This document shows positions 1-64,000 of a stretch of DNA of 64,000 nt, piece by piece. Within the stretch, counting starts at the first letter, position 1, and each line of letters opens with the position of its first letter. The translations under genes were made by a program, and so were the position numbers. The stretch is from Flavobacterium psychrophilum (GTDB lineage: Bacteria > Bacteroidota > Bacteroidia > Flavobacteriales > Flavobacteriaceae). Under the pieces are notes generated by a model. That model was not told where the DNA came from. It saw nothing but the letters and a program-made list of their open reading frames with translations, and did not search any database. The stretch is from contig CAMCFT010000018.1 in assembly GCA_945874225.1 (NCBI GenBank), positions 1 through 64,000 of the forward strand. Reading direction: 5' to 3'.

Positions 1-1186
1 TTTCTCTTCATTTTGAAAGGCTAGTTCAATATTGGCAATGGCTAATTCCTCGGCTCTTTTTCCTTTCTCTTCATTTTGTATGGCAAGTTCAATATTGGCA
101 ATAACTAATTCATCGGCTCTTTTTCCTTTTTCTTTATTTTGAAAAGCAAGTTCAATATTGGCTATAGATAATTCCTCAGCTCTTTTTCCTTTCTCTTCAT
201 TTTGAAAGGCTAGTTCAATATTGGCAATAACTAATTCCTCAGCTCTTTTTCCTTTTTCTTCATTTTGAAAAGTAAGTTCAATATTGGCAATAGCTAATTC
301 CTCTGCTCTTTTTCCTTTCTCTTCATTTTGTATGGCAAGTTCAATATTGGCAATAACTAATTCATCGGCTCTTTTTCCTTTTTCTTCATTTTGAAAAGCA
401 AGTTCAATATTGGCTATAGCTAATTCCTCAGCTCTTTTTCCTTTTTCTTCATTTTGAAAAGTAAGTTCAATATTGGCAATAACTAATTCATCAGCTCTTT
501 TTCCTTTTTCTTCATTTTGTATAGCAAGTTCAATATTAGCAATAGCTAATTCCTCGGCTCTTTTTCCTTTCTCTTCATTTTGAAAGGCAAGTTCTATATT
601 AGCAATAGCTAATTCCTCGGCTCTTTTTCCTTTCTCTTCATTTTGTATAGCAAGTTCAATATTGGCAATAACTAATTCCTCGGCTCTTTTTCCCTTCTCT
701 TTATTTTGAAAAGTAAGTTCAATATTGGCAATAGCTAATTCCTCTGCTCTTTTTCCTTTCTCTTCATTTTGTATAGCAAGTTCAATATTAGCAATAGCTA
801 ATTCCTCGGCTCTTTTTCCTTTTTCTACATTTTGAAAAGCAAGTTCAATATTGGCAATAGCTAATTCCTCAGCTCTTTTTCCTTTCTCTTTATTTTGAAA
901 AGTAAGTTCAATATTGGCAATAGCTAATTCCTCAGCTCTTTCCCCTTTTTCTTCATTTTGAAAGGCTAGTTCTATATTGGCAATGGCTAATTCCTCGGCT
1001 CTTTCCCCTTTTTCTTCATTTTGTATGGCCAGTTCAATATTGGCAACAGCTAATTCATCGGCTCTTTTTCCTTTCTCTTCATTTTGAAAGGCCAGTTCAA
1101 TATTGGCAACAGCTAATTCTTCGGCTCTTTTTCCTTTTTCTTTATTTTGAAAGTCCAGTTCAATATTGGCAATAGTTAATTCTGAC
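1..1186 (-). repeat. 63-bp in-frame tandem repeat array, 18 full copies plus one partial
   Basis: The unit is exactly 63 bp with no indels: copies begin at 1, 64, 127 and so on up to 1135. The last copy degenerates at about 1186. Copies differ by a few bases, mostly the E/D in RA(E/D)EL, V/I in the LA(V/I)AN segment, and A/T before the FQN. The array is coding on the minus strand and continues beyond the left edge of the window. Confidence 0.95.
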
Positions 1187-1380
1187 AGGATTCCTTCTTG
1201 CTTTTGAGTCAGTTTATTAATTTTGTTTTCATTAAGGTTTAAAACTGAATTTAAAAAATTTGTGTTATTCTCGTAATGTATAAGGTCTTTTTTTTGTAAT
1301 GCCAATATGGTATTATACTTGAAATTTAAATTATGAAGTTCTTGAATAAGTTCTTCTTTTGTTTTATCAAAATTATTCAT
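1..1380 (-). CDS. Coiled-coil protein with 63-bp tandem repeats, partial (3' end outside window)
   Basis: The reading frame opens with ATG at 1380 and stays open to the window edge, giving about 460 visible residues. The first ~65 residues are a non-repetitive, charged helical region. The rest is a 21-residue repeat reading GKRAEELAIANIELAFQNEEK, with heptad-like spacing and no Pro, so a long coiled coil is expected. Bacteroidota PAS-type sensor histidine kinases often carry a few similar (KRAxELxxANxELxFQNxEK) repeats as a linker, so the unseen C-terminus may be a sensor or output domain; that is inference. No signal peptide or membrane segment is visible. The number of copies (18 full plus a partial) is far beyond the usual one to three. 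Start chosen because it is the first ATG upstream of the repeats. Confidence 0.85.
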   Translation of the reverse strand, partial: MNNFDKTKEELIQELHNLNFKYNTILALQKKDLIHYENNTNFLNSVLNLNENKINKLTQKQEGILSELTIANIELDFQNKEKGKRAEELAVANIELAFQNEEKGKRADELAVANIELAIQNEEKGERAEELAIANIELAFQNEEKGERAEELAIANIELTFQNKEKGKRAEELAIANIELAFQNVEKGKRAEELAIANIELAIQNEEKGKRAEELAIANIELTFQNKEKGKRAEELVIANIELAIQNEEKGKRAEELAIANIELAFQNEEKGKRAEELAIANIELAIQNEEKGKRADELVIANIELTFQNEEKGKRAEELAIANIELAFQNEEKGKRADELVIANIELAIQNEEKGKRAEELAIANIELTFQNEEKGKRAEELVIANIELAFQNEEKGKRAEELSIANIELAFQNKEKGKRADELVIANIELAIQNEEKGKRAEELAIANIELAFQNEEK

Positions 1381-1587
1381 AATAGTAGGTTATTGAAATA
1401 TTATATTATAAAATGTGACCGATTTGGGACATTTGAAATATCTAAGAGGGTGGAGATTTTAAAAAAAATTTAGGAATTCTATAAATATAGTCAATTAAAG
1501 ACCTAGATTATTAACATAATACAATAGTCTTGGTATTTAACATATTTTTGTGAATTGTTTAAACGAAAAATCCTGAAATGGGATTTT

Positions 1588-2349
1588 TTATATAATTTTT
1601 TTTATAACTCGAAGTTTATGAGTGTGTTTATTGGATTCAGCATTATAAATTCCAAGATGGTCCAGACGGTCAATTCTCACTTTTCCGCTGGCGTGAATGA
1701 TATAATTATCTTCCATAATAATGCCTACGTGAATGATGTTGCCTTCCTCATTATCGAAAAAAGCCAAATCGCCAGGCTCGCTTTCTTCAATAAAACTCAA
1801 TGCTTCTCCTTGTTTGGATTGTTGTGAAGCATCTCTAAGTAATTTATATCCGTTGAGCTTATAAACCATTTGGGTAAAACCCGAGCAATCCACCCCAAAA
1901 GGTGTTTTTCCACCCCAAAGATAAGGGGCATTCAAATACATAAATGCAGTACTTAGTATACCATTCTTTGGTTTTATCCCACTGATTTTTGTTCCTTCAA
2001 AATTAAAATTTGAAGTATTTATATCACTATGATTTAAGAAAGAAAGCGAAGCACCTAAAGGAATTGGCAGCAATAAATTATTTGGTCCCGTAATGTATTC
2101 CAGTAAATCTGCATTTAATACAATAGCATCTTCTGAAAGTTGATGAAATTCTGATTCGGAAATTATTTGGTATTGTTTTGAATCCACCCAACCTTCATAA
2201 TTGTCGAATTGTAATTTTATTTTAGACCATTGTTTGAATTGTTCCAGGATTTCAAAATGTTCGCCAAACAAAACCTGGGAAACAATTTCGCTTCTGTCAC
2301 TGGTTTCGATTCGAAGCGGGATGATGGCTAGATTACAAATTCCGAACAT
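1588..2349 (-). CDS. NlpC/P60 family (C40) cell-wall peptidase with N-terminal SH3-like domain
   Basis: Predicted cysteine peptidase that cleaves the peptide stem of peptidoglycan (gamma-D-Glu/diamino acid bond in this family). Residues ~5-65 look like a bacterial SH3 domain (EQFKQWSKIKLQFDNYEGWV). Residues ~130-253 are the NlpC/P60 domain with catalytic Cys155 in the GVDCSGF motif, His207 (IIHVGI) and a third polar residue, His219 (IIHASG). No clear signal peptide is visible in the 253 residues, so it may act after non-classical export or in the cytoplasm during recycling. It lies downstream of the thiolase on the same strand, separated by 120 bp that hold a palindromic repeat, so co-transcription is uncertain. 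Confidence 0.9.
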   Translation of the reverse strand: MFGICNLAIIPLRIETSDRSEIVSQVLFGEHFEILEQFKQWSKIKLQFDNYEGWVDSKQYQIISESEFHQLSEDAIVLNADLLEYITGPNNLLLPIPLGASLSFLNHSDINTSNFNFEGTKISGIKPKNGILSTAFMYLNAPYLWGGKTPFGVDCSGFTQMVYKLNGYKLLRDASQQSKQGEALSFIEESEPGDLAFFDNEEGNIIHVGIIMEDNYIIHASGKVRIDRLDHLGIYNAESNKHTHKLRVIKKII

Positions 2350-2384
2350 TTAGAGTATTTTAATTTTTTTTGCTATTTATTTTT

Positions 2385-2457
2385 AGGAGCTTTTTCCTGC
2401 TATCCGTTTCAATCCACGCCCAAAAGCGTGGGATTTACACTTCTATCAGGGCTAGGA
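2385..2457. repeat. Intergenic palindromic repeat, Flavobacterium dispersed type
   Basis: The core is an inverted repeat: AATCCACGC (2411-2419), six-base loop, GCGTGGGATT (2426-2435). Outer flanks TCCTGCTATCCGTTTC and TCTATCAGGGCTAGGA form a second imperfect stem. I recall this overall layout (TCCTGCTATCCGTTTCAATC ... TATCAGGGCTA) as a frequent intergenic element of Flavobacterium genomes. It could act as a terminator or mRNA-stabilising hairpin between the thiolase and NlpC/P60 genes. Confidence 0.6.
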
Positions 2458-2469
2458 TATGTGATATAA

Positions 2470-3648
2470 TTAATATTTTTCGATAACAATTGCCGAAGCT
2501 CCTCCACCACCATTACAGATTGCAGCCGCGCCAATTTTACCTTTGTTTTGTTCTAAAACATTCAGCAAGGTAACGATAATTCTAACACCAGAACAACCCA
2601 GCGGATGACCTAAAGAAACCGCGCCACCATTCACATTAATTTTATTGCCATCTAATCCTAGAATTTTTGCATTGGCTAAACCCACCACGGCAAAGGCTTC
2701 ATTGAATTCGAAATAATCTACGTCTTTAATTGTTAAACCGGCTTTTTCCAATGCTTTTGGAATTGCCTTAGAAGGACTCGTTGTGAACCATTTGGGTTCC
2801 TGAGCTGCATCGGCATAACTGCGTATGTAAGCCAAAGGTTTTAAACCCAGGGATAATGCTTTTTCTTCGCTCATTAAAACTACTGCTGCAGCACCATCAT
2901 TTATTGTGGAAGCATTGGCGGCAGTGACCGTTCCGTCTTTTGTAAAAACGGCATTCAAAGAAGGAATTCGGTCTAATTTTACATTCGTGAATTCTTCGTC
3001 TTTCGACACTATAATAGGATCTCCTTTTCTTTGAGGAACCGCTACAGGTACTATTTCATTGTCAAATTTTCCGGCTTCCCAGGCTTTTGCAGAACGCTCA
3101 TAGGATTGAATTGCGAAGTTATCCTGATCTTCACGGGTGAAATTATATTCGGCTGCACATAAGTCGGCACAAACGCCCATAGCGTTATTGTCGTATGCAT
3201 CAGTCAATCCATCTTTCTGCATTCCGTCGACCATAGAGGCAGGGCCAAATTTATAGCCGTTTCTCAGATGCATGTAATGCGGGATCAAACTCATATTCTC
3301 CATTCCGCCGGCAACTACAATTTCGGCATCGCCGCATTGGATTGCTTGTGCGCCTAACATCACTGATTTCATTCCAGAAGCACAAACTTTATTGACCGTA
3401 GTACAAGCCACAGAATTTGGTAAACCCGCATAAATAGCTGCTTGTCTGGCAGGAGCCTGGCCAACGCCAGCCTGAACTACATTACCCATAAAAACTTCGT
3501 CGACTAAATTTACATCTAGTTTAATTCGGTCTAAAGCACCTTTTATGGCTGCAGCGCCTAATCTTGGAGCAGCAACGGTAGATAATCCTCCCATAAAACT
3601 TCCGATAGGCGTTCTGACAGCAGAAACGATAACGACTTTTTTGATCAT
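2470..3648 (-). CDS. Acetyl-CoA C-acyltransferase (thiolase II family)
   Basis: Catalyses CoA-dependent Claisen condensation or cleavage of (aceto)acetyl-CoA in the cytoplasm; used in beta-oxidation, ketone/butanoate metabolism or mevalonate precursor supply. At 392 residues it has standard thiolase length. The nucleophilic Cys89 lies in KVCASGMKS, the NEAFA motif is present, the active-site His lies in GGAVSLGHPLGCSG, and the second catalytic Cys lies in CNGGGGASA near the C-terminus. The sequence cannot separate acetoacetyl-CoA thiolase (atoB/phaA-like) from a broader 3-ketoacyl-CoA thiolase, so no symbol is given. Base composition is less AT-rich than the neighbouring accessory genes, consistent with a core chromosomal gene. 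Confidence 0.95.
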   Translation of the reverse strand: MIKKVVIVSAVRTPIGSFMGGLSTVAAPRLGAAAIKGALDRIKLDVNLVDEVFMGNVVQAGVGQAPARQAAIYAGLPNSVACTTVNKVCASGMKSVMLGAQAIQCGDAEIVVAGGMENMSLIPHYMHLRNGYKFGPASMVDGMQKDGLTDAYDNNAMGVCADLCAAEYNFTREDQDNFAIQSYERSAKAWEAGKFDNEIVPVAVPQRKGDPIIVSKDEEFTNVKLDRIPSLNAVFTKDGTVTAANASTINDGAAAVVLMSEEKALSLGLKPLAYIRSYADAAQEPKWFTTSPSKAIPKALEKAGLTIKDVDYFEFNEAFAVVGLANAKILGLDGNKINVNGGAVSLGHPLGCSGVRIIVTLLNVLEQNKGKIGAAAICNGGGGASAIVIEKY

Positions 3649-3887
3649 GATCTGTTAGTATCTTTGTTTAAGTTGCGAATTTAATCATTTTGAGTAAATA
3701 CCAAATTACAATTTTGATAATATTATGTCTTTGCGTTCGTGAATTTTGAATTACTACTTATTTAGATAGTTTTTTAGTAACAATCATTAGAGAAACGGAT
3801 AAACGGAGGTTTTGAAATCGCTATACATTTGATTGTTAATGTTTTTAATTTGGCAATAAAAAAACATTTAAAAAAAGGAGTTAATTA

Positions 3888-3919
3888 TTTGTAAAATATA
3901 GAATAGAAAGCTACATTTG
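3888..3919 (+). promoter_or_regulatory. Bacteroidota-type promoter of tRNA-Ser
   Basis: TTTG at 3888-3891 and TACATTTG at 3912-3919 are separated by 20 bases and match the Bacteroidota sigma-A consensus (TTTG, ~19-21 bases, TAnnTTTG). The expected start point is a few bases downstream, about 27 bases before the tRNA. Confidence 0.75.
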
Positions 3920-3952
3920 CAACCGCTTAAAAGGAATATAAGTTCTTATATT

Positions 3953-4042
3953 GGAGAGTTGCCTGAGTGGCCGAAAGGACATGTTTGCTAAACATGCGTA
4001 TGGGTAACTGTACCAAGGGTTCGAATCCCTTACTCTCCGCCA
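3953..4042 (+). tRNA. tRNA-Ser (anticodon GCU)
   Basis: The acceptor stem pairs GGAGAGT (from 3953) with ACTCTCC (4032-4038), followed by discriminator G and an encoded CCA (4040-4042). The anticodon loop TTGCTAA puts the anticodon GCT at 3987-3989, reading AGC/AGU. The T-loop GGTTCGAATCCC is present, and there is a long variable arm (class II tRNA), as expected for serine. Confidence 0.95.
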
Positions 4043-4062
4043 TAAGCTATACAAATCAAATC

Positions 4063-4098
4063 AAAACCCCTTAAATCATACGATTTAAGGGGTTTTTT
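4063..4098 (+). terminator. Rho-independent terminator downstream of tRNA-Ser
   Basis: Perfect inverted repeat AAAACCCCTTAAATC / GATTTAAGGGGTTTT with a four-base loop (ATAC), ending in a T run. It sits 20 bases after the tRNA CCA end. Confidence 0.85.
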
Positions 4099-4147
4099 CA
4101 TTTAGACCACCTTCAAAATATTCATTAATTCGTGAACTAAAAGGGAT

Positions 4148-4195
4148 AAAATCGGTTACCCTAAAATACTTAAAATTGAGGTAACCGATTTTTGT
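4148..4195 (+). terminator. Second stem-loop with T tract between tRNA and integrase
   Basis: AAAATCGGTTACC (4148-4160) pairs perfectly with GGTAACCGATTTT (4180-4192) across a 19-base loop, then TTTG. It may be a bidirectional terminator, or an integrase/excisionase binding palindrome, given its place between the tRNA and the integrase. Confidence 0.5.
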
Positions 4196-4323
4196 TTCAC
4201 CTCTAGTATTTACAAGACTTTACAGAGGTTTTAGAGCTAGTATAACAACTAGTTTAAAACGTGTACATCTTGTGAAAAAGTTTAATTAAAATTAAATTTA
4301 ATAGAAATTTTAAAGTCACCACA

Positions 4324-5574
4324 ATGAAAACCAAAGTATCCATTCTCTTTTACGCAAAAAGAGCCAAAGCCAATGCAAACGGGTTAGTTCCAATCTACAC
4401 AAGAATTACAGTAAATGGCAAACGAATTGAATTGAGTTCCAATAGATTTGTTGAACCATCCAAATGGTCAACAGATGCAGGCAAAATGAAAGGAACTTCA
4501 GAAGAAGCTCGTTTAGTAAATAGCCATCTGAATATGTTGAAAATACAAATTATGGAGGCGCAAATGGAGTTAAACTTAAAAAAAATCCCACTAACAACAG
4601 AAACATTAAAAAGTAAAATTCTAGGCGTTGAGGAGCGTCAAAGAATGTTGGTGCCAATATTCCAGGATCATAACAATAAAATGAAAGAATTGGTTGGTAA
4701 AGAATATGCTCAAGGAACATTGGATCGTTACACAACTTCATTGCGACATACCATCGAATTTCTACAATGGAAACACAAAATTTCCGATATTGAACTAAGC
4801 AAAATTGACCACGCTTTTATAACTGATTATGAATTCTTCTTGCGAAGCGTTCGTAATTGTGCCAACAATACAACAATAAAATACATTAAGAATTTCACTA
4901 AAATCATAAAAATTTGTTTGGATAATGATTGGATTAGCAAAAATCCTTTCTCAAAATACAAATCAAAATTAAGAGAGGTCGAACGAGTTTATTTATCTGA
5001 AAACGAAATTCAAAACATTATCAATAAAGATATCAAAACGGAAAGATTGTCTTTAGTACGCGATATCTTCCTTTTTAGTTGCTTTACTGGTTTGGCTTAC
5101 ATTGATGTCAAAAATTTGACAAAGTCGCATATAAGCATCGGTATTGATGGCGAAAAATGGATATTTACTCACAGACAGAAAACTGAAACCGCCTCAAAAA
5201 TTCCTATTCTACCGCTAACACAAATGATTATTGATAAATACGATAACCATCCTGAAAGTAACAATCAAGATAAACTACTTCCAATTTTAACGAATCAAAA
5301 AATGAATGCCTATTTAAAAGAAATAGCAGCCATTTGCGAGATAGAAAAAGAATTAACCTTCCATATTGCCCGACACACTTTTGCAACAACTGTGACTCTT
5401 ACTAACGGAGTTCCCATTGAAAGTGTTAGTAAAATGCTGGGACATAAAAATCTTAAAACTACCCAACATTATGCAAAAATATTAGATAAGAAAGTGGGCG
5501 AGGATATGCGGATTTTGAGAGATAAATTGAATATAGAAAAGAATGTATCTCATCTTAAAAAAGAAGTGAACTAA
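4324..5574 (+). CDS. Tyrosine-type site-specific integrase (Bacteroidota mobile-element type)
   Basis: 416-residue tyrosine recombinase. Residues ~1-90 are an arm-type DNA-binding domain, ~105-210 the SAM-like core-binding domain, and ~220-400 the catalytic domain. Catalytic residues visible are His347-x-x-Arg350 (HIARHTF), His374 (LGHKN) and nucleophile Tyr383 (TTQHYAKI). The first catalytic Arg position reads TGLAYID instead of TGLRYSD, a substitution that I recall as frequent in Bacteroidota conjugative-element integrases. The gene points away from tRNA-Ser(GCU), 280 bp downstream, which suggests that the tRNA is or was an attachment site. No second copy of the tRNA 3' end was found in the window, so the element boundary is unresolved. 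Confidence 0.92.
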   Translation: MKTKVSILFYAKRAKANANGLVPIYTRITVNGKRIELSSNRFVEPSKWSTDAGKMKGTSEEARLVNSHLNMLKIQIMEAQMELNLKKIPLTTETLKSKILGVEERQRMLVPIFQDHNNKMKELVGKEYAQGTLDRYTTSLRHTIEFLQWKHKISDIELSKIDHAFITDYEFFLRSVRNCANNTTIKYIKNFTKIIKICLDNDWISKNPFSKYKSKLREVERVYLSENEIQNIINKDIKTERLSLVRDIFLFSCFTGLAYIDVKNLTKSHISIGIDGEKWIFTHRQKTETASKIPILPLTQMIIDKYDNHPESNNQDKLLPILTNQKMNAYLKEIAAICEIEKELTFHIARHTFATTVTLTNGVPIESVSKMLGHKNLKTTQHYAKILDKKVGEDMRILRDKLNIEKNVSHLKKEVN

Positions 5575-5605
5575 AATTATTTGTTTCCATTTTGATATAA
5601 CTTCT

Positions 5606-5926
5606 CTATATAGAATAATGTTTTCTTAATTCTATTACCCAAGGATGGTCTGGAGCCAGAACTTTAAGTCGTTTTGCATAAAGTATCATTCTAGGTGTAT
5701 CAAAGTTTTCTTGACAAATTTTTAGTATGGTTGTTAGACCATTAATCTCATAATCACTTTCCATAATTTCATTATCAAACCTTTCATATAGACGTATTGC
5801 GTCAGAATTTCTTCTGTTATCTCTTAACGATGAACACTTCAATATAATATCCTCAACATCTTTAAAATGATAATGATCAATCTCATCTGCAGTTCTTCTA
5901 AATATTTTCTTAAAGAAATCCTTCAT
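5606..5926 (-). CDS. Small hypothetical protein, TPR-like helical
   Basis: 106 residues, no signal peptide or membrane segment. The sequence is predicted helical, with alternating charged helices in residues ~20-100 (DNRRNSDAIRLYERFDNEI, then ILKICQENFDTPRMILYAKR) that resemble two tetratricopeptide-like hairpins. It converges with the upstream integrase (31-bp gap). A purine-rich stretch precedes ATG. I do not recognise the family and assign no function. Confidence 0.6.
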   Translation of the reverse strand: MKDFFKKIFRRTADEIDHYHFKDVEDIILKCSSLRDNRRNSDAIRLYERFDNEIMESDYEINGLTTILKICQENFDTPRMILYAKRLKVLAPDHPWVIELRKHYSI

Positions 5927-6003
5927 AGTAATCCTCCATATTTTTTTATTATCGCCCCGAAAGTATAAAGAAGTAATGGGAAGAGCTGAATTGGGTTTTA
6001 ATC

Positions 6004-6043
6004 TTTAACAAAATAGATAGTTTAACTGTAAATTATGTTAAAA
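6004..6043. promoter_or_regulatory. Palindromic element, TTTAACAAAATA-(AGTTTAACT)-ATTATGTTAAA
   Basis: Near-palindrome centred on AGTTTAACT with TTTAACA / TGTTAAA outer arms. It belongs to the same sequence family as the elements at 28475, 56404 and 58927. Probably an operator or transcription-factor site. Confidence 0.55.
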
Positions 6044-6389
6044 TTGATTGTACAGTTAAGTGATTATGCTTCCTTATTTTTTTTGCTTAAAATTATCACT
6101 TAGTTAAAACAAATATTTTTTATTCCACTAAGACAATCCTAAACTCCACCAAGTCTTTTGTTTTTATTTTGAATTTATAATCGTTTGAAGATCAATTGTA
6201 AATAGCATGTGATTTATGAATAGAAACTAATTTTTGGGTAATAACATCGAACTTACCTTATTCAACTATACAACTTGTTAGTATGTATTATAATCATAAA
6301 AAAAGCAAAATAATACAAATCAAATTCGCTATACAAATTTTGTTTTGTCCAAACGGAATAAGAATCGGAAATTAATGCTTTGACATTTA

Positions 6390-6446
6390 TTTAACAATTA
6401 CGGCAGTTTTTCTACCCCAACTGCATTTTTAAACCCTTTAGGTTTA
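6390..6446 (+). promoter_or_regulatory. Putative activator site plus -7 box of the RHS operon
   Basis: Begins TTTAACAATTACGG, then the palindrome GGCAGTTTTTCTACC, and 22 bases later TAGGTTTA (6439-6446), which resembles the Bacteroidota -7 box TAnnTTTG. There is no TTTG -33 box at the right distance. The same spacing and sequence recur at 34531 and 38763 in the secretion operon, which suggests activator-dependent, shared control. Confidence 0.6.
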
Positions 6447-6621
6447 CAAATGTTATTACATCATTAAAAAGTTTCAAAAAATAATGTCAATGTCTTGATT
6501 ACAGAATACAAATTCAATAAAAGACCAAATTAAATATTTTTAATAGCAGTTTAATTGAATCACAATAAGTATGAATTTTTAAAATTAAAAAATCTTTCCA
6601 AGTTAAAATACAAATTGTTTT

Positions 6622-7128
6622 ATGTTAAAAAATAAATTAAATCTGCTGTTTATATTCAATGTTTTGTTAATAGGCTTATTGGTTACATATTTTGCTTTTA
6701 GGATACTGGAACCAAATAAGAAGATTGTCTATGTTGACAACAACAAACTCTTCGAAGGTTTCAATATGACTAAAGAAATGAAGCAAGTTGGAGAAAAAGA
6801 ATTTAATACCAGAAAAATTGGGTTGGATTTATTGTATTCTAAATTGCAATCTCAAACAATTTCTGATGGTGAAAAGAAAATGCTAATGCAACAGTTCATC
6901 CAAGGAAAAGAAGGATTGGAACAATTTAATCAAAGTTTTGCCACTGAAGAAGCTTCTAAAATCTGGTCAAGGATTCACGGTTATACAGCTGATTTTTCTC
7001 AAGAAAACAAATATCAATTAATCATTGGTTCACAAAACAAGCAAACTGTTTTGTTTGCAGATGAAAATGTTGATGTAACAAACGAACTTCTTACCTACAT
7101 AAACAAAAAATATGAAGGTATTAAGTAA
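6622..7128 (+). CDS. OmpH/Skp-like periplasmic protein with N-terminal membrane anchor
   Basis: 168 residues. Residues ~6-27 are a hydrophobic signal-anchor (LLFIFNVLLIGLLVTYFAF). The next segment, KIVYVDNNKLFEGFNMTKEM, matches the start of OmpH/Skp chaperones (xIxYVDxxKLFExFxMTKE), followed by a charged helical region (~60-130) as in Skp tentacles, although shorter. Skp-family proteins hold unfolded exported proteins in the periplasm. As the first gene of the RHS operon it may be a dedicated chaperone for the giant secreted RHS proteins; that is inference from position. It overlaps the next gene by 17 bp. Confidence 0.75.
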   Translation: MLKNKLNLLFIFNVLLIGLLVTYFAFRILEPNKKIVYVDNNKLFEGFNMTKEMKQVGEKEFNTRKIGLDLLYSKLQSQTISDGEKKMLMQQFIQGKEGLEQFNQSFATEEASKIWSRIHGYTADFSQENKYQLIIGSQNKQTVLFADENVDVTNELLTYINKKYEGIK

Positions 7129-7714
7129 GTTGTTCTGTTTGGCTTTTGTATTTATATTTTTTTCTTGTAAGAAAGAGGGGAATGAAGTTAAGGACGATAC
7201 TGAAATTAGAGATCGTTATTTCAATCTGGAAAAGGTGGGATGGAAATCTCGCATATACACACAAAAGATCGATGACATCGGTTTTACTGCAACCGAAGTT
7301 CCTATTCTATATTATTTACTAAAAGATAAGGGGAAAGAGGATTTATTTCTTGTAGATTCTCTTTATGAGGAAAATAAAAAAGAACGTGTTATGGAATTTA
7401 CATTCCAGCAAGACGAAGAAAAAGATTTGCTCTCTAAAGATTTTACGGGAATGGATTATACTGATGTTGTAAAATATATGTCTTTCGGCCTCGATAAAGA
7501 TTTTTATGTGGTGACGTCAAAAAAAGACACTATTCCTTGTTCTGGCGTCACTTTCGAACGCAATTATAAAATAGCTCCTTATCAAAAAGTTTTATTGTTT
7601 TTCACTGGAATAGACCCAAATGATAAAATACAGTTGGTTTACAACGACTACCTTTTTAGAAAAGGGACATTAAAGTTTAAATTTAAAGATACCTATACCA
7701 AAATAGCCTTATGA
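7112..7714 (+). CDS. Putative lipoprotein of the RHS operon
   Basis: 200 residues with a lipoprotein signal peptide ending FIFFSC-KKEG (Cys ~19), so probably lipid-anchored in the outer membrane or periplasm. The remainder is a soluble, mostly beta domain with no motif that I recognise. It overlaps the upstream gene by 17 bp and the RHS-A gene by 4 bp (ATGA), which is strong evidence for translational coupling. Its constant position before RHS-A suggests a role in assembly or surface anchoring of the RHS complex, but function is unknown. Confidence 0.8.
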   Translation: MKVLSKLFCLAFVFIFFSCKKEGNEVKDDTEIRDRYFNLEKVGWKSRIYTQKIDDIGFTATEVPILYYLLKDKGKEDLFLVDSLYEENKKERVMEFTFQQDEEKDLLSKDFTGMDYTDVVKYMSFGLDKDFYVVTSKKDTIPCSGVTFERNYKIAPYQKVLLFFTGIDPNDKIQLVYNDYLFRKGTLKFKFKDTYTKIAL

Positions 7715-10700
7715 TCAAGCAATTAAAAAAAAGTAAGTTCAAAAAAACGGTAGCTATTTATTTAGCAATGATGATTCTTTTAGAGACTTTACAGCCTATG
7801 CGGATGTATGCTTTAACAAGTGGTCCAACACAACCAGAGTTTAACGCTTTTACTCCTATTGGAACATCTGATATGGTAAATTTATCGACCGGTGATTTCA
7901 ATTACAACATTCCAATTATGGATGTGGGTGGATATCCCTTAAATCTCGCCTACAACTCTGGAGTAACAATGGATCAGGAAGCATCATGGGTTGGTCTGGG
8001 ATGGAATCTTAATGTTGGGGAAATTTCGCGTCAAGTACGAGGTTTACCCGATGATTTTAGAGGGGACAAAATGCGTTATGAAAATAACTTGCGAGATAAT
8101 GTTACAGTAGGAACTAATTTGAATGTATCTCCAGCATTTTTTGGGTCTGATTTTCCAATAAAAGGAGGATTTGGATTGGGAGTGCAATACAATAATTATG
8201 AAGGCATAACTTTTAAACCCTCAATTGGAGTTTCTTATGAAATTGCTGGAATGAGTAGTGTAGGGTTTGATTTGTCTGGCTCTACAGCTGAAGGAGCAAC
8301 ATTAAGTCCTTCTGTTTCAATTTCAAAGGGAATGGACAATAAAGAAAAAGGAACGTCATTAAGTGTGGGGATAGGATCTTCTTTTAACAGCAGAAAAGGG
8401 CTGGAAAATATAAGTGCATCTGCTACATTAAAGGAAAATATTTCTGTGACTAATAAAAAGGGGGTAACTAAGGATGTGGAGGTAACTGCGGCTAGTAATG
8501 GAGGAAGTATTTCTCTCAACAACACCAACAATTACACTCCCACAAAACGAGTTGCCTATGACAATTTAAATAATACTTTCAATGCTACTTTTGGAACTGA
8601 AATATATGGAGTGGAAGCACAATTTAGAATAACAGGCTACGGATCTGTTCAAAAAATTAATTCTAAATACAAAGATAGATTTGTGGGGGGGTATGGTTAT
8701 GAAAATACCCAATATAAAAACAACTTGGAGGGAGTGCTCGATTTTAACAGAGAAAAAGAGCAAACCATTTCTAAAAACACAAATGCTCTTCCGGTAACTA
8801 ATTATACGTATGATACTTACAATATTGAAGGGCAGGGTGTTTCAGGAATGTTTAGACCTTTTAGGTCAAAGGTGGGTTATTTGTATAATGATAATGTGAC
8901 TGATTTTAGTTCAAGTAAATCTTTCGGAGTAGAGATTGGTGCGGGTGGTATATTTCATGGAGGAGTAAATTTTTTGAATTCCCCAACGACTAGCACTACA
9001 AGCAAATGGTCTAAAAAGAATAATGCTTTGCCTTATTTCACAGAAAGTAATACAGATAAAAATAATCCATTGTACGAGCAATCTGCTTTTAAGCTAATAG
9101 GAGAATTAGATGTAGATAACGAAAGTAATAAAACGCTTAATAATAATGCTTTAAGGCTGGATATTTCAGGAGGGAAGTTCAATAGAAGCTTGACTTCAGC
9201 ATATTTGGCAAAGCCGGCCACGACCATTAACCCTATTCTTCTAGACAGGGATAAGGTTAAAAGGACGGAACGATTAGGACGAAATCAGACAGTACAGAAA
9301 ATTACAAATCAGGAAGCTGACGGAAATTTTATATTTACGAATAGCAATGCAAAATCCCATCATACTGTAGGTATGAAAGTACTTCAAACCGATGGTACAA
9401 CTTATATATATGGTCAATCGGTTTATAATACTACAAAAGTAGAAGCAACTTTTGATGTTTCAAGTGTTAAGGAAAGCGATACTATTAATTTAAAAAAAAA
9501 GGACGGAATAGTTAAATACAATGGGCTTGTTACTGGAAATGGGAATGTTGATAGTGATCAATATGTCAATAAAATAACAACGCCAGGCTATGCGCATTCT
9601 TACCTAATTACCAGTGTTCTTTCGTCAGATTATCAGGATATTGACAATATTGGTGGCCCATCTGATAACGATTTAGGAACTTATACTAAGTTTGATTATA
9701 CAAAAGAAGGAGATAATGGGTTTGTTAAGGAATACAAATGGAGAGTGCCCTACGGAGCTAATGAAGCTTCCTATAATGAAGGATTACGAACAAGTAAAAA
9801 AGATCAAAAAGGGAATTATATTTATGGCAAAAAAGAACTGGTTTATCTAAAAAAAATAGAAACCAAAACACATATAGCTTTCATAGATATAGAGAATCGA
9901 AAAGATGCTATGGGCGTTTCAGGAGAGCACGGGGGACAAGGTACTCAATCTATGAGTCGCATAAAATCCATTCGATTGTATTCTAAAGCCGAATTATCTG
10001 TTGATGAAGGCAATAATGTTGTTGACCCAGGAATTACATCTTCAATAAAACCAATTAAAACAGCTCATTTTGAATACAATTACGAATTATGTGGAGGTAC
10101 TCCAAATAATTTTGAAGGAACAAAAGGAAAACTAACTTTAAAAAAAGTATATTTTACCTATCGTGCCTCGAATATGGGAAAATATACACCTTATAAATTT
10201 GATTATGCTACTTTTAATCCTGACTATAATATAAAAGGATTTGATGTATGGGGAAATTATAAAGAAAACGCCATATCAAATCCTTTAACAACTTCCGAAT
10301 TTCCATTCGTGGAACAAGACCAAACCAAATCAAATCAAAACACCAGTGCTTGGGTTTTAAAAAAAATAACATTGCCATCAGGAGGAGAACTGAATATTCA
10401 AACTGAAAGCGATGATTATAAATATGTCCAAAACAAAAAAGCAATGCAAATGTTCAAAGTGATTGGTGCAGGGGATAGTCCAACGCCTATAGCTAGTTCC
10501 AATATTGCCCAACTTTATTCTGGTAAAACGCCAAATAGATATATTTATGTAAAAGTTAATGATGCCACTCTGTCAAATAAGGAATTTATTAATAAATATT
10601 TATCCGAAAACATAGGCAAACCTATTTATTTTAAGTTTTTGCTTAATATGACCACCATAGGGAATAATATTCAGAATTATGAAAAGGATTTTGTTAGCGG

Positions 10701-13700
10701 TTATTTTGAGATCGAAACAGATAATGCATTAAGGTCATCAATGGTGGTTTCAAATGGAATGGTAGCTATACCATTAAAATTTCTTAAAGTTGACGGCTTT
10801 ATTAATAAAGACAGACCAGTTAATCCTATTGCAAAAGCAGGTTGGGGATTCGGCAGAACATATTTGAATAGGGCTGTATACAGTCTTGGGGGCGAGGAAA
10901 TAAATAAAAGTTTTAGTTCAATAGTTCTTGATTTAAAAAACAGTATAAAATCAATGACAGAAGTTTTTAAAAGCCCTAATGGGTTGTTGGAAACAAAAGG
11001 ATGTGCTAGATATTTTGACACAGAACGTTCTTGGGTAAGGCTAGAAAATCCTAATGGAAAAAAATTGGGCGGAGGACTACGCGTAAATAAAATAGAATTG
11101 AGCGATAACTGGATTGTTATGAATTCGGTAGAACCAAATTCCATTTACAATGAAAAATATGGGCAGGAATACAAATATACTCTAGAGGATGGAACATCTT
11201 CAAGTGGGGTGGCTACTTTCGAACCCAATGCTTCTCCAGAGAATCCTTTTGTAGAGCCTTTTTACGGGAAGGATGGGAGTTATGCAGACAGAATTGCTGC
11301 CCCTAAAGAAATGAATTATGTGGAAAAGCCTTTTGGGGAAAGCTTTTTCCCTTCTCCTAAAATAACTTATTCCCGGGTAACGGTATCTAATCTTGATAAA
11401 AGCAATGATAATATTGGTAAAGTTGTAAAAAAACACGCCACAGGTAAAGTGGTTACCGAACATTATACAACCTATGATTTTCCTACGTTGGTTGACTATA
11501 CAGATTTGGACATACGCCCTGATATGATGAAAAGCCCTTTGCTTAAGCTCTTGAATATAGTTTCAATTGATCATTTAACAGCTTCCCAAGGGTTTTCTAT
11601 TGAAACTAATGATATGGATGGAAAAGTTAAATCTGAAAAAGTATATGGAGAAGGACAAACCACTCCCATATCAAGAGTGGATTATAAATACAATGTGGAT
11701 TCAGATGGTAAATTAGACAATAATTTAACAACAATAAATTCAGAAGGAAAAACCCAAACAAACTTGTTGGGGGTTAATTATGATTTAATAAATGATTTCA
11801 ATGAGAGTTATTCCACAACTAAATCTCGCGGATTTGATGCTAATGTTGCTTTTTTTATGGTTGGGATTTGGCCTGTTTTTGTACCTAGAGTATTTCCAAA
11901 AATTTCTAATAATGAATCTATTTTAAGAACGGCTACCACTACCAAAGTCACTCATAAAACGGGAATTTTAATAGAAAAAGTGGCCTATGATTTAGGTTCT
12001 AGAGTATCAACAAAAAACCTCGCTTGGGATGCAAAAACTGGGCAAGTACTGCTCACTCAAACTATAAATGAGTTTGATGACAATTATTATAGTTTCAACT
12101 ATCCGGCTTATTGGAGTTATGAAAATATGGGGTTAGCTTCTGATAATATAGATTTAAGTGGCATTTTAAGCAACGCAGCTAACGATTCTAATTTTGGTAT
12201 TTTAGGAGCGACTACTACTAATATTTCAGAATATTTTAAAATTGGTGATGAATTATTGTTGTCAGATAATTCAAAACTTTGGGTTAGCGGATATAACACA
12301 GGCAAAACTCAAATTCAGCTAATAAATAGAGCTGGAGTAACTATCAATCAATCAAACAAGCCCATTAATTTAAACTTCAAAGTGTTACGCTCTGGAAACA
12401 GAAACCAACAAATGGCCTCTATGGCCTCGGTCACTTCTATGGTAAACCCAATTGACATAGACAATAATGGTGTTTTAAATAACATCACAGAAACAAGTTT
12501 TGTTTACGATTCGAATACTCCTATTAATCCAAAGGTAATCAACGCTAGCGCAGTAGAATATAACGATGATTGGAGTTCTCAATGCGAGAATGATATGCCT
12601 AATGGATCTGGAATTATAAACAGCGTAGGAACTCCTGTAAATCCATATATTTATAACACCAAAGGCAATTGGAGAGCAGTAAAATCGTATGCTTACTTAA
12701 CAGGTAGAAACAATTTTGTAACACCAAATAGAAGAAAAGCAGGGTATTTCACCAACTTTAATCCTTTTTATAAATTAAATAATACGGGTTGGACAAAAGA
12801 TATTTCGGGATGGACATTTGCTAGTCAAGTCACCAAATACAGCCCTCACGGTGTAGAGGTTGAAAACAAAGATGCTTTGGAACGATACTCTTCTGCACAA
12901 TATGGCTATAATTATGCATTGCCAGTCGCGGTAGCCTCTAATGCAAAATATGACGAAATAGGCTATGATGGTTTTGAGGATTATGGTATTCCTAATCCAA
13001 CTTTGTCGGCTATGTTAAAACCTCATTTTGGGTTTTCTCAAGGGCTAAACACCGATGTTTATCTTACTGCCGAAAAATCGCACACAGGAAACGGTAGTTT
13101 AGCAGTAAAACCAGGAAAACGGGCAACCTTTACTAGAACAATAAATGGTTGTACAGTTGCGGGATCAAACCCTAATCCGACACAAACATTTTATTATGAA
13201 GGATTTTGGACTGCGGATGATATTCAGCATCATCCAGAAATTAATTCTTGGGTAGATTATTTAGATGGGAACGGAACTCAACAAAGGTTTATAGTTGGTG
13301 CTGTCGAAAATGGTTGCCAAGGTATTATTGCGGCAAGCATCATAGATACAAGTGGTTGCGCTGTTTGTACACCTGTGCCATCAATAAAAATAGTTAACGA
13401 TTTTGAGAGTTCCCCAAGTTGCTGGAATTCTGTAACGGTTGAGATAGCCACTGCAAGACCTGTTCTTGTTGATATTATATCAAATTTTACTGGAACAGGA
13501 ACATACAATACAAATCTACCTTTAGGCATAGGTGTTACAGGTATATATTCAGATTTAATTAATGCTTCTATTTCATCTAATAAAAAATACAATTTTGGAA
13601 TAGATGGTCATAAGCAATTTGGAGCTGGAGATATTTATACTAGTACTATAACTATTATTGTAAAAGAATTTGATGGTACTATAATAGAGACTTATGTATT

Positions 13701-13731
13701 TACAAGAACACATGATAATGTTCATTGTTAA
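7711..13731 (+). CDS. Giant RHS-A-type protein (large secreted shell component), lacking its usual C-terminal tail
   Basis: 2006 residues. Residues 1-35 form a basic, Sec-type signal region (AIYLAMMILLETLQP). The conserved Bacteroidota RHS N-terminal motif follows: FTPIGTSDMVNLSTGDFNYN and WVGLGWNLNVGEISRQVRG at ~93-111. The body is mostly beta-rich and is expected to form part of the RHS/Tc-like shell that pairs with RHS-B. Near the C-terminus (~1785-1815) is the first half of a carbohydrate-binding-like beta-sandwich (SHTGNGSLAVKPGKR), then a Cys-containing insert, ending HDNVHC. The matching second half of this sandwich and the usual RHS-A tail are encoded by the next gene, so the protein appears to have been split by an insertion. 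Starts with a 4-bp overlap to the lipoprotein gene. Confidence 0.85.
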   Translation: MIKQLKKSKFKKTVAIYLAMMILLETLQPMRMYALTSGPTQPEFNAFTPIGTSDMVNLSTGDFNYNIPIMDVGGYPLNLAYNSGVTMDQEASWVGLGWNLNVGEISRQVRGLPDDFRGDKMRYENNLRDNVTVGTNLNVSPAFFGSDFPIKGGFGLGVQYNNYEGITFKPSIGVSYEIAGMSSVGFDLSGSTAEGATLSPSVSISKGMDNKEKGTSLSVGIGSSFNSRKGLENISASATLKENISVTNKKGVTKDVEVTAASNGGSISLNNTNNYTPTKRVAYDNLNNTFNATFGTEIYGVEAQFRITGYGSVQKINSKYKDRFVGGYGYENTQYKNNLEGVLDFNREKEQTISKNTNALPVTNYTYDTYNIEGQGVSGMFRPFRSKVGYLYNDNVTDFSSSKSFGVEIGAGGIFHGGVNFLNSPTTSTTSKWSKKNNALPYFTESNTDKNNPLYEQSAFKLIGELDVDNESNKTLNNNALRLDISGGKFNRSLTSAYLAKPATTINPILLDRDKVKRTERLGRNQTVQKITNQEADGNFIFTNSNAKSHHTVGMKVLQTDGTTYIYGQSVYNTTKVEATFDVSSVKESDTINLKKKDGIVKYNGLVTGNGNVDSDQYVNKITTPGYAHSYLITSVLSSDYQDIDNIGGPSDNDLGTYTKFDYTKEGDNGFVKEYKWRVPYGANEASYNEGLRTSKKDQKGNYIYGKKELVYLKKIETKTHIAFIDIENRKDAMGVSGEHGGQGTQSMSRIKSIRLYSKAELSVDEGNNVVDPGITSSIKPIKTAHFEYNYELCGGTPNNFEGTKGKLTLKKVYFTYRASNMGKYTPYKFDYATFNPDYNIKGFDVWGNYKENAISNPLTTSEFPFVEQDQTKSNQNTSAWVLKKITLPSGGELNIQTESDDYKYVQNKKAMQMFKVIGAGDSPTPIASSNIAQLYSGKTPNRYIYVKVNDATLSNKEFINKYLSENIGKPIYFKFLLNMTTIGNNIQNYEKDFVSGYFEIETDNALRSSMVVSNGMVAIPLKFLKVDGFINKDRPVNPIAKAGWGFGRTYLNRAVYSLGGEEINKSFSSIVLDLKNSIKSMTEVFKSPNGLLETKGCARYFDTERSWVRLENPNGKKLGGGLRVNKIELSDNWIVMNSVEPNSIYNEKYGQEYKYTLEDGTSSSGVATFEPNASPENPFVEPFYGKDGSYADRIAAPKEMNYVEKPFGESFFPSPKITYSRVTVSNLDKSNDNIGKVVKKHATGKVVTEHYTTYDFPTLVDYTDLDIRPDMMKSPLLKLLNIVSIDHLTASQGFSIETNDMDGKVKSEKVYGEGQTTPISRVDYKYNVDSDGKLDNNLTTINSEGKTQTNLLGVNYDLINDFNESYSTTKSRGFDANVAFFMVGIWPVFVPRVFPKISNNESILRTATTTKVTHKTGILIEKVAYDLGSRVSTKNLAWDAKTGQVLLTQTINEFDDNYYSFNYPAYWSYENMGLASDNIDLSGILSNAANDSNFGILGATTTNISEYFKIGDELLLSDNSKLWVSGYNTGKTQIQLINRAGVTINQSNKPINLNFKVLRSGNRNQQMASMASVTSMVNPIDIDNNGVLNNITETSFVYDSNTPINPKVINASAVEYNDDWSSQCENDMPNGSGIINSVGTPVNPYIYNTKGNWRAVKSYAYLTGRNNFVTPNRRKAGYFTNFNPFYKLNNTGWTKDISGWTFASQVTKYSPHGVEVENKDALERYSSAQYGYNYALPVAVASNAKYDEIGYDGFEDYGIPNPTLSAMLKPHFGFSQGLNTDVYLTAEKSHTGNGSLAVKPGKRATFTRTINGCTVAGSNPNPTQTFYYEGFWTADDIQHHPEINSWVDYLDGNGTQQRFIVGAVENGCQGIIAASIIDTSGCAVCTPVPSIKIVNDFESSPSCWNSVTVEIATARPVLVDIISNFTGTGTYNTNLPLGIGVTGIYSDLINASISSNKKYNFGIDGHKQFGAGDIYTSTITIIVKEFDGTIIETYVFTRTHDNVHC

Positions 13732-13795
13732 AAATTTCTATTTGTGAAATTTCAAAAGAGTTACTCAGAAAAAAAATTAATCGAAACCAATAGGT

Positions 13796-15208
13796 ATGAA
13801 AAATAATTCAACAATGATAAAAAAAATAATAATTTGCTTGATTTTATTGCCAGTTTTTAGTTTTGGTCAGACATATTCAAATATTGATCAACCCGTTTAT
13901 TGTACCGACTATTTAATAGGCCAATATGGTAATTGTGGAGGAGACGGAGGAATACAAATAACCAATAATAATTATTTGACTGTTACTTTTGGAGCAGCCT
14001 GGAGTGGCTCTCAACAGCTAAAAACAAATACAATAATTACTCTCAACGTTATTCCAACCTTACCTACTATAGAATTAGGACCTATTTTAGATAATTTGAA
14101 TAACGCTCCAACAGGTTATTATGCTAAAATTGAAAATAATGATTTAGTTTTTTATACTTTACTTCAGGAAATTCCTTTTATAAATAATGGTTGTTATATA
14201 AACCCTTTTGGGCAATCGCTTGATTGTGTGAGTTCCACTTGGTATCATGACGGTGATGGAGATGGATTTGGTACTCAAGCACCAAGTTCTATAGGATGTC
14301 CCTCAAGCTGTGCTCAAATATCAGCTTGTACACAACCTGTTGGTTATGTAGCCAATAATCTTGATTGTGATGACTCAAATAATTTGATAACTCCAAACAC
14401 AATTTGGTATATTGACAAAGATCATGATGGTTATGGTGATGCAACTTACTATAACCCTCCAAATGGTGTAACCGACCCACCATCAGTTACAGGTTGCACG
14501 CAACCTTATGGTTACGCTATTAATTATAGTGATTGTGATGATACGAACGCTTTGATAAACTCTGGTACAATTTGGTATCGTGATGCCGATGCTGATGGTC
14601 TTGGTGATATTTCAATTTCTATTACAAGTTGTTTACAGCCAATTGGTTATGTGAATAATTCAAACGACACTAATGACAATCCTTTATGCAACTACTGCGC
14701 ATCCTTCAATTTAATCAAAAACGAAAAATACTTGGTAAGCGCTTGGATAAAAGAAAGCAATCCAAATACACCCCAAGAACAATTTAAAAATTTCGATAAA
14801 GGCTGTGTCAGTATTTCATTTAAAGATGTGGCAGGGTTGCCTATTGCAACTCCACAAAAATTTTATGCAACGGGCGAAATTATTGATGGCTGGCAGCGTA
14901 TCGTTGGGGAATTTACAGTGCCAGATACCGTAAACGATATGGAACTTGAACTACTCAACGAAAACACTGATTCTAAAATGGTGTACTTTGATGACATAAG
15001 GATATTGCCCAGCAAAGGTAATATGAAAAGCTTTGTTTACGACCAAAAAACGCAACGCCTAATGGCAGAGTTAGATGAAAATAACTACTCTACATTTTAT
15101 GAATATGATTTAGAGGGAGGCTTGGTACGAGTAAAAAAAGAAACCGAAAAAGGCGTGTTTACAATCCAAGAAACTCGTAGTGGAAATGCTAAAACAGACA
15201 AACCATAA
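13796..15208 (+). CDS. Secreted MopE-repeat protein fused to the displaced RHS-A C-terminal tail
   Basis: 470 residues. The signal peptide (IIICLILLPVFSFGQ) may start at either ATG 13796 or ATG 13814. Residues ~150-290 hold three MopE-type putative metal-binding repeats (TWYHDGDGDGFGT, IWYIDKDHDGYGD, IWYRDADADGLGD) with paired Cys in DCDDSN / DCDDTN. From ~300 the sequence becomes the second half of a beta-sandwich (NEKYLVSAWIKE, GWQRIVGEFTVPD, MVYFDDIRILP) and then the typical end of Bacteroidota RHS-A proteins (RLMAELDENNYSTFYEYD, KGVFTIQETRSG). This gene therefore carries the missing end of the RHS-A protein on a new secreted carrier. Gap to RHS-A is 64 bp; it overlaps the next gene by one base (TAATG). 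Confidence 0.8.
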   Translation: MKNNSTMIKKIIICLILLPVFSFGQTYSNIDQPVYCTDYLIGQYGNCGGDGGIQITNNNYLTVTFGAAWSGSQQLKTNTIITLNVIPTLPTIELGPILDNLNNAPTGYYAKIENNDLVFYTLLQEIPFINNGCYINPFGQSLDCVSSTWYHDGDGDGFGTQAPSSIGCPSSCAQISACTQPVGYVANNLDCDDSNNLITPNTIWYIDKDHDGYGDATYYNPPNGVTDPPSVTGCTQPYGYAINYSDCDDTNALINSGTIWYRDADADGLGDISISITSCLQPIGYVNNSNDTNDNPLCNYCASFNLIKNEKYLVSAWIKESNPNTPQEQFKNFDKGCVSISFKDVAGLPIATPQKFYATGEIIDGWQRIVGEFTVPDTVNDMELELLNENTDSKMVYFDDIRILPSKGNMKSFVYDQKTQRLMAELDENNYSTFYEYDLEGGLVRVKKETEKGVFTIQETRSGNAKTDKP

Positions 15209-15927
15209 TGGCAAAAAAAATATTATTTTATTGTTTCATCTTTCTCTCTGTTATTTCGAAATTGTATTGTCAACAAGAAAAAATGACTGCAATACAAGTG
15301 TTGAAAAAAGCAGCACAAGTCTTCGAAAAACAGGACTATGTATCAAATAATTCTAAATACGTCTTATATCTGGACTACACTTCTAAAAAAGCGTATGAAC
15401 AATACAATGGCATGGTTTTAAAGAAAAATAATGTAAATTATTTTAAAATAAAGAATACAGAATTTGTGGCTTTTAAGGATTATGGAGTAAAAATAAATCA
15501 CGACGAAAAAGCAATTGTGATTGAAAATGGGTCAACGAATGAAATGCAAGATTCGCCTCTGTCTTTAGATAATTATCTGAAAGGATTTGATTCAAAACTA
15601 ATTTTAACGAATAAGGAATATTTTATTTGTGAATTAACACCGGCTAAAATTTCGCAGATTATGCTAAGCAAAATAGTCGTCTATATCAGAAAAACGGACT
15701 ATAGCATTGTAAAACAAAGCTTGTTTTTTATAGAAAAAATGGAAAGTAAAGACGCTAAAGGGAAAACCATTTATACAACGCCTAGATTAGAAATTTCTTT
15801 TAACCCGAGAATTAAAGACAATAAAAGAGATGACTTGCTTGTCAATAAAGAAAATTATTTTACCGAAAAAGGCAACGAAATAATAGTGTCAAAAAGATTA
15901 TCAGCCTATCAATTATTCAAATCATAA
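15208..15927 (+). CDS. Secreted protein of the RHS operon, LolA-like size and pattern
   Basis: 239 residues with a Sec signal peptide (ILFYCFIFLSVISKLYCQQ). The mature part begins with a helix and then beta-strands ending in charged turns (KYVLYLDYTSKKAYEQYNG, SIVKQSLFFIEKM), a layout reminiscent of LolA/LolB-type lipoprotein carriers; the resemblance is by eye and weak. It lies between RHS-A and RHS-B, translationally coupled to the former (TAATG) and 15 bp from the latter. Plausibly a periplasmic accessory in RHS folding or outer-membrane passage. Function not established. Confidence 0.7.
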   Translation: MAKKILFYCFIFLSVISKLYCQQEKMTAIQVLKKAAQVFEKQDYVSNNSKYVLYLDYTSKKAYEQYNGMVLKKNNVNYFKIKNTEFVAFKDYGVKINHDEKAIVIENGSTNEMQDSPLSLDNYLKGFDSKLILTNKEYFICELTPAKISQIMLSKIVVYIRKTDYSIVKQSLFFIEKMESKDAKGKTIYTTPRLEISFNPRIKDNKRDDLLVNKENYFTEKGNEIIVSKRLSAYQLFKS

Positions 15928-15942
15928 TAGTAAATCTGTTTT

Positions 15943-18900
15943 ATGAATATACCTTACTTTATCAATAATAGAAAATTTCGTCTTTCAGCAATAGTTTTGT
16001 TGTTGGTTCTGAGCAGTGTAAATGTTTTTTCTCAAAAAAATACTTATAAAGTGCATAGAGATTCTTTAACCAATATTCAATTGATGAATAATGCTCTCGA
16101 GAAGAAATTTGTTGATCCGGAATTAAATGTGCCCAATCACTTTTCTATAAATCCCAAAGCCTATGTGAGGTTAAAGGTGAATAGTGAAACAGGTCCTTTT
16201 GTTTGGACAAAAACAAAAGTGAATCTAACAATAATACCTATTCTTCCAGATGGAGTTGAGGATGTTGCAGGACAATATACTAAAACTTTGGAAGTAGAAT
16301 ACAACCCCTTGGGTAATTCGGCTAATTTTATTGACTTGTCTTCTCACGAATTAATGAATAGATATGGGGTAAAAGTAATTGTTAATTCATACGAAACAAC
16401 TGATATTAGCACAGGAAATATAACAAATACGATTAATCCAAACATCACATTAGAATTAGGTTTTGAGTCCGAACGTTATTACCAAGTTACAGGACAATTA
16501 CCTACTATTCAGGCAACAATTATAAACGATATAGATGCGAGTCCTGTTGCTTTGCAATTTAGTTGGTCATCACTTGTTGGAGCTTTAGAATATGAACTGG
16601 AATGGACATGGGTAGATAATTATGGGGATGTTGCATTGGCAACAATTTTAGACCCAAACAGTATTAATTTTTCATCCAGGGATTTTGAATTAAACAATAC
16701 AAGAATACGCACATCAAATACCAATTATGAAATTCCTTTAATATATTCAAAAGGATATATCATATACAGGGTTAGGGCAGTAGGAAGATTCACGGATAAT
16801 TTGGCAGATGTAAATAAAATGTATTATGGGCCTTGGAGTTCAGGATTAGCAACAAAAAATACCGTTGCCGATTGGGGAAACAGTTTTATTGCTGTTGCAG
16901 AAGAACATGAAAAGGAAAAGAACTGGCAATTTCAAGCCAGTTATGCCGAACAAGGAAAAAAGAAAGAAGTAGTCAGTTATTTTGACGGTTCCTTAAGAAA
17001 CAGGCAAACAGTTACCAAGGTAAATACTAATAATAATGCAGTTGTGGGAGAAGTGATATACGATACCCAAGGAAGAGCGGCTATAGAGGTTCTACCTGTG
17101 CCTTTAAATAGAAATTATATTCGTTATTTCAAGGATTTAAATAGAAACTTAAACAATCAATTATATACGCATTTAGACTTTGATTGGCAATCTTCCACCA
17201 CTACTGCTTGTGAATCTTCAATTTCAGGGATGTCAAAAATAAGTGGCTCAAGTAAGTATTATTCTGATGGTAATGATATAATAAGCCCTCTTAAAAACTA
17301 TATTCCTTCAGCATTAAAACTGCCGCTGGTTAATGGTATTGAAGAATATCTTCCGTTTAGTCAAATAGAATATACCCCTGATAACACGGGTAGAATAGCT
17401 CGAAAAGGAGGTGTTGGCTCAACCCACCAGTTAGGTACAGGTCACGAGATGAAGTATTTTTACTCAGTGCCCAATCAAGAAGAGTTAAACCGTCTTTTCG
17501 GTTATGAAGTAGGTTATGCATCCCATTATAAAAAAAACAGTGTTGTTGATCCAAATGGGCAGGTAAGCGTGAGTTATATTGATCCGCAAGGCAGAACAAT
17601 AGCAACGGCTTTAGCGGGTGGTGCCCCTGATAACTTGGAAGCATTACCGGATGCAAATGATGCTTTATTGCACAAAACAATTTCAGTCGATTTACTAAAT
17701 AAAGCCAATGCAAATGACACAGATACCGCACTGGATAATAATGAGTTAGGTACTACTTTAAATTTCCCCAATCATAAAGACGTATTGACACTTTCTAAAC
17801 AAATTGGAGTTACGGGTAATAATGTAGAACACCATTTTGTGTACAATGTAAAAAACGATACAGTCTTTACCCCTGCAAAGTGTAATGACAAATACTCTTT
17901 TGTTTATGATTTGAGCATAAACTTAAAGGATGATTGTGCAACAGAATTGATTATTCCTTCAATTAATAATGTTCTTATCGGCTCTTCAAGTATAGGGGCA
18001 AATCCAACGACCTTTAATGTTAATCCAATCATTTTACCGGACACTTTGTCTTTAAATACAGGCAGCTATTCTTTGAGAAAAGAGTTGAAAGTAAATAAAG
18101 CGGTGTTAGATGAATACGCGGACAATTATATAGCCCAATTAAAAGACTCGACTAAATTATGCTACATAAAACCTATTGATTTTAAACCTCAAACCATTAG
18201 TGTAACCTGTGAGACTACTTGTGACGAATGTTTACGAAGTATTGGCATTGAAGGAAGTATATCAAATTTAGAAGCTGAAAAAGAGTATGTGTTAAAATTG
18301 TTAAAAGGAATATATGGTGTCTCAAATATAGACAATACAACTTTTTCAATAAGCAATACATTCGACGTAACAATAGTACAACCCGGAACCTCATCGCCTA
18401 TAAACTTTGGACAAACAATTGTACAAAGTGAAGTTAACGGCTATGTAGCAAGTTTTAGGCAAGACTGGGCACAGTTGTATGGAGCCTGTGAGCAACTCTG
18501 TGGCCCCACTTTTACCTCAAGTTGTTCTATTAACGAAGATTCTTTGCTTACGGATGTTAGTCCAAATGGTCAATATGCTATGGTACCAGCTAATTTGAAT
18601 GACCCTACTGTACCAATTGAAAACTGGGACTTATTGAGTCTTTTTAACGAAAACAACAAAATAATACACAACGGATTAGTTAATAATAATACAAACAATA
18701 GGTTCAATTGGAGAAGTCCAGCGACTCCTTATCATGACGAAGACGGCAAAGAATCTAGAATTGAAGTTTCACTGGAAGAAGTTTCACCAGGTGTAGAGGC
18801 GTATATTCCAGAAATTTTAAGCAATTCTTTGATAACAGACGTTGATGGAAGAACCTATGTATTGCCTCAAGATTTACAAAATGTAGCTGATTTTATAGAC

Positions 18901-21900
18901 AACTGGCCTTCAACCAATTCTTGGGCAAAATCCTTACTTATTTACCACCCAGAATATTGTTATTTGGAATATTCTAAAGCCCTATGCCAACTCACAAAAC
19001 CAGTTGTTATCAATCAGAATGGAGGGGCAAAAAATCTAAACTCAGATGAGTACGATGGCTATTTAGATTCTATTGATACTTATGCTAAAGCTAATGCCGC
19101 AGGCTTGTTTAATGTTTTATCTCCTTCATCTAATGCAATTTATATCAATGATCCTTATTTTGGTTCATTGATAACTTCATTTGAAACAAATACTTTGCTT
19201 GATACTAGAAAAGACATTATGCTAACTGCCTTAAATGCGCAGTATGAAAAAAACACTGTAAATGCAGACGGGACTGGTGGCGGACTCAATATGTTTCAAG
19301 TGGCTGTAATGATGGCAAAATGCAATTCAATTCAAGCCTGTAGTTTTTCAAACATTAGCCTTTCAAGTTTAACCGATTCGGAAAGAGATAAAATTTGGAA
19401 CAATTACAAAAGTTTATATACCTCGTTAAAAGGCAACATAAAACAAGTTTTTAGTAATGTTTACGCTACTTCAAAAGGATGCTCTAATGTCTGTATTGGC
19501 AAACTGGGTGTTTCCGAAATTACAAGTGTTATCAAAAATTACCCTTTACAAGTTGCAGCAATAAATGTATATATTCAGCAAAACCCTTCAGCAACCCCTG
19601 TCTTTTGCAACCTGCCAGAAGCAGTAAATTATAAAGAAAAAGAAAAAAGATTTATTCCTACTGATTTTGGACACGACGCCGATGTAAATCCGAATGACGC
19701 AATAAATGAACTGGTTTCTCAAGGAAATTACCAGTCTTATGTACAAACCGGAAACTGCCCTTTAATAACTGATTTAAATTCGTTTTTGGGAGGCTTGTTT
19801 ACGGATATAAATTTATCAACAGACACATTAGGCAGTTGGACACAAATAGGACAAAGCCTGTCGGCAAAATTGTTTACAGAATTCACGGGTCAATTAACAC
19901 CCTTAACCACTGGCACGGTATCAGGAATGAGCATTGGTGTAAGTACAAATGACTTACTGTTTAACTTCTCGCCTTCTGATCCATTGGGAATACCGCTAAC
20001 GCTGTCAGTGCCCGCAAATTCAGGATTATCGTGGTCTAATTACGGGATGCTAAACAGTTGGCATATTATTAGTTTGAGCCAGTTGTATTATGATGCAACA
20101 GTTCCGCCAACGATTACCAATCCAATTTATAATTATAAAGTACTGGCCAAAATCCAGGAAGGAACAAGCACAAGAGAAGTCGTGCTTACAGGAGCTACCA
20201 TAGCCAAAATTGGAGAATGTAATGTTGCCGGTAATGTTTCAGAACTCGGAGAAATCCTTAATCCGGAAACAGCCGACTGTGATAAGAGAGAAAAATTTAC
20301 TAATGCACTAAAAGAGTTGGTACTCCATTTACAGGCAAATGGAGCATTTGAAAGTAGTGAGCTGGATATATCTGATGACTTAGTTTTTAAAAATGGATTT
20401 CTATATACTTATTTTGGAGTTATTCAAGGAGATATTGTCAAATGGAGAAATGTTGCAGGACTGGTTATGGTTTACATAAATGAAATCAAACGGGTAAACT
20501 TGAATCTAGGGAATTTTTCATCAGGTCAAGATCTTATTACTGATTTGACCATTGGAGGATTACAAGCCGGAAACCAATCCAATATTTTGAAGATAAAAGT
20601 AAATTCAAGCACAGGAGAGACAAGACAAATACTAACAACCATCGCCTCTGGTGCGCCACAAAAACCACTCTATTTCGCCTGTTGTGCGCCTTGTGGAGAA
20701 TGGGATTATAATGGGGATGGCGTAGGAGACTCGTGTACTGCCGGACCTACTGGAAATAGGTATGTACCTGCTTTTATGTTAAGAAAACAGGTTGATGTGC
20801 CTAATGCTAATTTTACTTATGAGGATTTTATTTTAAGCCCCATAGGCATAACTTTTTCTAAAGATGAATACATCGATTTTGAAGCGAATTATGCTGGGGA
20901 TCTTTTTAGTAATCCACAATCCTCCTCTTCTCCTTCTCTAACCATAAACGGTCAGATATATTCTTTGGCTAATAATAATCTATTGATAGAAAGATATGAA
21001 CCTACTGCTGCTCCTGAATTAATTCATTATCCTGCTCAAGACAGATTGGGATGGGTTCAATATTATCCCGCACCTTTTGTAATGGATAATTTAAGCTACA
21101 GTATTAATGGAGTTAGTGAGTCATTTGATTTGGAATTATATGAAGGTTCTCCTTTAACGTACACTGGTATTCATAATACGGTAATGAATATTTCGCCAAA
21201 TGGATGGTATGATAATTCGAACCTTGGTCTTGGAATGAGCGGGAAAGAGGCTTGGTGGGAAAGCGATGGACATCCATTCAATCTAGATAATTCAACTACA
21301 ATTGTGTTGAAATCCAAGTTTAAATTCACAGGGGATTTAGATACTCTTACGGAATTTGGAATTATAGCTGAATTAGATAATCCTCAACCTAGAGATTCGA
21401 GTAACAATCAAATACATCAACCTACTATGTACAATATATATCTTGCAGGTTGGTATGATAATCCAGTAAATGCCGCAGCTGGAAACCCCGTCTCAGTAAC
21501 CTCAGTTACCAGTCCCAATTGTAAAGGGGTATGCATCCCGCAAACCGTAGAACCAGTAGCTTGTGATGAAAAATATATAGTATATAAAGACTTCCTGAAT
21601 TTTGGTACTGACTCGCTTTCCGTTAAAATCCCTAATCTAAGATTGGAAGACATCAACACTAAAGAAGAGTTTTGTACAGCCAACTTGCAATACCTTGTCG
21701 AAGATTACAAATCATATATAAACGCATTGCAAATTATTTCTACTCAAGATCCGAATTATTTGTCTATTGTCGAATTTGGAGATACCCAATTGCATTACGG
21801 TTACAAAAACATGAATGAGGCAATTGCTAATTACGGGGCTTATAATACCACAAATATTAACAATCCAGACAGAATATTTTGGAGAGAATATGTAAACTCG

Positions 21901-24900
21901 GTATATGCTGAAATTATGACCGATTGCCCTCCAGCAGCAATGCCATTTTATTCTATTGAGGTTCCTGCTCCAATAAAAACGCCTTGTCAGGAACTAGCGG
22001 CAAACGTTTCGTCAACCTATCAGAATGATTCGTATGACAGATATATCGCTTCTTTGCGTCAAGAATTTATAACCAATTACATCAAAGAAGCCATGAGTAC
22101 GGTTGTCGAAAACTTTACTATGGATTATCAGGACAAAGAATATCAATATACCTTGTACTATTACGATCAGGCAGGAAATTTAATCAAAACCGTAGCTCCG
22201 GAAGGAGTAAAACGATTTACAGATGACGAAATGATCTTAAAGAATCAGGCTATAAATGTTAATCGAGCACTAATTGATCCTTTAGAAATACCTAGTTTAG
22301 TGCCAGCACACAACTTTAAAACAGAGTACAAATACAACTCCTTAAACCAGTTAGTGCAACAGGAAACACCTGACGGTGGAACTACAAGATTTGCTTACGA
22401 TGCATTAGGTAGGATAATTGCGTCCCAAAATGCCAAACAGCTAAACCCAAATTTAGAAGCTGGACTGCAAAGATATAGTTATACAAACTATGATTATTTA
22501 GGAAGAATTATCGAAGCCGGCGAAACACATGTTCCCCTAACCTCAAATTATACTATTAGCGAAGAGGGCAAACTTTTATCAGCTTTAGTTATAGTAAATT
22601 CGTTTGACAATACGTTTGTTAAAACCGAAGTAACTCGAACTGTTTACACAGACGATCCTGAAGTAGAAACAGGGGTAACAGCTTCCAGCTTGTTTACAAC
22701 CAACACAGCTCCAGGTTTCATCCCCGCAACCAATAACCGAAACAGGGTAACAGGGGTATTTTATTATGAAACGTATAACAATGCTGCGCCCTTGGGCTTT
22801 AATAATGCCATTTTATACAACTACGATGTGCATGGAAATGTAAAAGAAGTCGTAAATTATACTGCTTTTTTGAAAAGTCTAGGCTGCAATACAGCCAATT
22901 GCGAAATACATCTCAAAAGAGTAGTGTATGATTATGACTTAATAAGCGGAAATGTGAATAGTGTTACGTTACAACCTAATAAACCGGATCAGTTTATCCA
23001 TAAATACGAGTACGATGCCGACAATAGAATTATTAATGTGCAAACCTCTCCTGATGGGGTTGTATGGGAAAAAGACGCAAATTATCAATACTATGCTCAT
23101 GGCCCACTCGCCAGAGTAGAACTAGGAGACAAAAAAGTACAAGGGGTAGATTATGCATATACATTACAAGGTTGGTTAAAAACAGTCAATGGGGAAAATA
23201 TCTCAGACCCTAACAATGATATGGGACAGGATGGATTACAGGCTGGAGCTAGAAAAACCAAAGATGCCTTTGGCTATTCCTTGAGTTATTTTGATGGTGA
23301 TTATAAAGCCATTTCAGGAGATAATACTAGTACTTCATTCAAACCATTAATGTATAGTAGGAGCGCTACTGATGAAAATCCTAAAAATTTGTATAACGGG
23401 AACATCAAGCAAATGACCACGGCCATTAGGAAGCAACAAGACTCCCTAATGAGCGTTCAAAAAAACAATTATACTTATGACCAACTGAATCGAATTAAGG
23501 CAATGACATCGAGTGCAATTGATCCTTTGACCTCAGGATTTACACAAAGTTACCAGTCAGGCTACAGTTATGATCGAAATGGGAATCTGCAAACCTTAAG
23601 AAGAACAGCACCAAAAACAGACGGGACAATTGCGGAGATGGATTTATTAGAATATGACTATCAAACAGCAAACAATAAGTTGGCATTAGTAAAAGACAAT
23701 ACTACAACACCTTCAGATACATTTAATAATGACTTAGAAAATCAAGTGACTCAATTGGCCGACATGGGTATAACATATAATATTAATAATTCGGCAACCC
23801 ACAATTATATTTATGACCAAATAGGACAATTAATCGAAGACAAATCCGAAAGTTTGAAAATTGATTGGCGTGTAGATGGGAAAGTTAAAAGAGTTACAAA
23901 AATCACAGGTGGCAATACGATTATCTATACATTTCAATATGACGGACTCGGAAATCGTATTGCTAAAACAGAATCTTCTAATTTTGGCATAATATCAAAC
24001 CCAATATCAAAAACAACATATTATGTAAGAGATGCTCAAGGCAATGAATTGGCAGTGTACACGATTAACCAAACTTCGACAGCCAAGAGTCTGGCTCTTA
24101 AAGAACACGATATTTATGGTAGTAGCCGACTGGGAACCGAAGAAAGTAATTTGTCTATATACAACTATTCCAACAATTCGAGTGCTAGTAGGATGACTCA
24201 AAGTAAAACGGCAAGTACAACAGTTTTATCTGGTGTACCAGTATTTAGAGAGTATTCCTTGAATTTAGCGACCACTACACCAGCCGTAACTTGGCCTATG
24301 CAGTCAGGTGCAACACCAGTTGTAGATTTGGCATTATCAAGTTTAACTTTGGATACCCGAATCAAATTAATTAATAATACGGCTGCAAACGGGGAGTATT
24401 TAATCGGACAATTGCAATATAAAGGGCAAAAAACAGAGAATAATATTATAAATACAGATGTATCGTTAGCAGGTATCGCTAATGAGTGTATTGTTGTAAG
24501 TTTGCCAAATACAAGTGGAGAAGTGACGGTTACAAAACTAGCAAGTACTTCATGTCCCACAGGCACTGCTGTACCCTCTATTTCATTACTATCTGCAAAC
24601 GAAAACGGCTATCTCCAATGCAACATAGCCGCACTATCTAACGTCAAGAATGTTGAAACTGGATTTGATATAAATGGTTTGTTTTATGGATTTAAAACAG
24701 TAATTACCACATCTTCGGGTGTTACATATCAAAAATTGTATCATTATATTGGCGGTGTTGAGTATCAGTTAGGGTACTTTACAGCAGGAGAAGCGCTTAA
24801 AGTCGAAAAAAGCGGAGCGATTTTGAGATATTATTGGAAAAATTCCCAAATTAATGCAACTACTATAAATCCAACAGATATTACATATTCACACCTTGTA

Positions 24901-27063
24901 CTGGGATCAACAGCAGTTGGAAAAATCAGCAATCTTAAAGTAGTTAAGTATGTTTCTAATACAATCAACAAAGAAATTACCAACCAAGTTCAAATCACGC
25001 TGGTAAAAAACAATACAGGTTTTAGACCTAAAGTTGCGGTAACCCAATATACTAAGATACTCTCAAACACCCCAGTGACGGCAACTAGCAAAACCTATCA
25101 AGTGGCTTTGCCTACCGCAAACACACTAACGGCTGCTAATATAGCAAACGGAATTTCACTAAGTTTAAATTCCACATTTGGGACAACACCATCCGTTTTA
25201 AATATAAACGGAAGTACACTATATATGGAGGAAACACCTTGGACTGCTGATGCAGCCATCGACCCAGCAACCATACCAGTTGCTAACAACCAATTAGGAG
25301 GCGCTATAGGAACCAGTCCAAAAGCCATAGGATTTGACATATGTTATTTTGATTACGGAATAAACAACATTTCCAATTCATTTACTTTTGACGATGCCAC
25401 TTCTCAAACCATTACAAACAACACCCCTGTTTCGAGTGCCGGCATTGCTATGGACAACACCAGTGTAACCAGAACTATTGAAACAACCTGTTTGCCGGAT
25501 ACCGATGGCGATGGAGTATATGATCTATACGAAGTAAACAATGACCTTTCATTTATAGATACTGATGGAGATACCATTGCCAATCACGAAGACCCAGACG
25601 ATGATGGTGATGGAATTTTAACCAATTTTGAAGCCGCTGGAAATGGAGTAACCCTGGCACGCAATACAAATGGCGTTGCCGTGGCAACAAACCCTAAAAT
25701 GCAAGTAAATAGCATTCCGGATTATCTCGATGCTGATGATGATGGCGATGGCTATGCCACTTGGGAAATGGTAGAAGGCGGTTCAGGAGTTTTAAACGCT
25801 ATAAACCCGGGTAATCCTTATACCTTAGACTCTGATTCTAATGGTATTCCTAATTATTTAGATTATTCAGATATAATTTATCCTGTTACGGAACCAATAG
25901 TTTTAAATAATTATGTAAATTTGGTAGGCGATAAACGATACGAGCTTTCCAATCATTTAGGCAATGTACTAGTGGTAGTGAGCGACAAGAAAATCCCGAT
26001 GTATAACACTGCGGATTTACCAAGCAGCGGTCTCAAAACGTTTAATGCTGACGTTCTTTCTTATAGCGATTATTACCCTTTTGGTATGCTTGTTCCCAAC
26101 AAACAAGGCACTTCACGTGATTATCGTTTTGGGTTTCAAGGGCAGGAAATGGACAATGAGTTGAAAGGCGAAGGCAATAGTTATGACTTTGGAGCGAGGA
26201 TGTTGGATCCGAGAGTTGGTAGATGGTTTGCGAGAGATCCTAAGGAAGGTAAATATCCAAATCTATCACCATATAATGCTTTTGAGAATAATCCTGTCGT
26301 TTTTAAAGACCCTGATGGAGAAGATGCAATTATTACCATTCAAGGCAATAATATTACTGTTAAAGCAGTAATTTACATTGATAATAGTGGCAAAAATAAA
26401 ATTAATGTTGCTCAAGCTCAAAAAGATATAATGAAAGTTTGGGGAGGGAATCATAAAGATTCAAGTGGAAAGTATAATGTTAAGTTTGACATTGTAGTGA
26501 TGGAAAAACCTAAACCAATTAGTCCTATTAGTAATGGAAGTATAACGGGTAATATGCCAGACATAGCTCCCCTTGGAGTTCAGAAAGGAAGTGAAAACAT
26601 TATAGTGCCTCAAGAAAAAGGATTCCGTTCAAACGTTCATTCTGCTGGAGCAAATTCAGGGGAATGGGAGTCAGGAAAAGGAGGGAATGAATATGGACAT
26701 GAAGTAGGTCATTTTCTAGGATTAGCAGATTTATATGAAGATGCATATTTTGATGAGTCTAAAAAGACAAGTATCATTTATGCAAATAGTGGTCCACCGC
26801 AATCCGAAATATCAGTTCCGTATACAAAAGATTTAACTGACCTTATGGCAACTGCTTCTGGTGACTCTAAAGTATCACAAAGAAGCATTGATGTAATTGT
26901 AGATTTTGCTTTAAAAAACCAGAAAAGTGGTACGGCTATTATAAATGCTAATACTGCAACCAAAGCTGACCCTAAAGGCTTAGCACCACCAACTAAACAG
27001 GAAGAGAAAAATATTAAAGCACCTACAAATTACACTTTAGGAAAAAAACCTATTAAATCATGA
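15943..27063 (+). CDS. RHS-B polymorphic toxin (DUF6443-type RHS protein) with C-terminal metzincin zinc-protease tip
   Basis: 3706 residues with a Sec signal (LSAIVLLLVLSSVNVFSQ). Residues ~300-700 resemble the DUF6443/RHS N-terminal region (EKEKNWQFQASYAEQGKKKE). YD repeats span ~2070-2700 (YYYDQAGNLIKT, YKYNSLNQLVQQETPDGG, FAYDALGRI). A LamG-like sandwich covers ~2760-3000 and thrombospondin-3 Ca-binding repeats (DTDGDGVYDLYE, DDDGDGYATWE) ~3185-3305. The RHS core runs ~3320-3456 ([40 protein letters not shown]). The tip, ~3460-3706, is a predicted zinc peptidase: HEVGHFLGLAD with ligands His3586, His3590 and Asp3596, Glu3587 as base, and a possible Met-turn at Met3635 (DLMATAS). The protein lacks a T9SS-type C-terminal domain. 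It is followed by immunity-like lipoproteins with a 4-bp overlap. Confidence 0.9.
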   Translation: MNIPYFINNRKFRLSAIVLLLVLSSVNVFSQKNTYKVHRDSLTNIQLMNNALEKKFVDPELNVPNHFSINPKAYVRLKVNSETGPFVWTKTKVNLTIIPILPDGVEDVAGQYTKTLEVEYNPLGNSANFIDLSSHELMNRYGVKVIVNSYETTDISTGNITNTINPNITLELGFESERYYQVTGQLPTIQATIINDIDASPVALQFSWSSLVGALEYELEWTWVDNYGDVALATILDPNSINFSSRDFELNNTRIRTSNTNYEIPLIYSKGYIIYRVRAVGRFTDNLADVNKMYYGPWSSGLATKNTVADWGNSFIAVAEEHEKEKNWQFQASYAEQGKKKEVVSYFDGSLRNRQTVTKVNTNNNAVVGEVIYDTQGRAAIEVLPVPLNRNYIRYFKDLNRNLNNQLYTHLDFDWQSSTTTACESSISGMSKISGSSKYYSDGNDIISPLKNYIPSALKLPLVNGIEEYLPFSQIEYTPDNTGRIARKGGVGSTHQLGTGHEMKYFYSVPNQEELNRLFGYEVGYASHYKKNSVVDPNGQVSVSYIDPQGRTIATALAGGAPDNLEALPDANDALLHKTISVDLLNKANANDTDTALDNNELGTTLNFPNHKDVLTLSKQIGVTGNNVEHHFVYNVKNDTVFTPAKCNDKYSFVYDLSINLKDDCATELIIPSINNVLIGSSSIGANPTTFNVNPIILPDTLSLNTGSYSLRKELKVNKAVLDEYADNYIAQLKDSTKLCYIKPIDFKPQTISVTCETTCDECLRSIGIEGSISNLEAEKEYVLKLLKGIYGVSNIDNTTFSISNTFDVTIVQPGTSSPINFGQTIVQSEVNGYVASFRQDWAQLYGACEQLCGPTFTSSCSINEDSLLTDVSPNGQYAMVPANLNDPTVPIENWDLLSLFNENNKIIHNGLVNNNTNNRFNWRSPATPYHDEDGKESRIEVSLEEVSPGVEAYIPEILSNSLITDVDGRTYVLPQDLQNVADFIDNWPSTNSWAKSLLIYHPEYCYLEYSKALCQLTKPVVINQNGGAKNLNSDEYDGYLDSIDTYAKANAAGLFNVLSPSSNAIYINDPYFGSLITSFETNTLLDTRKDIMLTALNAQYEKNTVNADGTGGGLNMFQVAVMMAKCNSIQACSFSNISLSSLTDSERDKIWNNYKSLYTSLKGNIKQVFSNVYATSKGCSNVCIGKLGVSEITSVIKNYPLQVAAINVYIQQNPSATPVFCNLPEAVNYKEKEKRFIPTDFGHDADVNPNDAINELVSQGNYQSYVQTGNCPLITDLNSFLGGLFTDINLSTDTLGSWTQIGQSLSAKLFTEFTGQLTPLTTGTVSGMSIGVSTNDLLFNFSPSDPLGIPLTLSVPANSGLSWSNYGMLNSWHIISLSQLYYDATVPPTITNPIYNYKVLAKIQEGTSTREVVLTGATIAKIGECNVAGNVSELGEILNPETADCDKREKFTNALKELVLHLQANGAFESSELDISDDLVFKNGFLYTYFGVIQGDIVKWRNVAGLVMVYINEIKRVNLNLGNFSSGQDLITDLTIGGLQAGNQSNILKIKVNSSTGETRQILTTIASGAPQKPLYFACCAPCGEWDYNGDGVGDSCTAGPTGNRYVPAFMLRKQVDVPNANFTYEDFILSPIGITFSKDEYIDFEANYAGDLFSNPQSSSSPSLTINGQIYSLANNNLLIERYEPTAAPELIHYPAQDRLGWVQYYPAPFVMDNLSYSINGVSESFDLELYEGSPLTYTGIHNTVMNISPNGWYDNSNLGLGMSGKEAWWESDGHPFNLDNSTTIVLKSKFKFTGDLDTLTEFGIIAELDNPQPRDSSNNQIHQPTMYNIYLAGWYDNPVNAAAGNPVSVTSVTSPNCKGVCIPQTVEPVACDEKYIVYKDFLNFGTDSLSVKIPNLRLEDINTKEEFCTANLQYLVEDYKSYINALQIISTQDPNYLSIVEFGDTQLHYGYKNMNEAIANYGAYNTTNINNPDRIFWREYVNSVYAEIMTDCPPAAMPFYSIEVPAPIKTPCQELAANVSSTYQNDSYDRYIASLRQEFITNYIKEAMSTVVENFTMDYQDKEYQYTLYYYDQAGNLIKTVAPEGVKRFTDDEMILKNQAINVNRALIDPLEIPSLVPAHNFKTEYKYNSLNQLVQQETPDGGTTRFAYDALGRIIASQNAKQLNPNLEAGLQRYSYTNYDYLGRIIEAGETHVPLTSNYTISEEGKLLSALVIVNSFDNTFVKTEVTRTVYTDDPEVETGVTASSLFTTNTAPGFIPATNNRNRVTGVFYYETYNNAAPLGFNNAILYNYDVHGNVKEVVNYTAFLKSLGCNTANCEIHLKRVVYDYDLISGNVNSVTLQPNKPDQFIHKYEYDADNRIINVQTSPDGVVWEKDANYQYYAHGPLARVELGDKKVQGVDYAYTLQGWLKTVNGENISDPNNDMGQDGLQAGARKTKDAFGYSLSYFDGDYKAISGDNTSTSFKPLMYSRSATDENPKNLYNGNIKQMTTAIRKQQDSLMSVQKNNYTYDQLNRIKAMTSSAIDPLTSGFTQSYQSGYSYDRNGNLQTLRRTAPKTDGTIAEMDLLEYDYQTANNKLALVKDNTTTPSDTFNNDLENQVTQLADMGITYNINNSATHNYIYDQIGQLIEDKSESLKIDWRVDGKVKRVTKITGGNTIIYTFQYDGLGNRIAKTESSNFGIISNPISKTTYYVRDAQGNELAVYTINQTSTAKSLALKEHDIYGSSRLGTEESNLSIYNYSNNSSASRMTQSKTASTTVLSGVPVFREYSLNLATTTPAVTWPMQSGATPVVDLALSSLTLDTRIKLINNTAANGEYLIGQLQYKGQKTENNIINTDVSLAGIANECIVVSLPNTSGEVTVTKLASTSCPTGTAVPSISLLSANENGYLQCNIAALSNVKNVETGFDINGLFYGFKTVITTSSGVTYQKLYHYIGGVEYQLGYFTAGEALKVEKSGAILRYYWKNSQINATTINPTDITYSHLVLGSTAVGKISNLKVVKYVSNTINKEITNQVQITLVKNNTGFRPKVAVTQYTKILSNTPVTATSKTYQVALPTANTLTAANIANGISLSLNSTFGTTPSVLNINGSTLYMEETPWTADAAIDPATIPVANNQLGGAIGTSPKAIGFDICYFDYGINNISNSFTFDDATSQTITNNTPVSSAGIAMDNTSVTRTIETTCLPDTDGDGVYDLYEVNNDLSFIDTDGDTIANHEDPDDDGDGILTNFEAAGNGVTLARNTNGVAVATNPKMQVNSIPDYLDADDDGDGYATWEMVEGGSGVLNAINPGNPYTLDSDSNGIPNYLDYSDIIYPVTEPIVLNNYVNLVGDKRYELSNHLGNVLVVVSDKKIPMYNTADLPSSGLKTFNADVLSYSDYYPFGMLVPNKQGTSRDYRFGFQGQEMDNELKGEGNSYDFGARMLDPRVGRWFARDPKEGKYPNLSPYNAFENNPVVFKDPDGEDAIITIQGNNITVKAVIYIDNSGKNKINVAQAQKDIMKVWGGNHKDSSGKYNVKFDIVVMEKPKPISPISNGSITGNMPDIAPLGVQKGSENIIVPQEKGFRSNVHSAGANSGEWESGKGGNEYGHEVGHFLGLADLYEDAYFDESKKTSIIYANSGPPQSEISVPYTKDLTDLMATASGDSKVSQRSIDVIVDFALKNQKSGTAIINANTATKADPKGLAPPTKQEEKNIKAPTNYTLGKKPIKS
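26086..26165 (+). repeat. RHS-core recombination segment, copy 1 (in RHS-B)
   Basis: From the ATG at 26086, 56 bases are identical to the start of the inverted cassette at 32284; the match continues to ~26165 with two mismatches. Similarity to the cassette starting at 34025 is lower but clear, with the first 20 bases identical. Homology begins at the codons for Phe-Gly-Met (CTTTTGG-ATG). Confidence 0.9.
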
Positions 27064-27560
27064 TACGTAATCTTTTTTGCTTGATTAGTTTCTTTTTGTT
27101 TAGCTGTTGCAAAAACGATAGAAATATAAACGAACCTGAGGTTTATCGTTATAATGAATCAATATTGGAATATTCATTTGATATTTATTCTAAAAATGAA
27201 TTTAATAGAATTGTATTTCTATTAAATCAAGATAAAAAAGGTATAACTATTATGCTGTATAAAAAAAATGAAAATTACAAAGATATTGTAATAAAAATAA
27301 GCGAAAATCAAGCCAAAGAATTTACTAGAATTTTAAATAACCAATTGAAGATTAATACCGTTTTCAATAAAAAGAAAAATAAGAATAGAAACGGATATGA
27401 GATTGTTTTTTTTATTGATGCGGGAGGGGGTTGTTTATCTGCTAATTATTCAAATATTGTAAATTTCAAAGAGGATATATCAATAGATTTTGATAGGTTC
27501 ATTATATTTTTAAGAAAAGAAAAAGAGATAAATTCTTTTTTTGAACAAAAAATAAAATAA
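27060..27560 (+). CDS. Candidate immunity lipoprotein for the metzincin RHS tip
   Basis: 166 residues, with lipoprotein signal LFCLISFFLFSC-C (Cys ~16). The mature part is basic and beta/alpha mixed, with no recognised family. It starts in a 4-bp overlap with the RHS-B stop (ATGA), the standard place for a cognate immunity gene in polymorphic-toxin loci. A periplasm-facing lipoprotein fits protection against a secreted protease. Immunity is inferred from position and topology only. Confidence 0.7.
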   Translation: MIRNLFCLISFFLFSCCKNDRNINEPEVYRYNESILEYSFDIYSKNEFNRIVFLLNQDKKGITIMLYKKNENYKDIVIKISENQAKEFTRILNNQLKINTVFNKKKNKNRNGYEIVFFIDAGGGCLSANYSNIVNFKEDISIDFDRFIIFLRKEKEINSFFEQKIK

Positions 27561-27562
27561 TT

Positions 27563-28024
27563 ATGGTACATATCCGTGTTTTACTTTTAATTTCATTCTT
27601 TATTTCGGCGTCATGTAATCATTCAAAAAAGATTGATATTAAAGATAAAGAAATTAAAAAATATACAATAAATTACAGCAGTAGAAGCCAAGGTATTAAC
27701 ATTGTGATTTTTGATAACAATGACACTATTTATCTTTCAAATAAACCAATAGCATTTAATCAATATATAAAAATAGAATCTGATGAAGAAACTATAAATG
27801 AGATAAAGGAAGAAATCATTAATCACCTAAGCTATAAAAGCTTGTTGGTAGAGCGTGATTTTTTTTTGCATAAAGGTTATTTAAATGTAAGTGTGAGTTG
27901 TGGTAAGAAAGAACTCAAACTACAACAATCTGGAGTAGATAATAGTTTAAGAGTGTCTAGAAGATTTTATAATCTGATTAACAATCTAAAGGAGAAATAC
28001 AAAGAGATTGAAACTGTATTTTAA
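27563..28024 (+). CDS. Second candidate immunity lipoprotein
   Basis: 153 residues. The signal peptide ends in FFISASC-NHS, so a lipoprotein is expected. The mature domain has a beta-rich start (YTINYSSRSQGINIVIFD), a glutamate-rich helix and a Cys at ~115. It lies two bases after the first immunity candidate and is the last gene before a terminator. The two lipoproteins could act together, or this could be a remnant immunity gene for an earlier toxin tip. No homology between the two is obvious by eye. Confidence 0.65.
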   Translation: MVHIRVLLLISFFISASCNHSKKIDIKDKEIKKYTINYSSRSQGINIVIFDNNDTIYLSNKPIAFNQYIKIESDEETINEIKEEIINHLSYKSLLVERDFFLHKGYLNVSVSCGKKELKLQQSGVDNSLRVSRRFYNLINNLKEKYKEIETVF

Positions 28025-28048
28025 GACAAACCCGACAATAATCAAACA

Positions 28049-28080
28049 AAAAAGCAACTCGTAACTGGGTTGCTTTTGTT
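28049..28080 (+). terminator. Rho-independent terminator ending the RHS operon
   Basis: AAAAGCAAC (28050-28058) and GTTGCTTTT (28069-28077) form a 9-bp stem with a 10-base loop followed by a T-rich tail, 25 bases after the last lipoprotein stop. Confidence 0.75.
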
Positions 28081-28157
28081 GTTATGTACTATATACTATA
28101 TGCAACAAATGTGTATTATAATGTACAAATATGCGACAAGTTAAATTTTTGTTAAAA

Positions 28158-28458
28158 CTATAAAGAGGGGACATTTTTGGCGATAAAGTCTTTGAATTTT
28201 TTAGAAGTTAGCATTTTGTCAATTATTTTAAAAACAATGTTTTAACTTCTTCGTCGAGTTCGTCGAGTTGTTGCATTTGCTCAATAATGGTTTTATCTTC
28301 AATTACTACTTCGGTCGGTATCTTGCCATCATAATTAATAATTTGGTCAGTGGCCAAATTAAAGAGTTGAGCCATTTTTTGTCTTCCTCTACGGTCAACC
28401 CTCTTTATCCTCTCGTAAGCTTGTAGTTTTTGTTTTGCAATGGTTTGTGCGAAAAAAT
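28158..28458 (-). pseudogene. Decayed XRE-family regulator (C-terminal part, frameshifted)
   Basis: Read leftward, the frame gives YERIKRVDRRGRQKMAQLFN, then IINYDGKIPTEVVIEDKTII and MQQLDELDEEVKT, then a stop near 28233. A +1 shift continues with VFKIIDKMLTSKKFKDFIAK and ends at a TAG at 28158. This reproduces the C-terminal half of a common Bacteroidota XRE regulator family, as I recall it (MAKLF..DQLINYD, IEDKT.xEQ, TMLTKKKFKDFF). The N-terminal helix-turn-helix is missing and no start codon is visible. It lies just left of a palindrome of the type at 28475, which might be its former operator. Confidence 0.6.
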
Positions 28459-28474
28459 TACAAAAACTCGCTAA

Positions 28475-28512
28475 TTAACATAAATGGCAGTTTAACTGCC
28501 GTTTATGTTAAA
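28475..28512. promoter_or_regulatory. 38-bp near-perfect palindrome (GGCAGTTTAACTGCC core)
   Basis: TTAACATAAATGGCAG and its mirror CTGCCGTTTATGTTAA surround a TTTAA centre, with one mismatch between arms. It lies between the decayed XRE gene and the lipoprotein gene at 28586, and is a family member of the elements at 6004, 56404 and 58927. Likely an operator. Confidence 0.65.
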
Positions 28513-28528
28513 TCACACTCTGAAACTC

Positions 28529-28558
28529 TTGATGTAATTCTATATTAGTCTAACTTTG
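28529..28558 (+). promoter_or_regulatory. Promoter of the lipocalin-like lipoprotein gene
   Basis: TTG (28529-28531), 19 bases, then TAACTTTG (28551-28558), a match to the Bacteroidota -33/-7 consensus. The start point would be only ~25 bases before ATG 28586, which supports that start over an in-frame ATG at 28556 that lies inside the -7 box. Confidence 0.6.
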
Positions 28559-28585
28559 GTTTATAACAAAATATCAAAAAAAAAT

Positions 28586-29029
28586 ATGAAAAAAATTAGT
28601 GTTTTATTTGTCTGTGCCTTAGTTTTAAGTGCGTTTTTATTTTCTTGTAGTAATGAGGATAATCCAACTACATCATCATCTTCAATTGAAGGAAAATGGA
28701 ACTACAACAAGTTAAGTTATACACAAAATGGTATAACAACGCCAGAAGTTGATCATCCTGAAAACGTAGCTGGATGTAGTAAAGATTATATTGAATTTAA
28801 AACGGGTGGTATTTTAAATATAGGTGATTATACAACAGCATGTGCATTTACCCAATATCCAGGAACTTGGATAAAAACAGGAAATAATTTGACTGCTTCT
28901 GCTCCGACTTTAGGCGTGTCAGATACATTTGAAATTGTAAGTGCAACTGCTACCGAATTAAAGTTAAGAGTTACTCACACTCAAAGTGGAATAACAATTA
29001 CAGTTAACGAGTCTTTTACTAAGGGTTAA
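28586..29029 (+). CDS. Lipocalin-like secreted lipoprotein
   Basis: 147 residues from ATG 28586. Lipoprotein signal VLFVCALVLSAFLFSC-SNED (Cys ~21) is followed by a Ser/Thr linker and a beta-barrel-like domain beginning SIEGKWNYNKLSY and containing GTWIKTGNNLT and ELKLRVTH, the pattern of Bacteroidota lipocalin-like lipoproteins. Ligand unknown. Isolated between the decayed regulator and the recombinase; a T-rich hairpin region follows at ~29130-29160. Confidence 0.8.
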   Translation: MKKISVLFVCALVLSAFLFSCSNEDNPTTSSSSIEGKWNYNKLSYTQNGITTPEVDHPENVAGCSKDYIEFKTGGILNIGDYTTACAFTQYPGTWIKTGNNLTASAPTLGVSDTFEIVSATATELKLRVTHTQSGITITVNESFTKG

Positions 29030-29364
29030 TTTTTGATTAATTATTTGATTATCGAAAGCGGAACACGAAAGCTATACGATAATAATCTTTAGTTGGAATA
29101 GCTCTTAATTAATGTATATCAAGATTGAAATTAGGGGTCTGTAAAAAGACCTCTTTTTTTGTTCTTATGAAAATCTTTTTGTGGCCATAGAGGTATATAA
29201 TCAATTACACTTTGCTTAAAATTAATAATTTTGATAGTAATAAAATTAAATCACAATTTAAAAACTCATAGATTTTAAAATACCAAAAACTTATTTTTGG
29301 AGTAATAAATTATTAGTAATCAATAATATAGGTTAAAATAGTATTTTCGAAGAAAAACTATTTT

Positions 29365-30411
29365 ATGAAAAAATCTAAACCCATAATCCCATTGTTCAGG
29401 CAATTTATAAAAGAATCCGAAACAGGCAAACGGCTCAAGAAAAACGGTGAAAGGTTAAAACCAGATTCTGTACAAAACTACAGTTATCTGCTAAAAAACT
29501 TAATTGACTTTACCGATGCGACCCAGTTTGAGTTGCGTATTTGTGATGCCTCAAGACTTAATAGACGAGAACTATTGACAGAGAAAAATTACTGGAAAAA
29601 GTTTTATCAAAAATTTACAGACTTTATGTATAAAAATGGATGTCATGATAATTATGTAGGCGGCAACATAAAAATTTTCCGGGTGTTTTTCAATTATTTA
29701 AAAAATGATAAAGATATGTTTACAGGTGATTTTCAACGTCTTTTTTATGTTCGCAGGGAAGAAATTGAAATATTTGTGCTTTCGCCGGAACAACTCAAGT
29801 TTTTAATTCACGATAAAGAATTTGAGCAGTCCCTTACCCCAATGCACCAGCGCATTAAAGACGTCTTTGTTTTTGGATGCACTACAGGATTGCGTTATTC
29901 TGATATTTTTTTGTTGACCAATAAAAATTTTGCAAAGGTGGAAAATGCTTGGTATCTCAAAGTTAAATCCCAAAAAACAAAAACATTCAGTTACATCAAA
30001 TTGTCTGCTTATGCAGCAAAGATTTACCACAAATACCAACCCGAAGATAGCATTACAACGATTTTTGGAAAAATATGCCTGCCTAACTTTAACCGGTACA
30101 TAAAAAAAATAGGGGAACAGGCTGGTTACACTCAACTTGTTGAAGTTACACGCGAAAAACAAGGCAAAACCGATATCCTTACCAAAAAGGAAGAAAATGA
30201 AAACAACCGTTTTTGCGACAAAATGAGTTCCCACATGATGAGAAGAACAGCCATTACCACTTTATTGATCCTAGGGATGCCCGAGCATTTAGTGCGAAAA
30301 ATAAGCGGGCATAGCCAAGCAAGCAGTTCCTTTAACCGCTATGTTCATTATGCCCAATCGTATATGGATGATGAGATTGCAAAAGTATATAGCAAATTGG
30401 AAAGTTATTAA
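29365..30411 (+). CDS. Tyrosine recombinase between the RHS operon and the inverted cassettes
   Basis: 348 residues. Core-binding domain ~10-115, catalytic domain ~135-345. All catalytic residues are visible: Arg in TGLRYSD (~172), His290-x-x-Arg293 (SHMMRRTA), His316 (SGHSQ) and Tyr326 (NRYVHY). Unlike the integrase at 4324 it keeps the canonical first Arg. Its place between the expressed RHS toxin and the silent cassettes makes it a candidate enzyme for DNA inversion or cassette exchange there; equally it could be the integrase of a small element. No recognisable core-site repeats were found next to it. Confidence 0.9.
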   Translation: MKKSKPIIPLFRQFIKESETGKRLKKNGERLKPDSVQNYSYLLKNLIDFTDATQFELRICDASRLNRRELLTEKNYWKKFYQKFTDFMYKNGCHDNYVGGNIKIFRVFFNYLKNDKDMFTGDFQRLFYVRREEIEIFVLSPEQLKFLIHDKEFEQSLTPMHQRIKDVFVFGCTTGLRYSDIFLLTNKNFAKVENAWYLKVKSQKTKTFSYIKLSAYAAKIYHKYQPEDSITTIFGKICLPNFNRYIKKIGEQAGYTQLVEVTREKQGKTDILTKKEENENNRFCDKMSSHMMRRTAITTLLILGMPEHLVRKISGHSQASSSFNRYVHYAQSYMDDEIAKVYSKLESY

Positions 30412-30851
30412 TTTAAAGATGCTGACTATTTTAATTTGTGCAAAATCTTTAATTTTTTACAGCGAGACTTGGTACTTCATTTAAGAAACTTCTTTGAAAA
30501 TTCATCTTGTTCAATTCCGATTGGGAACAGTACATAATGAAATAAGCATTTAAAAATATACCTAATATATCGTATAAAATACGGTAGTTTTTTTCTTTTC
30601 ATATTCTATATCAATACATTTGATGCATTAGTGTGGATTGGTTAAATGCTTTAAGACTGAATTCAAAATCAATAAAATATAAGGAAAATTACAGCTTTTT
30701 AAGGTTGTTTTTATATTTATTGATCATCTTTATTGGTACGGGAAAAATTTACACCTTCAGGTGTCACAGAATGTGTCATCTATTGTTTACGTTTTCTTAT
30801 AGGAGTAAAATAAAGATTATTCTATTCATAGTTTTGTTTATAAAATAATGG
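30412..30851. other. AT-rich intergenic gap
   Basis: About 440 bp between the recombinase and the convergent cassette immunity gene. A 71-codon open frame here has no signal of being a gene. I see no promoter or hairpin that I can defend. Confidence 0.5.
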
Positions 30852-31334
30852 TTACAATTTCTTTATTTCTTCAGGTATTTGATTGGGATAATCCCAGCCA
30901 TATTCATCAACCATATCTGCCCGTACTGTCATACTACCAATGGCTATGTATTCTTCTTTTTCCTCTTTAGCAATTTCTATTCTATCAATAAATAAATCTA
31001 TAAAAAAATAAGTCGTATCAATAGCAGTAAAAAATTTTATATTATTTTTTTTTAATTTTAAATAATCATTGACTTCGTCATTTTCTAAAAAATGTAAACA
31101 TTCATTACTCAATGGTAAATTTTTTGATTTTTCCATTAATGTTTTCATTTTAATGAGTTCTAGTTTCAATTCATCTAAATGATAAATTTTTAAACCCCAT
31201 AAAAATTGGATAAACAATTTAAAATTATCCTTATCATCTTTTATTATTTCTAAACAATATTCTTTAAAAGCACTCATAATTGAAGGATAAGTAAATCCTA
31301 TATGCATATCACCATAATTTACTCCTATTATCAT
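30852..31334 (-). CDS. Candidate cytosolic immunity protein for cassette 1 (nuclease tip)
   Basis: 160 residues without a signal peptide, acidic and mostly helical ([36 protein letters not shown]). It overlaps the cassette-1 toxin stop by 4 bp, the usual arrangement for an immunity gene. Cytoplasmic location agrees with a DNA- or RNA-degrading toxin acting in the cytosol. The family is not recognised; immunity is inferred from position. Confidence 0.65.
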
Positions 31335-32284
31335 TTTGTTGTTGCTTGTTCAAAAAATTTAATATCTGCTGTTACACCTTCTTCTAATTTACTAGTGATT
31401 CTGTCTTTAATTTCAGTTCTCAATTCTTTGGATAATTTCTGTCCAGTTATATCAATATATATTGTTTGAGTACTTCCACCTGGTAAATTAATACTTCTAT
31501 AGTTTGCTTGGTCAGAAACATTTTTTACTAAATTCGAAATACCCCCACGATTTGTTAATGTATAATTTTTTACTTCGATTGAGCTTTTTGTTGCAAAATT
31601 ATAATATTCTGGAACTACACTCCCTTCCGTACCATAGTCAACTTCAACACCATCTTTAAATGCTTTATGAAATTTAAAATCTTTGCCTAGCATTTTCCCT
31701 AAAAATTTCTCAGATTCTTGCCAAGCTGGCCTTACTAATCCTTCTATTTTTACAGCAACAGGTTTTAACGTTTTGACTGCTACTTTTTCAGCAACAACCA
31801 ATACTCTTTCAACCGCCATAACTGGTTTTGCATATTTATAAATATTATACAAAGTTGAAAGACCTTTAAGAACAAGTGCGCCAGCTCCCTCTAAAGCTAC
31901 TGCTTCCCAAGCAGGTTGTAAAATGGTATTACGTGTCTCATTAAATATTTTATAGTTTTTACTATCTCTATAATTTGTAACACCATCCCATTTTGCCATT
32001 TGTTGAACATTCGGATCCATATAATCCATATCATATCGACAATGTTCCAACCCTTCTAACTCAACCCCATCAATAACTCTATTCTCACTAAAAGCATAAG
32101 GAGAGTTATGAGGAAATTTAGCAGATAGTGGGTCAGTTGCAAAGAACCTTCCCACTCGTGGGTCGTGCATCCTGAAAGTGTAGTTTAAAGAATTTCCATC
32201 ACCTTTCAACTCATTGTCCATTTCTTGTCCTTGAAACCCAAAACGATAATCACGTGAAGTGCCTTGTTTGTTGGGAACAAGCAT
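31331..32284 (-). CDS. Orphan RHS-core/toxin cassette 1, PD-(D/E)XK-like nuclease tip
   Basis: 317 residues starting at the RHS-core Met of [20 protein letters not shown], the same codon where homology to RHS-B begins. Core to ~80 ([16 protein letters not shown]). A variable region follows, with a hydrophobic segment at ~130-150. The C-terminal ~110 residues carry [12 protein letters not shown] and [10 protein letters not shown], i.e. Glu plus E-V-K spaced as in PD-(D/E)XK nuclease toxins of RHS proteins (commonly GSVRPDxxxx...EVKNY). It lacks a signal peptide and the shell domains, so it is a silent donor unless recombined onto RHS-B. Confidence 0.8.
32205..32284 (-). repeat. RHS-core recombination segment, copy 2 (cassette 1, inverted)
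   Basis: 56 identical bases followed by a near-identical run relative to 26086-26165, on the opposite strand. Upstream of the ATG only CTTTTGG is shared, so the homology edge is sharp. Confidence 0.9.
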
Positions 32285-32518
32285 CCCAAAAGATTAAGCC
32301 AGCTGTGTAAGAACGTGTGTAAATGTAATAAATTACTACAACTTTTTAAAGGTTATTTTTTTGGTTATTTATGTTTCTACCTCTCGTTTGTGAACACGAT
32401 TTGAAAATGCACTATCCATTTCGAGAGATTTTTTACATATCCGACCCATCTTATACAGAATGAAATTCCGTATATCCCGAACGAAAAATTTACTGCAAAT
32501 CTGAGCTATTTGGTTCAA

Positions 32519-33034
32519 TTACCTGTGACGAATAAACAACTCACTACCAGATGTATTTTTATTCATCTTTAAAGAGTCTTTCTCGTTTATATTTAATCCA
32601 TTCAAATAATACAATATTTCTGTATGTTCGTCGGTTACTAATTCTAAATCAGTATTGTCAATCTTAATTCTCTTAAAATATATTATTTGTTTATAATCCT
32701 TTTTAATTTGAGTAAGGCTACCATATTTTGATAAATTAAATTCGTCATATGTATATTCATAATGAAAAGGACTTTTACCTACTGAAGAATCTTTAAATCT
32801 TCTCATCTTAAATAGAAACGAATCGTTTGTAGATAGAAAAACTGTACTTTTTAATAATTTATCTGTATTAAAAATATATTTAATTTTTATAGTTCTTAAA
32901 CCAATACAATTTTCACAAAGTTCATTTTCAATTTTTATTTTTTGAACTAAAATTTTTTGTTCTCTTTTTTTTATATCACATTGTAAAAAAAGAATAAAAA
33001 CAAATAATATAGATATCAATTTAATTATCTTCAT
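32519..33034 (-). CDS. Candidate immunity lipoprotein for cassette 2
   Basis: 171 residues. Signal LISILFVFILFLQC-DIKK predicts a lipoprotein with Cys ~19. The mature domain is beta-rich and contains a CENC pair at ~40-43. It is 19 bp downstream of the cassette-2 toxin. As with the metzincin tip of RHS-B, a protease-type tip is paired here with a lipoprotein. Immunity is inferred from position and topology. Confidence 0.65.
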   Translation of the reverse strand: MKIIKLISILFVFILFLQCDIKKREQKILVQKIKIENELCENCIGLRTIKIKYIFNTDKLLKSTVFLSTNDSFLFKMRRFKDSSVGKSPFHYEYTYDEFNLSKYGSLTQIKKDYKQIIYFKRIKIDNTDLELVTDEHTEILYYLNGLNINEKDSLKMNKNTSGSELFIRHR

Positions 33035-33053
33035 TTTAAAATCAATTGATTAT

Positions 33054-34025
33054 TTAATTCTTATTATTTTTTCTTGCATCTAAAAAATCTTTTTTTGAGC
33101 TTGTCTTATGATTAGATTTTGTAATTTCATTATATGTTTTTACATTTTCTTTATAAAGATTATAAGCAAAATTAAAGTCTTTTGAGCTAACAGTATTAGG
33201 TTTAGATAGCGCAAATTCCATATCTTGAATATATCCTGCTCCAACATTATTTAAATAAGCTTTATAAGAATCGTTTAATTTAGAATAAGTTCCATCTTTT
33301 TTAAGCAATTTATCAGTTTGAGCCCAAACTTGGAAATGATCAAAACCAGCGTTATCACTCATTCCTTTAAAATGCTTTTCTTCATGTTTTAAATTAGCAG
33401 TCGCAGTATAGTAGTCTTTATTACCTGGACCGTTTCCAATAATATCTCCAGCTTTAGAGTATATCACTTCTGCAAAATCAGTGTTAATTTTAATTGCACC
33501 TACACCTAAAGGTGGTTCTGTATAAGCACCTGTACTAGATGCAGCGTCATCAGTTGCAAATACATTTGCATTGCCTTTTACTTCTCTATCATAAATTTTT
33601 TGATAAACTTTACCTTGAGTAGCAAAGTCAAATTGGTCTATTCTTTTAGAACTTGTAATTTGATACCCTTGTGTAATAACACCTTTTTTATTTACATTGT
33701 AGGTTGTATATTTAGTAGCTATTCTTATTTCTGTACCTCCATGAATACTTTGTCCTAAGAATGAACCATCAGCAGCAAAATACATTTCTAAACCATCTAA
33801 ATCAACACAACTTATAGGAGAATTTCCAGCAAATTGAAATGGTGAAAACCAAGCAAAAGATTTAAATAATGGATCAATAGATAAAAATCTCCCAACTCTC
33901 GTATCATGCATTCGAGCTTCATAATCAATACTATTTCCCTCACCCTTTAATTCATCATCCTTTTCTTTGCCGTTAAATCCAAAACGATAATGACGGGAAG
34001 TACCGTGTTTGTTGGGAACAAGCAT
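33054..34025 (-). CDS. Orphan RHS-core/toxin cassette 2, HEEKH metallopeptidase-like tip
   Basis: 323 residues starting MLVPNKHGTSRHYRFGFNGK, again at the RHS-core Met. Core to ~80 (RMHDTRVGRFLSIDPLF). The tip (~80-323) contains LKHEEKHFKGMSDNAGF followed by DHFQVW; HEEKH matches the HExxH zinc-peptidase signature, with a later His/Asp candidate as third ligand. Divergence from RHS-B in the core (about 85% over the first 60 bases) exceeds that of cassette 1. No signal peptide or promoter, so it is a silent donor as it stands. Confidence 0.8.
   Translation of the reverse strand: MLVPNKHGTSRHYRFGFNGKEKDDELKGEGNSIDYEARMHDTRVGRFLSIDPLFKSFAWFSPFQFAGNSPISCVDLDGLEMYFAADGSFLGQSIHGGTEIRIATKYTTYNVNKKGVITQGYQITSSKRIDQFDFATQGKVYQKIYDREVKGNANVFATDDAASSTGAYTEPPLGVGAIKINTDFAEVIYSKAGDIIGNGPGNKDYYTATANLKHEEKHFKGMSDNAGFDHFQVWAQTDKLLKKDGTYSKLNDSYKAYLNNVGAGYIQDMEFALSKPNTVSSKDFNFAYNLYKENVKTYNEITKSNHKTSSKKDFLDARKNNKN
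33966..34025 (-). repeat. RHS-core recombination segment, copy 3 (cassette 2, inverted)
   Basis: The first 20 bases from the ATG are identical to copies 1 and 2, after which scattered mismatches appear. Shared upstream bases stop at CTTTTGGG, exactly as in copy 2. Confidence 0.8.
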
Positions 34026-34530
34026 CCCAAAAGTAGGCTAATGCAATCGCCTCTAAAGCCAGTATTTATAAGAACTCAGCTAACATACTATAACGTCAAA
34101 AAAAGCATATTTATGCCGTTTATGACTTATCAAATATAGGAAATTAATTCAAGTCTAAAGGGTTATGCTTTAGATTTGGAAGGGTAAAAAAAATTAAAAA
34201 CAACAACTAACCCATAAAATAAACATCAAAAGCCAGTTTGGTTCTAGTATAATAATAAACTTGATTTTAGTCTTTTTATAATGATAAACTGGTATGGAGT
34301 TCTTAATGTACAAAGTCCTATTCTCTAGATTTTCGAAGTATAGGTTAATTGTAACACATAGATTATCAGCTACAAAGATTTTTTTTTATAAAGGCAAAGG
34401 TATTTTTTATCGGCAATACAATGACAAAATAAGAAAATAGAAAAAGAAAACAAAAAGAATAAAATTGTAATAAAAGGGGCAATCAAAATAGTTTAGAGGG
34501 CATAAATAAAGACGGGGTACTTTAACTTAT
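34026..34530. other. Intergenic region between cassette 2 and the secretion operon
   Basis: About 500 AT-rich bases without a credible gene. A weak dyad near 34120 (GCATATTTATGCCG) resembles the regulatory palindromes but is too degenerate to call. Confidence 0.5.
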
Positions 34531-34587
34531 TTTTAACAAATAAGGTAGTTTTTATGCCTTAACACTAGTAGTAAATATTTATGTTTA
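34531..34587 (+). promoter_or_regulatory. Shared promoter module, copy before the secretion operon
   Basis: TTTTAACAAATAAGG, then GGTAGTTTTTATGCC, 21 bases, and TATGTTTA (34580-34587) as a -7-like box. The order and spacing are the same as at 6390 and 38763. The region up to the ATG at 34708 also aligns with the leader before the major pseudopilin gene, ending in a shared AATAAGACAA-AATAAT motif. Confidence 0.6.
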
Positions 34588-34707
34588 CAAACAATGTTGG
34601 GTTAAAATAATTTTCAAAAACAACACATAAATTTAACTTATGCCTACATTAAAAAAACGAATTCAAATAGTTTTAAAAAGGAGCAATAAGACAACAATAA
34701 TAAAAAA

Positions 34708-35607
34708 ATGCAGATAGCAAAAAATAACCTCAAAAAATCTCTTGGTGTCAGTTTAAAAATAAAGGATATTTCCTTGAAAGCAAAAATACTGTATCCTTTC
34801 TTATACCTGCTTTTAGCTGTGCTGTTACTGTCTTTTTCGGACCCATACACCATAAAAAGAATTTCGGATCTCAATTTCAGATATGAGTTTTACACTACGG
34901 ATAAATTGGTTAAACCCCAAGCAAACAAAACCTATTTTTGGTTCAAGGGCGGAGCGATACACAATACGCAGGGAGGAATTGCGGGAACATTACTGAATGA
35001 TAAATTTGTAAAAATGTACCATAGCAACCAATTAGCCGAGCAAGGCGAGTTCGAAAATGGACTCAAAGTAGGACTTTGGACAACTTGGCATCCAAACGGA
35101 ACAATACAAACTACTCAAAACTGGAAAAAGGGGGTAAGAAATGGGATTTACTATCGCTACGATCTTCAGGGGGGCTTGGCAGAGGAAGGAAGGTATAAAA
35201 AAGATAAAAAACAGGGTAGATGGATTGATTATGAAAAGAAAGATACTATTGTTTATAAAAGAGGGCTTGCTGTCATAAAAAAATCAAAAGTATCAAAAGC
35301 GGAAAAATTCAAATTAAAACAAGAAAGTAGTAAAAAAGACGAGGATAAAAAAGCGTTGCAAAAATCAGATGAATTAAAAAATACAACCGATTTAGCTGCA
35401 TATAAAGACACGGCCAAAGCAAATAAAGAAGCGAAGAAGGCAAAGGAAAAGGAGGAAAGAGCAAAAGAAAAAGTGTTGAAAGAAAAGGAAAAAGCAACTA
35501 AAAAAGCCAAAAAGGAAGCTAAAGGGGATTCCAAAATAAAAGCGTTCTTTAAAAAAACTTGGGGCAAAATACAGCCAAAATCCAAACCAAATGCTAAAAG
35601 CTCATAG
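34708..35607 (+). CDS. MORN-type (YwqK-like) membrane protein with Lys-rich tail, first gene of secretion operon
   Basis: 299 residues. One membrane segment at ~29-48 (ILYPFLYLLLAVLLLSF). Residues ~95-185 hold variant MORN/YwqK repeats (GEFENGLKVGLWTTWHPNG, GVRNGIYYRYD, GRYKKDKKQGRWIDYE). The last ~100 residues are a highly charged Lys/Glu/Ala helix (KANKEAKKAKEKEERAKEK), basic overall and probably a coiled coil. MORN repeats bind membranes or proteins elsewhere; the role here is unknown. It overlaps the next gene by 17 bp and shares its promoter with the secretion genes, so it is probably part of the machine. Confidence 0.75.
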   Translation: MQIAKNNLKKSLGVSLKIKDISLKAKILYPFLYLLLAVLLLSFSDPYTIKRISDLNFRYEFYTTDKLVKPQANKTYFWFKGGAIHNTQGGIAGTLLNDKFVKMYHSNQLAEQGEFENGLKVGLWTTWHPNGTIQTTQNWKKGVRNGIYYRYDLQGGLAEEGRYKKDKKQGRWIDYEKKDTIVYKRGLAVIKKSKVSKAEKFKLKQESSKKDEDKKALQKSDELKNTTDLAAYKDTAKANKEAKKAKEKEERAKEKVLKEKEKATKKAKKEAKGDSKIKAFFKKTWGKIQPKSKPNAKSS

Positions 35608-36802
35608 TCTATTGTATGCCATCTACATTTGTTTGATTGTTTCCATAATTTGTGGGGCATTATTGTATTTTGCTAGCTTATACGGACAACTCAATTTGTA
35701 TTATAATTTACAGGAGGAACTTTACATAAACAACCAGTCTGTTGTAAATTTTGCCTTAGGGAATAAAACAGTGCCCAATGAAGTGCCGCTGGATGAAAAT
35801 ACAGGGATAGAAGGAAGTTACGAAACAAAACAATATGGGCTACTGACTTTAGTATTGGCAAAATCAGCAATTAGGACAGATACGGTGGTTTCGGCTCATT
35901 TTGTGGGTTGTTTCACGGCCGACAAAACGGCGATTCATTTGTCAAATTTTAGCAGATCGCTTTCTTACTCAGGAACTGTTAAAATAATTGGAGACAATCA
36001 ATTACCATCCACCAGTATGGAACCGGCATATTTCAGCAGCAAACCCAATAAACTGATAGTGGAAGGAAAAAATACGGTTTCTGAAATTCGATTACCCGAC
36101 ATCAATCCCAAGTTCAGGAAAATATTCGATGGAATAAATGCTGAGAAAATAACTTTGTCGGAGGTGGACAAACCAAAAGATTCCCTGTATTATAATTCTT
36201 TTTTTAATGAAACTAAAGAAATAGACGTCAATCCAATCCTAAGCAATGTGATTTTCAAAGGCAACTTTATTTTGCGTTCCAAAGATTCCATTAGGGTTAG
36301 AAAGAGCACTGTTTTAGAGGATATAATCTTAATAGCACCTAAAATTACGTTTGAAGAAGGTTTTAAAGGTACGGTTCAAGCTTTCGCTACAAAAGGAATC
36401 GAATTGGAACAAAAGGTAACCTTAAATTACCCCTCGGTAATTTGTGTTTATAATGAAAGCACTGAAGCGAGTAATATAAAAATAAAAAGGGAATCTAAGA
36501 TTACTGGGGCAATTGTGCTGTTTGGAAATCCATTGGAAATGTTGGATAAAAACACCATTGAAATAGAGGAAGAAGGCTTGATTTATGGAGACATTTACTG
36601 TTCCGGCAAACTACTTTTAAAAAGCAAAGTCTACGGTTCGGTTTATACCAACAGGTTTTTTTATAAAACACCATCGTCCAGTTATGACAACACCATTGCC
36701 GACATAGAAATTAATGCAACCAAGCGGCCAAATTATTTTATTGCAATCCCATTGTTTGACACAAAAAAAACAGTCTATGGCATTCTTAAAAAAGTATTGT
36801 AG
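35591..36802 (+). CDS. PilX/GspK-like minor pilin-associated protein
   Basis: 403 residues with an N-terminal hydrophobic segment (YAIYICLIVSIICGALLYFAS, ~9-30) that resembles the PilX/GspK helix but lacks the Glu5 of prepilins. The large periplasmic part is beta-rich; the section ~215-360 (VLEDIILIAPKITFEEGFKG, IYGDIYCSGKLLLKSK) has the regular hydrophobic ladder of a beta-helix. It overlaps both neighbouring genes and precedes two minor pseudopilins, the usual position of the tip-forming pilin in T2SS/T4P operons. The assignment rests mostly on context. Confidence 0.6.
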   Translation: MLKAHSLLYAIYICLIVSIICGALLYFASLYGQLNLYYNLQEELYINNQSVVNFALGNKTVPNEVPLDENTGIEGSYETKQYGLLTLVLAKSAIRTDTVVSAHFVGCFTADKTAIHLSNFSRSLSYSGTVKIIGDNQLPSTSMEPAYFSSKPNKLIVEGKNTVSEIRLPDINPKFRKIFDGINAEKITLSEVDKPKDSLYYNSFFNETKEIDVNPILSNVIFKGNFILRSKDSIRVRKSTVLEDIILIAPKITFEEGFKGTVQAFATKGIELEQKVTLNYPSVICVYNESTEASNIKIKRESKITGAIVLFGNPLEMLDKNTIEIEEEGLIYGDIYCSGKLLLKSKVYGSVYTNRFFYKTPSSSYDNTIADIEINATKRPNYFIAIPLFDTKKTVYGILKKVL

Positions 36803-37121
36803 CCCAAAAGCAAATTCCATATTGGAATCCGTGATTGCTTTGACGATTATTTCAATTTGTTTGTATTTGGCTATTATGATTTTTGCAGCTGTTTTTACGC
36901 CTAGAACATCGGCGAAGTTTTACGGTACACAAAACAGGGTAAATGAATTATTCTTTTTGGCAGAACTAAAAAGCGATTCATTGTCGGATGAAAGTGAAGA
37001 CGAAAACCTGATCATGGAGGAAGAAGAAATAAACGAAGGGGTGAAAAGAATTTCTATTAAATATAAGGACAGCAGCCAATTTCAGTTTGAGAAAAGTTTT
37101 TATGTTCAAGCCAATGAATAA
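36777..37121 (+). CDS. Minor (pseudo)pilin, PilV/GspI-like
   Basis: 114 residues from ATG 36777, chosen because it places a short basic leader (MAFLKKYCSPKA) before the prepilin motif NSILESVIALTII, with predicted cleavage after Ala and Glu at +5. The hydrophobic helix continues to ~37. The C-terminal part is acidic. An earlier in-frame ATG at 36714 would give an untypical leader that runs through the upstream gene. Overlaps the upstream gene by 26 bp and the next by 8 bp. Confidence 0.8.
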   Translation: MAFLKKYCSPKANSILESVIALTIISICLYLAIMIFAAVFTPRTSAKFYGTQNRVNELFFLAELKSDSLSDESEDENLIMEEEEINEGVKRISIKYKDSSQFQFEKSFYVQANE

Positions 37122-37599
37122 AAAAAAATCACTTCCGGCATTTTCGATAATCGAAGCCATAGTGGGTATGGCCATTACGGCCATTGTTATGGGGATAATA
37201 TTTGTGATTTTTTCAATCGTAAGCAATCAGATGTTGGATTATAAAAATCAAAACGAATTGGTCAATGACCTAAATAGATTCACTTATAGTGTAAATAAAG
37301 ATATTTTTGAAAACGAAAAAATGAACATACTCGAAAAGGAAGTGACTTTTAAGGGATATGCAGGAGAAACTGTAAAATACAATTTTCAGGAGGATTATAT
37401 CTTGCGAACTAAAGAAACATTTAGAGATACATTCAAAATCAAATGCAAAAAAATAGTCTTGGACTCATTGAAAAATAAATCCCAAAGAATTATTTTTCAG
37501 AAATTAAAATGGGGCATAGTAGTTAACGAAAAAGAATTGGATTTGAAATTCTACAAACGGGTGTTTCCAGATGAATTGTTAAAAACAATAAAAGAATAA
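37114..37599 (+). CDS. Minor (pseudo)pilin, PilW/GspJ-like
   Basis: 161 residues from ATG 37114 (leader MNKKKSLPA, then FSIIEAIVGMAITAIVMG with Glu at +5). ATG 37114 overlaps the previous stop by 8 bases. The globular domain has PilW/GspJ-like length. Its last base overlaps the start of the GspF gene (TAATG). Confidence 0.82.
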   Translation: MNKKKSLPAFSIIEAIVGMAITAIVMGIIFVIFSIVSNQMLDYKNQNELVNDLNRFTYSVNKDIFENEKMNILEKEVTFKGYAGETVKYNFQEDYILRTKETFRDTFKIKCKKIVLDSLKNKSQRIIFQKLKWGIVVNEKELDLKFYKRVFPDELLKTIKE

Positions 37600-38720
37600 T
37601 GAGTTTAGATCTGGGTACATATAAAACCGAAAAAGCACAAAGTAAAGAATTTAAGATTGAAACGGGCCAATGGCAGTTCTCTAAAACACTTTCTGACAAG
37701 AAGAAAGAAATATTCTATCGGGAATTGGGTATGCTGCTAAAATCAGGTGTCGATTTTAAGAAAGCCTTGGAAATATTGAGCAATCAATCCAGTAATAAAT
37801 TCGAGAAAGAAATCATTATTCAAATTAAGGATAAAGTAGTCGAGGGGAGAAGTATTTATGAATCAATGAGAGAAACCAAACAGTTTTCCCCCTATGAATA
37901 TTACAGCATTCAAATAGGGGAGGAAACAAGAAAACTGGAAGAAGTCTTAAGCGAGCTTCAAAAATATTTCAACCGAAAGATTCAAATGAAAAGGCAAATA
38001 GTCTCAGTATTGACGTATCCGGCTATTGTGATGTTGGTTACTTTTTTAGTGCTTTATTTTATGTTAAATAAGGTAGTGCCAATGTTTAGCTCAGTATTCA
38101 AACAATTTGGAAGTGAATTGCCAAAAAGCACCCAAATTATAATAAAAATATCCAATCATTCTGGAGCAATTTTTACACTTATAATTGGACTTATAATCGG
38201 TTTGACGCTAATGCACGTTTTATGGAAAGAAAAGCAAAGCTATAGAGCTTTTACAACAAAAATGCTGCTGAAAATTCCTTATTTTGGAAATCTAATCCGG
38301 AAAATTTATATCTCTCGTTTTTGTCAGGCAATGAATTTATTGATTACCTCTAAAACGACACTAATCAATTCTTTGTCATTGACTGCCAAAATGATAGGCT
38401 TTTACCCTATTGAGGTGGCCATTGAAGAAATAAAAGAAGATATAACCAGAGGTGCCTCATTAAATGAGAGTTTAAAAAAACATGAGGTCTTTGAAAATAA
38501 AATGGTGTCTATGGTTGAGGTGGCAGAGCAAGTCAATCAGCTCGAAACGATGTTCGAACGGCTAACAGAACAATACAACGAGGAAATCAGCCATCAGACT
38601 AAAATGATTGGGGTTATTCTGGAACCCATGATTATTATTGTTATCGGACTAATTGTAGGAGTGATTATGGTTTCAATGTATGCGCCAATGTTTGATTTGA
38701 GCAAAATAATAAATAAATAG
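37599..38720 (+). CDS. Type II secretion/type IV pilus inner-membrane platform protein (GspF/PilC)
   Basis: 373 residues with two GspF repeats. The first cytoplasmic domain is ~45-140 (YRELGMLLKSGVDFKKALEIL, the hallmark start), followed by a membrane segment (~142-165, IVMLVTFLVLYFMLN), then a second segment pair at ~190-210 and the second GspF domain (FCQAMNLLITSKTTLINSLS), ending with a C-terminal membrane helix (PMIIIVIGLIVGVIMVSMYAPMFDL). It anchors the assembly ATPase and recruits pilins. Co-transcribed with the pilins upstream; a 217-bp gap with its own promoter-like module follows. Confidence 0.93.
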   Translation: MSLDLGTYKTEKAQSKEFKIETGQWQFSKTLSDKKKEIFYRELGMLLKSGVDFKKALEILSNQSSNKFEKEIIIQIKDKVVEGRSIYESMRETKQFSPYEYYSIQIGEETRKLEEVLSELQKYFNRKIQMKRQIVSVLTYPAIVMLVTFLVLYFMLNKVVPMFSSVFKQFGSELPKSTQIIIKISNHSGAIFTLIIGLIIGLTLMHVLWKEKQSYRAFTTKMLLKIPYFGNLIRKIYISRFCQAMNLLITSKTTLINSLSLTAKMIGFYPIEVAIEEIKEDITRGASLNESLKKHEVFENKMVSMVEVAEQVNQLETMFERLTEQYNEEISHQTKMIGVILEPMIIIVIGLIVGVIMVSMYAPMFDLSKIINK

Positions 38721-38762
38721 TTGCTTTGGGCTTAATTATTTTAACGACCTCTTTAACATTTA

Positions 38763-38819
38763 TTTAACAAATAAGGTAGTTTTTCTACCCTAACAGTAGC
38801 AGTAAACCGTTTATGTTTA
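38763..38819 (+). promoter_or_regulatory. Shared promoter module, internal copy before the major pseudopilin
   Basis: TTTAACAAATAAGG, palindrome GGTAGTTTTTCTACC, 22 bases, TATGTTTA (38812-38819). Nearly the same as the copy at 34531, and the following leader aligns as well, so this looks like a duplicated regulatory region that gives the second half of the operon its own promoter. Confidence 0.6.
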
Positions 38820-38937
38820 CAACCAATAGGATCTGGTAAAATACAATTCTAAAACAAAGTATAAAACTTGATTTTACATGGACACTCAATAAAAACGGAG
38901 GCTTAGATATTTTCAAAATAGTTGTAATAAGACAATA

Positions 38938-39390
38938 ATGATAAAAAGAAACTGGATGTTGAAAAGAATTAAAAAATACATACATAACAGTAAAAAAGCC
39001 ACAGTTAAAGCATACTCCCTGACAGAGATTTTAATTGTATTGTGTATTATTGGAATATTGTTATTAATGGTATTGCCTAACCAAACATCAGTGATTGGCC
39101 AGGCAAAAGCCATTGAGGCACAAGCAATGCTGAATCAGATTTACGGACTGGAAAAAAGTCATTTTTATCGCTATTCCAAATATTCAAACAACTTGGAAGA
39201 AATTGGTTTTGAGCAGGAATTGACCGTTGACGAAGGGGGACAAGCGGTTTACAAAATCGAAATTCTCGAAGCGTCTAACGATTCCTTTTCTGCAAGAGCA
39301 ACTGCGACCTCCGACTTAGATGATGATGGAAGTTTCAATACCTGGGAAATCGACAATAAGAAAATGTTAACCGAAGTAACAAAAGAATAA
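38938..39390 (+). CDS. Major (pseudo)pilin, GspG/PilA-like
   Basis: 150 residues. A long basic leader of ~24 residues ends VKA, followed by the prepilin N-terminus YSLTEILIVLCIIGILLLMV with Glu at +5. After the helix comes a GspG-like short domain (AQAMLNQIYGLEKSHFYRYS; DLDDDGSFNTWEID, a possible calcium-binding turn as in GspG). Alternative start: Met7, 18 bases downstream. It heads the second transcription unit and is followed directly by the prepilin peptidase. Confidence 0.88.
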   Translation: MIKRNWMLKRIKKYIHNSKKATVKAYSLTEILIVLCIIGILLLMVLPNQTSVIGQAKAIEAQAMLNQIYGLEKSHFYRYSKYSNNLEEIGFEQELTVDEGGQAVYKIEILEASNDSFSARATATSDLDDDGSFNTWEIDNKKMLTEVTKE

Positions 39391-39391
39391 A

Positions 39392-39874
39392 TTGAAAATA
39401 GCATTTATAGGTTTGTTACTTTGTTTGCTGCTGGTGTTTTTTCAAGATTGGAAATACAGAAGAATTCATGTGGGCTTGCCTTTGGCAATTGCCCTTTGCT
39501 CTTTTTATATAATCCATCAAAAAAATGAATTCCTGTTCCGGAGTATTGCTTTCAATTTAGGCTTTTTAGGGCTTACATTAAGTATATTGACTATATATAT
39601 GAGTCTGAAAAGCAAACAATTTTCGAATCCTTTTCAAAATTATTTTGGGCTAGGCGACTTACTTTTTTATGCGGCTATTGCGCCATTGTTCATACTTCAA
39701 AATTACATTCTCTTCTTCATTCTTTCAATGATTTTTGCGATTGGTCTTCAATTGGGATTAAAAAAAATCCTCAAAGAGAACACGGTGCCTTTAGCAGGAT
39801 TTTCAGCTTTGTTTTTGTGTATTGTAATCATAAAAGATAGTCTTTTACTTTTTCAAAAAATCACACTATTATAA
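39392..39874 (+). CDS. Prepilin peptidase, short form (A24 aspartic peptidase)
   Basis: 160 residues, highly hydrophobic, with about six membrane helices. Catalytic aspartates are Asp19 (FQDWKYRRI) and Asp89 in the GLGDLLFYAA (GxGD) motif. The N-terminal methyltransferase half of GspO/PilD is missing, as in other short A24 enzymes. The start is TTG at 39392, one base after the pilin stop. It probably cleaves the three prepilins of this operon, all of which carry Ala rather than Gly before the cut. Confidence 0.85.
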   Translation: MKIAFIGLLLCLLLVFFQDWKYRRIHVGLPLAIALCSFYIIHQKNEFLFRSIAFNLGFLGLTLSILTIYMSLKSKQFSNPFQNYFGLGDLLFYAAIAPLFILQNYILFFILSMIFAIGLQLGLKKILKENTVPLAGFSALFLCIVIIKDSLLLFQKITLL

Positions 39875-39877
39875 AAT

Positions 39878-41281
39878 ATGCAAGAGATAATAGTTCATCC
39901 CGAAAATCAGCATAGTATTTCAAGTGATTTAGCAAACCAGTATAGGATATTGCCTAAATCGGTTTCCGAGAATACGTTAGAATTATACGTAGAGGATACA
40001 TTTGGTAATAAGGATGCCAAAGAGGAATTGGAACTTTTTTTGGGGAAACATATTGTTTTTAGTACGGTAGATTCCTCTGATATGGAAAAAGCCTTATCTA
40101 TTTATTACAGAAAAGAACGACTTGCTACTGTTAACAAATCACTAAAGGTGGACAAAGGAGATTTTCTGGAGAATTTATTGGGTGAAGCAAAATCCTTGAA
40201 ATGCAGTGATATTCATTTTGAAGTCTACGAAGATTCAGCTCGAATTCGCTTTAGAATAGACGGTCAATTGATGGAGCGTTACAAAGTGGAAATGGATAAT
40301 TACCTGGAGCTGGTCAACAAAATTAAAATAAAAGCCAAACTCAACATTACCGAAAAACGGTTGCCACAAGACGGCAGGATTACTAACGAATCGTTTGATA
40401 TAAGGGTGTCTATTTTACCTACTTTATTTGGAGAAAAAATAGTAATGCGATTGCTAGGGCAAGATGCGTCAAATATCGATTTGAAAACACTGGGTTTTCA
40501 AAAAGAAGAATTGGAACATTATCTCGAGGCCGTAAAAAAACCTAACGGGATTATTCTGATAAGTGGACCAACGGGTTCTGGGAAAACAACAACTCTTTAT
40601 GCTACTTTGAGATTGTTAAATGACAGCAGAAGAAATATTGTTACTGTTGAGGATCCGATTGAATATACCCTAAAAGGCATCAACCAAGTTCAATTAAAAG
40701 AGGATATTGGATTGACCTTTTCGTCAGCTTTAAAGTCGTTCTTGCGACAAGACCCGGATGTAATTATGTTGGGAGAAATTAGAGACTCCGAAACGGCTTT
40801 GATGGCCATTCGGGCTTCTTTGACGGGACATTTGGTTTTATCAACGATACACACCAATTCCGCTATAGGAACGATTTCCAGATTAATCGATATGGGAGTG
40901 CCGCCTTATCTGATTGCGGAAACATTAAACCTTTCTGTAGCGCAACGATTGGTTCGAAAACTTTGCGACAATTGCAAAAAAGAAGTCGAATGCCATAAAG
41001 AAGATTTTCCTTCAAATTTTCAATTTCCGTACGAAATTTCAAAATACAACAAACCTGTCGGTTGCAACAAGTGTTTTCATACGGGCTATAAAGGCAGAAG
41101 AGCCATTTATGAAGTTTTAACTATCGATGGAATCATCAGTGAAGCTATTAAAAACAATGCGATTACAAAAGTATTCAGTAAGGAAGAAAATTATAAATCA
41201 CTGTCAGAAAAGGCTTTTGATATTTTAGCCGAAGGAGAAACGGCACTAGAGGAAATTTATTCTATTTTAATCAACATATAA
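39878..41281 (+). CDS. Secretion/pilus assembly ATPase (GspE/PilB)
   Basis: 467 residues, a complete GspE: N-terminal GspE-N region (~1-85), then KSLKCSDIHFE and the RFRIDGQL segment, Walker A GPTGSGKT at 230-237, Asp box VEDPIEYTLKGINQVQ, Walker B LRQDPDVIMLGEIRD, His box LSTIHTNSA, and a four-Cys zinc site (CDNC ... CNKC, GYKGRRAIYEVL). It powers pseudopilus extension. No PilT retraction ATPase is encoded nearby, which argues for a T2SS-like rather than a retractile pilus. Confidence 0.96.
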   Translation: MQEIIVHPENQHSISSDLANQYRILPKSVSENTLELYVEDTFGNKDAKEELELFLGKHIVFSTVDSSDMEKALSIYYRKERLATVNKSLKVDKGDFLENLLGEAKSLKCSDIHFEVYEDSARIRFRIDGQLMERYKVEMDNYLELVNKIKIKAKLNITEKRLPQDGRITNESFDIRVSILPTLFGEKIVMRLLGQDASNIDLKTLGFQKEELEHYLEAVKKPNGIILISGPTGSGKTTTLYATLRLLNDSRRNIVTVEDPIEYTLKGINQVQLKEDIGLTFSSALKSFLRQDPDVIMLGEIRDSETALMAIRASLTGHLVLSTIHTNSAIGTISRLIDMGVPPYLIAETLNLSVAQRLVRKLCDNCKKEVECHKEDFPSNFQFPYEISKYNKPVGCNKCFHTGYKGRRAIYEVLTIDGIISEAIKNNAITKVFSKEENYKSLSEKAFDILAEGETALEEIYSILINI

Positions 41282-41285
41282 ATAA

Positions 41286-43202
41286 ATGTTTAAACAAATT
41301 ATTTGCGTTCTAATCGGTGTCTTTTTTACAAATCTTGTTGCTGCACAACAGGATATAAATGAATTAAGCAGAAAATTTGATGAATTGTCAATACAAAAAA
41401 AAGGACTCAATGAAGCAATTAAAATAGATGTTTCAGGGGTGACATTATTTGATTTTATTTCTTCAATAGCCGAAGAACATCAACTGAATGTAGATGTAGA
41501 TATTGCTTTGAATCAACCGGTAGCGAACAACTTTTTTGATGTTACGGTCAAAGAAGTGTTTATTCATTTGGTCCAAAAATACGATTTGGAAGTCTCTTTT
41601 ATGAATAACATCATTGTTTTTAAAAAGAGAAAAGAAGTGGTGATTATTGAAAAAAAAACGCCTAAAATTATTGATGTTAATTACAATACACAAAACGATT
41701 TCTTGTCCATTAAACTGGAAAACGATTCGTTGCAATCAGTTATAAAAGCGATTATTGACAAGTCAAGTAAGAACTTAGTATTAGCTCCGGATATTAAAAG
41801 TCAAAAAGTCTCGGCTTACATTCTCAATCGACCATTTGATCAAGTTATCGAAATGATGGCAAAATCAAATGACTTAATGGCAACCAAAGATGAAAACGGA
41901 TTTTATTTTATCGAAAAAAACAAAGAAAAAAACAACAATGGTGCAACGGACAATAATAACAATCCGAAGTCAAAACAACCCAAAGCAAGTATTGGCGCTC
42001 CGGGGTATTTCGAAGTAAATTTATCCAAAACGGGGTTTTTATCGGTAAAAGCAAATGGGGCTGATGTCGCTGATTTGTTAACCGAAGCTGCCGAAAAATT
42101 GCATATAAATTACTTTCTATACAATAAGCCTGAAAATGAAAAAACATCACTCTTGGCAGAAAATATTTCTTTTGATGAACTTTTAGAGCATATTTTCAAA
42201 GGAAAAAAATACACTTATAAGAAGAAAGATAATTTATATTTAATTGGGGAACAGGTGACTGAAGGGCTTAGGGAAACTGAAATGATTCAATTGGAAAATC
42301 GATCTATCGAATCAGTGCTTACTTCTTTGCCAAAGGTCTTTTCAGAAAAATTGGAAATTAAAGAATTTATTGAACTTAATGGATTAATAGTTTCTGGCTC
42401 AAAATCGGTGCTTGAAGAATTAAAAGTGTATATCAAGCAAATTGACAAAGTAGTCCCAATGGTTCAAATTGAGGTAATTATTGTGCAATACAATAAAGGA
42501 TACGACATTCAAACAGGAATGAAAGCAGGTTTAGATAAAATAAATACACCACCACCTACAGGGGGTACAATACATCCTACGACAGATGTATCAATAAATG
42601 CGACATCAATTAACAGTTTAATTGATGCCTTTAATGGTTTTGGTCTTTTTAAATTGGGAAAAGTAGCTTCATCATTTTATCTTAATCTGAAACTACTTGA
42701 AAATAATTCCATAATTAAAGTGGAATCAACACCTAAAATCGCTACTATCAGCGGGCATGAAGCAAAATTGTCAATTGGAGAAACGAGCTATTATTTTGAA
42801 CAAAATAACCGATTGATAAACAACAGTATCGGAAACGATATATTGAATTCAGGAACCTGGAAATCTACCGATGCTAATTTGACAGTATCAATTAAACCTT
42901 TTGTTTCAACAGATGAAAATGTAACTTTATCAATATCGGTCGAGAAAAGTTCTTTCTTAGGTAGAGCTGGGGAAACAGCCCCTCCAGGGAAAGCGACTCA
43001 AAGATTTGAATCTTTGGTTAGGGTAAAAAATGGCGAAATGATTTTATTGGGAGGATTAGACGAATTGAAAAAAGAAAATTCAGGATCGGGAACACCGCTG
43101 ATATCACGAATTCCGGTTATTAAATGGTTTTTTAGCAGCCGGAAAAAAGGAAAAAGCGACTCAAAACTGCACATTTTTATCAAACCTACAGTAGTATATT
43201 AA
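41286..43202 (+). CDS. Outer-membrane secretin (GspD/PilQ family)
   Basis: 638 residues with a Sec signal (IICVLIGVFFTNLVAAQQ). Repeated STN/N-type domains at ~40-115, ~140-215 and ~240-320 (VTLFDFISSIAEEHQLNVDV; SLQSVIKAIIDKSSKNLVLA), separated by an Asn-rich linker (~215-235), then an N1-like domain and the secretin barrel domain from ~395 (VPMVQIEVIIVQYNKGYDIQ; ESTPKIATISGHEAKLSIG) to the end (GEMILLGGL; PVIKWFF). It forms the outer-membrane gate. No lipobox, so a lipoprotein pilotin is likely to be separate. Confidence 0.93.
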   Translation: MFKQIICVLIGVFFTNLVAAQQDINELSRKFDELSIQKKGLNEAIKIDVSGVTLFDFISSIAEEHQLNVDVDIALNQPVANNFFDVTVKEVFIHLVQKYDLEVSFMNNIIVFKKRKEVVIIEKKTPKIIDVNYNTQNDFLSIKLENDSLQSVIKAIIDKSSKNLVLAPDIKSQKVSAYILNRPFDQVIEMMAKSNDLMATKDENGFYFIEKNKEKNNNGATDNNNNPKSKQPKASIGAPGYFEVNLSKTGFLSVKANGADVADLLTEAAEKLHINYFLYNKPENEKTSLLAENISFDELLEHIFKGKKYTYKKKDNLYLIGEQVTEGLRETEMIQLENRSIESVLTSLPKVFSEKLEIKEFIELNGLIVSGSKSVLEELKVYIKQIDKVVPMVQIEVIIVQYNKGYDIQTGMKAGLDKINTPPPTGGTIHPTTDVSINATSINSLIDAFNGFGLFKLGKVASSFYLNLKLLENNSIIKVESTPKIATISGHEAKLSIGETSYYFEQNNRLINNSIGNDILNSGTWKSTDANLTVSIKPFVSTDENVTLSISVEKSSFLGRAGETAPPGKATQRFESLVRVKNGEMILLGGLDELKKENSGSGTPLISRIPVIKWFFSSRKKGKSDSKLHIFIKPTVVY

Positions 43203-44389
43203 TGATTACATTATTGTCTAAAATATTAAAATTGAACAATATACATATTGTTGGAGTCATTAGTAAAGAGGATGAGGAAAACTATAATGTACTTACGGTT
43301 AAAAAGAAAGGAAATAAAATAGATATTATCACTGCGGTTTCATTTAATACTTTCGAGGAGTTTAAAAAAACGATAGATCCTAAACTTCCTATAATTATAG
43401 TGGTTGATGGGAAAGGGATTCTAAACAAGGAAATTGACTTCAGTAATGAAACAGATGTAAATTGGCAGAAAAATATTGATTTTACGACTATTTATCATAC
43501 AAGCTTAAAAGGATTTAGTAGTAATTTCATAAGTTTTTGTAGAAAAAATGGAGTAGAAGAAACGATAACAAAATTTCAAAAAAACGGATTTCAGATAGTC
43601 GATATTTATATAGGTGCTTTTTTATCAGCCTTGTTATACAATACCATAAAGAAAGAGATCATAATTTCAAACGAATTGCTTTTGAATTTTGAAAATGGAA
43701 AGTTGGTCAAATTTTCAAAGCAAACAGAACCAATTAAACTGGAACAATACAATATTGGAAAAGAGACGGTTTCCAGTGTTTTTTTGCCCTTATATGGTGC
43801 TTTGATCCACTTTTTTATTCAACCAAAAGAAGTTTCAAAAACAAAAAATGAGGCTTTAAATGAGGAAGAAATTATTTATAAAAAGGCATTTAATATATTG
43901 GGAATTACAATGCTGGTTAGTTTTTTAGGTGCGTTATTGGCAAGTTATCTGTTAATACAGTATTACGGCTCAAAAAACGGGGAACTCAACCTTCAAAATG
44001 TATATTCAAACCAATCCTATCAGATAATATTGGATTTAGAAAAGCAAAAAGAAAACAAGCAAAAAATTTTAAATGAGGCTGGTTTTTTATCGTCAAAATT
44101 TATTACTTATTATGGTTATGAAATAATTAAATCAGTCCCCCAAGATATTGCTTTGAACGAGCTAAATATAAAACCCTTAAGCAAAGAAACTAAAGCGAAT
44201 CTAAAGATAAATTTTGATGTAAAAACAATCATGATTAAGGGAGAAACAGTCGAGGAATCATCATTAAACAGCTGGATGGAGGAGTTGAAAAAAATGAATT
44301 GGGTGAAAAATTTTGAAATTATAAGTTTGAAAAAAGACAAGAAAAACAAATCACAATTTGAACTAAAAATCACGATAAAAGATGTTTGA
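43202..44389 (+). CDS. GspL-like assembly protein (PilM-PilN fusion layout)
   Basis: 395 residues. Residues ~1-215 are a degenerate actin-like cytoplasmic domain (PIIIVVDGKGILNKEIDF), one membrane helix lies at ~232-255 (GITMLVSFLGALLASYLLIQ), and the periplasmic part (~265-395) has a coiled coil and a PilN-like ferredoxin fold (IMIKGETVEESSLNSWMEEL; WVKNFEIISL). This is the GspL/PilMN layout linking the ATPase to the periplasm. First base overlaps the secretin stop; its end overlaps the next gene by 8 bp. Confidence 0.75.
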   Translation: MITLLSKILKLNNIHIVGVISKEDEENYNVLTVKKKGNKIDIITAVSFNTFEEFKKTIDPKLPIIIVVDGKGILNKEIDFSNETDVNWQKNIDFTTIYHTSLKGFSSNFISFCRKNGVEETITKFQKNGFQIVDIYIGAFLSALLYNTIKKEIIISNELLLNFENGKLVKFSKQTEPIKLEQYNIGKETVSSVFLPLYGALIHFFIQPKEVSKTKNEALNEEEIIYKKAFNILGITMLVSFLGALLASYLLIQYYGSKNGELNLQNVYSNQSYQIILDLEKQKENKQKILNEAGFLSSKFITYYGYEIIKSVPQDIALNELNIKPLSKETKANLKINFDVKTIMIKGETVEESSLNSWMEELKKMNWVKNFEIISLKKDKKNKSQFELKITIKDV

Positions 44390-44906
44390 GAATTATTCGT
44401 ATAAAAAAAAATTCACAGCATTAATTGCAGTATTCTTGATGCTTTCAATTACGGCTTATAAAAGATCATTTCATACTTTATTTCAGGTAATGGAGGAATA
44501 CAGGGGACTGTCTGAAAAAGTTGACGATATCAATAAAAAAGCAAACAATACGGATGGATTGATTGGAGACATTGCCTATTTAGATAAAATAATTGGTAAA
44601 GAGGGGATAACGAAAGAAATGGCGCAACAAGGAATTGTAAGTTTTGCTACAAAAAATCATGCTCAGATATCCATTAATGATGTCCAGCCCATACATGTTT
44701 TCTCGGATGATAATTATAGAATAATTACGAATCAGCTGGATGTAACTGGTAACAGCAATCAATTGTTGCAATTAGCCTATGATTTTGAAAAACAATTTGA
44801 CTTTTCAAGAATAGTGAGCATGAACTTTTATACAACCACGAAAAACAATAAGTTCGAAGTATTACACTTAAAAATGATATTCCAAAACTATGAAAACAGT
44901 AAATAA
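44382..44906 (+). CDS. GspM/PilO-like inner-membrane assembly protein
   Basis: 174 residues: short cytoplasmic tail, one membrane helix (~12-27, FTALIAVFLMLSITAY), a coiled-coil stretch (~35-60), then a small alpha/beta domain (SQLDVTGN-type LDVTGNSNQLLQLAYDFEKQ) as in PilO/GspM. Position after GspL is canonical. Overlaps the next gene by 17 bp. Confidence 0.72.
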   Translation: MFENYSYKKKFTALIAVFLMLSITAYKRSFHTLFQVMEEYRGLSEKVDDINKKANNTDGLIGDIAYLDKIIGKEGITKEMAQQGIVSFATKNHAQISINDVQPIHVFSDDNYRIITNQLDVTGNSNQLLQLAYDFEKQFDFSRIVSMNFYTTTKNNKFEVLHLKMIFQNYENSK

Positions 44907-45846
44907 AATTTGGCTACTTTCCTTGGCATTAGGAATAGTCTCTTGTGATGATATTTTTGAAAAAGACATTACTAATGATACAATCCAAACGATTTCACCT
45001 AGCAATGAGGCAGTAGTAGAGAGTAACGTAGTCAATTTTCAATGGAACAGTCTTGAGGGTGCTGACAAGTATCGAATACAGGTAATAGCTTCTAATCAGG
45101 CTATTGTGTTAGATTCATTGGTAAGTAAAACGAACCTGACTTTCCCGTTAACACAAGGAGTGTATCAATGGAAAGTAAGAGGAGAAAATTTCGCTTACCA
45201 ATCCTCTTATTCTACCCTGTTAAATCTTACGGTTATGGAGACTTCCAACTTGGCAAACCAACAAGTGGTTCTGTCTAGTCCATCGAATGGATTTTACACT
45301 AACGACACTAATTTGACCTGTTCTTGGCTAGGCATAAATAAAGCCGATTATTATGATTTGGAATTAATCAATATGACAAAGGGACAAACAGTGGTATATC
45401 AATTATCTGATATTACAAATACTTCAGCAACTTTAAATAATACAATTCTAAGTCAGGATGCGGAATACCAATGGAAAATTAGAGCCGTAAACACCACTAG
45501 TAAAACAGCATTTACGTCAAGAGTCTTTTTACTGGACAAAATGAATCCTAACCAACCTCAGAATAATTTACCCGCAAACAATGCAGTCAAAGTCGCTAAT
45601 CAATCAATTACTTTTGATTGGATTTCACCTACAGATACCGGAACAATTCAGTCACCTATAGCATACACTATTGAATTTGCAAATAGCAATGCGTTTACCA
45701 CAATAATTCAAACTTCAAACAGCTCGACGGCAACTTTTTCACAAATATTTACTTTGGCAGGGGAGTATTACTGGAGAATTAAAACCTCTGACACAGCGGG
45801 TAATAGCAGTATTTATAGCGTTCCTTTCAAATTCACGATTAATTAA
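44890..45846 (+). CDS. Outer-membrane lipoprotein with three Fn3-like domains in the secretion operon
   Basis: 318 residues. Lipoprotein signal IWLLSLALGIVSC-DD (Cys ~19). Three repeats of ~95 residues share the fibronectin-III-like pattern (VNFQWNSLEGADKYRIQV ... YQWKVRG; LTCSWLGINKADYYDLEL ... YQWKIRA; ITFDWISPTDTG ... YYWRIKT). There is no GspN/PilP equivalent with this fold in classical systems, so it may be a pilotin, an outer-membrane scaffold or a surface adaptor. Embedded between PilO-like and PilP-like genes with overlap on one side. Confidence 0.8.
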   Translation: MKTVNKIWLLSLALGIVSCDDIFEKDITNDTIQTISPSNEAVVESNVVNFQWNSLEGADKYRIQVIASNQAIVLDSLVSKTNLTFPLTQGVYQWKVRGENFAYQSSYSTLLNLTVMETSNLANQQVVLSSPSNGFYTNDTNLTCSWLGINKADYYDLELINMTKGQTVVYQLSDITNTSATLNNTILSQDAEYQWKIRAVNTTSKTAFTSRVFLLDKMNPNQPQNNLPANNAVKVANQSITFDWISPTDTGTIQSPIAYTIEFANSNAFTTIIQTSNSSTATFSQIFTLAGEYYWRIKTSDTAGNSSIYSVPFKFTIN

Positions 45847-45858
45847 TTTAGTTTACCG

Positions 45859-46368
45859 ATGAAAAAGAAAATAAATATTGTTTTGATTATAGTCGTTTTA
45901 GGACTATGGGGTACAGTGGGTTATAGGACTGTTAATCAATATTTTTTTTCAAAAAAATTGATAATAAAGACAATGGATTTAAATAAGGAGTTAAACGCAA
46001 ACCAAATAAATAAAGATACTTTCCAAATGGAAAATAGTATCAGAGATCCATTTTTGAACAAACAAGATCAAAGCATGGTTCCCAGTACAAAAAAAATCTA
46101 TTCAAAGTCTTTAAATATAAAAAAGAATGTTGCTCAGACTTTCAAACCAAAGGAGTTTATCAATTGGCCTTCTATTTCGTATCATGGTTATATCCAATCT
46201 AAAGTAAATAACGAAGAATTAATTTTGGTTAAGATTAATGAAAAGATGCACAAACTTAAAATCAATGAAGAAGTTGAAGGGGTAACTTTAAAAAAAGTGT
46301 ATAAAGACTCTATTGAATTTGTTTTTAATAAAGAAAAAAAAATAATTCAAAAAAAGGGAACTATATAA
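45859..46368 (+). CDS. GspC/PilP-like coupling protein
   Basis: 169 residues with an N-terminal membrane helix (~6-24, IVLIIVVLGLWGTVGYR), a disordered linker with the RDPFL motif typical of PilP/GspC (SIRDPFLNK, ~53-61), and a small C-terminal HR-like beta domain (~97-165, ISYHGYIQSKVNNEELILVK). Members of this family bridge the inner-membrane platform to the secretin N0 domain. Last gene of the operon, 12 bp after the Fn3 lipoprotein. Confidence 0.75.
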   Translation: MKKKINIVLIIVVLGLWGTVGYRTVNQYFFSKKLIIKTMDLNKELNANQINKDTFQMENSIRDPFLNKQDQSMVPSTKKIYSKSLNIKKNVAQTFKPKEFINWPSISYHGYIQSKVNNEELILVKINEKMHKLKINEEVEGVTLKKVYKDSIEFVFNKEKKIIQKKGTI

Positions 46369-46580
46369 AATTTTAGAATAAGAAATAGAGGCCTTTAACT
46401 GATGCAAAAGACTTTTGGGTTTTTAATCGTTAGCATATAATTTTCACCTCATTTGCTAATAGAAAATGAATGGTACACTTTCTAGCTTTCATTTCCATAT
46501 AATGTCATTCTGTCTTGAAATAATATAATCAGAACGAACCAAAAAAATAATTTTATCAGCATACCAAACTAGGACAATCT

Positions 46581-47237
46581 TTAAATAAATCCTTGTTTTA
46601 TAGCCTCTTTCACCAATCCGGCATCATCAGTTATATCAAAAGCTTTTTTCATTCGGACGATACGTTTTTGGATGGAACTTGCAGTAAGAAAGATAACAGC
46701 TTCTAATTCTCTTATTTTAAATCCTTTAGATAGATACAAAAGGATTTGACGGTTGAAATCTTCAATCATTAATTCCTTTTTCAATATCTCATTGATACAA
46801 CTTTTTACCATGGGACTGTGGTATTGGCAACCGTCTAAAACTTCTGTCACAATTTTCTGTAAATTATCAGGGGTAATATCATTTTTAATGACAAGCCCGT
46901 CGGGGCGTATTTTTTTAGCAATTTCATATATTATGATAACCTCGGTATGTGCAGTGATCATTATAATTTTACAATCAGGCATTTTTTTTCGTATCAAAAT
47001 AGCCAAATCACTTCCTGAGTTAATAGATTGCTCTGCATAACCGGGTAAACCTTGATCTATAATGGCCAGATCAAAAAGGTTTTGGGGTTTAGAATTTTTT
47101 TGGATAGCAAGATAACCCTCTTTACAATTGTGGGCTTTGGTGAAGACCGTTTTCTTTTTAGTGAAATTTACTTGTAATAGGGCATTCATAAATCCATCTA
47201 CTGTTATGGGGTGGTCATCTACTAAAAGTATGTTCAT
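46581..47237 (-). CDS. NarL/FixJ-type response regulator
   Basis: 218 residues. Receiver domain ~1-125 with acidic pocket Asp7/Asp8, phospho-acceptor Asp61 (LAIIDQGLPG), Thr in MITAH and Lys in LVIKND, so a functional phosphorelay is expected. C-terminal LuxR-type helix-turn-helix ~150-215 (LYLSKGFKIRELEAVIFL, SSIQKRIVRMKKAF), partly atypical. It is transcribed away from the LytTR gene, and a palindrome (47255) lies in between. The HisKA_3-type kinase at 49017 is the likely partner, as in DegS/DegU-like pairs. A good candidate activator for the shared promoter module. Confidence 0.9.
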   Translation of the reverse strand: MNILLVDDHPITVDGFMNALLQVNFTKKKTVFTKAHNCKEGYLAIQKNSKPQNLFDLAIIDQGLPGYAEQSINSGSDLAILIRKKMPDCKIIMITAHTEVIIIYEIAKKIRPDGLVIKNDITPDNLQKIVTEVLDGCQYHSPMVKSCINEILKKELMIEDFNRQILLYLSKGFKIRELEAVIFLTASSIQKRIVRMKKAFDITDDAGLVKEAIKQGFI

Positions 47238-47254
47238 AAAAAGGGAATATTAAA

Positions 47255-47283
47255 TTTTAACAAAATAGGCAGTTTTACTGCAT
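47255..47283. promoter_or_regulatory. Palindrome in the divergent promoter between two regulators
   Basis: TTTTAACAAAATAGGCAG-TTTTA-CTGC: the left arm and core match the palindrome family, the right arm is shortened. A TAGATTG box starts at 47305, 22 bases after the element, the same spacing as in the RHS and secretion promoters. This favours the ATG at 47339 as LytTR start and suggests autoregulation. Confidence 0.55.
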
Positions 47284-47338
47284 CAAAAGAAATTAGTTCT
47301 TGACTAGATTGCATACTACTTATTCTAGTGCTTATTGT

Positions 47339-48079
47339 ATGCGTTTTTCATTTCTTATTATTGACGATAACGACACCTCAGTTAGGGAAACTTTAGAGCT
47401 ATTCGAAAATTTTCCCAATTATTTTTGTGCTGGCATTGTCAAAGATAGTCAAACTGCATTAAAACAAATTATAAAATTAAAACCTCAACTCGTAATGGTA
47501 CAAATTCCTATCAAATCCAATGATACGAATTTATTTCTTGAAACCATAAAAGAATCCTTCCAATATTTAGAAATAATGCCATATTTTATTGCACTGGCTC
47601 CAAATCCTGATCATGCGCTCACAGCTATACAATCAGGTTTCTCTGATTATAGTATAATGCCATTGCAAATACATCAGTTGGGTAAAAGTCTGTTTAGATT
47701 TGAAAAAAGAAATCAAGTTCCAATTGTTTCAACTATTTGTATAAAATCTCACAGCGACTACAAATTTGTTCCGTTACAGGATATACTTTACTTAAAAGCA
47801 GACAATAACACTACTGATATTAAATTGCTAAATAACAGTAACAATGGTAATAATGGGGATAACAACATTGTGAATGCATTTAAGACTTTAAAGCACTTTG
47901 AAAATATTCTGCCATTCTATTTTTTAAGAATTCACAAAAGCTATATCGTCAATATTAATTATGTTTCACGAATTTATTTGAGCAAATCAAAATGCTATCT
48001 CAATTATGATGAACCTTTGCCTTTTTCTCTAACCTATAAAGAGAATGTGGATGCCATAATCCGAAAAATCAACATTTAA
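47339..48079 (+). CDS. LytTR-type DNA-binding regulator with degenerate receiver domain
   Basis: 246 residues from ATG 47339 (MRFSFLIIDDND), chosen because it begins directly at the receiver fold; an in-frame ATG-independent extension upstream would overlap the putative -7 box. The receiver (~1-120) keeps the acidic pair at 9-10, but the phospho-acceptor position is Gln (LVMVQIP instead of LVxxDIxMP) and the conserved Lys is replaced (SIMPLQ), so it is a pseudo-receiver. A LytTR domain occupies ~135-246 (FVPLQDILYLKADNNTTDIK, FLRIHKSYIVNINYVSRI). It may act phosphorylation-independently beside the NarL-type regulator. Confidence 0.88.
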   Translation: MRFSFLIIDDNDTSVRETLELFENFPNYFCAGIVKDSQTALKQIIKLKPQLVMVQIPIKSNDTNLFLETIKESFQYLEIMPYFIALAPNPDHALTAIQSGFSDYSIMPLQIHQLGKSLFRFEKRNQVPIVSTICIKSHSDYKFVPLQDILYLKADNNTTDIKLLNNSNNGNNGDNNIVNAFKTLKHFENILPFYFLRIHKSYIVNINYVSRIYLSKSKCYLNYDEPLPFSLTYKENVDAIIRKINI

Positions 48080-48345
48080 TCTTCTTTGATATCCCTCCTT
48101 CGTTTAAGAGAATCACTTTCGAAAAAATGGAACAGTTTAATTTTAGGACAATCATCACCTTTTGACTCCCAGTAGTCATTACGAGTAGCCAGCACTGAGC
48201 TTGACGAAGTGAAGCAATCCTTTGGAGAGTTCCGATAACTATCGGAATGGGGGTGAGGTTCTTTTAGTTCCAACTCATAAATGAACTTATATTCCTTAAA
48301 TGGTTTAGAAACAAATACCAATCTGTTTTGAAAATCAAATGACAT
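48076..48345 (-). CDS. Doubtful small ORF interrupted by a repeat
   Basis: 89 codons. The first 30 residues (MSFDFQNRLVFVSKPFKEYK) look protein-like, but the middle is a translated dispersed repeat (48180-48250, with CCGATAACTATCGG). It overlaps the LytTR stop convergently by 4 bp. Probably a degraded gene into which a repeat was inserted; real expression is doubtful. Confidence 0.25.
   Translation of the reverse strand: MSFDFQNRLVFVSKPFKEYKFIYELELKEPHPHSDSYRNSPKDCFTSSSSVLATRNDYWESKGDDCPKIKLFHFFESDSLKRRRDIKED
48180..48250. repeat. Dispersed repeat of the TGAGCTTGACGAAG type
   Basis: Contains TACGAGTAGCCAGCACTGAG, CTTGACGAAGTGAAGCAATCC and the short dyad CCGATAACTATCGG. It is related to the other (C)TGAGCTTGTCGAAG copies in the window at 51131, 51393, 52825, 54545 and 56361. 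Confidence 0.5.
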
Positions 48346-48635
48346 AAGCAGTATTTATTCTTTTTCTGTAATTGTGTAACATCATCAATTACACTTTAAT
48401 CCAATCTCGGCTACCCTCTCCTTTCTTTCTCGCTCTCCTTCGGAAGGAGGTGGGGGAGTATTGAGTTAGAGGTTAGATTTCAAAACACACCATTTCACCA
48501 CTCAGATATACCCTAAAACTACTATAATGAATAAGGTCACTATAACCACCTTAAATTTTAAAAATTAACACTTTTTTAACTGTTAATTTGCTCTGATTCT
48601 GATTCAGAAATCAACCGAAGCTTCAAAATAAAAAG

Positions 48636-48684
48636 TATCGAGAATGGGGAAAAATCGGCCTCTAAGGCAGTGTCATTCTCGATA
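48636..48684. promoter_or_regulatory. 11-bp inverted repeat upstream of the small lipoprotein
   Basis: TATCGAGAATG (48636-48646) and CATTCTCGATA (48674-48684) are exact inverted copies separated by 27 bases. Possible regulator site or leader hairpin for the gene at 48781. Confidence 0.4.
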
Positions 48685-48780
48685 GTACAGAACAGCTAAT
48701 TCCCAGTTTTTCTTAAAAAACGGTACTCCATAATGGATAGTGCCAAGCTAAATTATTTTCTAATTTTTAAATCATTTTTT

Positions 48781-48960
48781 ATGAAAAAACTTGTATTTGC
48801 TATGGGCTGTTTTGCCGCTATTCTTTTAACTTCTTCCTGCACTGCAGACAGTCCTATAGAGACTAAAAAAGAAAATTTGACAACTCCAAGCAAAACACCT
48901 CTTCCAGGAACCGAAGTCTTTGCTGATGGAATAGATGATCCAATTCCTATAAAACCTTAA
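48781..48960 (+). CDS. Small lipoprotein
   Basis: 59 residues from ATG 48781. Signal VFAMGCFAAILLTSSC-TADS (Cys ~20), then a short polar tail rich in Pro, Asp and Thr, without a fold of its own. An in-frame upstream ATG at 48733 would put 16 extra residues before the signal and is less likely. It lies before the TPR histidine kinase with a terminator in between; small lipoproteins next to sensor kinases sometimes modulate sensing, which is speculation here. Confidence 0.65.
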   Translation: MKKLVFAMGCFAAILLTSSCTADSPIETKKENLTTPSKTPLPGTEVFADGIDDPIPIKP

Positions 48961-48972
48961 TCTTTTTTACTT

Positions 48973-49006
48973 AAACCAGATAATAAAAAAAATTATCTGG
49001 TTTTAA
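48973..49006 (+). terminator. Rho-independent terminator after the small lipoprotein
   Basis: AAACCAGATAAT (48973-48984) pairs with ATTATCTGGTTT (48992-49003), 12-bp stem, 7-base A-rich loop. It ends right before the kinase start, so the kinase needs read-through or its own promoter. Confidence 0.75.
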
Positions 49007-49016
49007 ATATTTATTT

Positions 49017-51059
49017 TTGATAATAATTAAAATAGTTTATCAAAAATTGAAAACAAAATATATAATAGTTTGGTTGCTTAGTTTCTTTCTTCTCATATTA
49101 TCCTGTCAGAAAAAAAGAAATGCTGTTGAATATAAAAGTAAAGTCATAATTTTCTTGAAGGATTTAGATACGTCTAGTTCAAAAGAGGCTGTCAAAGAAA
49201 AAGCCTTAGATACTTTGAGTCAATTTTTACTGACGCATGATAACGATTCGATCAACAGGAATTTAATTTTTAAAGTGGCCAACAAGTATTATTTTCTAAA
49301 TAAACATGACAAATATTTAAAATTAACAGAAGAGGTGTATAAGTTATCAATCGAGAAAAAGGACACTTCTCATATTGCAAAGTCTTTATGCTATTTTGGA
49401 GATTATCATAATGTAAAATCAAATTTTGACAGTGCTTTTAGTTATTACGATAAATCAGAAAAATTATATAAAACACTAAAGGATACTCTAATGTTAGGTA
49501 AGTTATCGCTCTTGAAAGGAGGATTGCTTTTCGATTCAGGAAATTTTGCAGAAAGTGAAACAGAGGCAGTAAAAGCTTTGCAATTATTATCAAAAACCAA
49601 AAATAAGGATTTGATTTTCAATTGTTACAACATAATTGCTATCTCATTAAAAGAATTAAATAATTATAAAAAATCGCTTGAATATTTTGATTTGGCTTTG
49701 TTGCAATTAGTTAAACAGGAAAACGAAAATTATCCAAAAAACACAATTGAAAGATATAGAATATCCACTTATAACAACATAGGCAGGGTTTATGAAAAAA
49801 TGAAAAATTACCCACAAGCCATTAACTATTACACATTAGGTTTGCAAACAAAAAATATAAAACGTGAATATCCAAAATCGTATGCAATGTTACTGGATAA
49901 TTTAGGATATTCAAAAATGAAAGTTGGTGATTATGATGATGTAAAGAAGTTACTTTTTGAATCCTTAAGAATAAGAGACAGTCTCGGGATAGAACTGGGT
50001 GCAATTTCAAGTAAAATAAATATTGGGGAATTTTACCTGCAAAAAAAAGATACGGCAAAAGGACTAACCTATTTAAAAGAGGGCTATTTAGCATCTAGAA
50101 AATTAAAAAGCAGTTCTCATACCATTGAGGCTTTAAAATTATTAATGGACAATGATATTAAAAACAAGACCTATTATACCAATCAATACCTTAAAATTAA
50201 AGACAGTGTTCAGCAGGTAGAAAGAGAAACAAGAAATAAATTTGCTCGAATTGCTTATGAAACAGATCAGGTAGAAGAAAAAAATGTGTCTTTATCCAAA
50301 ACAATTACCAATATGGGTATGGGTTCCGGAATCGTAATCCTCATTTTAGTGGGTTTCTTTAGCATCTACCGTCTTAAATCCAGAAATAAGGAATTGCTTT
50401 TTATAAAGGAACAGCAGGAAGCCAACGAAAAAATTTACCAATTGATGCTGCACCAGCAATCAGAAACGGAACAGGCACGCAATGAAGAAAGAAACAGGAT
50501 AGCAATGGAATTGCACGATGGTATTATAAATAGCATATTCACCACTCGTTTTAGTTTAATGCAACTAGAGTCTGAAGCTGTAGATAAAAAACAGGAACTA
50601 GTACAAGAATTGGAAAAAGCAGAAAGTGAAATCAGAAGGGTTTCTCATGACTTAAAACAAAATCTTCTTACTGAAGACAAGACTTTACCGGAGATTCTGG
50701 CAAATTTAATAGAGTCCCAACAAAATGAATTTGGCACTAAATTTGACCTGTCTGTAGATAAATTTATTGATTGGTCCTTGGTTTCAAGTGAAGCTAAAAT
50801 ACATGTGTATCGAATCATACAGGAAGCTTTGCAAAACAGCAGTAAATATTCAAAAGCAAAAAGATGTTGCGTGTTTCTATTGAAAACCGGAGATAAAACA
50901 ACCATCCGTATTTGGGACAATGGAATCGGTTTTAACCCTGAAAAAGCAAAACAAGGAATTGGATTAAAAAACATCAAGGAAAGAACCAAATCTATAAACG
51001 GAACCTTAAAAATATCCTCAGTCGAAGAAAAAGGAACAACAATAGAAATTATCTTTTAA
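49017..51059 (+). CDS. TPR-containing sensor histidine kinase (HisKA_3 type)
   Basis: 680 residues from TTG 49017; TTG 49047 is an alternative, and no ATG fits. The N-terminus has a lipoprotein-like or signal sequence (WLLSFFLLILSC-QKK), so the sensor region is extracytoplasmic. TPR-like helices span ~60-390 (IAKSLCYFGDYHNVKSNFDS; AINYYTLGLQTKN). One membrane helix at ~436-456 (GSGIVILILVGFFSIYRL), then the dimerisation/phosphoacceptor motif ERNRIAMELHDGI with His500 and an HATPase domain (~590-680; IIQEALQNSSKYSKA, WDNGIGFNPEKAKQGIGLKN). HisKA_3 kinases pair with NarL-type regulators, here the gene at 46581. Confidence 0.9.
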   Translation: MIIIKIVYQKLKTKYIIVWLLSFFLLILSCQKKRNAVEYKSKVIIFLKDLDTSSSKEAVKEKALDTLSQFLLTHDNDSINRNLIFKVANKYYFLNKHDKYLKLTEEVYKLSIEKKDTSHIAKSLCYFGDYHNVKSNFDSAFSYYDKSEKLYKTLKDTLMLGKLSLLKGGLLFDSGNFAESETEAVKALQLLSKTKNKDLIFNCYNIIAISLKELNNYKKSLEYFDLALLQLVKQENENYPKNTIERYRISTYNNIGRVYEKMKNYPQAINYYTLGLQTKNIKREYPKSYAMLLDNLGYSKMKVGDYDDVKKLLFESLRIRDSLGIELGAISSKINIGEFYLQKKDTAKGLTYLKEGYLASRKLKSSSHTIEALKLLMDNDIKNKTYYTNQYLKIKDSVQQVERETRNKFARIAYETDQVEEKNVSLSKTITNMGMGSGIVILILVGFFSIYRLKSRNKELLFIKEQQEANEKIYQLMLHQQSETEQARNEERNRIAMELHDGIINSIFTTRFSLMQLESEAVDKKQELVQELEKAESEIRRVSHDLKQNLLTEDKTLPEILANLIESQQNEFGTKFDLSVDKFIDWSLVSSEAKIHVYRIIQEALQNSSKYSKAKRCCVFLLKTGDKTTIRIWDNGIGFNPEKAKQGIGLKNIKERTKSINGTLKISSVEEKGTTIEIIF

Positions 51060-51130
51060 CGATACTGCCATGCTAATTATGTGCTGATTTTACCTAAATT
51101 AATTCAGACTTATGGTATTCTGAATAATGT

Positions 51131-51155
51131 TATCCTGAGCTTGTCGAAGTATCCC
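51131..51155. repeat. Dispersed repeat CCTGAGCTTGTCGAAG
   Basis: TATCCTGAGCTTGTCGAAG followed by TATCCC; same family as 51393, 52825, 54545 and 56361. I recall this string as a frequent intergenic repeat in Flavobacteriia. Confidence 0.6.
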
Positions 51156-51392
51156 TTTTTGAAATGAAAAATTCAACGACTCCAAAGTTAAATAATAATT
51201 GATGAAATAGAGCTTGTCCCGTTTTTAGAACTGTAGGCTTGGGGTTTGTTTTTAATTACTTCCACAATGAGTTTCGTCTTCAGTTATATTGTCGAAAGGT
51301 CTAAGTATCAAAGCCTCTTGAATAAAATATTTTTTAAGACAACTCAATATTTAATTGCAATGTATTTCATCCTATAAAAACCATCCCTAGCG

Positions 51393-51416
51393 AGTCATCC
51401 TGAGCTTGTCGAAGGA
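51393..51416. repeat. Dispersed repeat CCTGAGCTTGTCGAAGGAC
   Basis: GTCATCCTGAGCTTGTCGAA then GGAC; second copy in the same intergenic region, direct orientation relative to 51131. Confidence 0.6.
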
Positions 51417-51430
51417 CTTTGCATCTTTAG

Positions 51431-51480
51431 CATAAACCCACAACCGATAACCCATAACTCATAACTGACAAACTAACCCC
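51431..51480 (+). repeat. G-poor simple-repeat leader before rteC
   Basis: Degenerate repeats of CATAACC/GATAACC units end directly at the ATG. The same kind of leader precedes six other starts up to 55661. Confidence 0.7.
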
Positions 51481-52329
51481 ATGAAATCAAAAACAAACCA
51501 ACTATTAACAGACCTCAACGAGCAACTCAATTACATAAATTTAGAAATTGACGACACCTTGATCCAATGCGAAAAAGCAATAGAAATCATCATAAAATCA
51601 ATTGAAAAACTCAAAATAATATTCCTAAATGAAAATTGTAAAAGTCACGAACAAGAAATTGAATTTTTTAAAAACATAAAACCAAAATTTACCTCAAAAC
51701 TCATTTACTACAATATTATATACAAGATTGAAGCCAGATTACCCAATGGTGGGGAACGTGTAGTGAAAATATACATCAAGAGCGAACTCGATAAAATTAA
51801 GGACTATTTTTATAATAATCACGAATTCAACAAATACCGCAGAACAGGAAGTAATTATCTGGATAATAAGTATTATGTCCGTGGTGCTGTCGATATAAAA
51901 TTGGCAATTGATAGCTTTTATTTTGAAGCAGATCAAAACTTTGCCACTTCCCACGACTTCAAATTAGCAAAAATAATGGCTCACGATTTAGTCCAAGTGT
52001 ATTTAGAAGACAAATTAAGAGCTATAGAATACAAAGCCCTCAAAGAAACATCACAACTCAATCACAACGCAAAACTGACTTGGACAGCCCCAAAAGTCGC
52101 TTTAATTGAATTGTTATATGCCTTACAATCCGAAGGCGCTTTTAATAATGGGAGAGCTGATTTAAAAGAAATAATGGACCATTTCGAAAAAACATTCGAT
52201 ATTGATTTAGGACAATACCGCCGAACTTTCCTTGAAATACGGGCAAGAAAGACCGAAAGAACCAAATACCTAAACACACTAAAAGTGATACTAAAAAAAA
52301 GAATGGACGATTCCGATGATGCAATGTAA
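51481..52329 (+). CDS. rteC: RteC family protein
   Basis: 282 residues. The C-terminal half matches RteC, the regulator that in Bacteroides CTnDOT activates excision genes: LTWTAPKVALIELLYALQSE, then GAFNNGRADLKEI and DIDLGQYRRTFLEIRARKTERT. The N-terminal half is a helical region with a central alpha/beta segment (KIEARLPNGGERVVKIYIKS). No transposition or mating genes follow, so in this context it marks a remnant or non-conjugative mobile element. A terminator lies 33 bp downstream. Confidence 0.85.
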   Translation: MKSKTNQLLTDLNEQLNYINLEIDDTLIQCEKAIEIIIKSIEKLKIIFLNENCKSHEQEIEFFKNIKPKFTSKLIYYNIIYKIEARLPNGGERVVKIYIKSELDKIKDYFYNNHEFNKYRRTGSNYLDNKYYVRGAVDIKLAIDSFYFEADQNFATSHDFKLAKIMAHDLVQVYLEDKLRAIEYKALKETSQLNHNAKLTWTAPKVALIELLYALQSEGAFNNGRADLKEIMDHFEKTFDIDLGQYRRTFLEIRARKTERTKYLNTLKVILKKRMDDSDDAM

Positions 52330-52361
52330 ATAGCGATTGCCTCATTTTTAAACAAAATCGT

Positions 52362-52389
52362 TCACAACGCGTTCCCCGTTGTGATTTTT
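52362..52389 (+). terminator. Terminator after rteC
   Basis: TCACAACG (52362-52369) pairs with CGTTGTGA (52377-52384), followed by TTTTT. Confidence 0.6.
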
Positions 52390-52439
52390 ATCAAATCAAA
52401 ACCCACAATTTTGTACCATAACAATTTAAAACTAAAGTT

Positions 52440-52727
52440 ATGGCTATCGAAGTGATTACCCGCGAAGATTTAAACGAATTCCGCGAACTTCTTCTTTCAG
52501 AATTAAACACACTATTTAATTCCAAACCCCAACAACAAAAACAATGGCTCAAATCCAATGAAGTCCGTAAGTTGTTAAACATTTCTCCAGGCACTCTACA
52601 AAATCTTCGCATCAATGGAACCCTTTCCTTTACTAAAATAGGGAGTATTCTCTATTATCCCTACCAAGACATCGAAAAATTACTGGAACACAACAAAGTA
52701 CCAGCAATACCAAATTTATTCAAATAA
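52440..52727 (+). CDS. Excisionase-like helix-turn-helix DNA-binding protein
   Basis: 95 residues. The middle and C-terminal part match the HTH_17/excisionase pattern (WLKSNEVRKLLNISPGTLQN, LRINGTLSFTKIGSILYYPY, QDIEKLLEHNK). The N-terminal helix (VITREDLNEFRELLLSEL) is probably for dimerisation. Such genes routinely follow rteC in Bacteroidota mobile elements and regulate excision or replication genes. Confidence 0.85.
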   Translation: MAIEVITREDLNEFRELLLSELNTLFNSKPQQQKQWLKSNEVRKLLNISPGTLQNLRINGTLSFTKIGSILYYPYQDIEKLLEHNKVPAIPNLFK

Positions 52728-52824
52728 TAACAGCAGCTCAACGCACCTCTCCTTTGGAGAGGGATTTAGGGTGAGAAAAATCCGTGCAGATCCTTTTTAA
52801 TATGTGAAAATCATCTCAAGCTTA

Positions 52825-52890
52825 ACCTGCTCTGAGCTAGTCGAAGGGTCATCTCGAGCGTGTCATCTCGAGCGCAGTCGAGAGACTAGA
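52825..52890. repeat. Dispersed repeat cluster (TGAGCTAGTCGAAGG and TCATCTCGAGCG units)
   Basis: TCTGAGCTAGTCGAAGGGTC followed by two units of TCATCTCGAGCG and GCAGTCGAGAGACTAGAGAC. Part of the same repeat family. The preceding stretch, CTCTCCTTTGGAGAGGGATT (52745-52765), is another common Flavobacterium hairpin repeat. Confidence 0.55.
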
Positions 52891-52920
52891 GACGAGAACA
52901 TTGATTAAAGTATGAGGAAA

Positions 52921-52955
52921 CCCAAAACCCAAAACCCAAAACCCAAAACCCAACA
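52921..52955 (+). repeat. CCCAAAA heptamer repeat directly before a start codon
   Basis: Four and a half exact copies of CCCAAAA, then CAACA and ATG. The tract contains no G. Confidence 0.85.
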
Positions 52956-53819
52956 ATGAACTACATTAAACACCTTTCAGGTTTTTTCGACAAAGTAGCA
53001 AATGATAAAACACTCAATCCGACTCATGTTAGTTTATATATGTCATTGTTCCAATTCTGGAATTGCAATCGTTTCAAAAACCCAATCAGTATTTCTCGTA
53101 ATGAGGTAATGCGAATTAGCAAAATCAGTTCCAAGGCAACATATCATAAATGTTTGAAAAATTTACATACTCTGGGGTATATCAATTATGAACCTTCCCA
53201 CAATCCATTCAAAGGAAGCCATGTGTACCTGCTCAATTTTTCAGAGGAACTGAAACCAATGCTAAAAAAGAACCGGAATTTAAGTTCAAATTCTGAACCT
53301 GTTTTTGGTCTGGTTACAGAACAAGTAATGGACAAGCCTTATGCTAGTATTGAGACAGGCAATGAACAAGCCTTAGTATCTTATATAAACAATACAAACA
53401 TACCAAACATTTCAAACAATTTAAACATTTCAAACTTGGTCGAACAAGCAAAAAATTTTGAAGAAGAAAATGAGTTTTTAAAAACCGAGGCTACCGAAAA
53501 AAAAGAAAAAAATTCCGCCAAAAAAGAAAAAGAGTTTCTTGTCACTTCGAGTGCAGTCGAGAAGCCATCAATCGAAAATGTCAAATCTTATTTTCTAAAT
53601 CAGAACTTTCCAGAACTAGAAGCCATTAAGTTTTTCAATTACTTTTCCAGTGTCGGCTGGTTGGTAGGGGGCAAAACCCCAATGGTCGATTGGCAGGCTG
53701 CAGCACAAAACTGGATCCTAAACGCACCTAAATTCAAACACAGCACCGATGCAACACCGATGGATCGAGCAAAACACCTCAACGTTGCAAATGACAAAGA
53801 CTATGCCGAACCCCTATAA
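52956..53819 (+). CDS. Replication-initiator-like / winged-helix protein of the mobile module
   Basis: 287 residues. Residues ~1-105 look like a winged-helix domain (LNPTHVSLYMSLFQFWNCNR, ISISRNEVMRISKISSKATY, LHTLGYINYEPSHNPFKGS), typical of Bacteroidota mobile-element proteins annotated as transcriptional regulators or replication proteins. Next is a low-complexity Asn/Lys/Glu linker (~130-200). The tail (~205-287, VDWQAAAQNWILNAPKF) resembles DnaD-like C-termini that load helicase. Paired with the DnaC-like ATPase downstream. Part of the linker (TSSAVEKP) is a translated dispersed repeat. Confidence 0.7.
   Translation: MNYIKHLSGFFDKVANDKTLNPTHVSLYMSLFQFWNCNRFKNPISISRNEVMRISKISSKATYHKCLKNLHTLGYINYEPSHNPFKGSHVYLLNFSEELKPMLKKNRNLSSNSEPVFGLVTEQVMDKPYASIETGNEQALVSYINNTNIPNISNNLNISNLVEQAKNFEEENEFLKTEATEKKEKNSAKKEKEFLVTSSAVEKPSIENVKSYFLNQNFPELEAIKFFNYFSSVGWLVGGKTPMVDWQAAAQNWILNAPKFKHSTDATPMDRAKHLNVANDKDYAEPL
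53541..53566. repeat. Dispersed repeat fragment inside a CDS
   Basis: GTCACTTCGAGTGCAGTCGA then GAAGCC, the same string family as the intergenic copy at 54545 (GTCACTCTGAGTGCAGTCGA). Here it is in frame and encodes VTSSAVEK. Confidence 0.7.
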
Positions 53820-53876
53820 TTCAAAACCAACTAAAAAAAGCAAATCTAAGTTCCCCCTTTAGGGGGTTAGGGGGCA

Positions 53877-53930
53877 ACCAACAACCGACAACCAACAACC
53901 AACAACCGATAACTCATAACCCAACTACCT
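53877..53930 (+). repeat. CAACCAACAACCGACAACC-type simple-repeat leader
   Basis: Runs of AACCAACAACC and GATAACTCATAACCC end eight bases before the ATG at 53931. It follows a CCCCCTTTAGGGGG hairpin repeat (53853-53866). Confidence 0.8.
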
Positions 53931-54536
53931 ATGTCCCACTACAACTATCAAGAAATAATCCTCTGGCTCGAAAAAAAAGGCTTGGAACTCTACGGCAACC
54001 ATTTTAAAATCCAAGAAACGGATCACGACATCATTTATAAACTCATTGCCTATTTCCTTAAAGACGAGATAACTTGTTTTCAATTAAACATCGACCTCAA
54101 CAAAGGAATACTACTCTCTGGACCAGTAGGCATCGGCAAAACATCCCTTATGAATCTTATGAAAAACCTAACCTCAGCCGAACACAAATTCTATATAAAA
54201 CCCTGCCGAGACATCAGCTTCGAATTTATCCAGGACGGTTATGAAATAATCCAAAAATACAGCAAAGGAAAACTCTATCCCGATCCTAAAACCATCTGCT
54301 TCGATGATCTGGGCACCGAAAACAACATCAAATACTACGGAAACGAATGCAACGTAATGGCAGAAATCCTACTCTCCAGATATGACCTATTCATCTCCAG
54401 AAAAATCATAACCCACATCACCACCAACCTATCCGCCACCGAACTAGAAACTGCCTACGGCAACCGAGTCCGCTCCCGCCTCCGAAGCATGGTCAACCTA
54501 ATCGCCTTCGACAAAACCACAAAAGACAAACGCTAA
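53931..54536 (+). CDS. DnaC/IstB-like AAA+ ATPase
   Basis: 201 residues. Walker A GPVGIGKTS (~64-72), Walker B ICFDDLGTENN (~121-131), sensor-1 ITHITTNLS (~162-170) and an arginine-finger region RVRSRLRSMV. This is the helicase-loader layout of DnaC and the Bacteroidota mobile-element ATPases. With the DnaD-like protein upstream it would form a replication-loading pair. GC content rises in its 3' half and codon use shifts (more C-ending codons), in contrast to the upstream gene. Confidence 0.85.
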   Translation: MSHYNYQEIILWLEKKGLELYGNHFKIQETDHDIIYKLIAYFLKDEITCFQLNIDLNKGILLSGPVGIGKTSLMNLMKNLTSAEHKFYIKPCRDISFEFIQDGYEIIQKYSKGKLYPDPKTICFDDLGTENNIKYYGNECNVMAEILLSRYDLFISRKIITHITTNLSATELETAYGNRVRSRLRSMVNLIAFDKTTKDKR

Positions 54537-54544
54537 TCCCATTA

Positions 54545-54573
54545 TGTCACTCTGAGTGCAGTCGAAAGGCCTC
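54545..54573. repeat. Dispersed repeat CTGAGTGCAGTCGAAAGG
   Basis: GTCACTCTGAGTGCAGTCGA then AAGGCC directly after the ATPase gene. Same family as 53541. Confidence 0.6.
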
Positions 54574-54602
54574 AACAACTAACCAATTAACCTTTTTTCC
54601 CT

Positions 54603-54695
54603 ATGTATCCCTATCCAAAAGCAAAGCGCCTTTTCTTCTCTATAAAAACCTATGAATCTATGTGTTTAAAAAAAAATGAAATCATCATCCAATAA
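54603..54695 (+). CDS. Very short ORF, truncated paralogue of the next ORF
   Basis: 30 codons starting MYPYPKAKRLFFSIKTYESM, preceded by AACCAATTAACC and a pyrimidine tract. It aligns with the start of the ORF at 54722 (MNPHPKTNQYFTALKTHKSK), and the upstream bases match too, so this is a duplicated leader plus start region whose body is lost. Expression is uncertain. Confidence 0.35.
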   Translation: MYPYPKAKRLFFSIKTYESMCLKKNEIIIQ

Positions 54696-54721
54696 CACCT
54701 AACCATTTAACTTTCTTCTCT

Positions 54722-54940
54722 ATGAACCCCCATCCAAAAACAAACCAGTATTTCACAGCTCTAAAAACGCACAAATCCAAATTTAGCACCGTGCCAAAAC
54801 ACAAGATAAATCCACGAAACAGACTCCGCAACCGAAAACCACAAAACGTCCAACAAAATGAACCACCATTTTCTCCTCCCGACAAAGCAGGATCCTCAAC
54901 AATTAACCGATTAACCCCTAACCGATTAACCGATAACTGA
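54722..54940 (+). CDS. Short basic hypothetical protein
   Basis: 72 codons, rich in Lys, Asn, Pro and Arg, no hydrophobic core. The last 12 residues (STINRLTPNRLTDN) are translated from the simple-repeat leader of the following gene, and stop only 15 bases before its ATG. It may be a real small protein or a decaying gene; no family recognised. Confidence 0.4.
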   Translation: MNPHPKTNQYFTALKTHKSKFSTVPKHKINPRNRLRNRKPQNVQQNEPPFSPPDKAGSSTINRLTPNRLTDN

Positions 54941-54954
54941 TAACCCATAACCCT
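54897..54954 (+). repeat. TTAACCGATTAACC-type simple-repeat leader
   Basis: Repeated AATTAACCGA, TTAACCCCTAACCGA and GATAACCCATAACC units end at ATG 54955. Confidence 0.8.
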
Positions 54955-55590
54955 ATGAACACAACAATAGCAAATTTCTGGAACCACTTCAAAGAAAACA
55001 ATTTTGTTTTTCGTCTAATGTCCGATATCCCAAAAGAGGAACTAGAAAAATATTTCGGGAAATTAAACGAGCTCCTCTACGAATACAACAAAGATCTTGG
55101 CGTCATTATAACAAACGGCAATGACGAATCCGAATTAATCATTACCGCCAAAGGCAATCCCTATTTTTTCAAAGATGTAGAACTATTGGTACATTACGCA
55201 CCAATCATAAAACGATGGAAAATAACAGCCTTTCTCCAACCTGATGGAGACATCGATGAATTCGAAAAGGGCACCGACAAACCACTGGAGTACCATGGCA
55301 TCAGTTTAAAAATAAGTCAGATGTATTTCATACCCCTCGAAAACTGTGATAACCCAAATCGTTTGGGGATTAGAGTATACCTCAAAAATTACATCGTGCA
55401 CAAAGACAATCCAAGATTAAGAGAAGCAGTATACACCACTATCCAACACCTAGTCGGAGAAAAAGCTTTTGCAAACGACATCAACTTTATTGAGATCGTT
55501 CAATTAACTGCAGATACCCAAAAACCACAACCCATAGACCTATGCTATTTAAACGATTACTTAAGAGAATTCAATGATCCAATCCTATAA
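54955..55590 (+). CDS. Hypothetical protein, paralogue of the next gene
   Basis: 211 residues, cytoplasmic, acidic. Starts NTTIANFWNHFKENNFVF; mid-region LLVHYAPIIKRWKITAFLQP and DEFEKGTDKPLEYHGISLKI, then a C-terminal helix (TIQHLVGEKAFANDINFIEI). The neighbouring gene shares every one of these landmarks. I do not recognise a named family; by eye the proteins resemble Bacteroidota hypotheticals of mobile islands. Confidence 0.75.
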   Translation: MNTTIANFWNHFKENNFVFRLMSDIPKEELEKYFGKLNELLYEYNKDLGVIITNGNDESELIITAKGNPYFFKDVELLVHYAPIIKRWKITAFLQPDGDIDEFEKGTDKPLEYHGISLKISQMYFIPLENCDNPNRLGIRVYLKNYIVHKDNPRLREAVYTTIQHLVGEKAFANDINFIEIVQLTADTQKPQPIDLCYLNDYLREFNDPIL

Positions 55591-55620
55591 AAAAGCATTC
55601 AACATTAAAACAAAAAACCA

Positions 55621-55660
55621 GAAACAATTAACCAGTTAACCCTTTAATCAATTAACCATC
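55621..55660 (+). repeat. AATTAACCAGTTAACC-type simple-repeat leader
   Basis: AATTAACC and GTTAACCC units ending three bases before ATG 55661. Confidence 0.75.
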
Positions 55661-56314
55661 ATGAAACAAATCACCACCTTCTGGAACTACTTCAAAAAAA
55701 ACGAACAAGAAATAATAAATGCTCTATTCCTCGGAATAAATGGGGATGAAATCTACTCCCAATTCATAAAAAAATTCAACAATATTTCGAAAAGAATTAG
55801 TTTTGAAATAACAAAACCTGCTAACAATCGAGACAAATACAGAATAGTTTTTACAGCCTATGGGTATCGAAAACTATTCCCCAAAATCATGGCTCTCGAA
55901 AATCAGGCACCACCGCTAGAATACTTTACGGTTCAGGCATTTATAAAACCTTTTGAAAATACAGAAGAATACAAAAACGGTTCCGATAGGCCAGTTATTT
56001 TCGAAAACTATGAAATCAAAATTAGCGAAATTCAATTAGCATTAGCTGATTACAATATTGCAACCAAGCAGCTCAAAATCAATTTGTACCTACCCGATTA
56101 CAATGAAATCAAACAATACGAGGATCTAAAATTAAATATCGATTGGATACTGATGCAAATTATCGGAGAAATTGCCTTCCGAAAACACATCAAACAAATC
56201 CAGTTAAACCAAGTACCATTGGAACCAAAAGGACTGTTAAGCCTCATAGAGCTCCCGGATTACATTGACTATCTCTACAAAATCAATTCCAGAAAGAAAA
56301 CAAGACAAGTCTAG
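55661..56314 (+). CDS. Hypothetical protein, paralogue of the previous gene
   Basis: 217 residues. Landmarks in the same order as in the upstream gene: TTFWNYFKKNEQEI, ENQAPPLEYFTVQAFIKP, YKNGSDRPVIFENYEIKISE, and a C-terminal IIGEIAFRKHIKQIQLNQ. The two arose by tandem duplication. Function unknown. Confidence 0.75.
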   Translation: MKQITTFWNYFKKNEQEIINALFLGINGDEIYSQFIKKFNNISKRISFEITKPANNRDKYRIVFTAYGYRKLFPKIMALENQAPPLEYFTVQAFIKPFENTEEYKNGSDRPVIFENYEIKISEIQLALADYNIATKQLKINLYLPDYNEIKQYEDLKLNIDWILMQIIGEIAFRKHIKQIQLNQVPLEPKGLLSLIELPDYIDYLYKINSRKKTRQV

Positions 56315-56360
56315 TTAAACTACCTCAAATAGGATATCCCAAATAAAATCTAAAAATCCA

Positions 56361-56388
56361 CTGTCACTATGAGCCTGTCGAAGGACCT
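56361..56388. repeat. Dispersed repeat ATGAGCCTGTCGAAGGACC
   Basis: CTGTCACTATGAGCCTGTCG then AAGGACC, a variant of the family seen at 51393. Confidence 0.55.
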
Positions 56389-56403
56389 AACTAACATTCG
56401 AAA

Positions 56404-56444
56404 TTTTAACAAAATATACAGTTTAACTGCATATTTTGTTAAAA
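56404..56444. promoter_or_regulatory. 41-bp palindrome upstream of the hydrolase gene
   Basis: TTTTAACAAAATATACAG / CTGCATATTTTGTTAAAA around TTTAA. It is almost the same as the palindrome at 58927. Two TAnnTTTG boxes follow (TACTTTTG 56470-56477, TACATTTG 56482-56489), so it is probably an operator of the gene at 56530. Confidence 0.7.
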
Positions 56445-56529
56445 CCAAGAACCAAAAAATACTACCTAATACTTTTGCTTTTACATTTGATATAAGGAGT
56501 ATAATTAATCAAGAGTAGTTAATCAATTC

Positions 56530-57744
56530 ATGTCAACAGCAATCTACATATCAGGTCTCGGACAATCCGCAAACAAAGAATCCGTAGAAAAATATGCGGC
56601 ACGATATATTAAAGAATTAGAATACAGCACAACAGGAACCTGCTATTACACCAAAGTGGAAAAAGTATATTACAATGACGATCAAAGTAGCTTGGCAGTT
56701 CAAATATATGCACATCCAAAAAAGGACAATAAACCATCTAGGGATAAACTAATCTATACCATTTACGATTTCGAGTACAACGAACTCTTAAATCAAAAAT
56801 TTCAAAAAAAAAGTATTCTAGCAAAGAATATTGCATTAATGCTACTGGTAATCCGAAAATTACCAGCACTTATAGCAAGCGTTTTCAGTACAACAACCTA
56901 CCACAAAAGAGCACAAACATTCTACATGTTCCTGATATTCTTAGCAATGTCATTAGCGGTCTTACTAATCATTCCCTCTTTTTTTGGATTTATAGATGGT
57001 AGCAATTTAGCTTTCTTTAGAGATCATTTAGATAAAAATGTAATTGATAATTTGAAAAATTTAAGAGATATTAGTATAAAGATGCTCCCTCTGACTTCTT
57101 TAGTAATCATATTTCTTCCTGAATCCAATACACTTTTGTCTAAAGTAGCAGCTGAATTTACCACCATCGACAACTACATCCAATACGGAGAACAGTCTCA
57201 AATTATCCAAGGCAACCTTGATGCCCTAATAGAATACATTGTAGAAAACGAAGGAAAAGAGGAGGAGCAACAAAAGATACACCTCCATACCTACAGCTTC
57301 GGTAGTATTATTGCACTCGATGCCCTATTTCCAATTGGCAACGAACCATGTGACAACATACAATCAAATGTAAACCTGCTAATCACGGTAGGAGCACCCT
57401 ATGAATTCATCGACAACTACTATAAAAATTTCTACAAAGAACGCATAGACAAAATGACCTCCAAGATACAATGGATAAACGTTTATTCTCTGATGGATGC
57501 CTTTGCTAGCAACTTCCGTTACACCAACAACGTCGGCGAAGCCGAATACGGTATACTAAACAAAAAAGAAATCCCAATCAACATCAATTACGAAATTGCC
57601 CGAAAAAACACCTACAACCTATTCAGTTTCCTGACCCTCAAACACATCTCCATGCACAAATCCTATTGGGACGACTCTAAATCCGGCCAATCCTGCACCC
57701 GGCTAATATTCAACAAAATGAAGGAATTAGGATATTGGAATTAG
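56530..57744 (+). CDS. Membrane-anchored alpha/beta-hydrolase-like protein
   Basis: 404 residues. N-terminal cytoplasmic part (IYISGLGQSANKESVEKYAA) already resembles a hydrolase strand with an oxyanion turn. Two membrane helices at ~137-160 (FYMFLIFLAMSLAVLLIIPS) and ~190-207. The nucleophile elbow is HTYSFGSIIALDAL at ~258-270 (T-Y-S-F-G, a GxSxG variant) and a late His in LKHISMHKSYWDD fits a catalytic triad, so a serine esterase or lipase is plausible. Position beside a restriction-like nuclease and between two matching palindromes suggests an accessory or defence role. Confidence 0.65.
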   Translation: MSTAIYISGLGQSANKESVEKYAARYIKELEYSTTGTCYYTKVEKVYYNDDQSSLAVQIYAHPKKDNKPSRDKLIYTIYDFEYNELLNQKFQKKSILAKNIALMLLVIRKLPALIASVFSTTTYHKRAQTFYMFLIFLAMSLAVLLIIPSFFGFIDGSNLAFFRDHLDKNVIDNLKNLRDISIKMLPLTSLVIIFLPESNTLLSKVAAEFTTIDNYIQYGEQSQIIQGNLDALIEYIVENEGKEEEQQKIHLHTYSFGSIIALDALFPIGNEPCDNIQSNVNLLITVGAPYEFIDNYYKNFYKERIDKMTSKIQWINVYSLMDAFASNFRYTNNVGEAEYGILNKKEIPININYEIARKNTYNLFSFLTLKHISMHKSYWDDSKSGQSCTRLIFNKMKELGYWN

Positions 57745-57818
57745 GATATTGGAATTAGTAAAATTGAATTGTAAAAATAAATTTCTCTTGAAAGAAGAAT
57801 TATAAAAACAAAAGAATT

Positions 57819-58742
57819 ATGGAAAATAAAAAAGTAATTGCTCCGGCAGCGATTAATAGTTTGATCGAAGCATTAACAAATATTTACTGGTATAAATCTG
57901 AATTACGAAGTTTTATAATGAATACAATTAGTGATCCTTCTATTTTAGTTAAATTAAACTGGGAAGATTATAAAAGAAATATTGTTTCAACTCTTGTGAA
58001 TTTTTTAGCAAAATATCAAGATACTTATCAAAATGATTTACTAAAACTAATGAATGAAGTATGTAAAATAAATGATTTTTCACATTTGGAAAGAATTGAA
58101 GACGGGAAAGAGAAAGCGAAAAATGCTAAAAAATCTGTTGAAGCTTTAAGAATACAAATCATAGGACATCAAGATTTAGTCGATGAACAAAAGCTGCAAG
58201 AAGAGCGAAGACAAAAAGCATATGAAAAGACATTAAAAGTAACAGGAGTTCAAGAAAAACTTGATAAAATAAAAGATAATTTTTACAAACTTGTTGGCTC
58301 TGACAATCCACAAGCGAGAGGATTTCAATTAGAAAAAATTATAAAAGAACTATTCAATCTTTTTGATTTAGACTCTAAAGCTTCATTTAGAATTACAGGA
58401 GAGCAAATAGATGGTGCATTTACTTTTGAGAGTGCAGATTTTCTTTTCGAAGGAAAATGGCAACAAGAATTAGTTGGTATTCAAGATTTAGATGCTTTTA
58501 GTGGTAAACTAACACGAAAACTTGAAAATACATTGGGACTATTTCTATCAATCAACGGTTTCTCCGAAGATGCAGTAAAAGCTCATTCAACGGGCAGAAG
58601 ATTAATGATTTTAATGGATGGTTCTGATATTATGGGTGTATTAGAAGGAAGAATTGATTTATTACAACTTCTTTTAAGAAAACGTAGACATGCATCACAA
58701 ACAGGAAATATTTATTTAAAACTGCACGAAATAATATCATAA
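57819..58742 (+). CDS. PD-(D/E)XK restriction-endonuclease-like protein
   Basis: 307 residues. The N-terminal half is helical with a coiled coil (~95-150). The C-terminal ~150 residues follow the restriction-like fold: RGFQLEKIIKELFNLFDLDS, then GEQIDGAFTFESADFLFEGK with catalytic Asp (QIDGAF) and E-G-K (ExK), and a final GLFLSINGFSEDAVKAHSTG as seen in Mrr-like nucleases acting on a shared substrate. Likely cuts DNA in defence against phage or plasmids. The recognition partner is not visible unless it is the upstream hydrolase-like protein. Confidence 0.8.
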   Translation: MENKKVIAPAAINSLIEALTNIYWYKSELRSFIMNTISDPSILVKLNWEDYKRNIVSTLVNFLAKYQDTYQNDLLKLMNEVCKINDFSHLERIEDGKEKAKNAKKSVEALRIQIIGHQDLVDEQKLQEERRQKAYEKTLKVTGVQEKLDKIKDNFYKLVGSDNPQARGFQLEKIIKELFNLFDLDSKASFRITGEQIDGAFTFESADFLFEGKWQQELVGIQDLDAFSGKLTRKLENTLGLFLSINGFSEDAVKAHSTGRRLMILMDGSDIMGVLEGRIDLLQLLLRKRRHASQTGNIYLKLHEIIS

Positions 58743-59030
58743 GTCTAAAATCTGTCTTCTTATTACCGTTTGGTTTAGCATTTGATTTAGTGAAATTGGA
58801 ATTTTTATCAATTTCTGTTATGTCAAAACTATTTAACATTGGTGAGTACTTCTCGAATGTAACAATGTAGCTCAAAATAATAATCAAAAACCATCAAATC
58901 CTTAACTGAGTATCTACAACCAAAACTTTAACAAAATATACAGTTAAACTGCATATTTTGTTAAACTTCATTTCTTTAAGTAAGTATTTACTCGCCATGT
59001 GCATAATTTTATATCATTATCTGCGGATAA
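58743..59030. other. Intergenic region with palindrome
   Basis: About 290 bp without a gene; its only notable element is the palindrome at 58927-58965. Confidence 0.6.
58927..58965. promoter_or_regulatory. 39-bp palindrome, near-copy of the element at 56404
   Basis: TTTAACAAAATATACAG / CTGCATATTTTGTTAAA around TTAAA. Differs from 56404 only in the orientation of the AT core. Together the two bracket the hydrolase and nuclease genes. Confidence 0.7.
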
Positions 59031-59303
59031 ATTAGGAAACCTCAAAGAGTAAGAAATAACAATAGGCAATCAAGGAGATATATAAAAAAGGACAGAGAAG
59101 AAATACGGAATACCTTAAGTGAAGTTCGATAAGAATTGGCTAAAGTAAAAAAGAAACTAGACAATTTAGTTTCTCAATTAATACGGTAAAAAGAAATTCA
59201 TCCAGAATTAGATAGGCTAGTTCGTGCCTTACAAGGTATCAATGATGGAATATACAAAACTATCGAAATTGAAAATTGGGTAGTAATGAATTCAATGAAC
59301 TAA
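59031..59303 (+). pseudogene. Remnant coiled-coil gene with two in-frame stops
   Basis: One continuous frame reads YIKKDREEIRNTLSEVR-stop-ELAKVKKKLDNLVSQLIR-stop-KEIHPELDRLVRALQGINDG and ends at TAA 59301. The stops are TAA at 59130 and 59187, both after Arg codons. Sequence on both sides remains protein-like, so this is a recently decayed gene rather than random sequence. No start codon is visible in the frame. Confidence 0.5.
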
Positions 59304-59318
59304 TAAAAAAATTTAAAA

Positions 59319-60539
59319 ATGGATAAATTCAAAAAACAAAGCATTAACAAAGAGAATTTCTTTCCTATTGATGATGGAATCGAAATAAGTATCTTGTTGA
59401 CATTAGTAGAAAAAAGCGATTATTATAAAAACATCCTAGAATATTTCGATATCGATGCAAAAAATAATTCTAAAATAAATGTTAAAGGAGCAAAAACACT
59501 TTTTACTGTGATCAAAAAGCTGAATCAAAGGTATATTAAAGAAGATTTAATAAGCAACCTCAACGACATTAATTTTGATTACGAAAAAGGATTTGCAGTA
59601 CAATTTAATAATCTTACAGGCAATCAATATTTGGCAAATCTTGAAATTAATTCACTTAAAGCAACCCCCATTCATTCTGGCGAAAGAGATTTCTTTTCAC
59701 ATTTATACGAAATAGACAAATATGCCAGTAAATTAATTAAAAACAAGTTCAATGATATTTTAGATCAAAATTTGGAACTTTTAAAAACAAAAGGAGAACA
59801 CGTCAAAAAATACAGATTAATTCACGATAATGAAGAAAACACATTCTACTTTCGTGCCATAGTTTCTGAAGACAGATATCAAAATTACGACAACAGCTTA
59901 ACAGTGGTAATTGCATTACTAAAACTACATTTCGAAATGATTGCAACTGACGTGATTTATGACCTTCATTTTTTTGAATACAATGAATCATTTATCAGAA
60001 TGTTTTTCAAAACATCAGAAACCAAAGAGCTAAAAGGTGTTGGATTCCTCGAGAACGCCCTTCAAGTCTCAAATGATGAAATAAAACGAGAAGCTTTAAA
60101 ATTCTCTAACGTATGCTCCATTATTTTCGAAGACACAAAAAACGCAGAACAACGTTTAGTTATTAAACCCAAAGACATTAAATCAAAAGTACTATCAATC
60201 ACGCATGGTACAGGACCAAAAAAAGCATTTAAAAATCTAGAAGATTTTACACAAGCAAAAGAAAATTTCACTAGTCTGTACAAAGAAATTGAAACCATTA
60301 CCAAACTAAAAGACCACAATCAAATTGTCCATTTAGTAAAAAGTAAAATTGAAAATTCCAATACAGTAGAAATAAAAAAATACAAAGAAGAACTAAAGAA
60401 AGTATTATTGATTGAAATAAAAACCACCACCCAATTACTAGAAACCTTTAATAAACTTATTTTTTTAGAAGGACTAGAAATTGACGCCAAAGAATACCTA
60501 AGGTATATACTTTATGAAGCATTAATTGATCGAAGATAA
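59319..60539 (+). CDS. Hypothetical cytoplasmic protein
   Basis: 406 residues, no signal peptide or membrane helix, mixed alpha/beta (NFFPIDDGIEISILLTLVEK; KKYRLIHDNEENTFYFRAIV; LTVVIALLKLHFEMIATDVI) with a helical, Lys/Glu-rich C-terminus (~310-406). I do not recognise the family. It lies in the probable defence region, 30 bp before a small gene and 436 bp before the large unknown gene, so the three may be one operon. Confidence 0.75.
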   Translation: MDKFKKQSINKENFFPIDDGIEISILLTLVEKSDYYKNILEYFDIDAKNNSKINVKGAKTLFTVIKKLNQRYIKEDLISNLNDINFDYEKGFAVQFNNLTGNQYLANLEINSLKATPIHSGERDFFSHLYEIDKYASKLIKNKFNDILDQNLELLKTKGEHVKKYRLIHDNEENTFYFRAIVSEDRYQNYDNSLTVVIALLKLHFEMIATDVIYDLHFFEYNESFIRMFFKTSETKELKGVGFLENALQVSNDEIKREALKFSNVCSIIFEDTKNAEQRLVIKPKDIKSKVLSITHGTGPKKAFKNLEDFTQAKENFTSLYKEIETITKLKDHNQIVHLVKSKIENSNTVEIKKYKEELKKVLLIEIKTTTQLLETFNKLIFLEGLEIDAKEYLRYILYEALIDRR

Positions 60540-60568
60540 AATAATAAAAATATTTAAATTACATAAAA

Positions 60569-60892
60569 ATGGCAGAATATAGAATTTCAGGAATTTGGAA
60601 AAATGGTGAAGTAATAACCCATTATGCAGTTCATTTAAGAACCAAAAATGCTAATGGTATTGGTTATACTATTGAACGTGCGGTAAAGATGACAAAAGCA
60701 GCTACAGTTACATTACTACAAAATCAACAAAATAATGCAAAGACCTATCTCTGGAATTATACATCAGCTGGGTGGTCAGCAGGAAGTGACATACATGTAG
60801 TAAATGCGAATCCTCCTTTCCTTAGAACAAATCATGATAATATAGTAAAAGATAATCTACTACATCTAGTTGATTATGGATATGTATTTTAA
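60569..60892 (+). CDS. Small protein, possibly DUF3892-like
   Basis: 107 residues, soluble. YRISGIWKNGEVITHYAVHL resembles the first strands of DUF3892 proteins (short single-domain proteins with a K/R-rich start); the identification is by eye only. The C-terminal half has a Trp pair and NPPFLRTNHDNIVKDNLLHL. Between two unknown genes on the same strand. Confidence 0.6.
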   Translation: MAEYRISGIWKNGEVITHYAVHLRTKNANGIGYTIERAVKMTKAATVTLLQNQQNNAKTYLWNYTSAGWSAGSDIHVVNANPPFLRTNHDNIVKDNLLHLVDYGYVF

Positions 60893-60974
60893 ACTGTTAC
60901 CTTCTAAACCTAAAGCATCAATATTCATAAACGGTATCGACAACGACAATCCTGAACAGATTAGAATATAATAA

Positions 60975-62804
60975 ATGAAGCAAAAAAATAATATTGGAAT
61001 TAAAATGGAAGAACATTTATTGCTTAACGAAAATGCTTATTTATATAAAAAACCACAAGGCTTTCTATTAAGTAAGAATAAAATAAACCAGTTATTCAGG
61101 CAGATTTCTCAAAAAACAGATAAAGATGGTAATTTCTTAATTGATATTCGTCATGTTGTTACACAGGTTAGAGACAAAGATATTAATTATTCTATTTGTG
61201 TTTTTAAATTTAAAACCAAACCAAGTTTTGTAGATATTGTAATAGATCAATGGATGGAGACTAAGCTTGCTTATTTTGTTTTAGCAGAATTTGAAAAATA
61301 CATCGTTATTACAAAAAAAAATATTTCTGGTTTGGCTGATTTTATTAAAAAAATTGACTCAATAGATTATGAAGTATTGTCAACATTGTTTATTGACAAT
61401 AGTACTCAGTATGAAAAACTTGGTTTGAAAAATATGAGCTTATCGGACAAAGCCATCAGAAGTAAAACTATGGAATCTAATGATTTGCAAGAAAATTTTT
61501 CAACAGTTGGTTCTAGTAATTATATTGTTGATAATTTACGAGTGAGCACTGAAGGTACAAAAATTGCATTATCACTAAATACTTCTAGGGTTAATAAGTT
61601 TGGTTCAAGAAATCATTTGGAAGCTTTCTTTGATTGGGCTCATGATGTAGTCCAAAAACTAGAAGATTATGCTCCACAAAATACCTTTTTGAATGTTTTC
61701 GCCCAACCAATTAGCTTTGAAAGTCAACGCGTAGATTTGATTCCGGTTGCTGTATTATTTTTATTTACTAAAATTTATGAAGATTTTGAAAATCATCGTA
61801 TCACTGATTGTGTTTTTGTTACGGAATCAGGTCATAGAACAATTAATCTGTTTAATTATATTAATCAATTTCAGCGATTACTTCAAATAACACGACACGT
61901 TTTAGACGATGGAACTGTTCAGTATTTTGCTATTTCTACATTGACCGATGATTTGGAATTGCGAATAAATGAAAAATCGATTACCATACATTCAAAAAAA
62001 TTAAGTCAGGTAAAACTGGTAACGGATACTGGACATTTAAGAAGTATTACAGAATACATTAATAGTTCCAATCAATTCATTATTAATTTTGATCGATTGG
62101 AATTAGTCTATACCAACCGTAAGTTGTTTCGTGATAACCGTCTGTTAGGAAATATTGATTATTTTTTGAATGCCTTTTTACCTTATACTGAACTTAACGT
62201 CATAACAGATGAGAAAGGTGCTTTTACCGCTGCTTCAACAAATTTTGAACCGAATTGTTGTTTTGGGTTTGTGGAAACTACTTTTTCAATAAAATCTGAT
62301 TTTTTTGTTTGTGATGATTTAGGGAATGAATGGGCAGATCATATAGGTATTACAACTGATACTATTTCCTTTTATCATTCTAAATGTAAAGATGCAGGTT
62401 ATTCAGCATCAGCTTTTCAAGATATAATAGGACAAGCATTAAAAAACATCTCAAATTTAAGTCCTCGGGAATATCAATTAGACTCAAAACGAGCGGTATG
62501 GTCTAGAAATTATAATGCTCCAGGAATTGCTACAAATATTGCTCGATTACGCCACGGAACCAGTGTAGAAGATTTAATAGAAGCCTATAATACAACAATT
62601 AAAAACCCTAATTTTAATCGTGAGATTTATTTAGTAGTTAATTTTATTTCTAAAGATGGTTTACGTGAAAGATTGGAAAGATTAAGAGATGCTGAAGCTT
62701 TTCCTGAGCGTAATGAAGTTATTCAAATACTATGGTTTTTATCTTCTTTTCTTTATATTTGTGCTGAGCAAGGTATAAAAGGATATATCTGTTGTAAACC
62801 ATAA
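60975..62804 (+). CDS. Large protein with possible nuclease-like C-terminal domain
   Basis: 609 residues (or 599 from ATG 61005, where MEEHLLLNENAYLYKKP looks like a more natural start). Soluble. The C-terminal part (~435-600) contains FFVCDDLGNEWADHIGI, DTISFYHSKCKDAGYSASA and FQDIIGQALKNISNL. As I recall, this pattern (DD-G-E-ADxIxI ... VxFxHxKxS ... SAxxxDxxGQAxKN) occurs at the ends of several phage-defence and helicase-associated proteins and resembles a PD-(D/E)XK core. The N-terminal two thirds are unrecognised. Candidate defence effector. Confidence 0.65.
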   Translation: MKQKNNIGIKMEEHLLLNENAYLYKKPQGFLLSKNKINQLFRQISQKTDKDGNFLIDIRHVVTQVRDKDINYSICVFKFKTKPSFVDIVIDQWMETKLAYFVLAEFEKYIVITKKNISGLADFIKKIDSIDYEVLSTLFIDNSTQYEKLGLKNMSLSDKAIRSKTMESNDLQENFSTVGSSNYIVDNLRVSTEGTKIALSLNTSRVNKFGSRNHLEAFFDWAHDVVQKLEDYAPQNTFLNVFAQPISFESQRVDLIPVAVLFLFTKIYEDFENHRITDCVFVTESGHRTINLFNYINQFQRLLQITRHVLDDGTVQYFAISTLTDDLELRINEKSITIHSKKLSQVKLVTDTGHLRSITEYINSSNQFIINFDRLELVYTNRKLFRDNRLLGNIDYFLNAFLPYTELNVITDEKGAFTAASTNFEPNCCFGFVETTFSIKSDFFVCDDLGNEWADHIGITTDTISFYHSKCKDAGYSASAFQDIIGQALKNISNLSPREYQLDSKRAVWSRNYNAPGIATNIARLRHGTSVEDLIEAYNTTIKNPNFNREIYLVVNFISKDGLRERLERLRDAEAFPERNEVIQILWFLSSFLYICAEQGIKGYICCKP

Positions 62805-63289
62805 AAAACTAACAGAACTGATTTAACCAAATCTACCAAGTAAAACTTTGTAGACACAATAAAAATGACACCCTCTGGTGCTCGTTTACAACGAGTACCT
62901 ATTTTCAAATTGAAAAACAAAACGTAGCGTTTGCAACGCGGATAATAAAACAGGATAGCCGGAAACTGAATCAAAGAGTTGGTAAGAAAAATTATCATTT
63001 ATTTTATTGCTGGGTTCCCCAAGGATGGCGCGAGCTTCTAGTTTGTAACCATAAAGATAAAAAACTTCCCATGAACGCCAATGGAAAATGAAGCAAGAAA
63101 AACATTCTCCATATTACACCACAAAAATCAAGAGATTATATGTATAGAATTGTAAAAGCATACAAAAGCTCTACATATTTGCTAACAATTAATAACCTCA
63201 AGAAAAACTGACAATCAAAAGCGTAATCTACTCGGATTATAATTAATAAAAGTTATAGACTAACACTCTTTCTCTTTTATTCAAAGTAA
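62805..63289. other. Intergenic region with two REP-like hairpins
   Basis: About 485 bp. Two hairpins lie at 62881-62939; the remainder is featureless. Confidence 0.6.
62881..62939. repeat. Pair of REP-like hairpins
   Basis: CTCGTTTACAACGAG (62881-62895) and GCGTTTGCAACGC (62927-62939) are two short stem-loops with related TTxxAA loops, 31 bases apart. This is the layout of REP sequences mobilised by RAYT transposases; no RAYT gene is in the window. Confidence 0.5.
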
Positions 63290-63637
63290 TTAATCCTTCT
63301 TTTTTTTGAAATATATCTCTTTTTTAGAAATATCGCCTTTTCTCCCCTCCTCAATTTCCCAATCTTTCCAACGTCTTGCATAACGAATTTTATTTCGGGA
63401 AATAAAATAATGGGATTTGCAGTCAAAACTCCAATTCCCTATTGAGGGATTTAAAGAAACTGTTTTACCATCAAAAATTAATTCCCAGTCTGTAGGTGAA
63501 AGTGGAGTTACTACTTCATTACCGCAGCCACAAACACATTTATGAATTGCGGTACAATATTGTATTGAGATATACAAAACACCATCCTCAATTTGTTCTG
63601 GAATTAATTCTGCGAATTGGAATGCGATTTTTTTCAT
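63290..63637 (-). CDS. DUF6527 family protein
   Basis: 115 residues. It matches the family pattern as I recall it: ELIPEQIEDGVLYISIQYCT, the zinc-like cluster KCVCGCGNEVVTPLSPTDW, and SIGNWSFDCKSHYFISRNKI. The Cys (CxCGCG ... C) and His residues suggest a small metal-binding domain. I recall this family beside ubiquitin-like conjugation genes (multi-ubiquitin, ThiF/E1). Here it overlaps the upstream deaminase-like gene by 4 bp (ATGA), so the two are coupled. Confidence 0.8.
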   Translation of the reverse strand: MKKIAFQFAELIPEQIEDGVLYISIQYCTAIHKCVCGCGNEVVTPLSPTDWELIFDGKTVSLNPSIGNWSFDCKSHYFISRNKIRYARRWKDWEIEEGRKGDISKKEIYFKKKKD

Positions 63638-64000
63638 ATGGGTTTTTCTGATTCTGGAAACTCAATCCCTAATTCTTTTAACTTTTTTTTCAAATTTACA
63701 TTTTCTGCTTCAAATTTATCTGCCTTCTGTTTATTGATTTTTGCTTCATTTTTTTGTTGTGTTGCATAATCATTAAACTTATTCCCTAACAATAAAGTTA
63801 ATTCATCCTTATAAGGCATTATTGGGTCATAAAGCCAATGATAGGCATTTCCAATAGCTCCGTTAAATAATCTAGGAGTAATCGGTTTACTACCAGCAGA
63901 TAATATTTGTTCATCGGAAATGCCAGGATAAGGGTCAATATAGTAAATTACTTTTATCCCTAACTGATAAGCTTTTTTTGCACATAACTCACAAGGGCTC
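63634..64000 (-). CDS. Cytidine-deaminase-like protein, partial (5' end outside window)
   Basis: About 122 codons are visible; the frame is open to the window edge. It enters with SPCELCAKKAYQLGIKVIYY, the PCxxC zinc-binding motif of the cytidine/deoxycytidylate deaminase superfamily; the partner HxE motif would lie upstream, beyond position 64000. The visible C-terminus ends in a coiled coil (EAKINKQKADKFEAENVNLK). Its stop overlaps the DUF6527 start. Deaminase superfamily members occur both in nucleotide metabolism and in phage defence or toxin systems; the coupling with DUF6527 in a probable defence island favours the latter. Confidence 0.65.
   Translation of the reverse strand, partial: SPCELCAKKAYQLGIKVIYYIDPYPGISDEQILSAGSKPITPRLFNGAIGNAYHWLYDPIMPYKDELTLLLGNKFNDYATQQKNEAKINKQKADKFEAENVNLKKKLKELGIEFPESEKPI

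Follow-up and report, generated by a model that had tools for sequence, protein, structure and literature searches.

The window analysed here is a 64,000-nt stretch of Flavobacterium psychrophilum DNA, which carries a long RHS operon and, further along, a cluster of secretion genes. The RHS operon comprises the following genes:

6622..7128, plus strand: OmpH/Skp-like periplasmic chaperone with a hydrophobic N-terminal segment (PF03938, 40.2 bits, cut-off 32.4)
7112..7714, plus strand: lipoprotein with an invariant Cys19, a conserved partner 5' of RHS-A (23-sequence alignment)
7711..13731, plus strand: RHS-A (2006 aa), a shell protein with a TcB/SpvB-like fold
13796..15208, plus strand: exported protein p13796, with a C-terminal part that corresponds to a segment which some relatives have fused to RHS-A (sequence and profile matches)
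15208..15927, plus strand: LolA3-family periplasmic carrier-like protein (NCBIfam equivalog NF053579, 185.7 bits, above the cut-off of 83)
15943..27063, plus strand: RHS-B (3706 aa), with DUF6443, YD repeats, an RHS core at 3377-3459 and a C-terminal tip (PF20041, PF05593, TIGR03696, TIGR01643)
27060..28024, plus strand: two small lipoprotein-like genes (27060-27560 and 27563-28024; lipobox by eye, location 3' of the toxin tip)

RHS-A shows the TcB/SpvB fold by which the B half of the Tc toxin is recognized, and has no sequence match in the PDB. Its N-terminus is basic, signal-like and conserved, and residues ~120-430 appear, at low confidence, to be an amphipathic beta insert resembling an outer-membrane barrel. 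RHS-B has the make-up of an RHS/YD-repeat polymorphic toxin, scoring above cut-off with TIGR01643 (37.4 bits) and TIGR03696 (49.5 bits) ahead of a variable tip, which contains the motif HEVGH and looks metallopeptidase-like by eye. Sec-type N-termini are recognized by eye on both RHS-A and RHS-B, in agreement with the sequence-only reading, which had assigned Sec signals to the RHS proteins. The structure model of the lipoprotein at 7112..7714 (pLDDT 84.8) matches no clear known fold, while the two small lipoprotein-like genes behind RHS-B may be immunity genes.

The RHS operon is followed by an integrase and two orphan tips:

29365..30411, plus strand: tyrosine integrase, between the RHS operon and the orphan tips (PF00589)
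31331..32284, minus strand: orphan RHS tip starting MLVPNK (TIGR03696, 32.4 bits, barely under the cut-off of 32.5), with a possible immunity gene at 30852-31334
33054..34025, minus strand: orphan RHS tip starting MLVPNK (TIGR03696, 40.7 bits, cut-off 32.5), with a possible immunity gene at 32519-33034

Both tips carry the RHS core start (TIGR03696), and integrase homologues at 63-77% are present in 13 of 79 loci.

The secretion operon contains the following genes:

34708..35607, plus strand: MORN-like protein that opens the operon (PF07661, under cut-off; homologues in 60/79 loci)
35591..36802, plus strand: large minor-pilin-like protein, putatively PilX/GspK-like by position (homologues in 66/79 loci)
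36714..37121, plus strand: minor pseudopilin-like protein (weakly ComGF-like; hydrophobic helix at the N-terminus)
37087..37599, plus strand: minor pseudopilin-like protein (weakly ComGE/ComGF-like)
37599..38720, plus strand: GspF/PilC-like inner-membrane platform (PF00482, 8.3e-47)
38938..39390, plus strand: major pseudopilin/pilin, GspG-like (TIGR02532, 17.0 bits, cut-off 16.3)
39392..39874, plus strand: A24 prepilin peptidase (PF01478)
39878..41281, plus strand: GspE/PilB-like assembly ATPase (PF00437, 9.8e-127)
41286..43202, plus strand: secretin (PF00263, 5.3e-33)
43202..44389, plus strand: PilN-domain protein with a long N-terminus, GspL-like (PF05137)
44382..44906, plus strand: PilO/GspM-like protein by position (GspM E 0.072; homologues in 73/79 loci)
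44890..45846, plus strand: FnIII lipoprotein of the machine cluster (PF00041)
45859..46368, plus strand: PilP/GspC-like protein by position, immediately 5' of ompH in many relatives (spacing in 21 loci)

The machine is indeed encoded in one place, as had been read from the DNA alone: the secretin, assembly ATPase, platform, major pseudopilin and prepilin peptidase of a canonical T2SS core all lie in this cluster. The GspF-like, GspE-like, A24 peptidase, secretin and PilN-domain proteins are assigned by Pfam and the pilin N-terminus is barely over its NCBIfam cut-off, while the GspL, GspM/PilO, GspC/PilP and minor-pseudopilin roles are assigned from gene position and protein size, together with weak matches and the sequence at the N-terminus. 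The equivalog cut-offs of the canonical T2SS in NCBIfam are missed by GspD (122.5 vs 351.35 bits), GspE (482.4 vs 630.25), GspF (249.9 vs 424) and GspG (24.8 vs 88.85), and so are those of the type IVa pilus (PilQ, 129.1 vs 284.35; PilB, 482.7 vs 675.65). In published trees the so-called Bacteroidetes T2SS groups with T4aP and not with the proteobacterial T2SS, and it was suggested there to be possibly a protein secretion system distinct from T2SS (PMC6668835, in the part available).

The sequence-only reading had built the partnership of the two operons on a shared promoter module, of which the window contains three exact copies and a partial one, accompanied by two regulators:

6390..6449, plus strand: upstream module 1 (TTTAACAA / GGCAGTTTTTCTACC / TAGGTTTACAA), 5' of the RHS operon
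34532..34590, plus strand: upstream module 2, 5' of the secretion operon
38763..38822, plus strand: upstream module 3, 5' of the second half of the secretion operon
46581..47237, minus strand: response regulator (PF00072)
47256..47282, plus strand: partial fourth module copy, TTTAACAA-N4-GGCAGTTTTACTGCA, with two mismatches in the palindrome
47300..48079, plus strand: LytTR-type response regulator (PF04397)

Three instances of the exact joint pattern TTTAACAA-N4-GGYAGTTTTTMTRCC-N21/22-TANGTTTACAA are present in the window, against a mean of 0.00 in 100 shuffles of it, and the modules end ~115-172 bp from the first genes (6622, 34708 and 38938). The module thus stands where it had been described, except that the second copy starts at 34532 and not at 34531. 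The partial copy precedes the gene of the LytTR-type regulator, a candidate reader of the module. Homologues of the response regulator at 46581..47237 adjoin a pilin gene in other clusters (L125, L128, L178, L181 and L182). The promoter argument does not generalize: TTTAACAA with the palindrome is not found in 60 upstream regions of p34708, 74 of the pilin gene and 23 of ompH in relatives, and an exact search for a relaxed module finds none in 18 Flavobacterium-type genomes. Shared regulation was dropped as the main evidence.

The partnership itself is strongly supported on other grounds, namely co-occurrence, linkage and operon fusion, which lay beyond the reach of a reading of this DNA alone. 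In an even draw of 249 genomes from the family of genome G001, with thresholds of E <= 1e-30 for the secretin, 1e-15 for RHS-A and 1e-3 for DUF6443, the secretin is found in 54 genomes. All 54 have a match to RHS-A or DUF6443, as opposed to 9 of the 195 genomes without secretin (Fisher 1e-45), and the association spans two secretin classes, 14 genomes with a close and 40 with a divergent secretin. RHS-A is likewise matched in all 49 machine-bearing genomes searched (from 50 of the 79 loci). In a phylum-wide draw of 296 genomes, DUF6443 accompanies the secretin in 22 of 27 genomes (Fisher 3.7e-14). Three of the five remaining genomes were inspected: an RHS ORF lies beside the machine by profile in L149 and by eye only in L148, and none was seen in L147. 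In 22/22 independent pairs on a gyrB tree built for 100 of the 249 genomes, the RHS genes track the secretin, but the tree is poorly resolved, its 22 secretin changes being close to those of shuffled labels (mean 26.2, least 22); well-supported branches alone leave 6 pairs, ~5.9 of them tracking (median p 0.03).

That either operon should often be found without its partner had been named as telling against the partnership, which withstands this check in the direction of the machine and only in part in the direction of the RHS genes. A machine without RHS genes is found in 0/54 family genomes, and one without DUF6443 in the above 5/27 phylum genomes. DUF6443-type RHS genes without this secretin occur in 9/195 family genomes (8 of them above the Pfam cut-off; no secretin by profile either) and in 32/269 phylum genomes, and RHS-A without it in 11 phylum genomes; the searches score few candidates per genome and such absences are therefore soft. 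A PF00263 secretin is present in 5 of 40 tested genomes that have RHS genes but not the secretin of this machine. Because RHS genes occur without this secretin, RHS proteins can be exported by other means as well.

The nearest RHS gene lies <=20 kb from the secretin in 40/54 family genomes, against ~1.9 expected, and <=30 kb in 17/26 of the phylum draw. The last machine gene is <=100 bp from ompH in 15 of 21 rows (14 of 19 genomes) and abuts or overlaps it in several genomes, and in L110/L111 all genes from the machine through RHS-B run in one direction over ~30 kb. These data argue against the machine being a type IV pilus for DNA uptake or adhesion with only an incidental RHS linkage, as do the 54 machine-bearing family genomes, every one of which has an RHS gene. 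The pilus reading draws on the secretin and ATPase, whose scores against PilQ and PilB are no worse than those against GspD and GspE, and on the placement with T4aP in PMC6668835; it is nevertheless very improbable. Among the cluster proteins scanned with Pfam no second ATPase is found, which bears on a PilT retraction ATPase.

Secretion of the RHS proteins by other known routes was considered as well. No T6SS domain is present in the 29 window proteins scanned with Pfam, and RHS-A and RHS-B have no N-terminal PAAR or VgrG domain of the T6SS-delivered Rhs type by Pfam. Alternatively, the T9SS might export the RHS proteins, the machine serving another purpose and lying nearby as part of a genomic island that carries both. 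The T9SS was proposed for a different toxin class (TANFOR) in the part of PMC7073777 available. RHS operons of some secretin-less genomes lend the alternative some weight: the first protein is T9SS-tagged (PF18962) in 3 of 4 clusters, while the remaining one, L145, is truncated at a contig end and the protein scanned there was unrelated. A local T9SS profile, which had three seeds related to one another and is liable to overlook other tags, finds a tagged ORF in 6 of 20 further clusters. Three machine-bearing loci (L033, L037 and, by PF18962, L055) also carry a tagged ORF beside the RHS genes; in L018, L026, L039, L049, L058, L074, L076 and L124 it lies elsewhere in the flank. However, profile scans for the sorting domain (PF18962, TIGR04183) find none on RHS-A, RHS-B, p13796 or either orphan tip, as had been noticed for the RHS proteins from the sequence, and the local profile finds no tagged ORF in 20 machine-bearing clusters (L170-L189). 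A C-terminal tag would moreover have no room behind variable C-terminal tips, and the co-occurrence holds over both secretin classes. We regard this alternative as improbable. With the counts of 3/4 and 6/20, T9SS export of RHS proteins wherever the machine is absent is not general either. Some other secretin-less RHS operons are headed by FG-GAP proteins. Four proteins with barrel-like C-termini, recognized by eye, have no Pfam family above cut-off.

The machine and the RHS genes of Flavobacterium and many relatives probably constitute one dedicated export system. It seems reasonably likely, further, that the two operons are halves of a single system that exports a two-part RHS complex through the secretin. 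The machine would be a member of the type IV filament superfamily partnered with two shell proteins, the TcB/SpvB-like RHS-A and RHS-B, the latter built of DUF6443 and YD repeats and ending in an exchangeable toxin tip. Sec would carry both proteins over the inner membrane, judging from the signals seen by eye, and the OmpH/Skp-like chaperone, lipoprotein and LolA3 protein may hold them competent in the periplasm and aid assembly of the shell around the tip. The pseudopilus would then drive the assembled complex out via the secretin, onto the cell surface or into the medium, to act on neighbouring cells. In this strain the LytTR regulator beside the machine may turn on both operons via the shared module. 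A finding that counts against export is that T2SS mutants of Cytophaga hutchinsonii have an almost unchanged extracellular protein profile, according to the available part of PMC5553014.

The barrel-like insert of RHS-A and its Skp-like neighbour could instead mean insertion by BAM: RHS-A would enter the producer's own outer membrane and display RHS-B there, the filament machine being a partner in contact, adhesion or firing and not the exporter. We consider this rather unlikely. A more elaborate and similarly doubtful possibility is a separate toxin-delivery apparatus, in which a type IV filament motor has a Tc-BC-like RHS cocoon as obligate cargo, the RHS-A barrel docks the loaded cocoon at the outer membrane of producer or target, the pseudopilus drives release, and tips are swapped via integrase-linked cassette arrays beside the machine.

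Export through the secretin, if true, would provide long RHS proteins with a route outside T6SS and LolA3 with a purpose. The near one-to-one tie to large RHS toxin shells, which extends over both divergent machine classes and includes fused operons, offers a concrete cargo to test for the Bacteroidetes T2SS, the direct substrate of which was not identified in PMC5553014 as far as its available part goes. If RHS operons switch between coupling to the machine and coupling to a T9SS tag within a single phylum, they would provide a useful example of a cargo that moves from one export route to another.

The route had been thought undescribed, which is not wholly so. Among the closest known systems is the T2SS-like CC-ST10 cluster of F. 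psychrophilum (PMC5808330), for which a translocation role was proposed and which combines GspC/D/E/G/L/M homologues, two ABC-toxin-domain proteins and an OmpH chaperone within ~35 kb; the available part of that account treats one species and a strain-group-specific virulence candidate, without a family-wide test, LolA3 or a cargo mechanism. PMC3482391 (Table 2, in the part available) lists T2SS as the export pathway for many RHS-repeat toxins with bacteroidetes among the phyla, but as a table label without a tie to a particular Bacteroidota gene cluster. In the open-licence literature nothing was found that joins the Bacteroidetes T2SS with YD repeats, nothing on DUF6443, and, since 2022, nothing on a Bacteroidota T2SS with an Rhs toxin in Flavobacteri-; in the part of PMC5395568 available, the matches are confined to its references.

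PMC5553014 treats two clusters of the same kind from this phylum, the putative T2SS of C. hutchinsonii and the F. johnsoniae genes Fjoh_0611-0622 (Fjoh_0618 and Fjoh_0617 for the secretin and GspE), in which the minor pseudopilins and platform proteins are divergent. Unlike the present system, they were studied for cellulose use, and the affected outer-membrane porins were judged improbable direct substrates; the text available does not mention "rhs", and six F. johnsoniae locus tags were found in this paper only among the open-licence literature. Fjoh_0605, the F. johnsoniae LolA3 (PMC11885536), to whose family the protein at 15208-15927 belongs by its equivalog score, stands by number just ahead of these T2SS genes. 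From this LolA3 and from the related locus L013, F. johnsoniae UW101, a non-pathogenic laboratory strain, may be expected to have an RHS operon as well. Its deletion left gliding and amylase secretion unaffected, and "rhs", "T2SS" and "type II secretion" are all absent from the main text of that paper, in so far as it was available. In comparison with the BC component of the Tc (ABC) toxin and SpvB, the RHS proteins of the window are long and Sec-type, and RHS-A differs in its barrel-like insert and in its sequence, which is unmatched in the PDB.

The RHS genes and the T2SS/T4P-like secretion machine of the window are very probably genetically coupled, and this coupling is well supported. The features concerned are:

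6622-28024: RHS operon, with genes for an OmpH/Skp-like protein, a lipoprotein, RHS-A, an RHS-A-type C-terminal-piece protein, a LolA3 protein, RHS-B and two small lipoprotein-like proteins
7711-13731, + strand: RHS-A, TcB/SpvB-like shell protein
15943-27063, + strand: RHS-B, DUF6443/YD-repeat protein
29365-30411: tyrosine integrase
31331-32284 and 33054-34025, - strand: orphan RHS tips
34708-46368: secretion cluster, with secretin, GspE-like, GspF-like, prepilin peptidase, PilN-domain and pilin-like proteins, the remaining genes being assigned from position
46581-47237: response regulator
47300-48079, + strand: LytTR response regulator

The LolA3 protein scores 185.7 bits against a cut-off of 83. 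Residues 120-335 of RHS-A show strong beta-type hydrophobic alternation, with matches resembling outer-membrane barrels. The two orphan tips and the integrase are located between the two operons.

An even draw of 249 genomes from the family of the relative G001 (secretin E <= 1e-30, RHS-A E <= 1e-15, DUF6443 E <= 1e-3) contained secretin in 54, RHS-A in 36 and DUF6443 in 59 genomes, 57 of the latter above the Pfam cut-off. RHS-A or DUF6443 was found in 54/54 secretin genomes vs 9/195 others (Fisher 1e-45), and, taken singly, RHS-A accounts for 33 and DUF6443 for 50 of the 54. A broader secretin profile had no match in those nine secretin-less RHS genomes. The nearest RHS gene shares a contig with the secretin in 44 of the 54 genomes and lies within 20 kb of it in 40, compared with an expectation of about 1.9. 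A gyrB tree covering 100 of the 249 genomes is poorly resolved (22 secretin changes vs a shuffled mean of 26.2); on it, RHS tracked secretin in 22/22 independent pairs; well-supported branches alone leave 6 pairs, about 5.9 with RHS following secretin (median p 0.03).

The secretin search yielded 79 distinct loci, taken from the 80 best of 105 relatives. Within flanks no longer than 10 kb, many of them truncated by contig ends, 51 of these loci show a gene of the RHS operon or an RHS tip and 28 show neither. RHS-A was matched in all 49 genomes searched, drawn from 50 of these loci (weakest E 1.6e-15); the matches in G012, G014, G022, G028, G042 and G046 contain internal stop codons. The last machine gene is followed by ompH on the same strand in 21 rows (19 distinct genomes, genera mostly not Flavobacterium), with a gap that does not exceed 100 bp in 15 rows (14 genomes) and is 8 bp or less in 12 (11 genomes), about half of these overlapping; the start codons behind these spacings were set mechanically. 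Loci L110 and L111 carry machine, ompH, lipoprotein, RHS-A, LolA3 and RHS-B co-directionally across ~30 kb, with tips downstream. In six loci ompH and the first machine gene are divergent. A divergent secretin class has neighbours of the same kind.

Homologues of the response regulator adjoin the machine pilin gene in the divergent clusters L125, L128, L178, L181 and L182. Homologues of the integrase (63-77%) are co-located with RHS tips and machine in 13/79 loci, as if it were linked to toxin-tip exchange. Seven machine-bearing loci (L177, L184, L185, L040, L045, L047, L070) have one to several exported proteins of ~300-470 aa upstream of RHS-A, their C-termini coiled-coil-like by eye; none of the five that were scanned reached the cut-off of any Pfam family.

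The sequence-only reading had placed a common module before the RHS operon (6390) and both halves of the secretion operon (34531, 38763), and this is borne out: the window holds three copies of TTTAACAA-N4-GGYAGTTTTTMTRCC-N21/22-TANGTTTACAA, compared with a mean of 0.00 across 100 shuffles, its single pieces being more frequent. An incomplete fourth copy (47256-47282) precedes the gene of the LytTR regulator, which may thus be autoregulated. In relatives, the combination of TTTAACAA and a following palindrome was not seen upstream of 60 homologues of the MORN-like first machine gene, 74 pilin and 23 ompH genes, and a relaxed version turned up in none of 18 Flavobacterium-type genomes. For this strain the module is a real link between the operons, but its weight goes no further; it was from this module that the sequence-only reading had deduced a dedicated export system. 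A near-perfect palindrome, TTAACATAAATGGCAGTTTAACTGCCGTTTATGTTAA (28475-28511), lies upstream of a small exported protein gene and has GGCAGTTT in common with the module.

The expected co-occurrence, complete for secretin genomes of the family, is not exclusive in the phylum, where 296 genomes gave secretin in 27 and DUF6443 in 54 (22 carried both, 5 secretin without DUF6443, 32 DUF6443 without secretin, and 237 neither). In 17/26 secretin genomes the secretin has a DUF6443 gene no more than 30 kb away, and 13 of the 24 genomes with RHS-A have secretin. Three of the five secretin-only genomes were inspected: next to the machine, L149 has an RHS ORF supported by a profile and L148 one recognised by eye only, and L147 shows none. 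Of 40 RHS genomes lacking this secretin, a set that covers five of the nine from the family, 5 have some PF00263 secretin, and therefore RHS without such a machine is real.

The main rival explanation is that RHS-A inserts itself. Another export route is possible for secretin-less RHS operons, in which a PF18962 T9SS-tagged protein occurs in three of four clusters, the fourth being cut by a contig end. A local T9SS profile found a tagged ORF in 6/20 secretin-less vs 0/20 machine-bearing RHS clusters, yet the machine-bearing L033, L037 and L055 have such ORFs. At nine loci without secretin (L143, L144, L146, L152, L153, L161, L163, L167, L169) the T9SS-sorted protein is usually the first gene. 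The simplest mechanism, and on balance a probable one, is that the machine would export the RHS complex through its own secretin.

No paper on a general link between the Bacteroidota machine and RHS was found among the open-licence papers searched. Passages of PMC5553014 list Fjoh_0611-0622 as T2SS genes and report no direct substrate for the C. hutchinsonii T2SS, and an excerpt of PMC11885536 identifies LolA3 as Fjoh_0605, with no part in gliding or amylase secretion. In a table of PMC3482391, the T2SS is the export pathway of many RHS toxins. The portion of PMC5808330 consulted describes a single F. psychrophilum cluster, in which T2S genes are accompanied by OmpH and two proteins with ABC-toxin domains, and suggests a translocation role for it. 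The secretion cluster scores below the NCBIfam cut-offs tested for T2SS and T4aP alike, in agreement with the view, stated in part of PMC6668835, that Bacteroidetes systems branch with T4aP.
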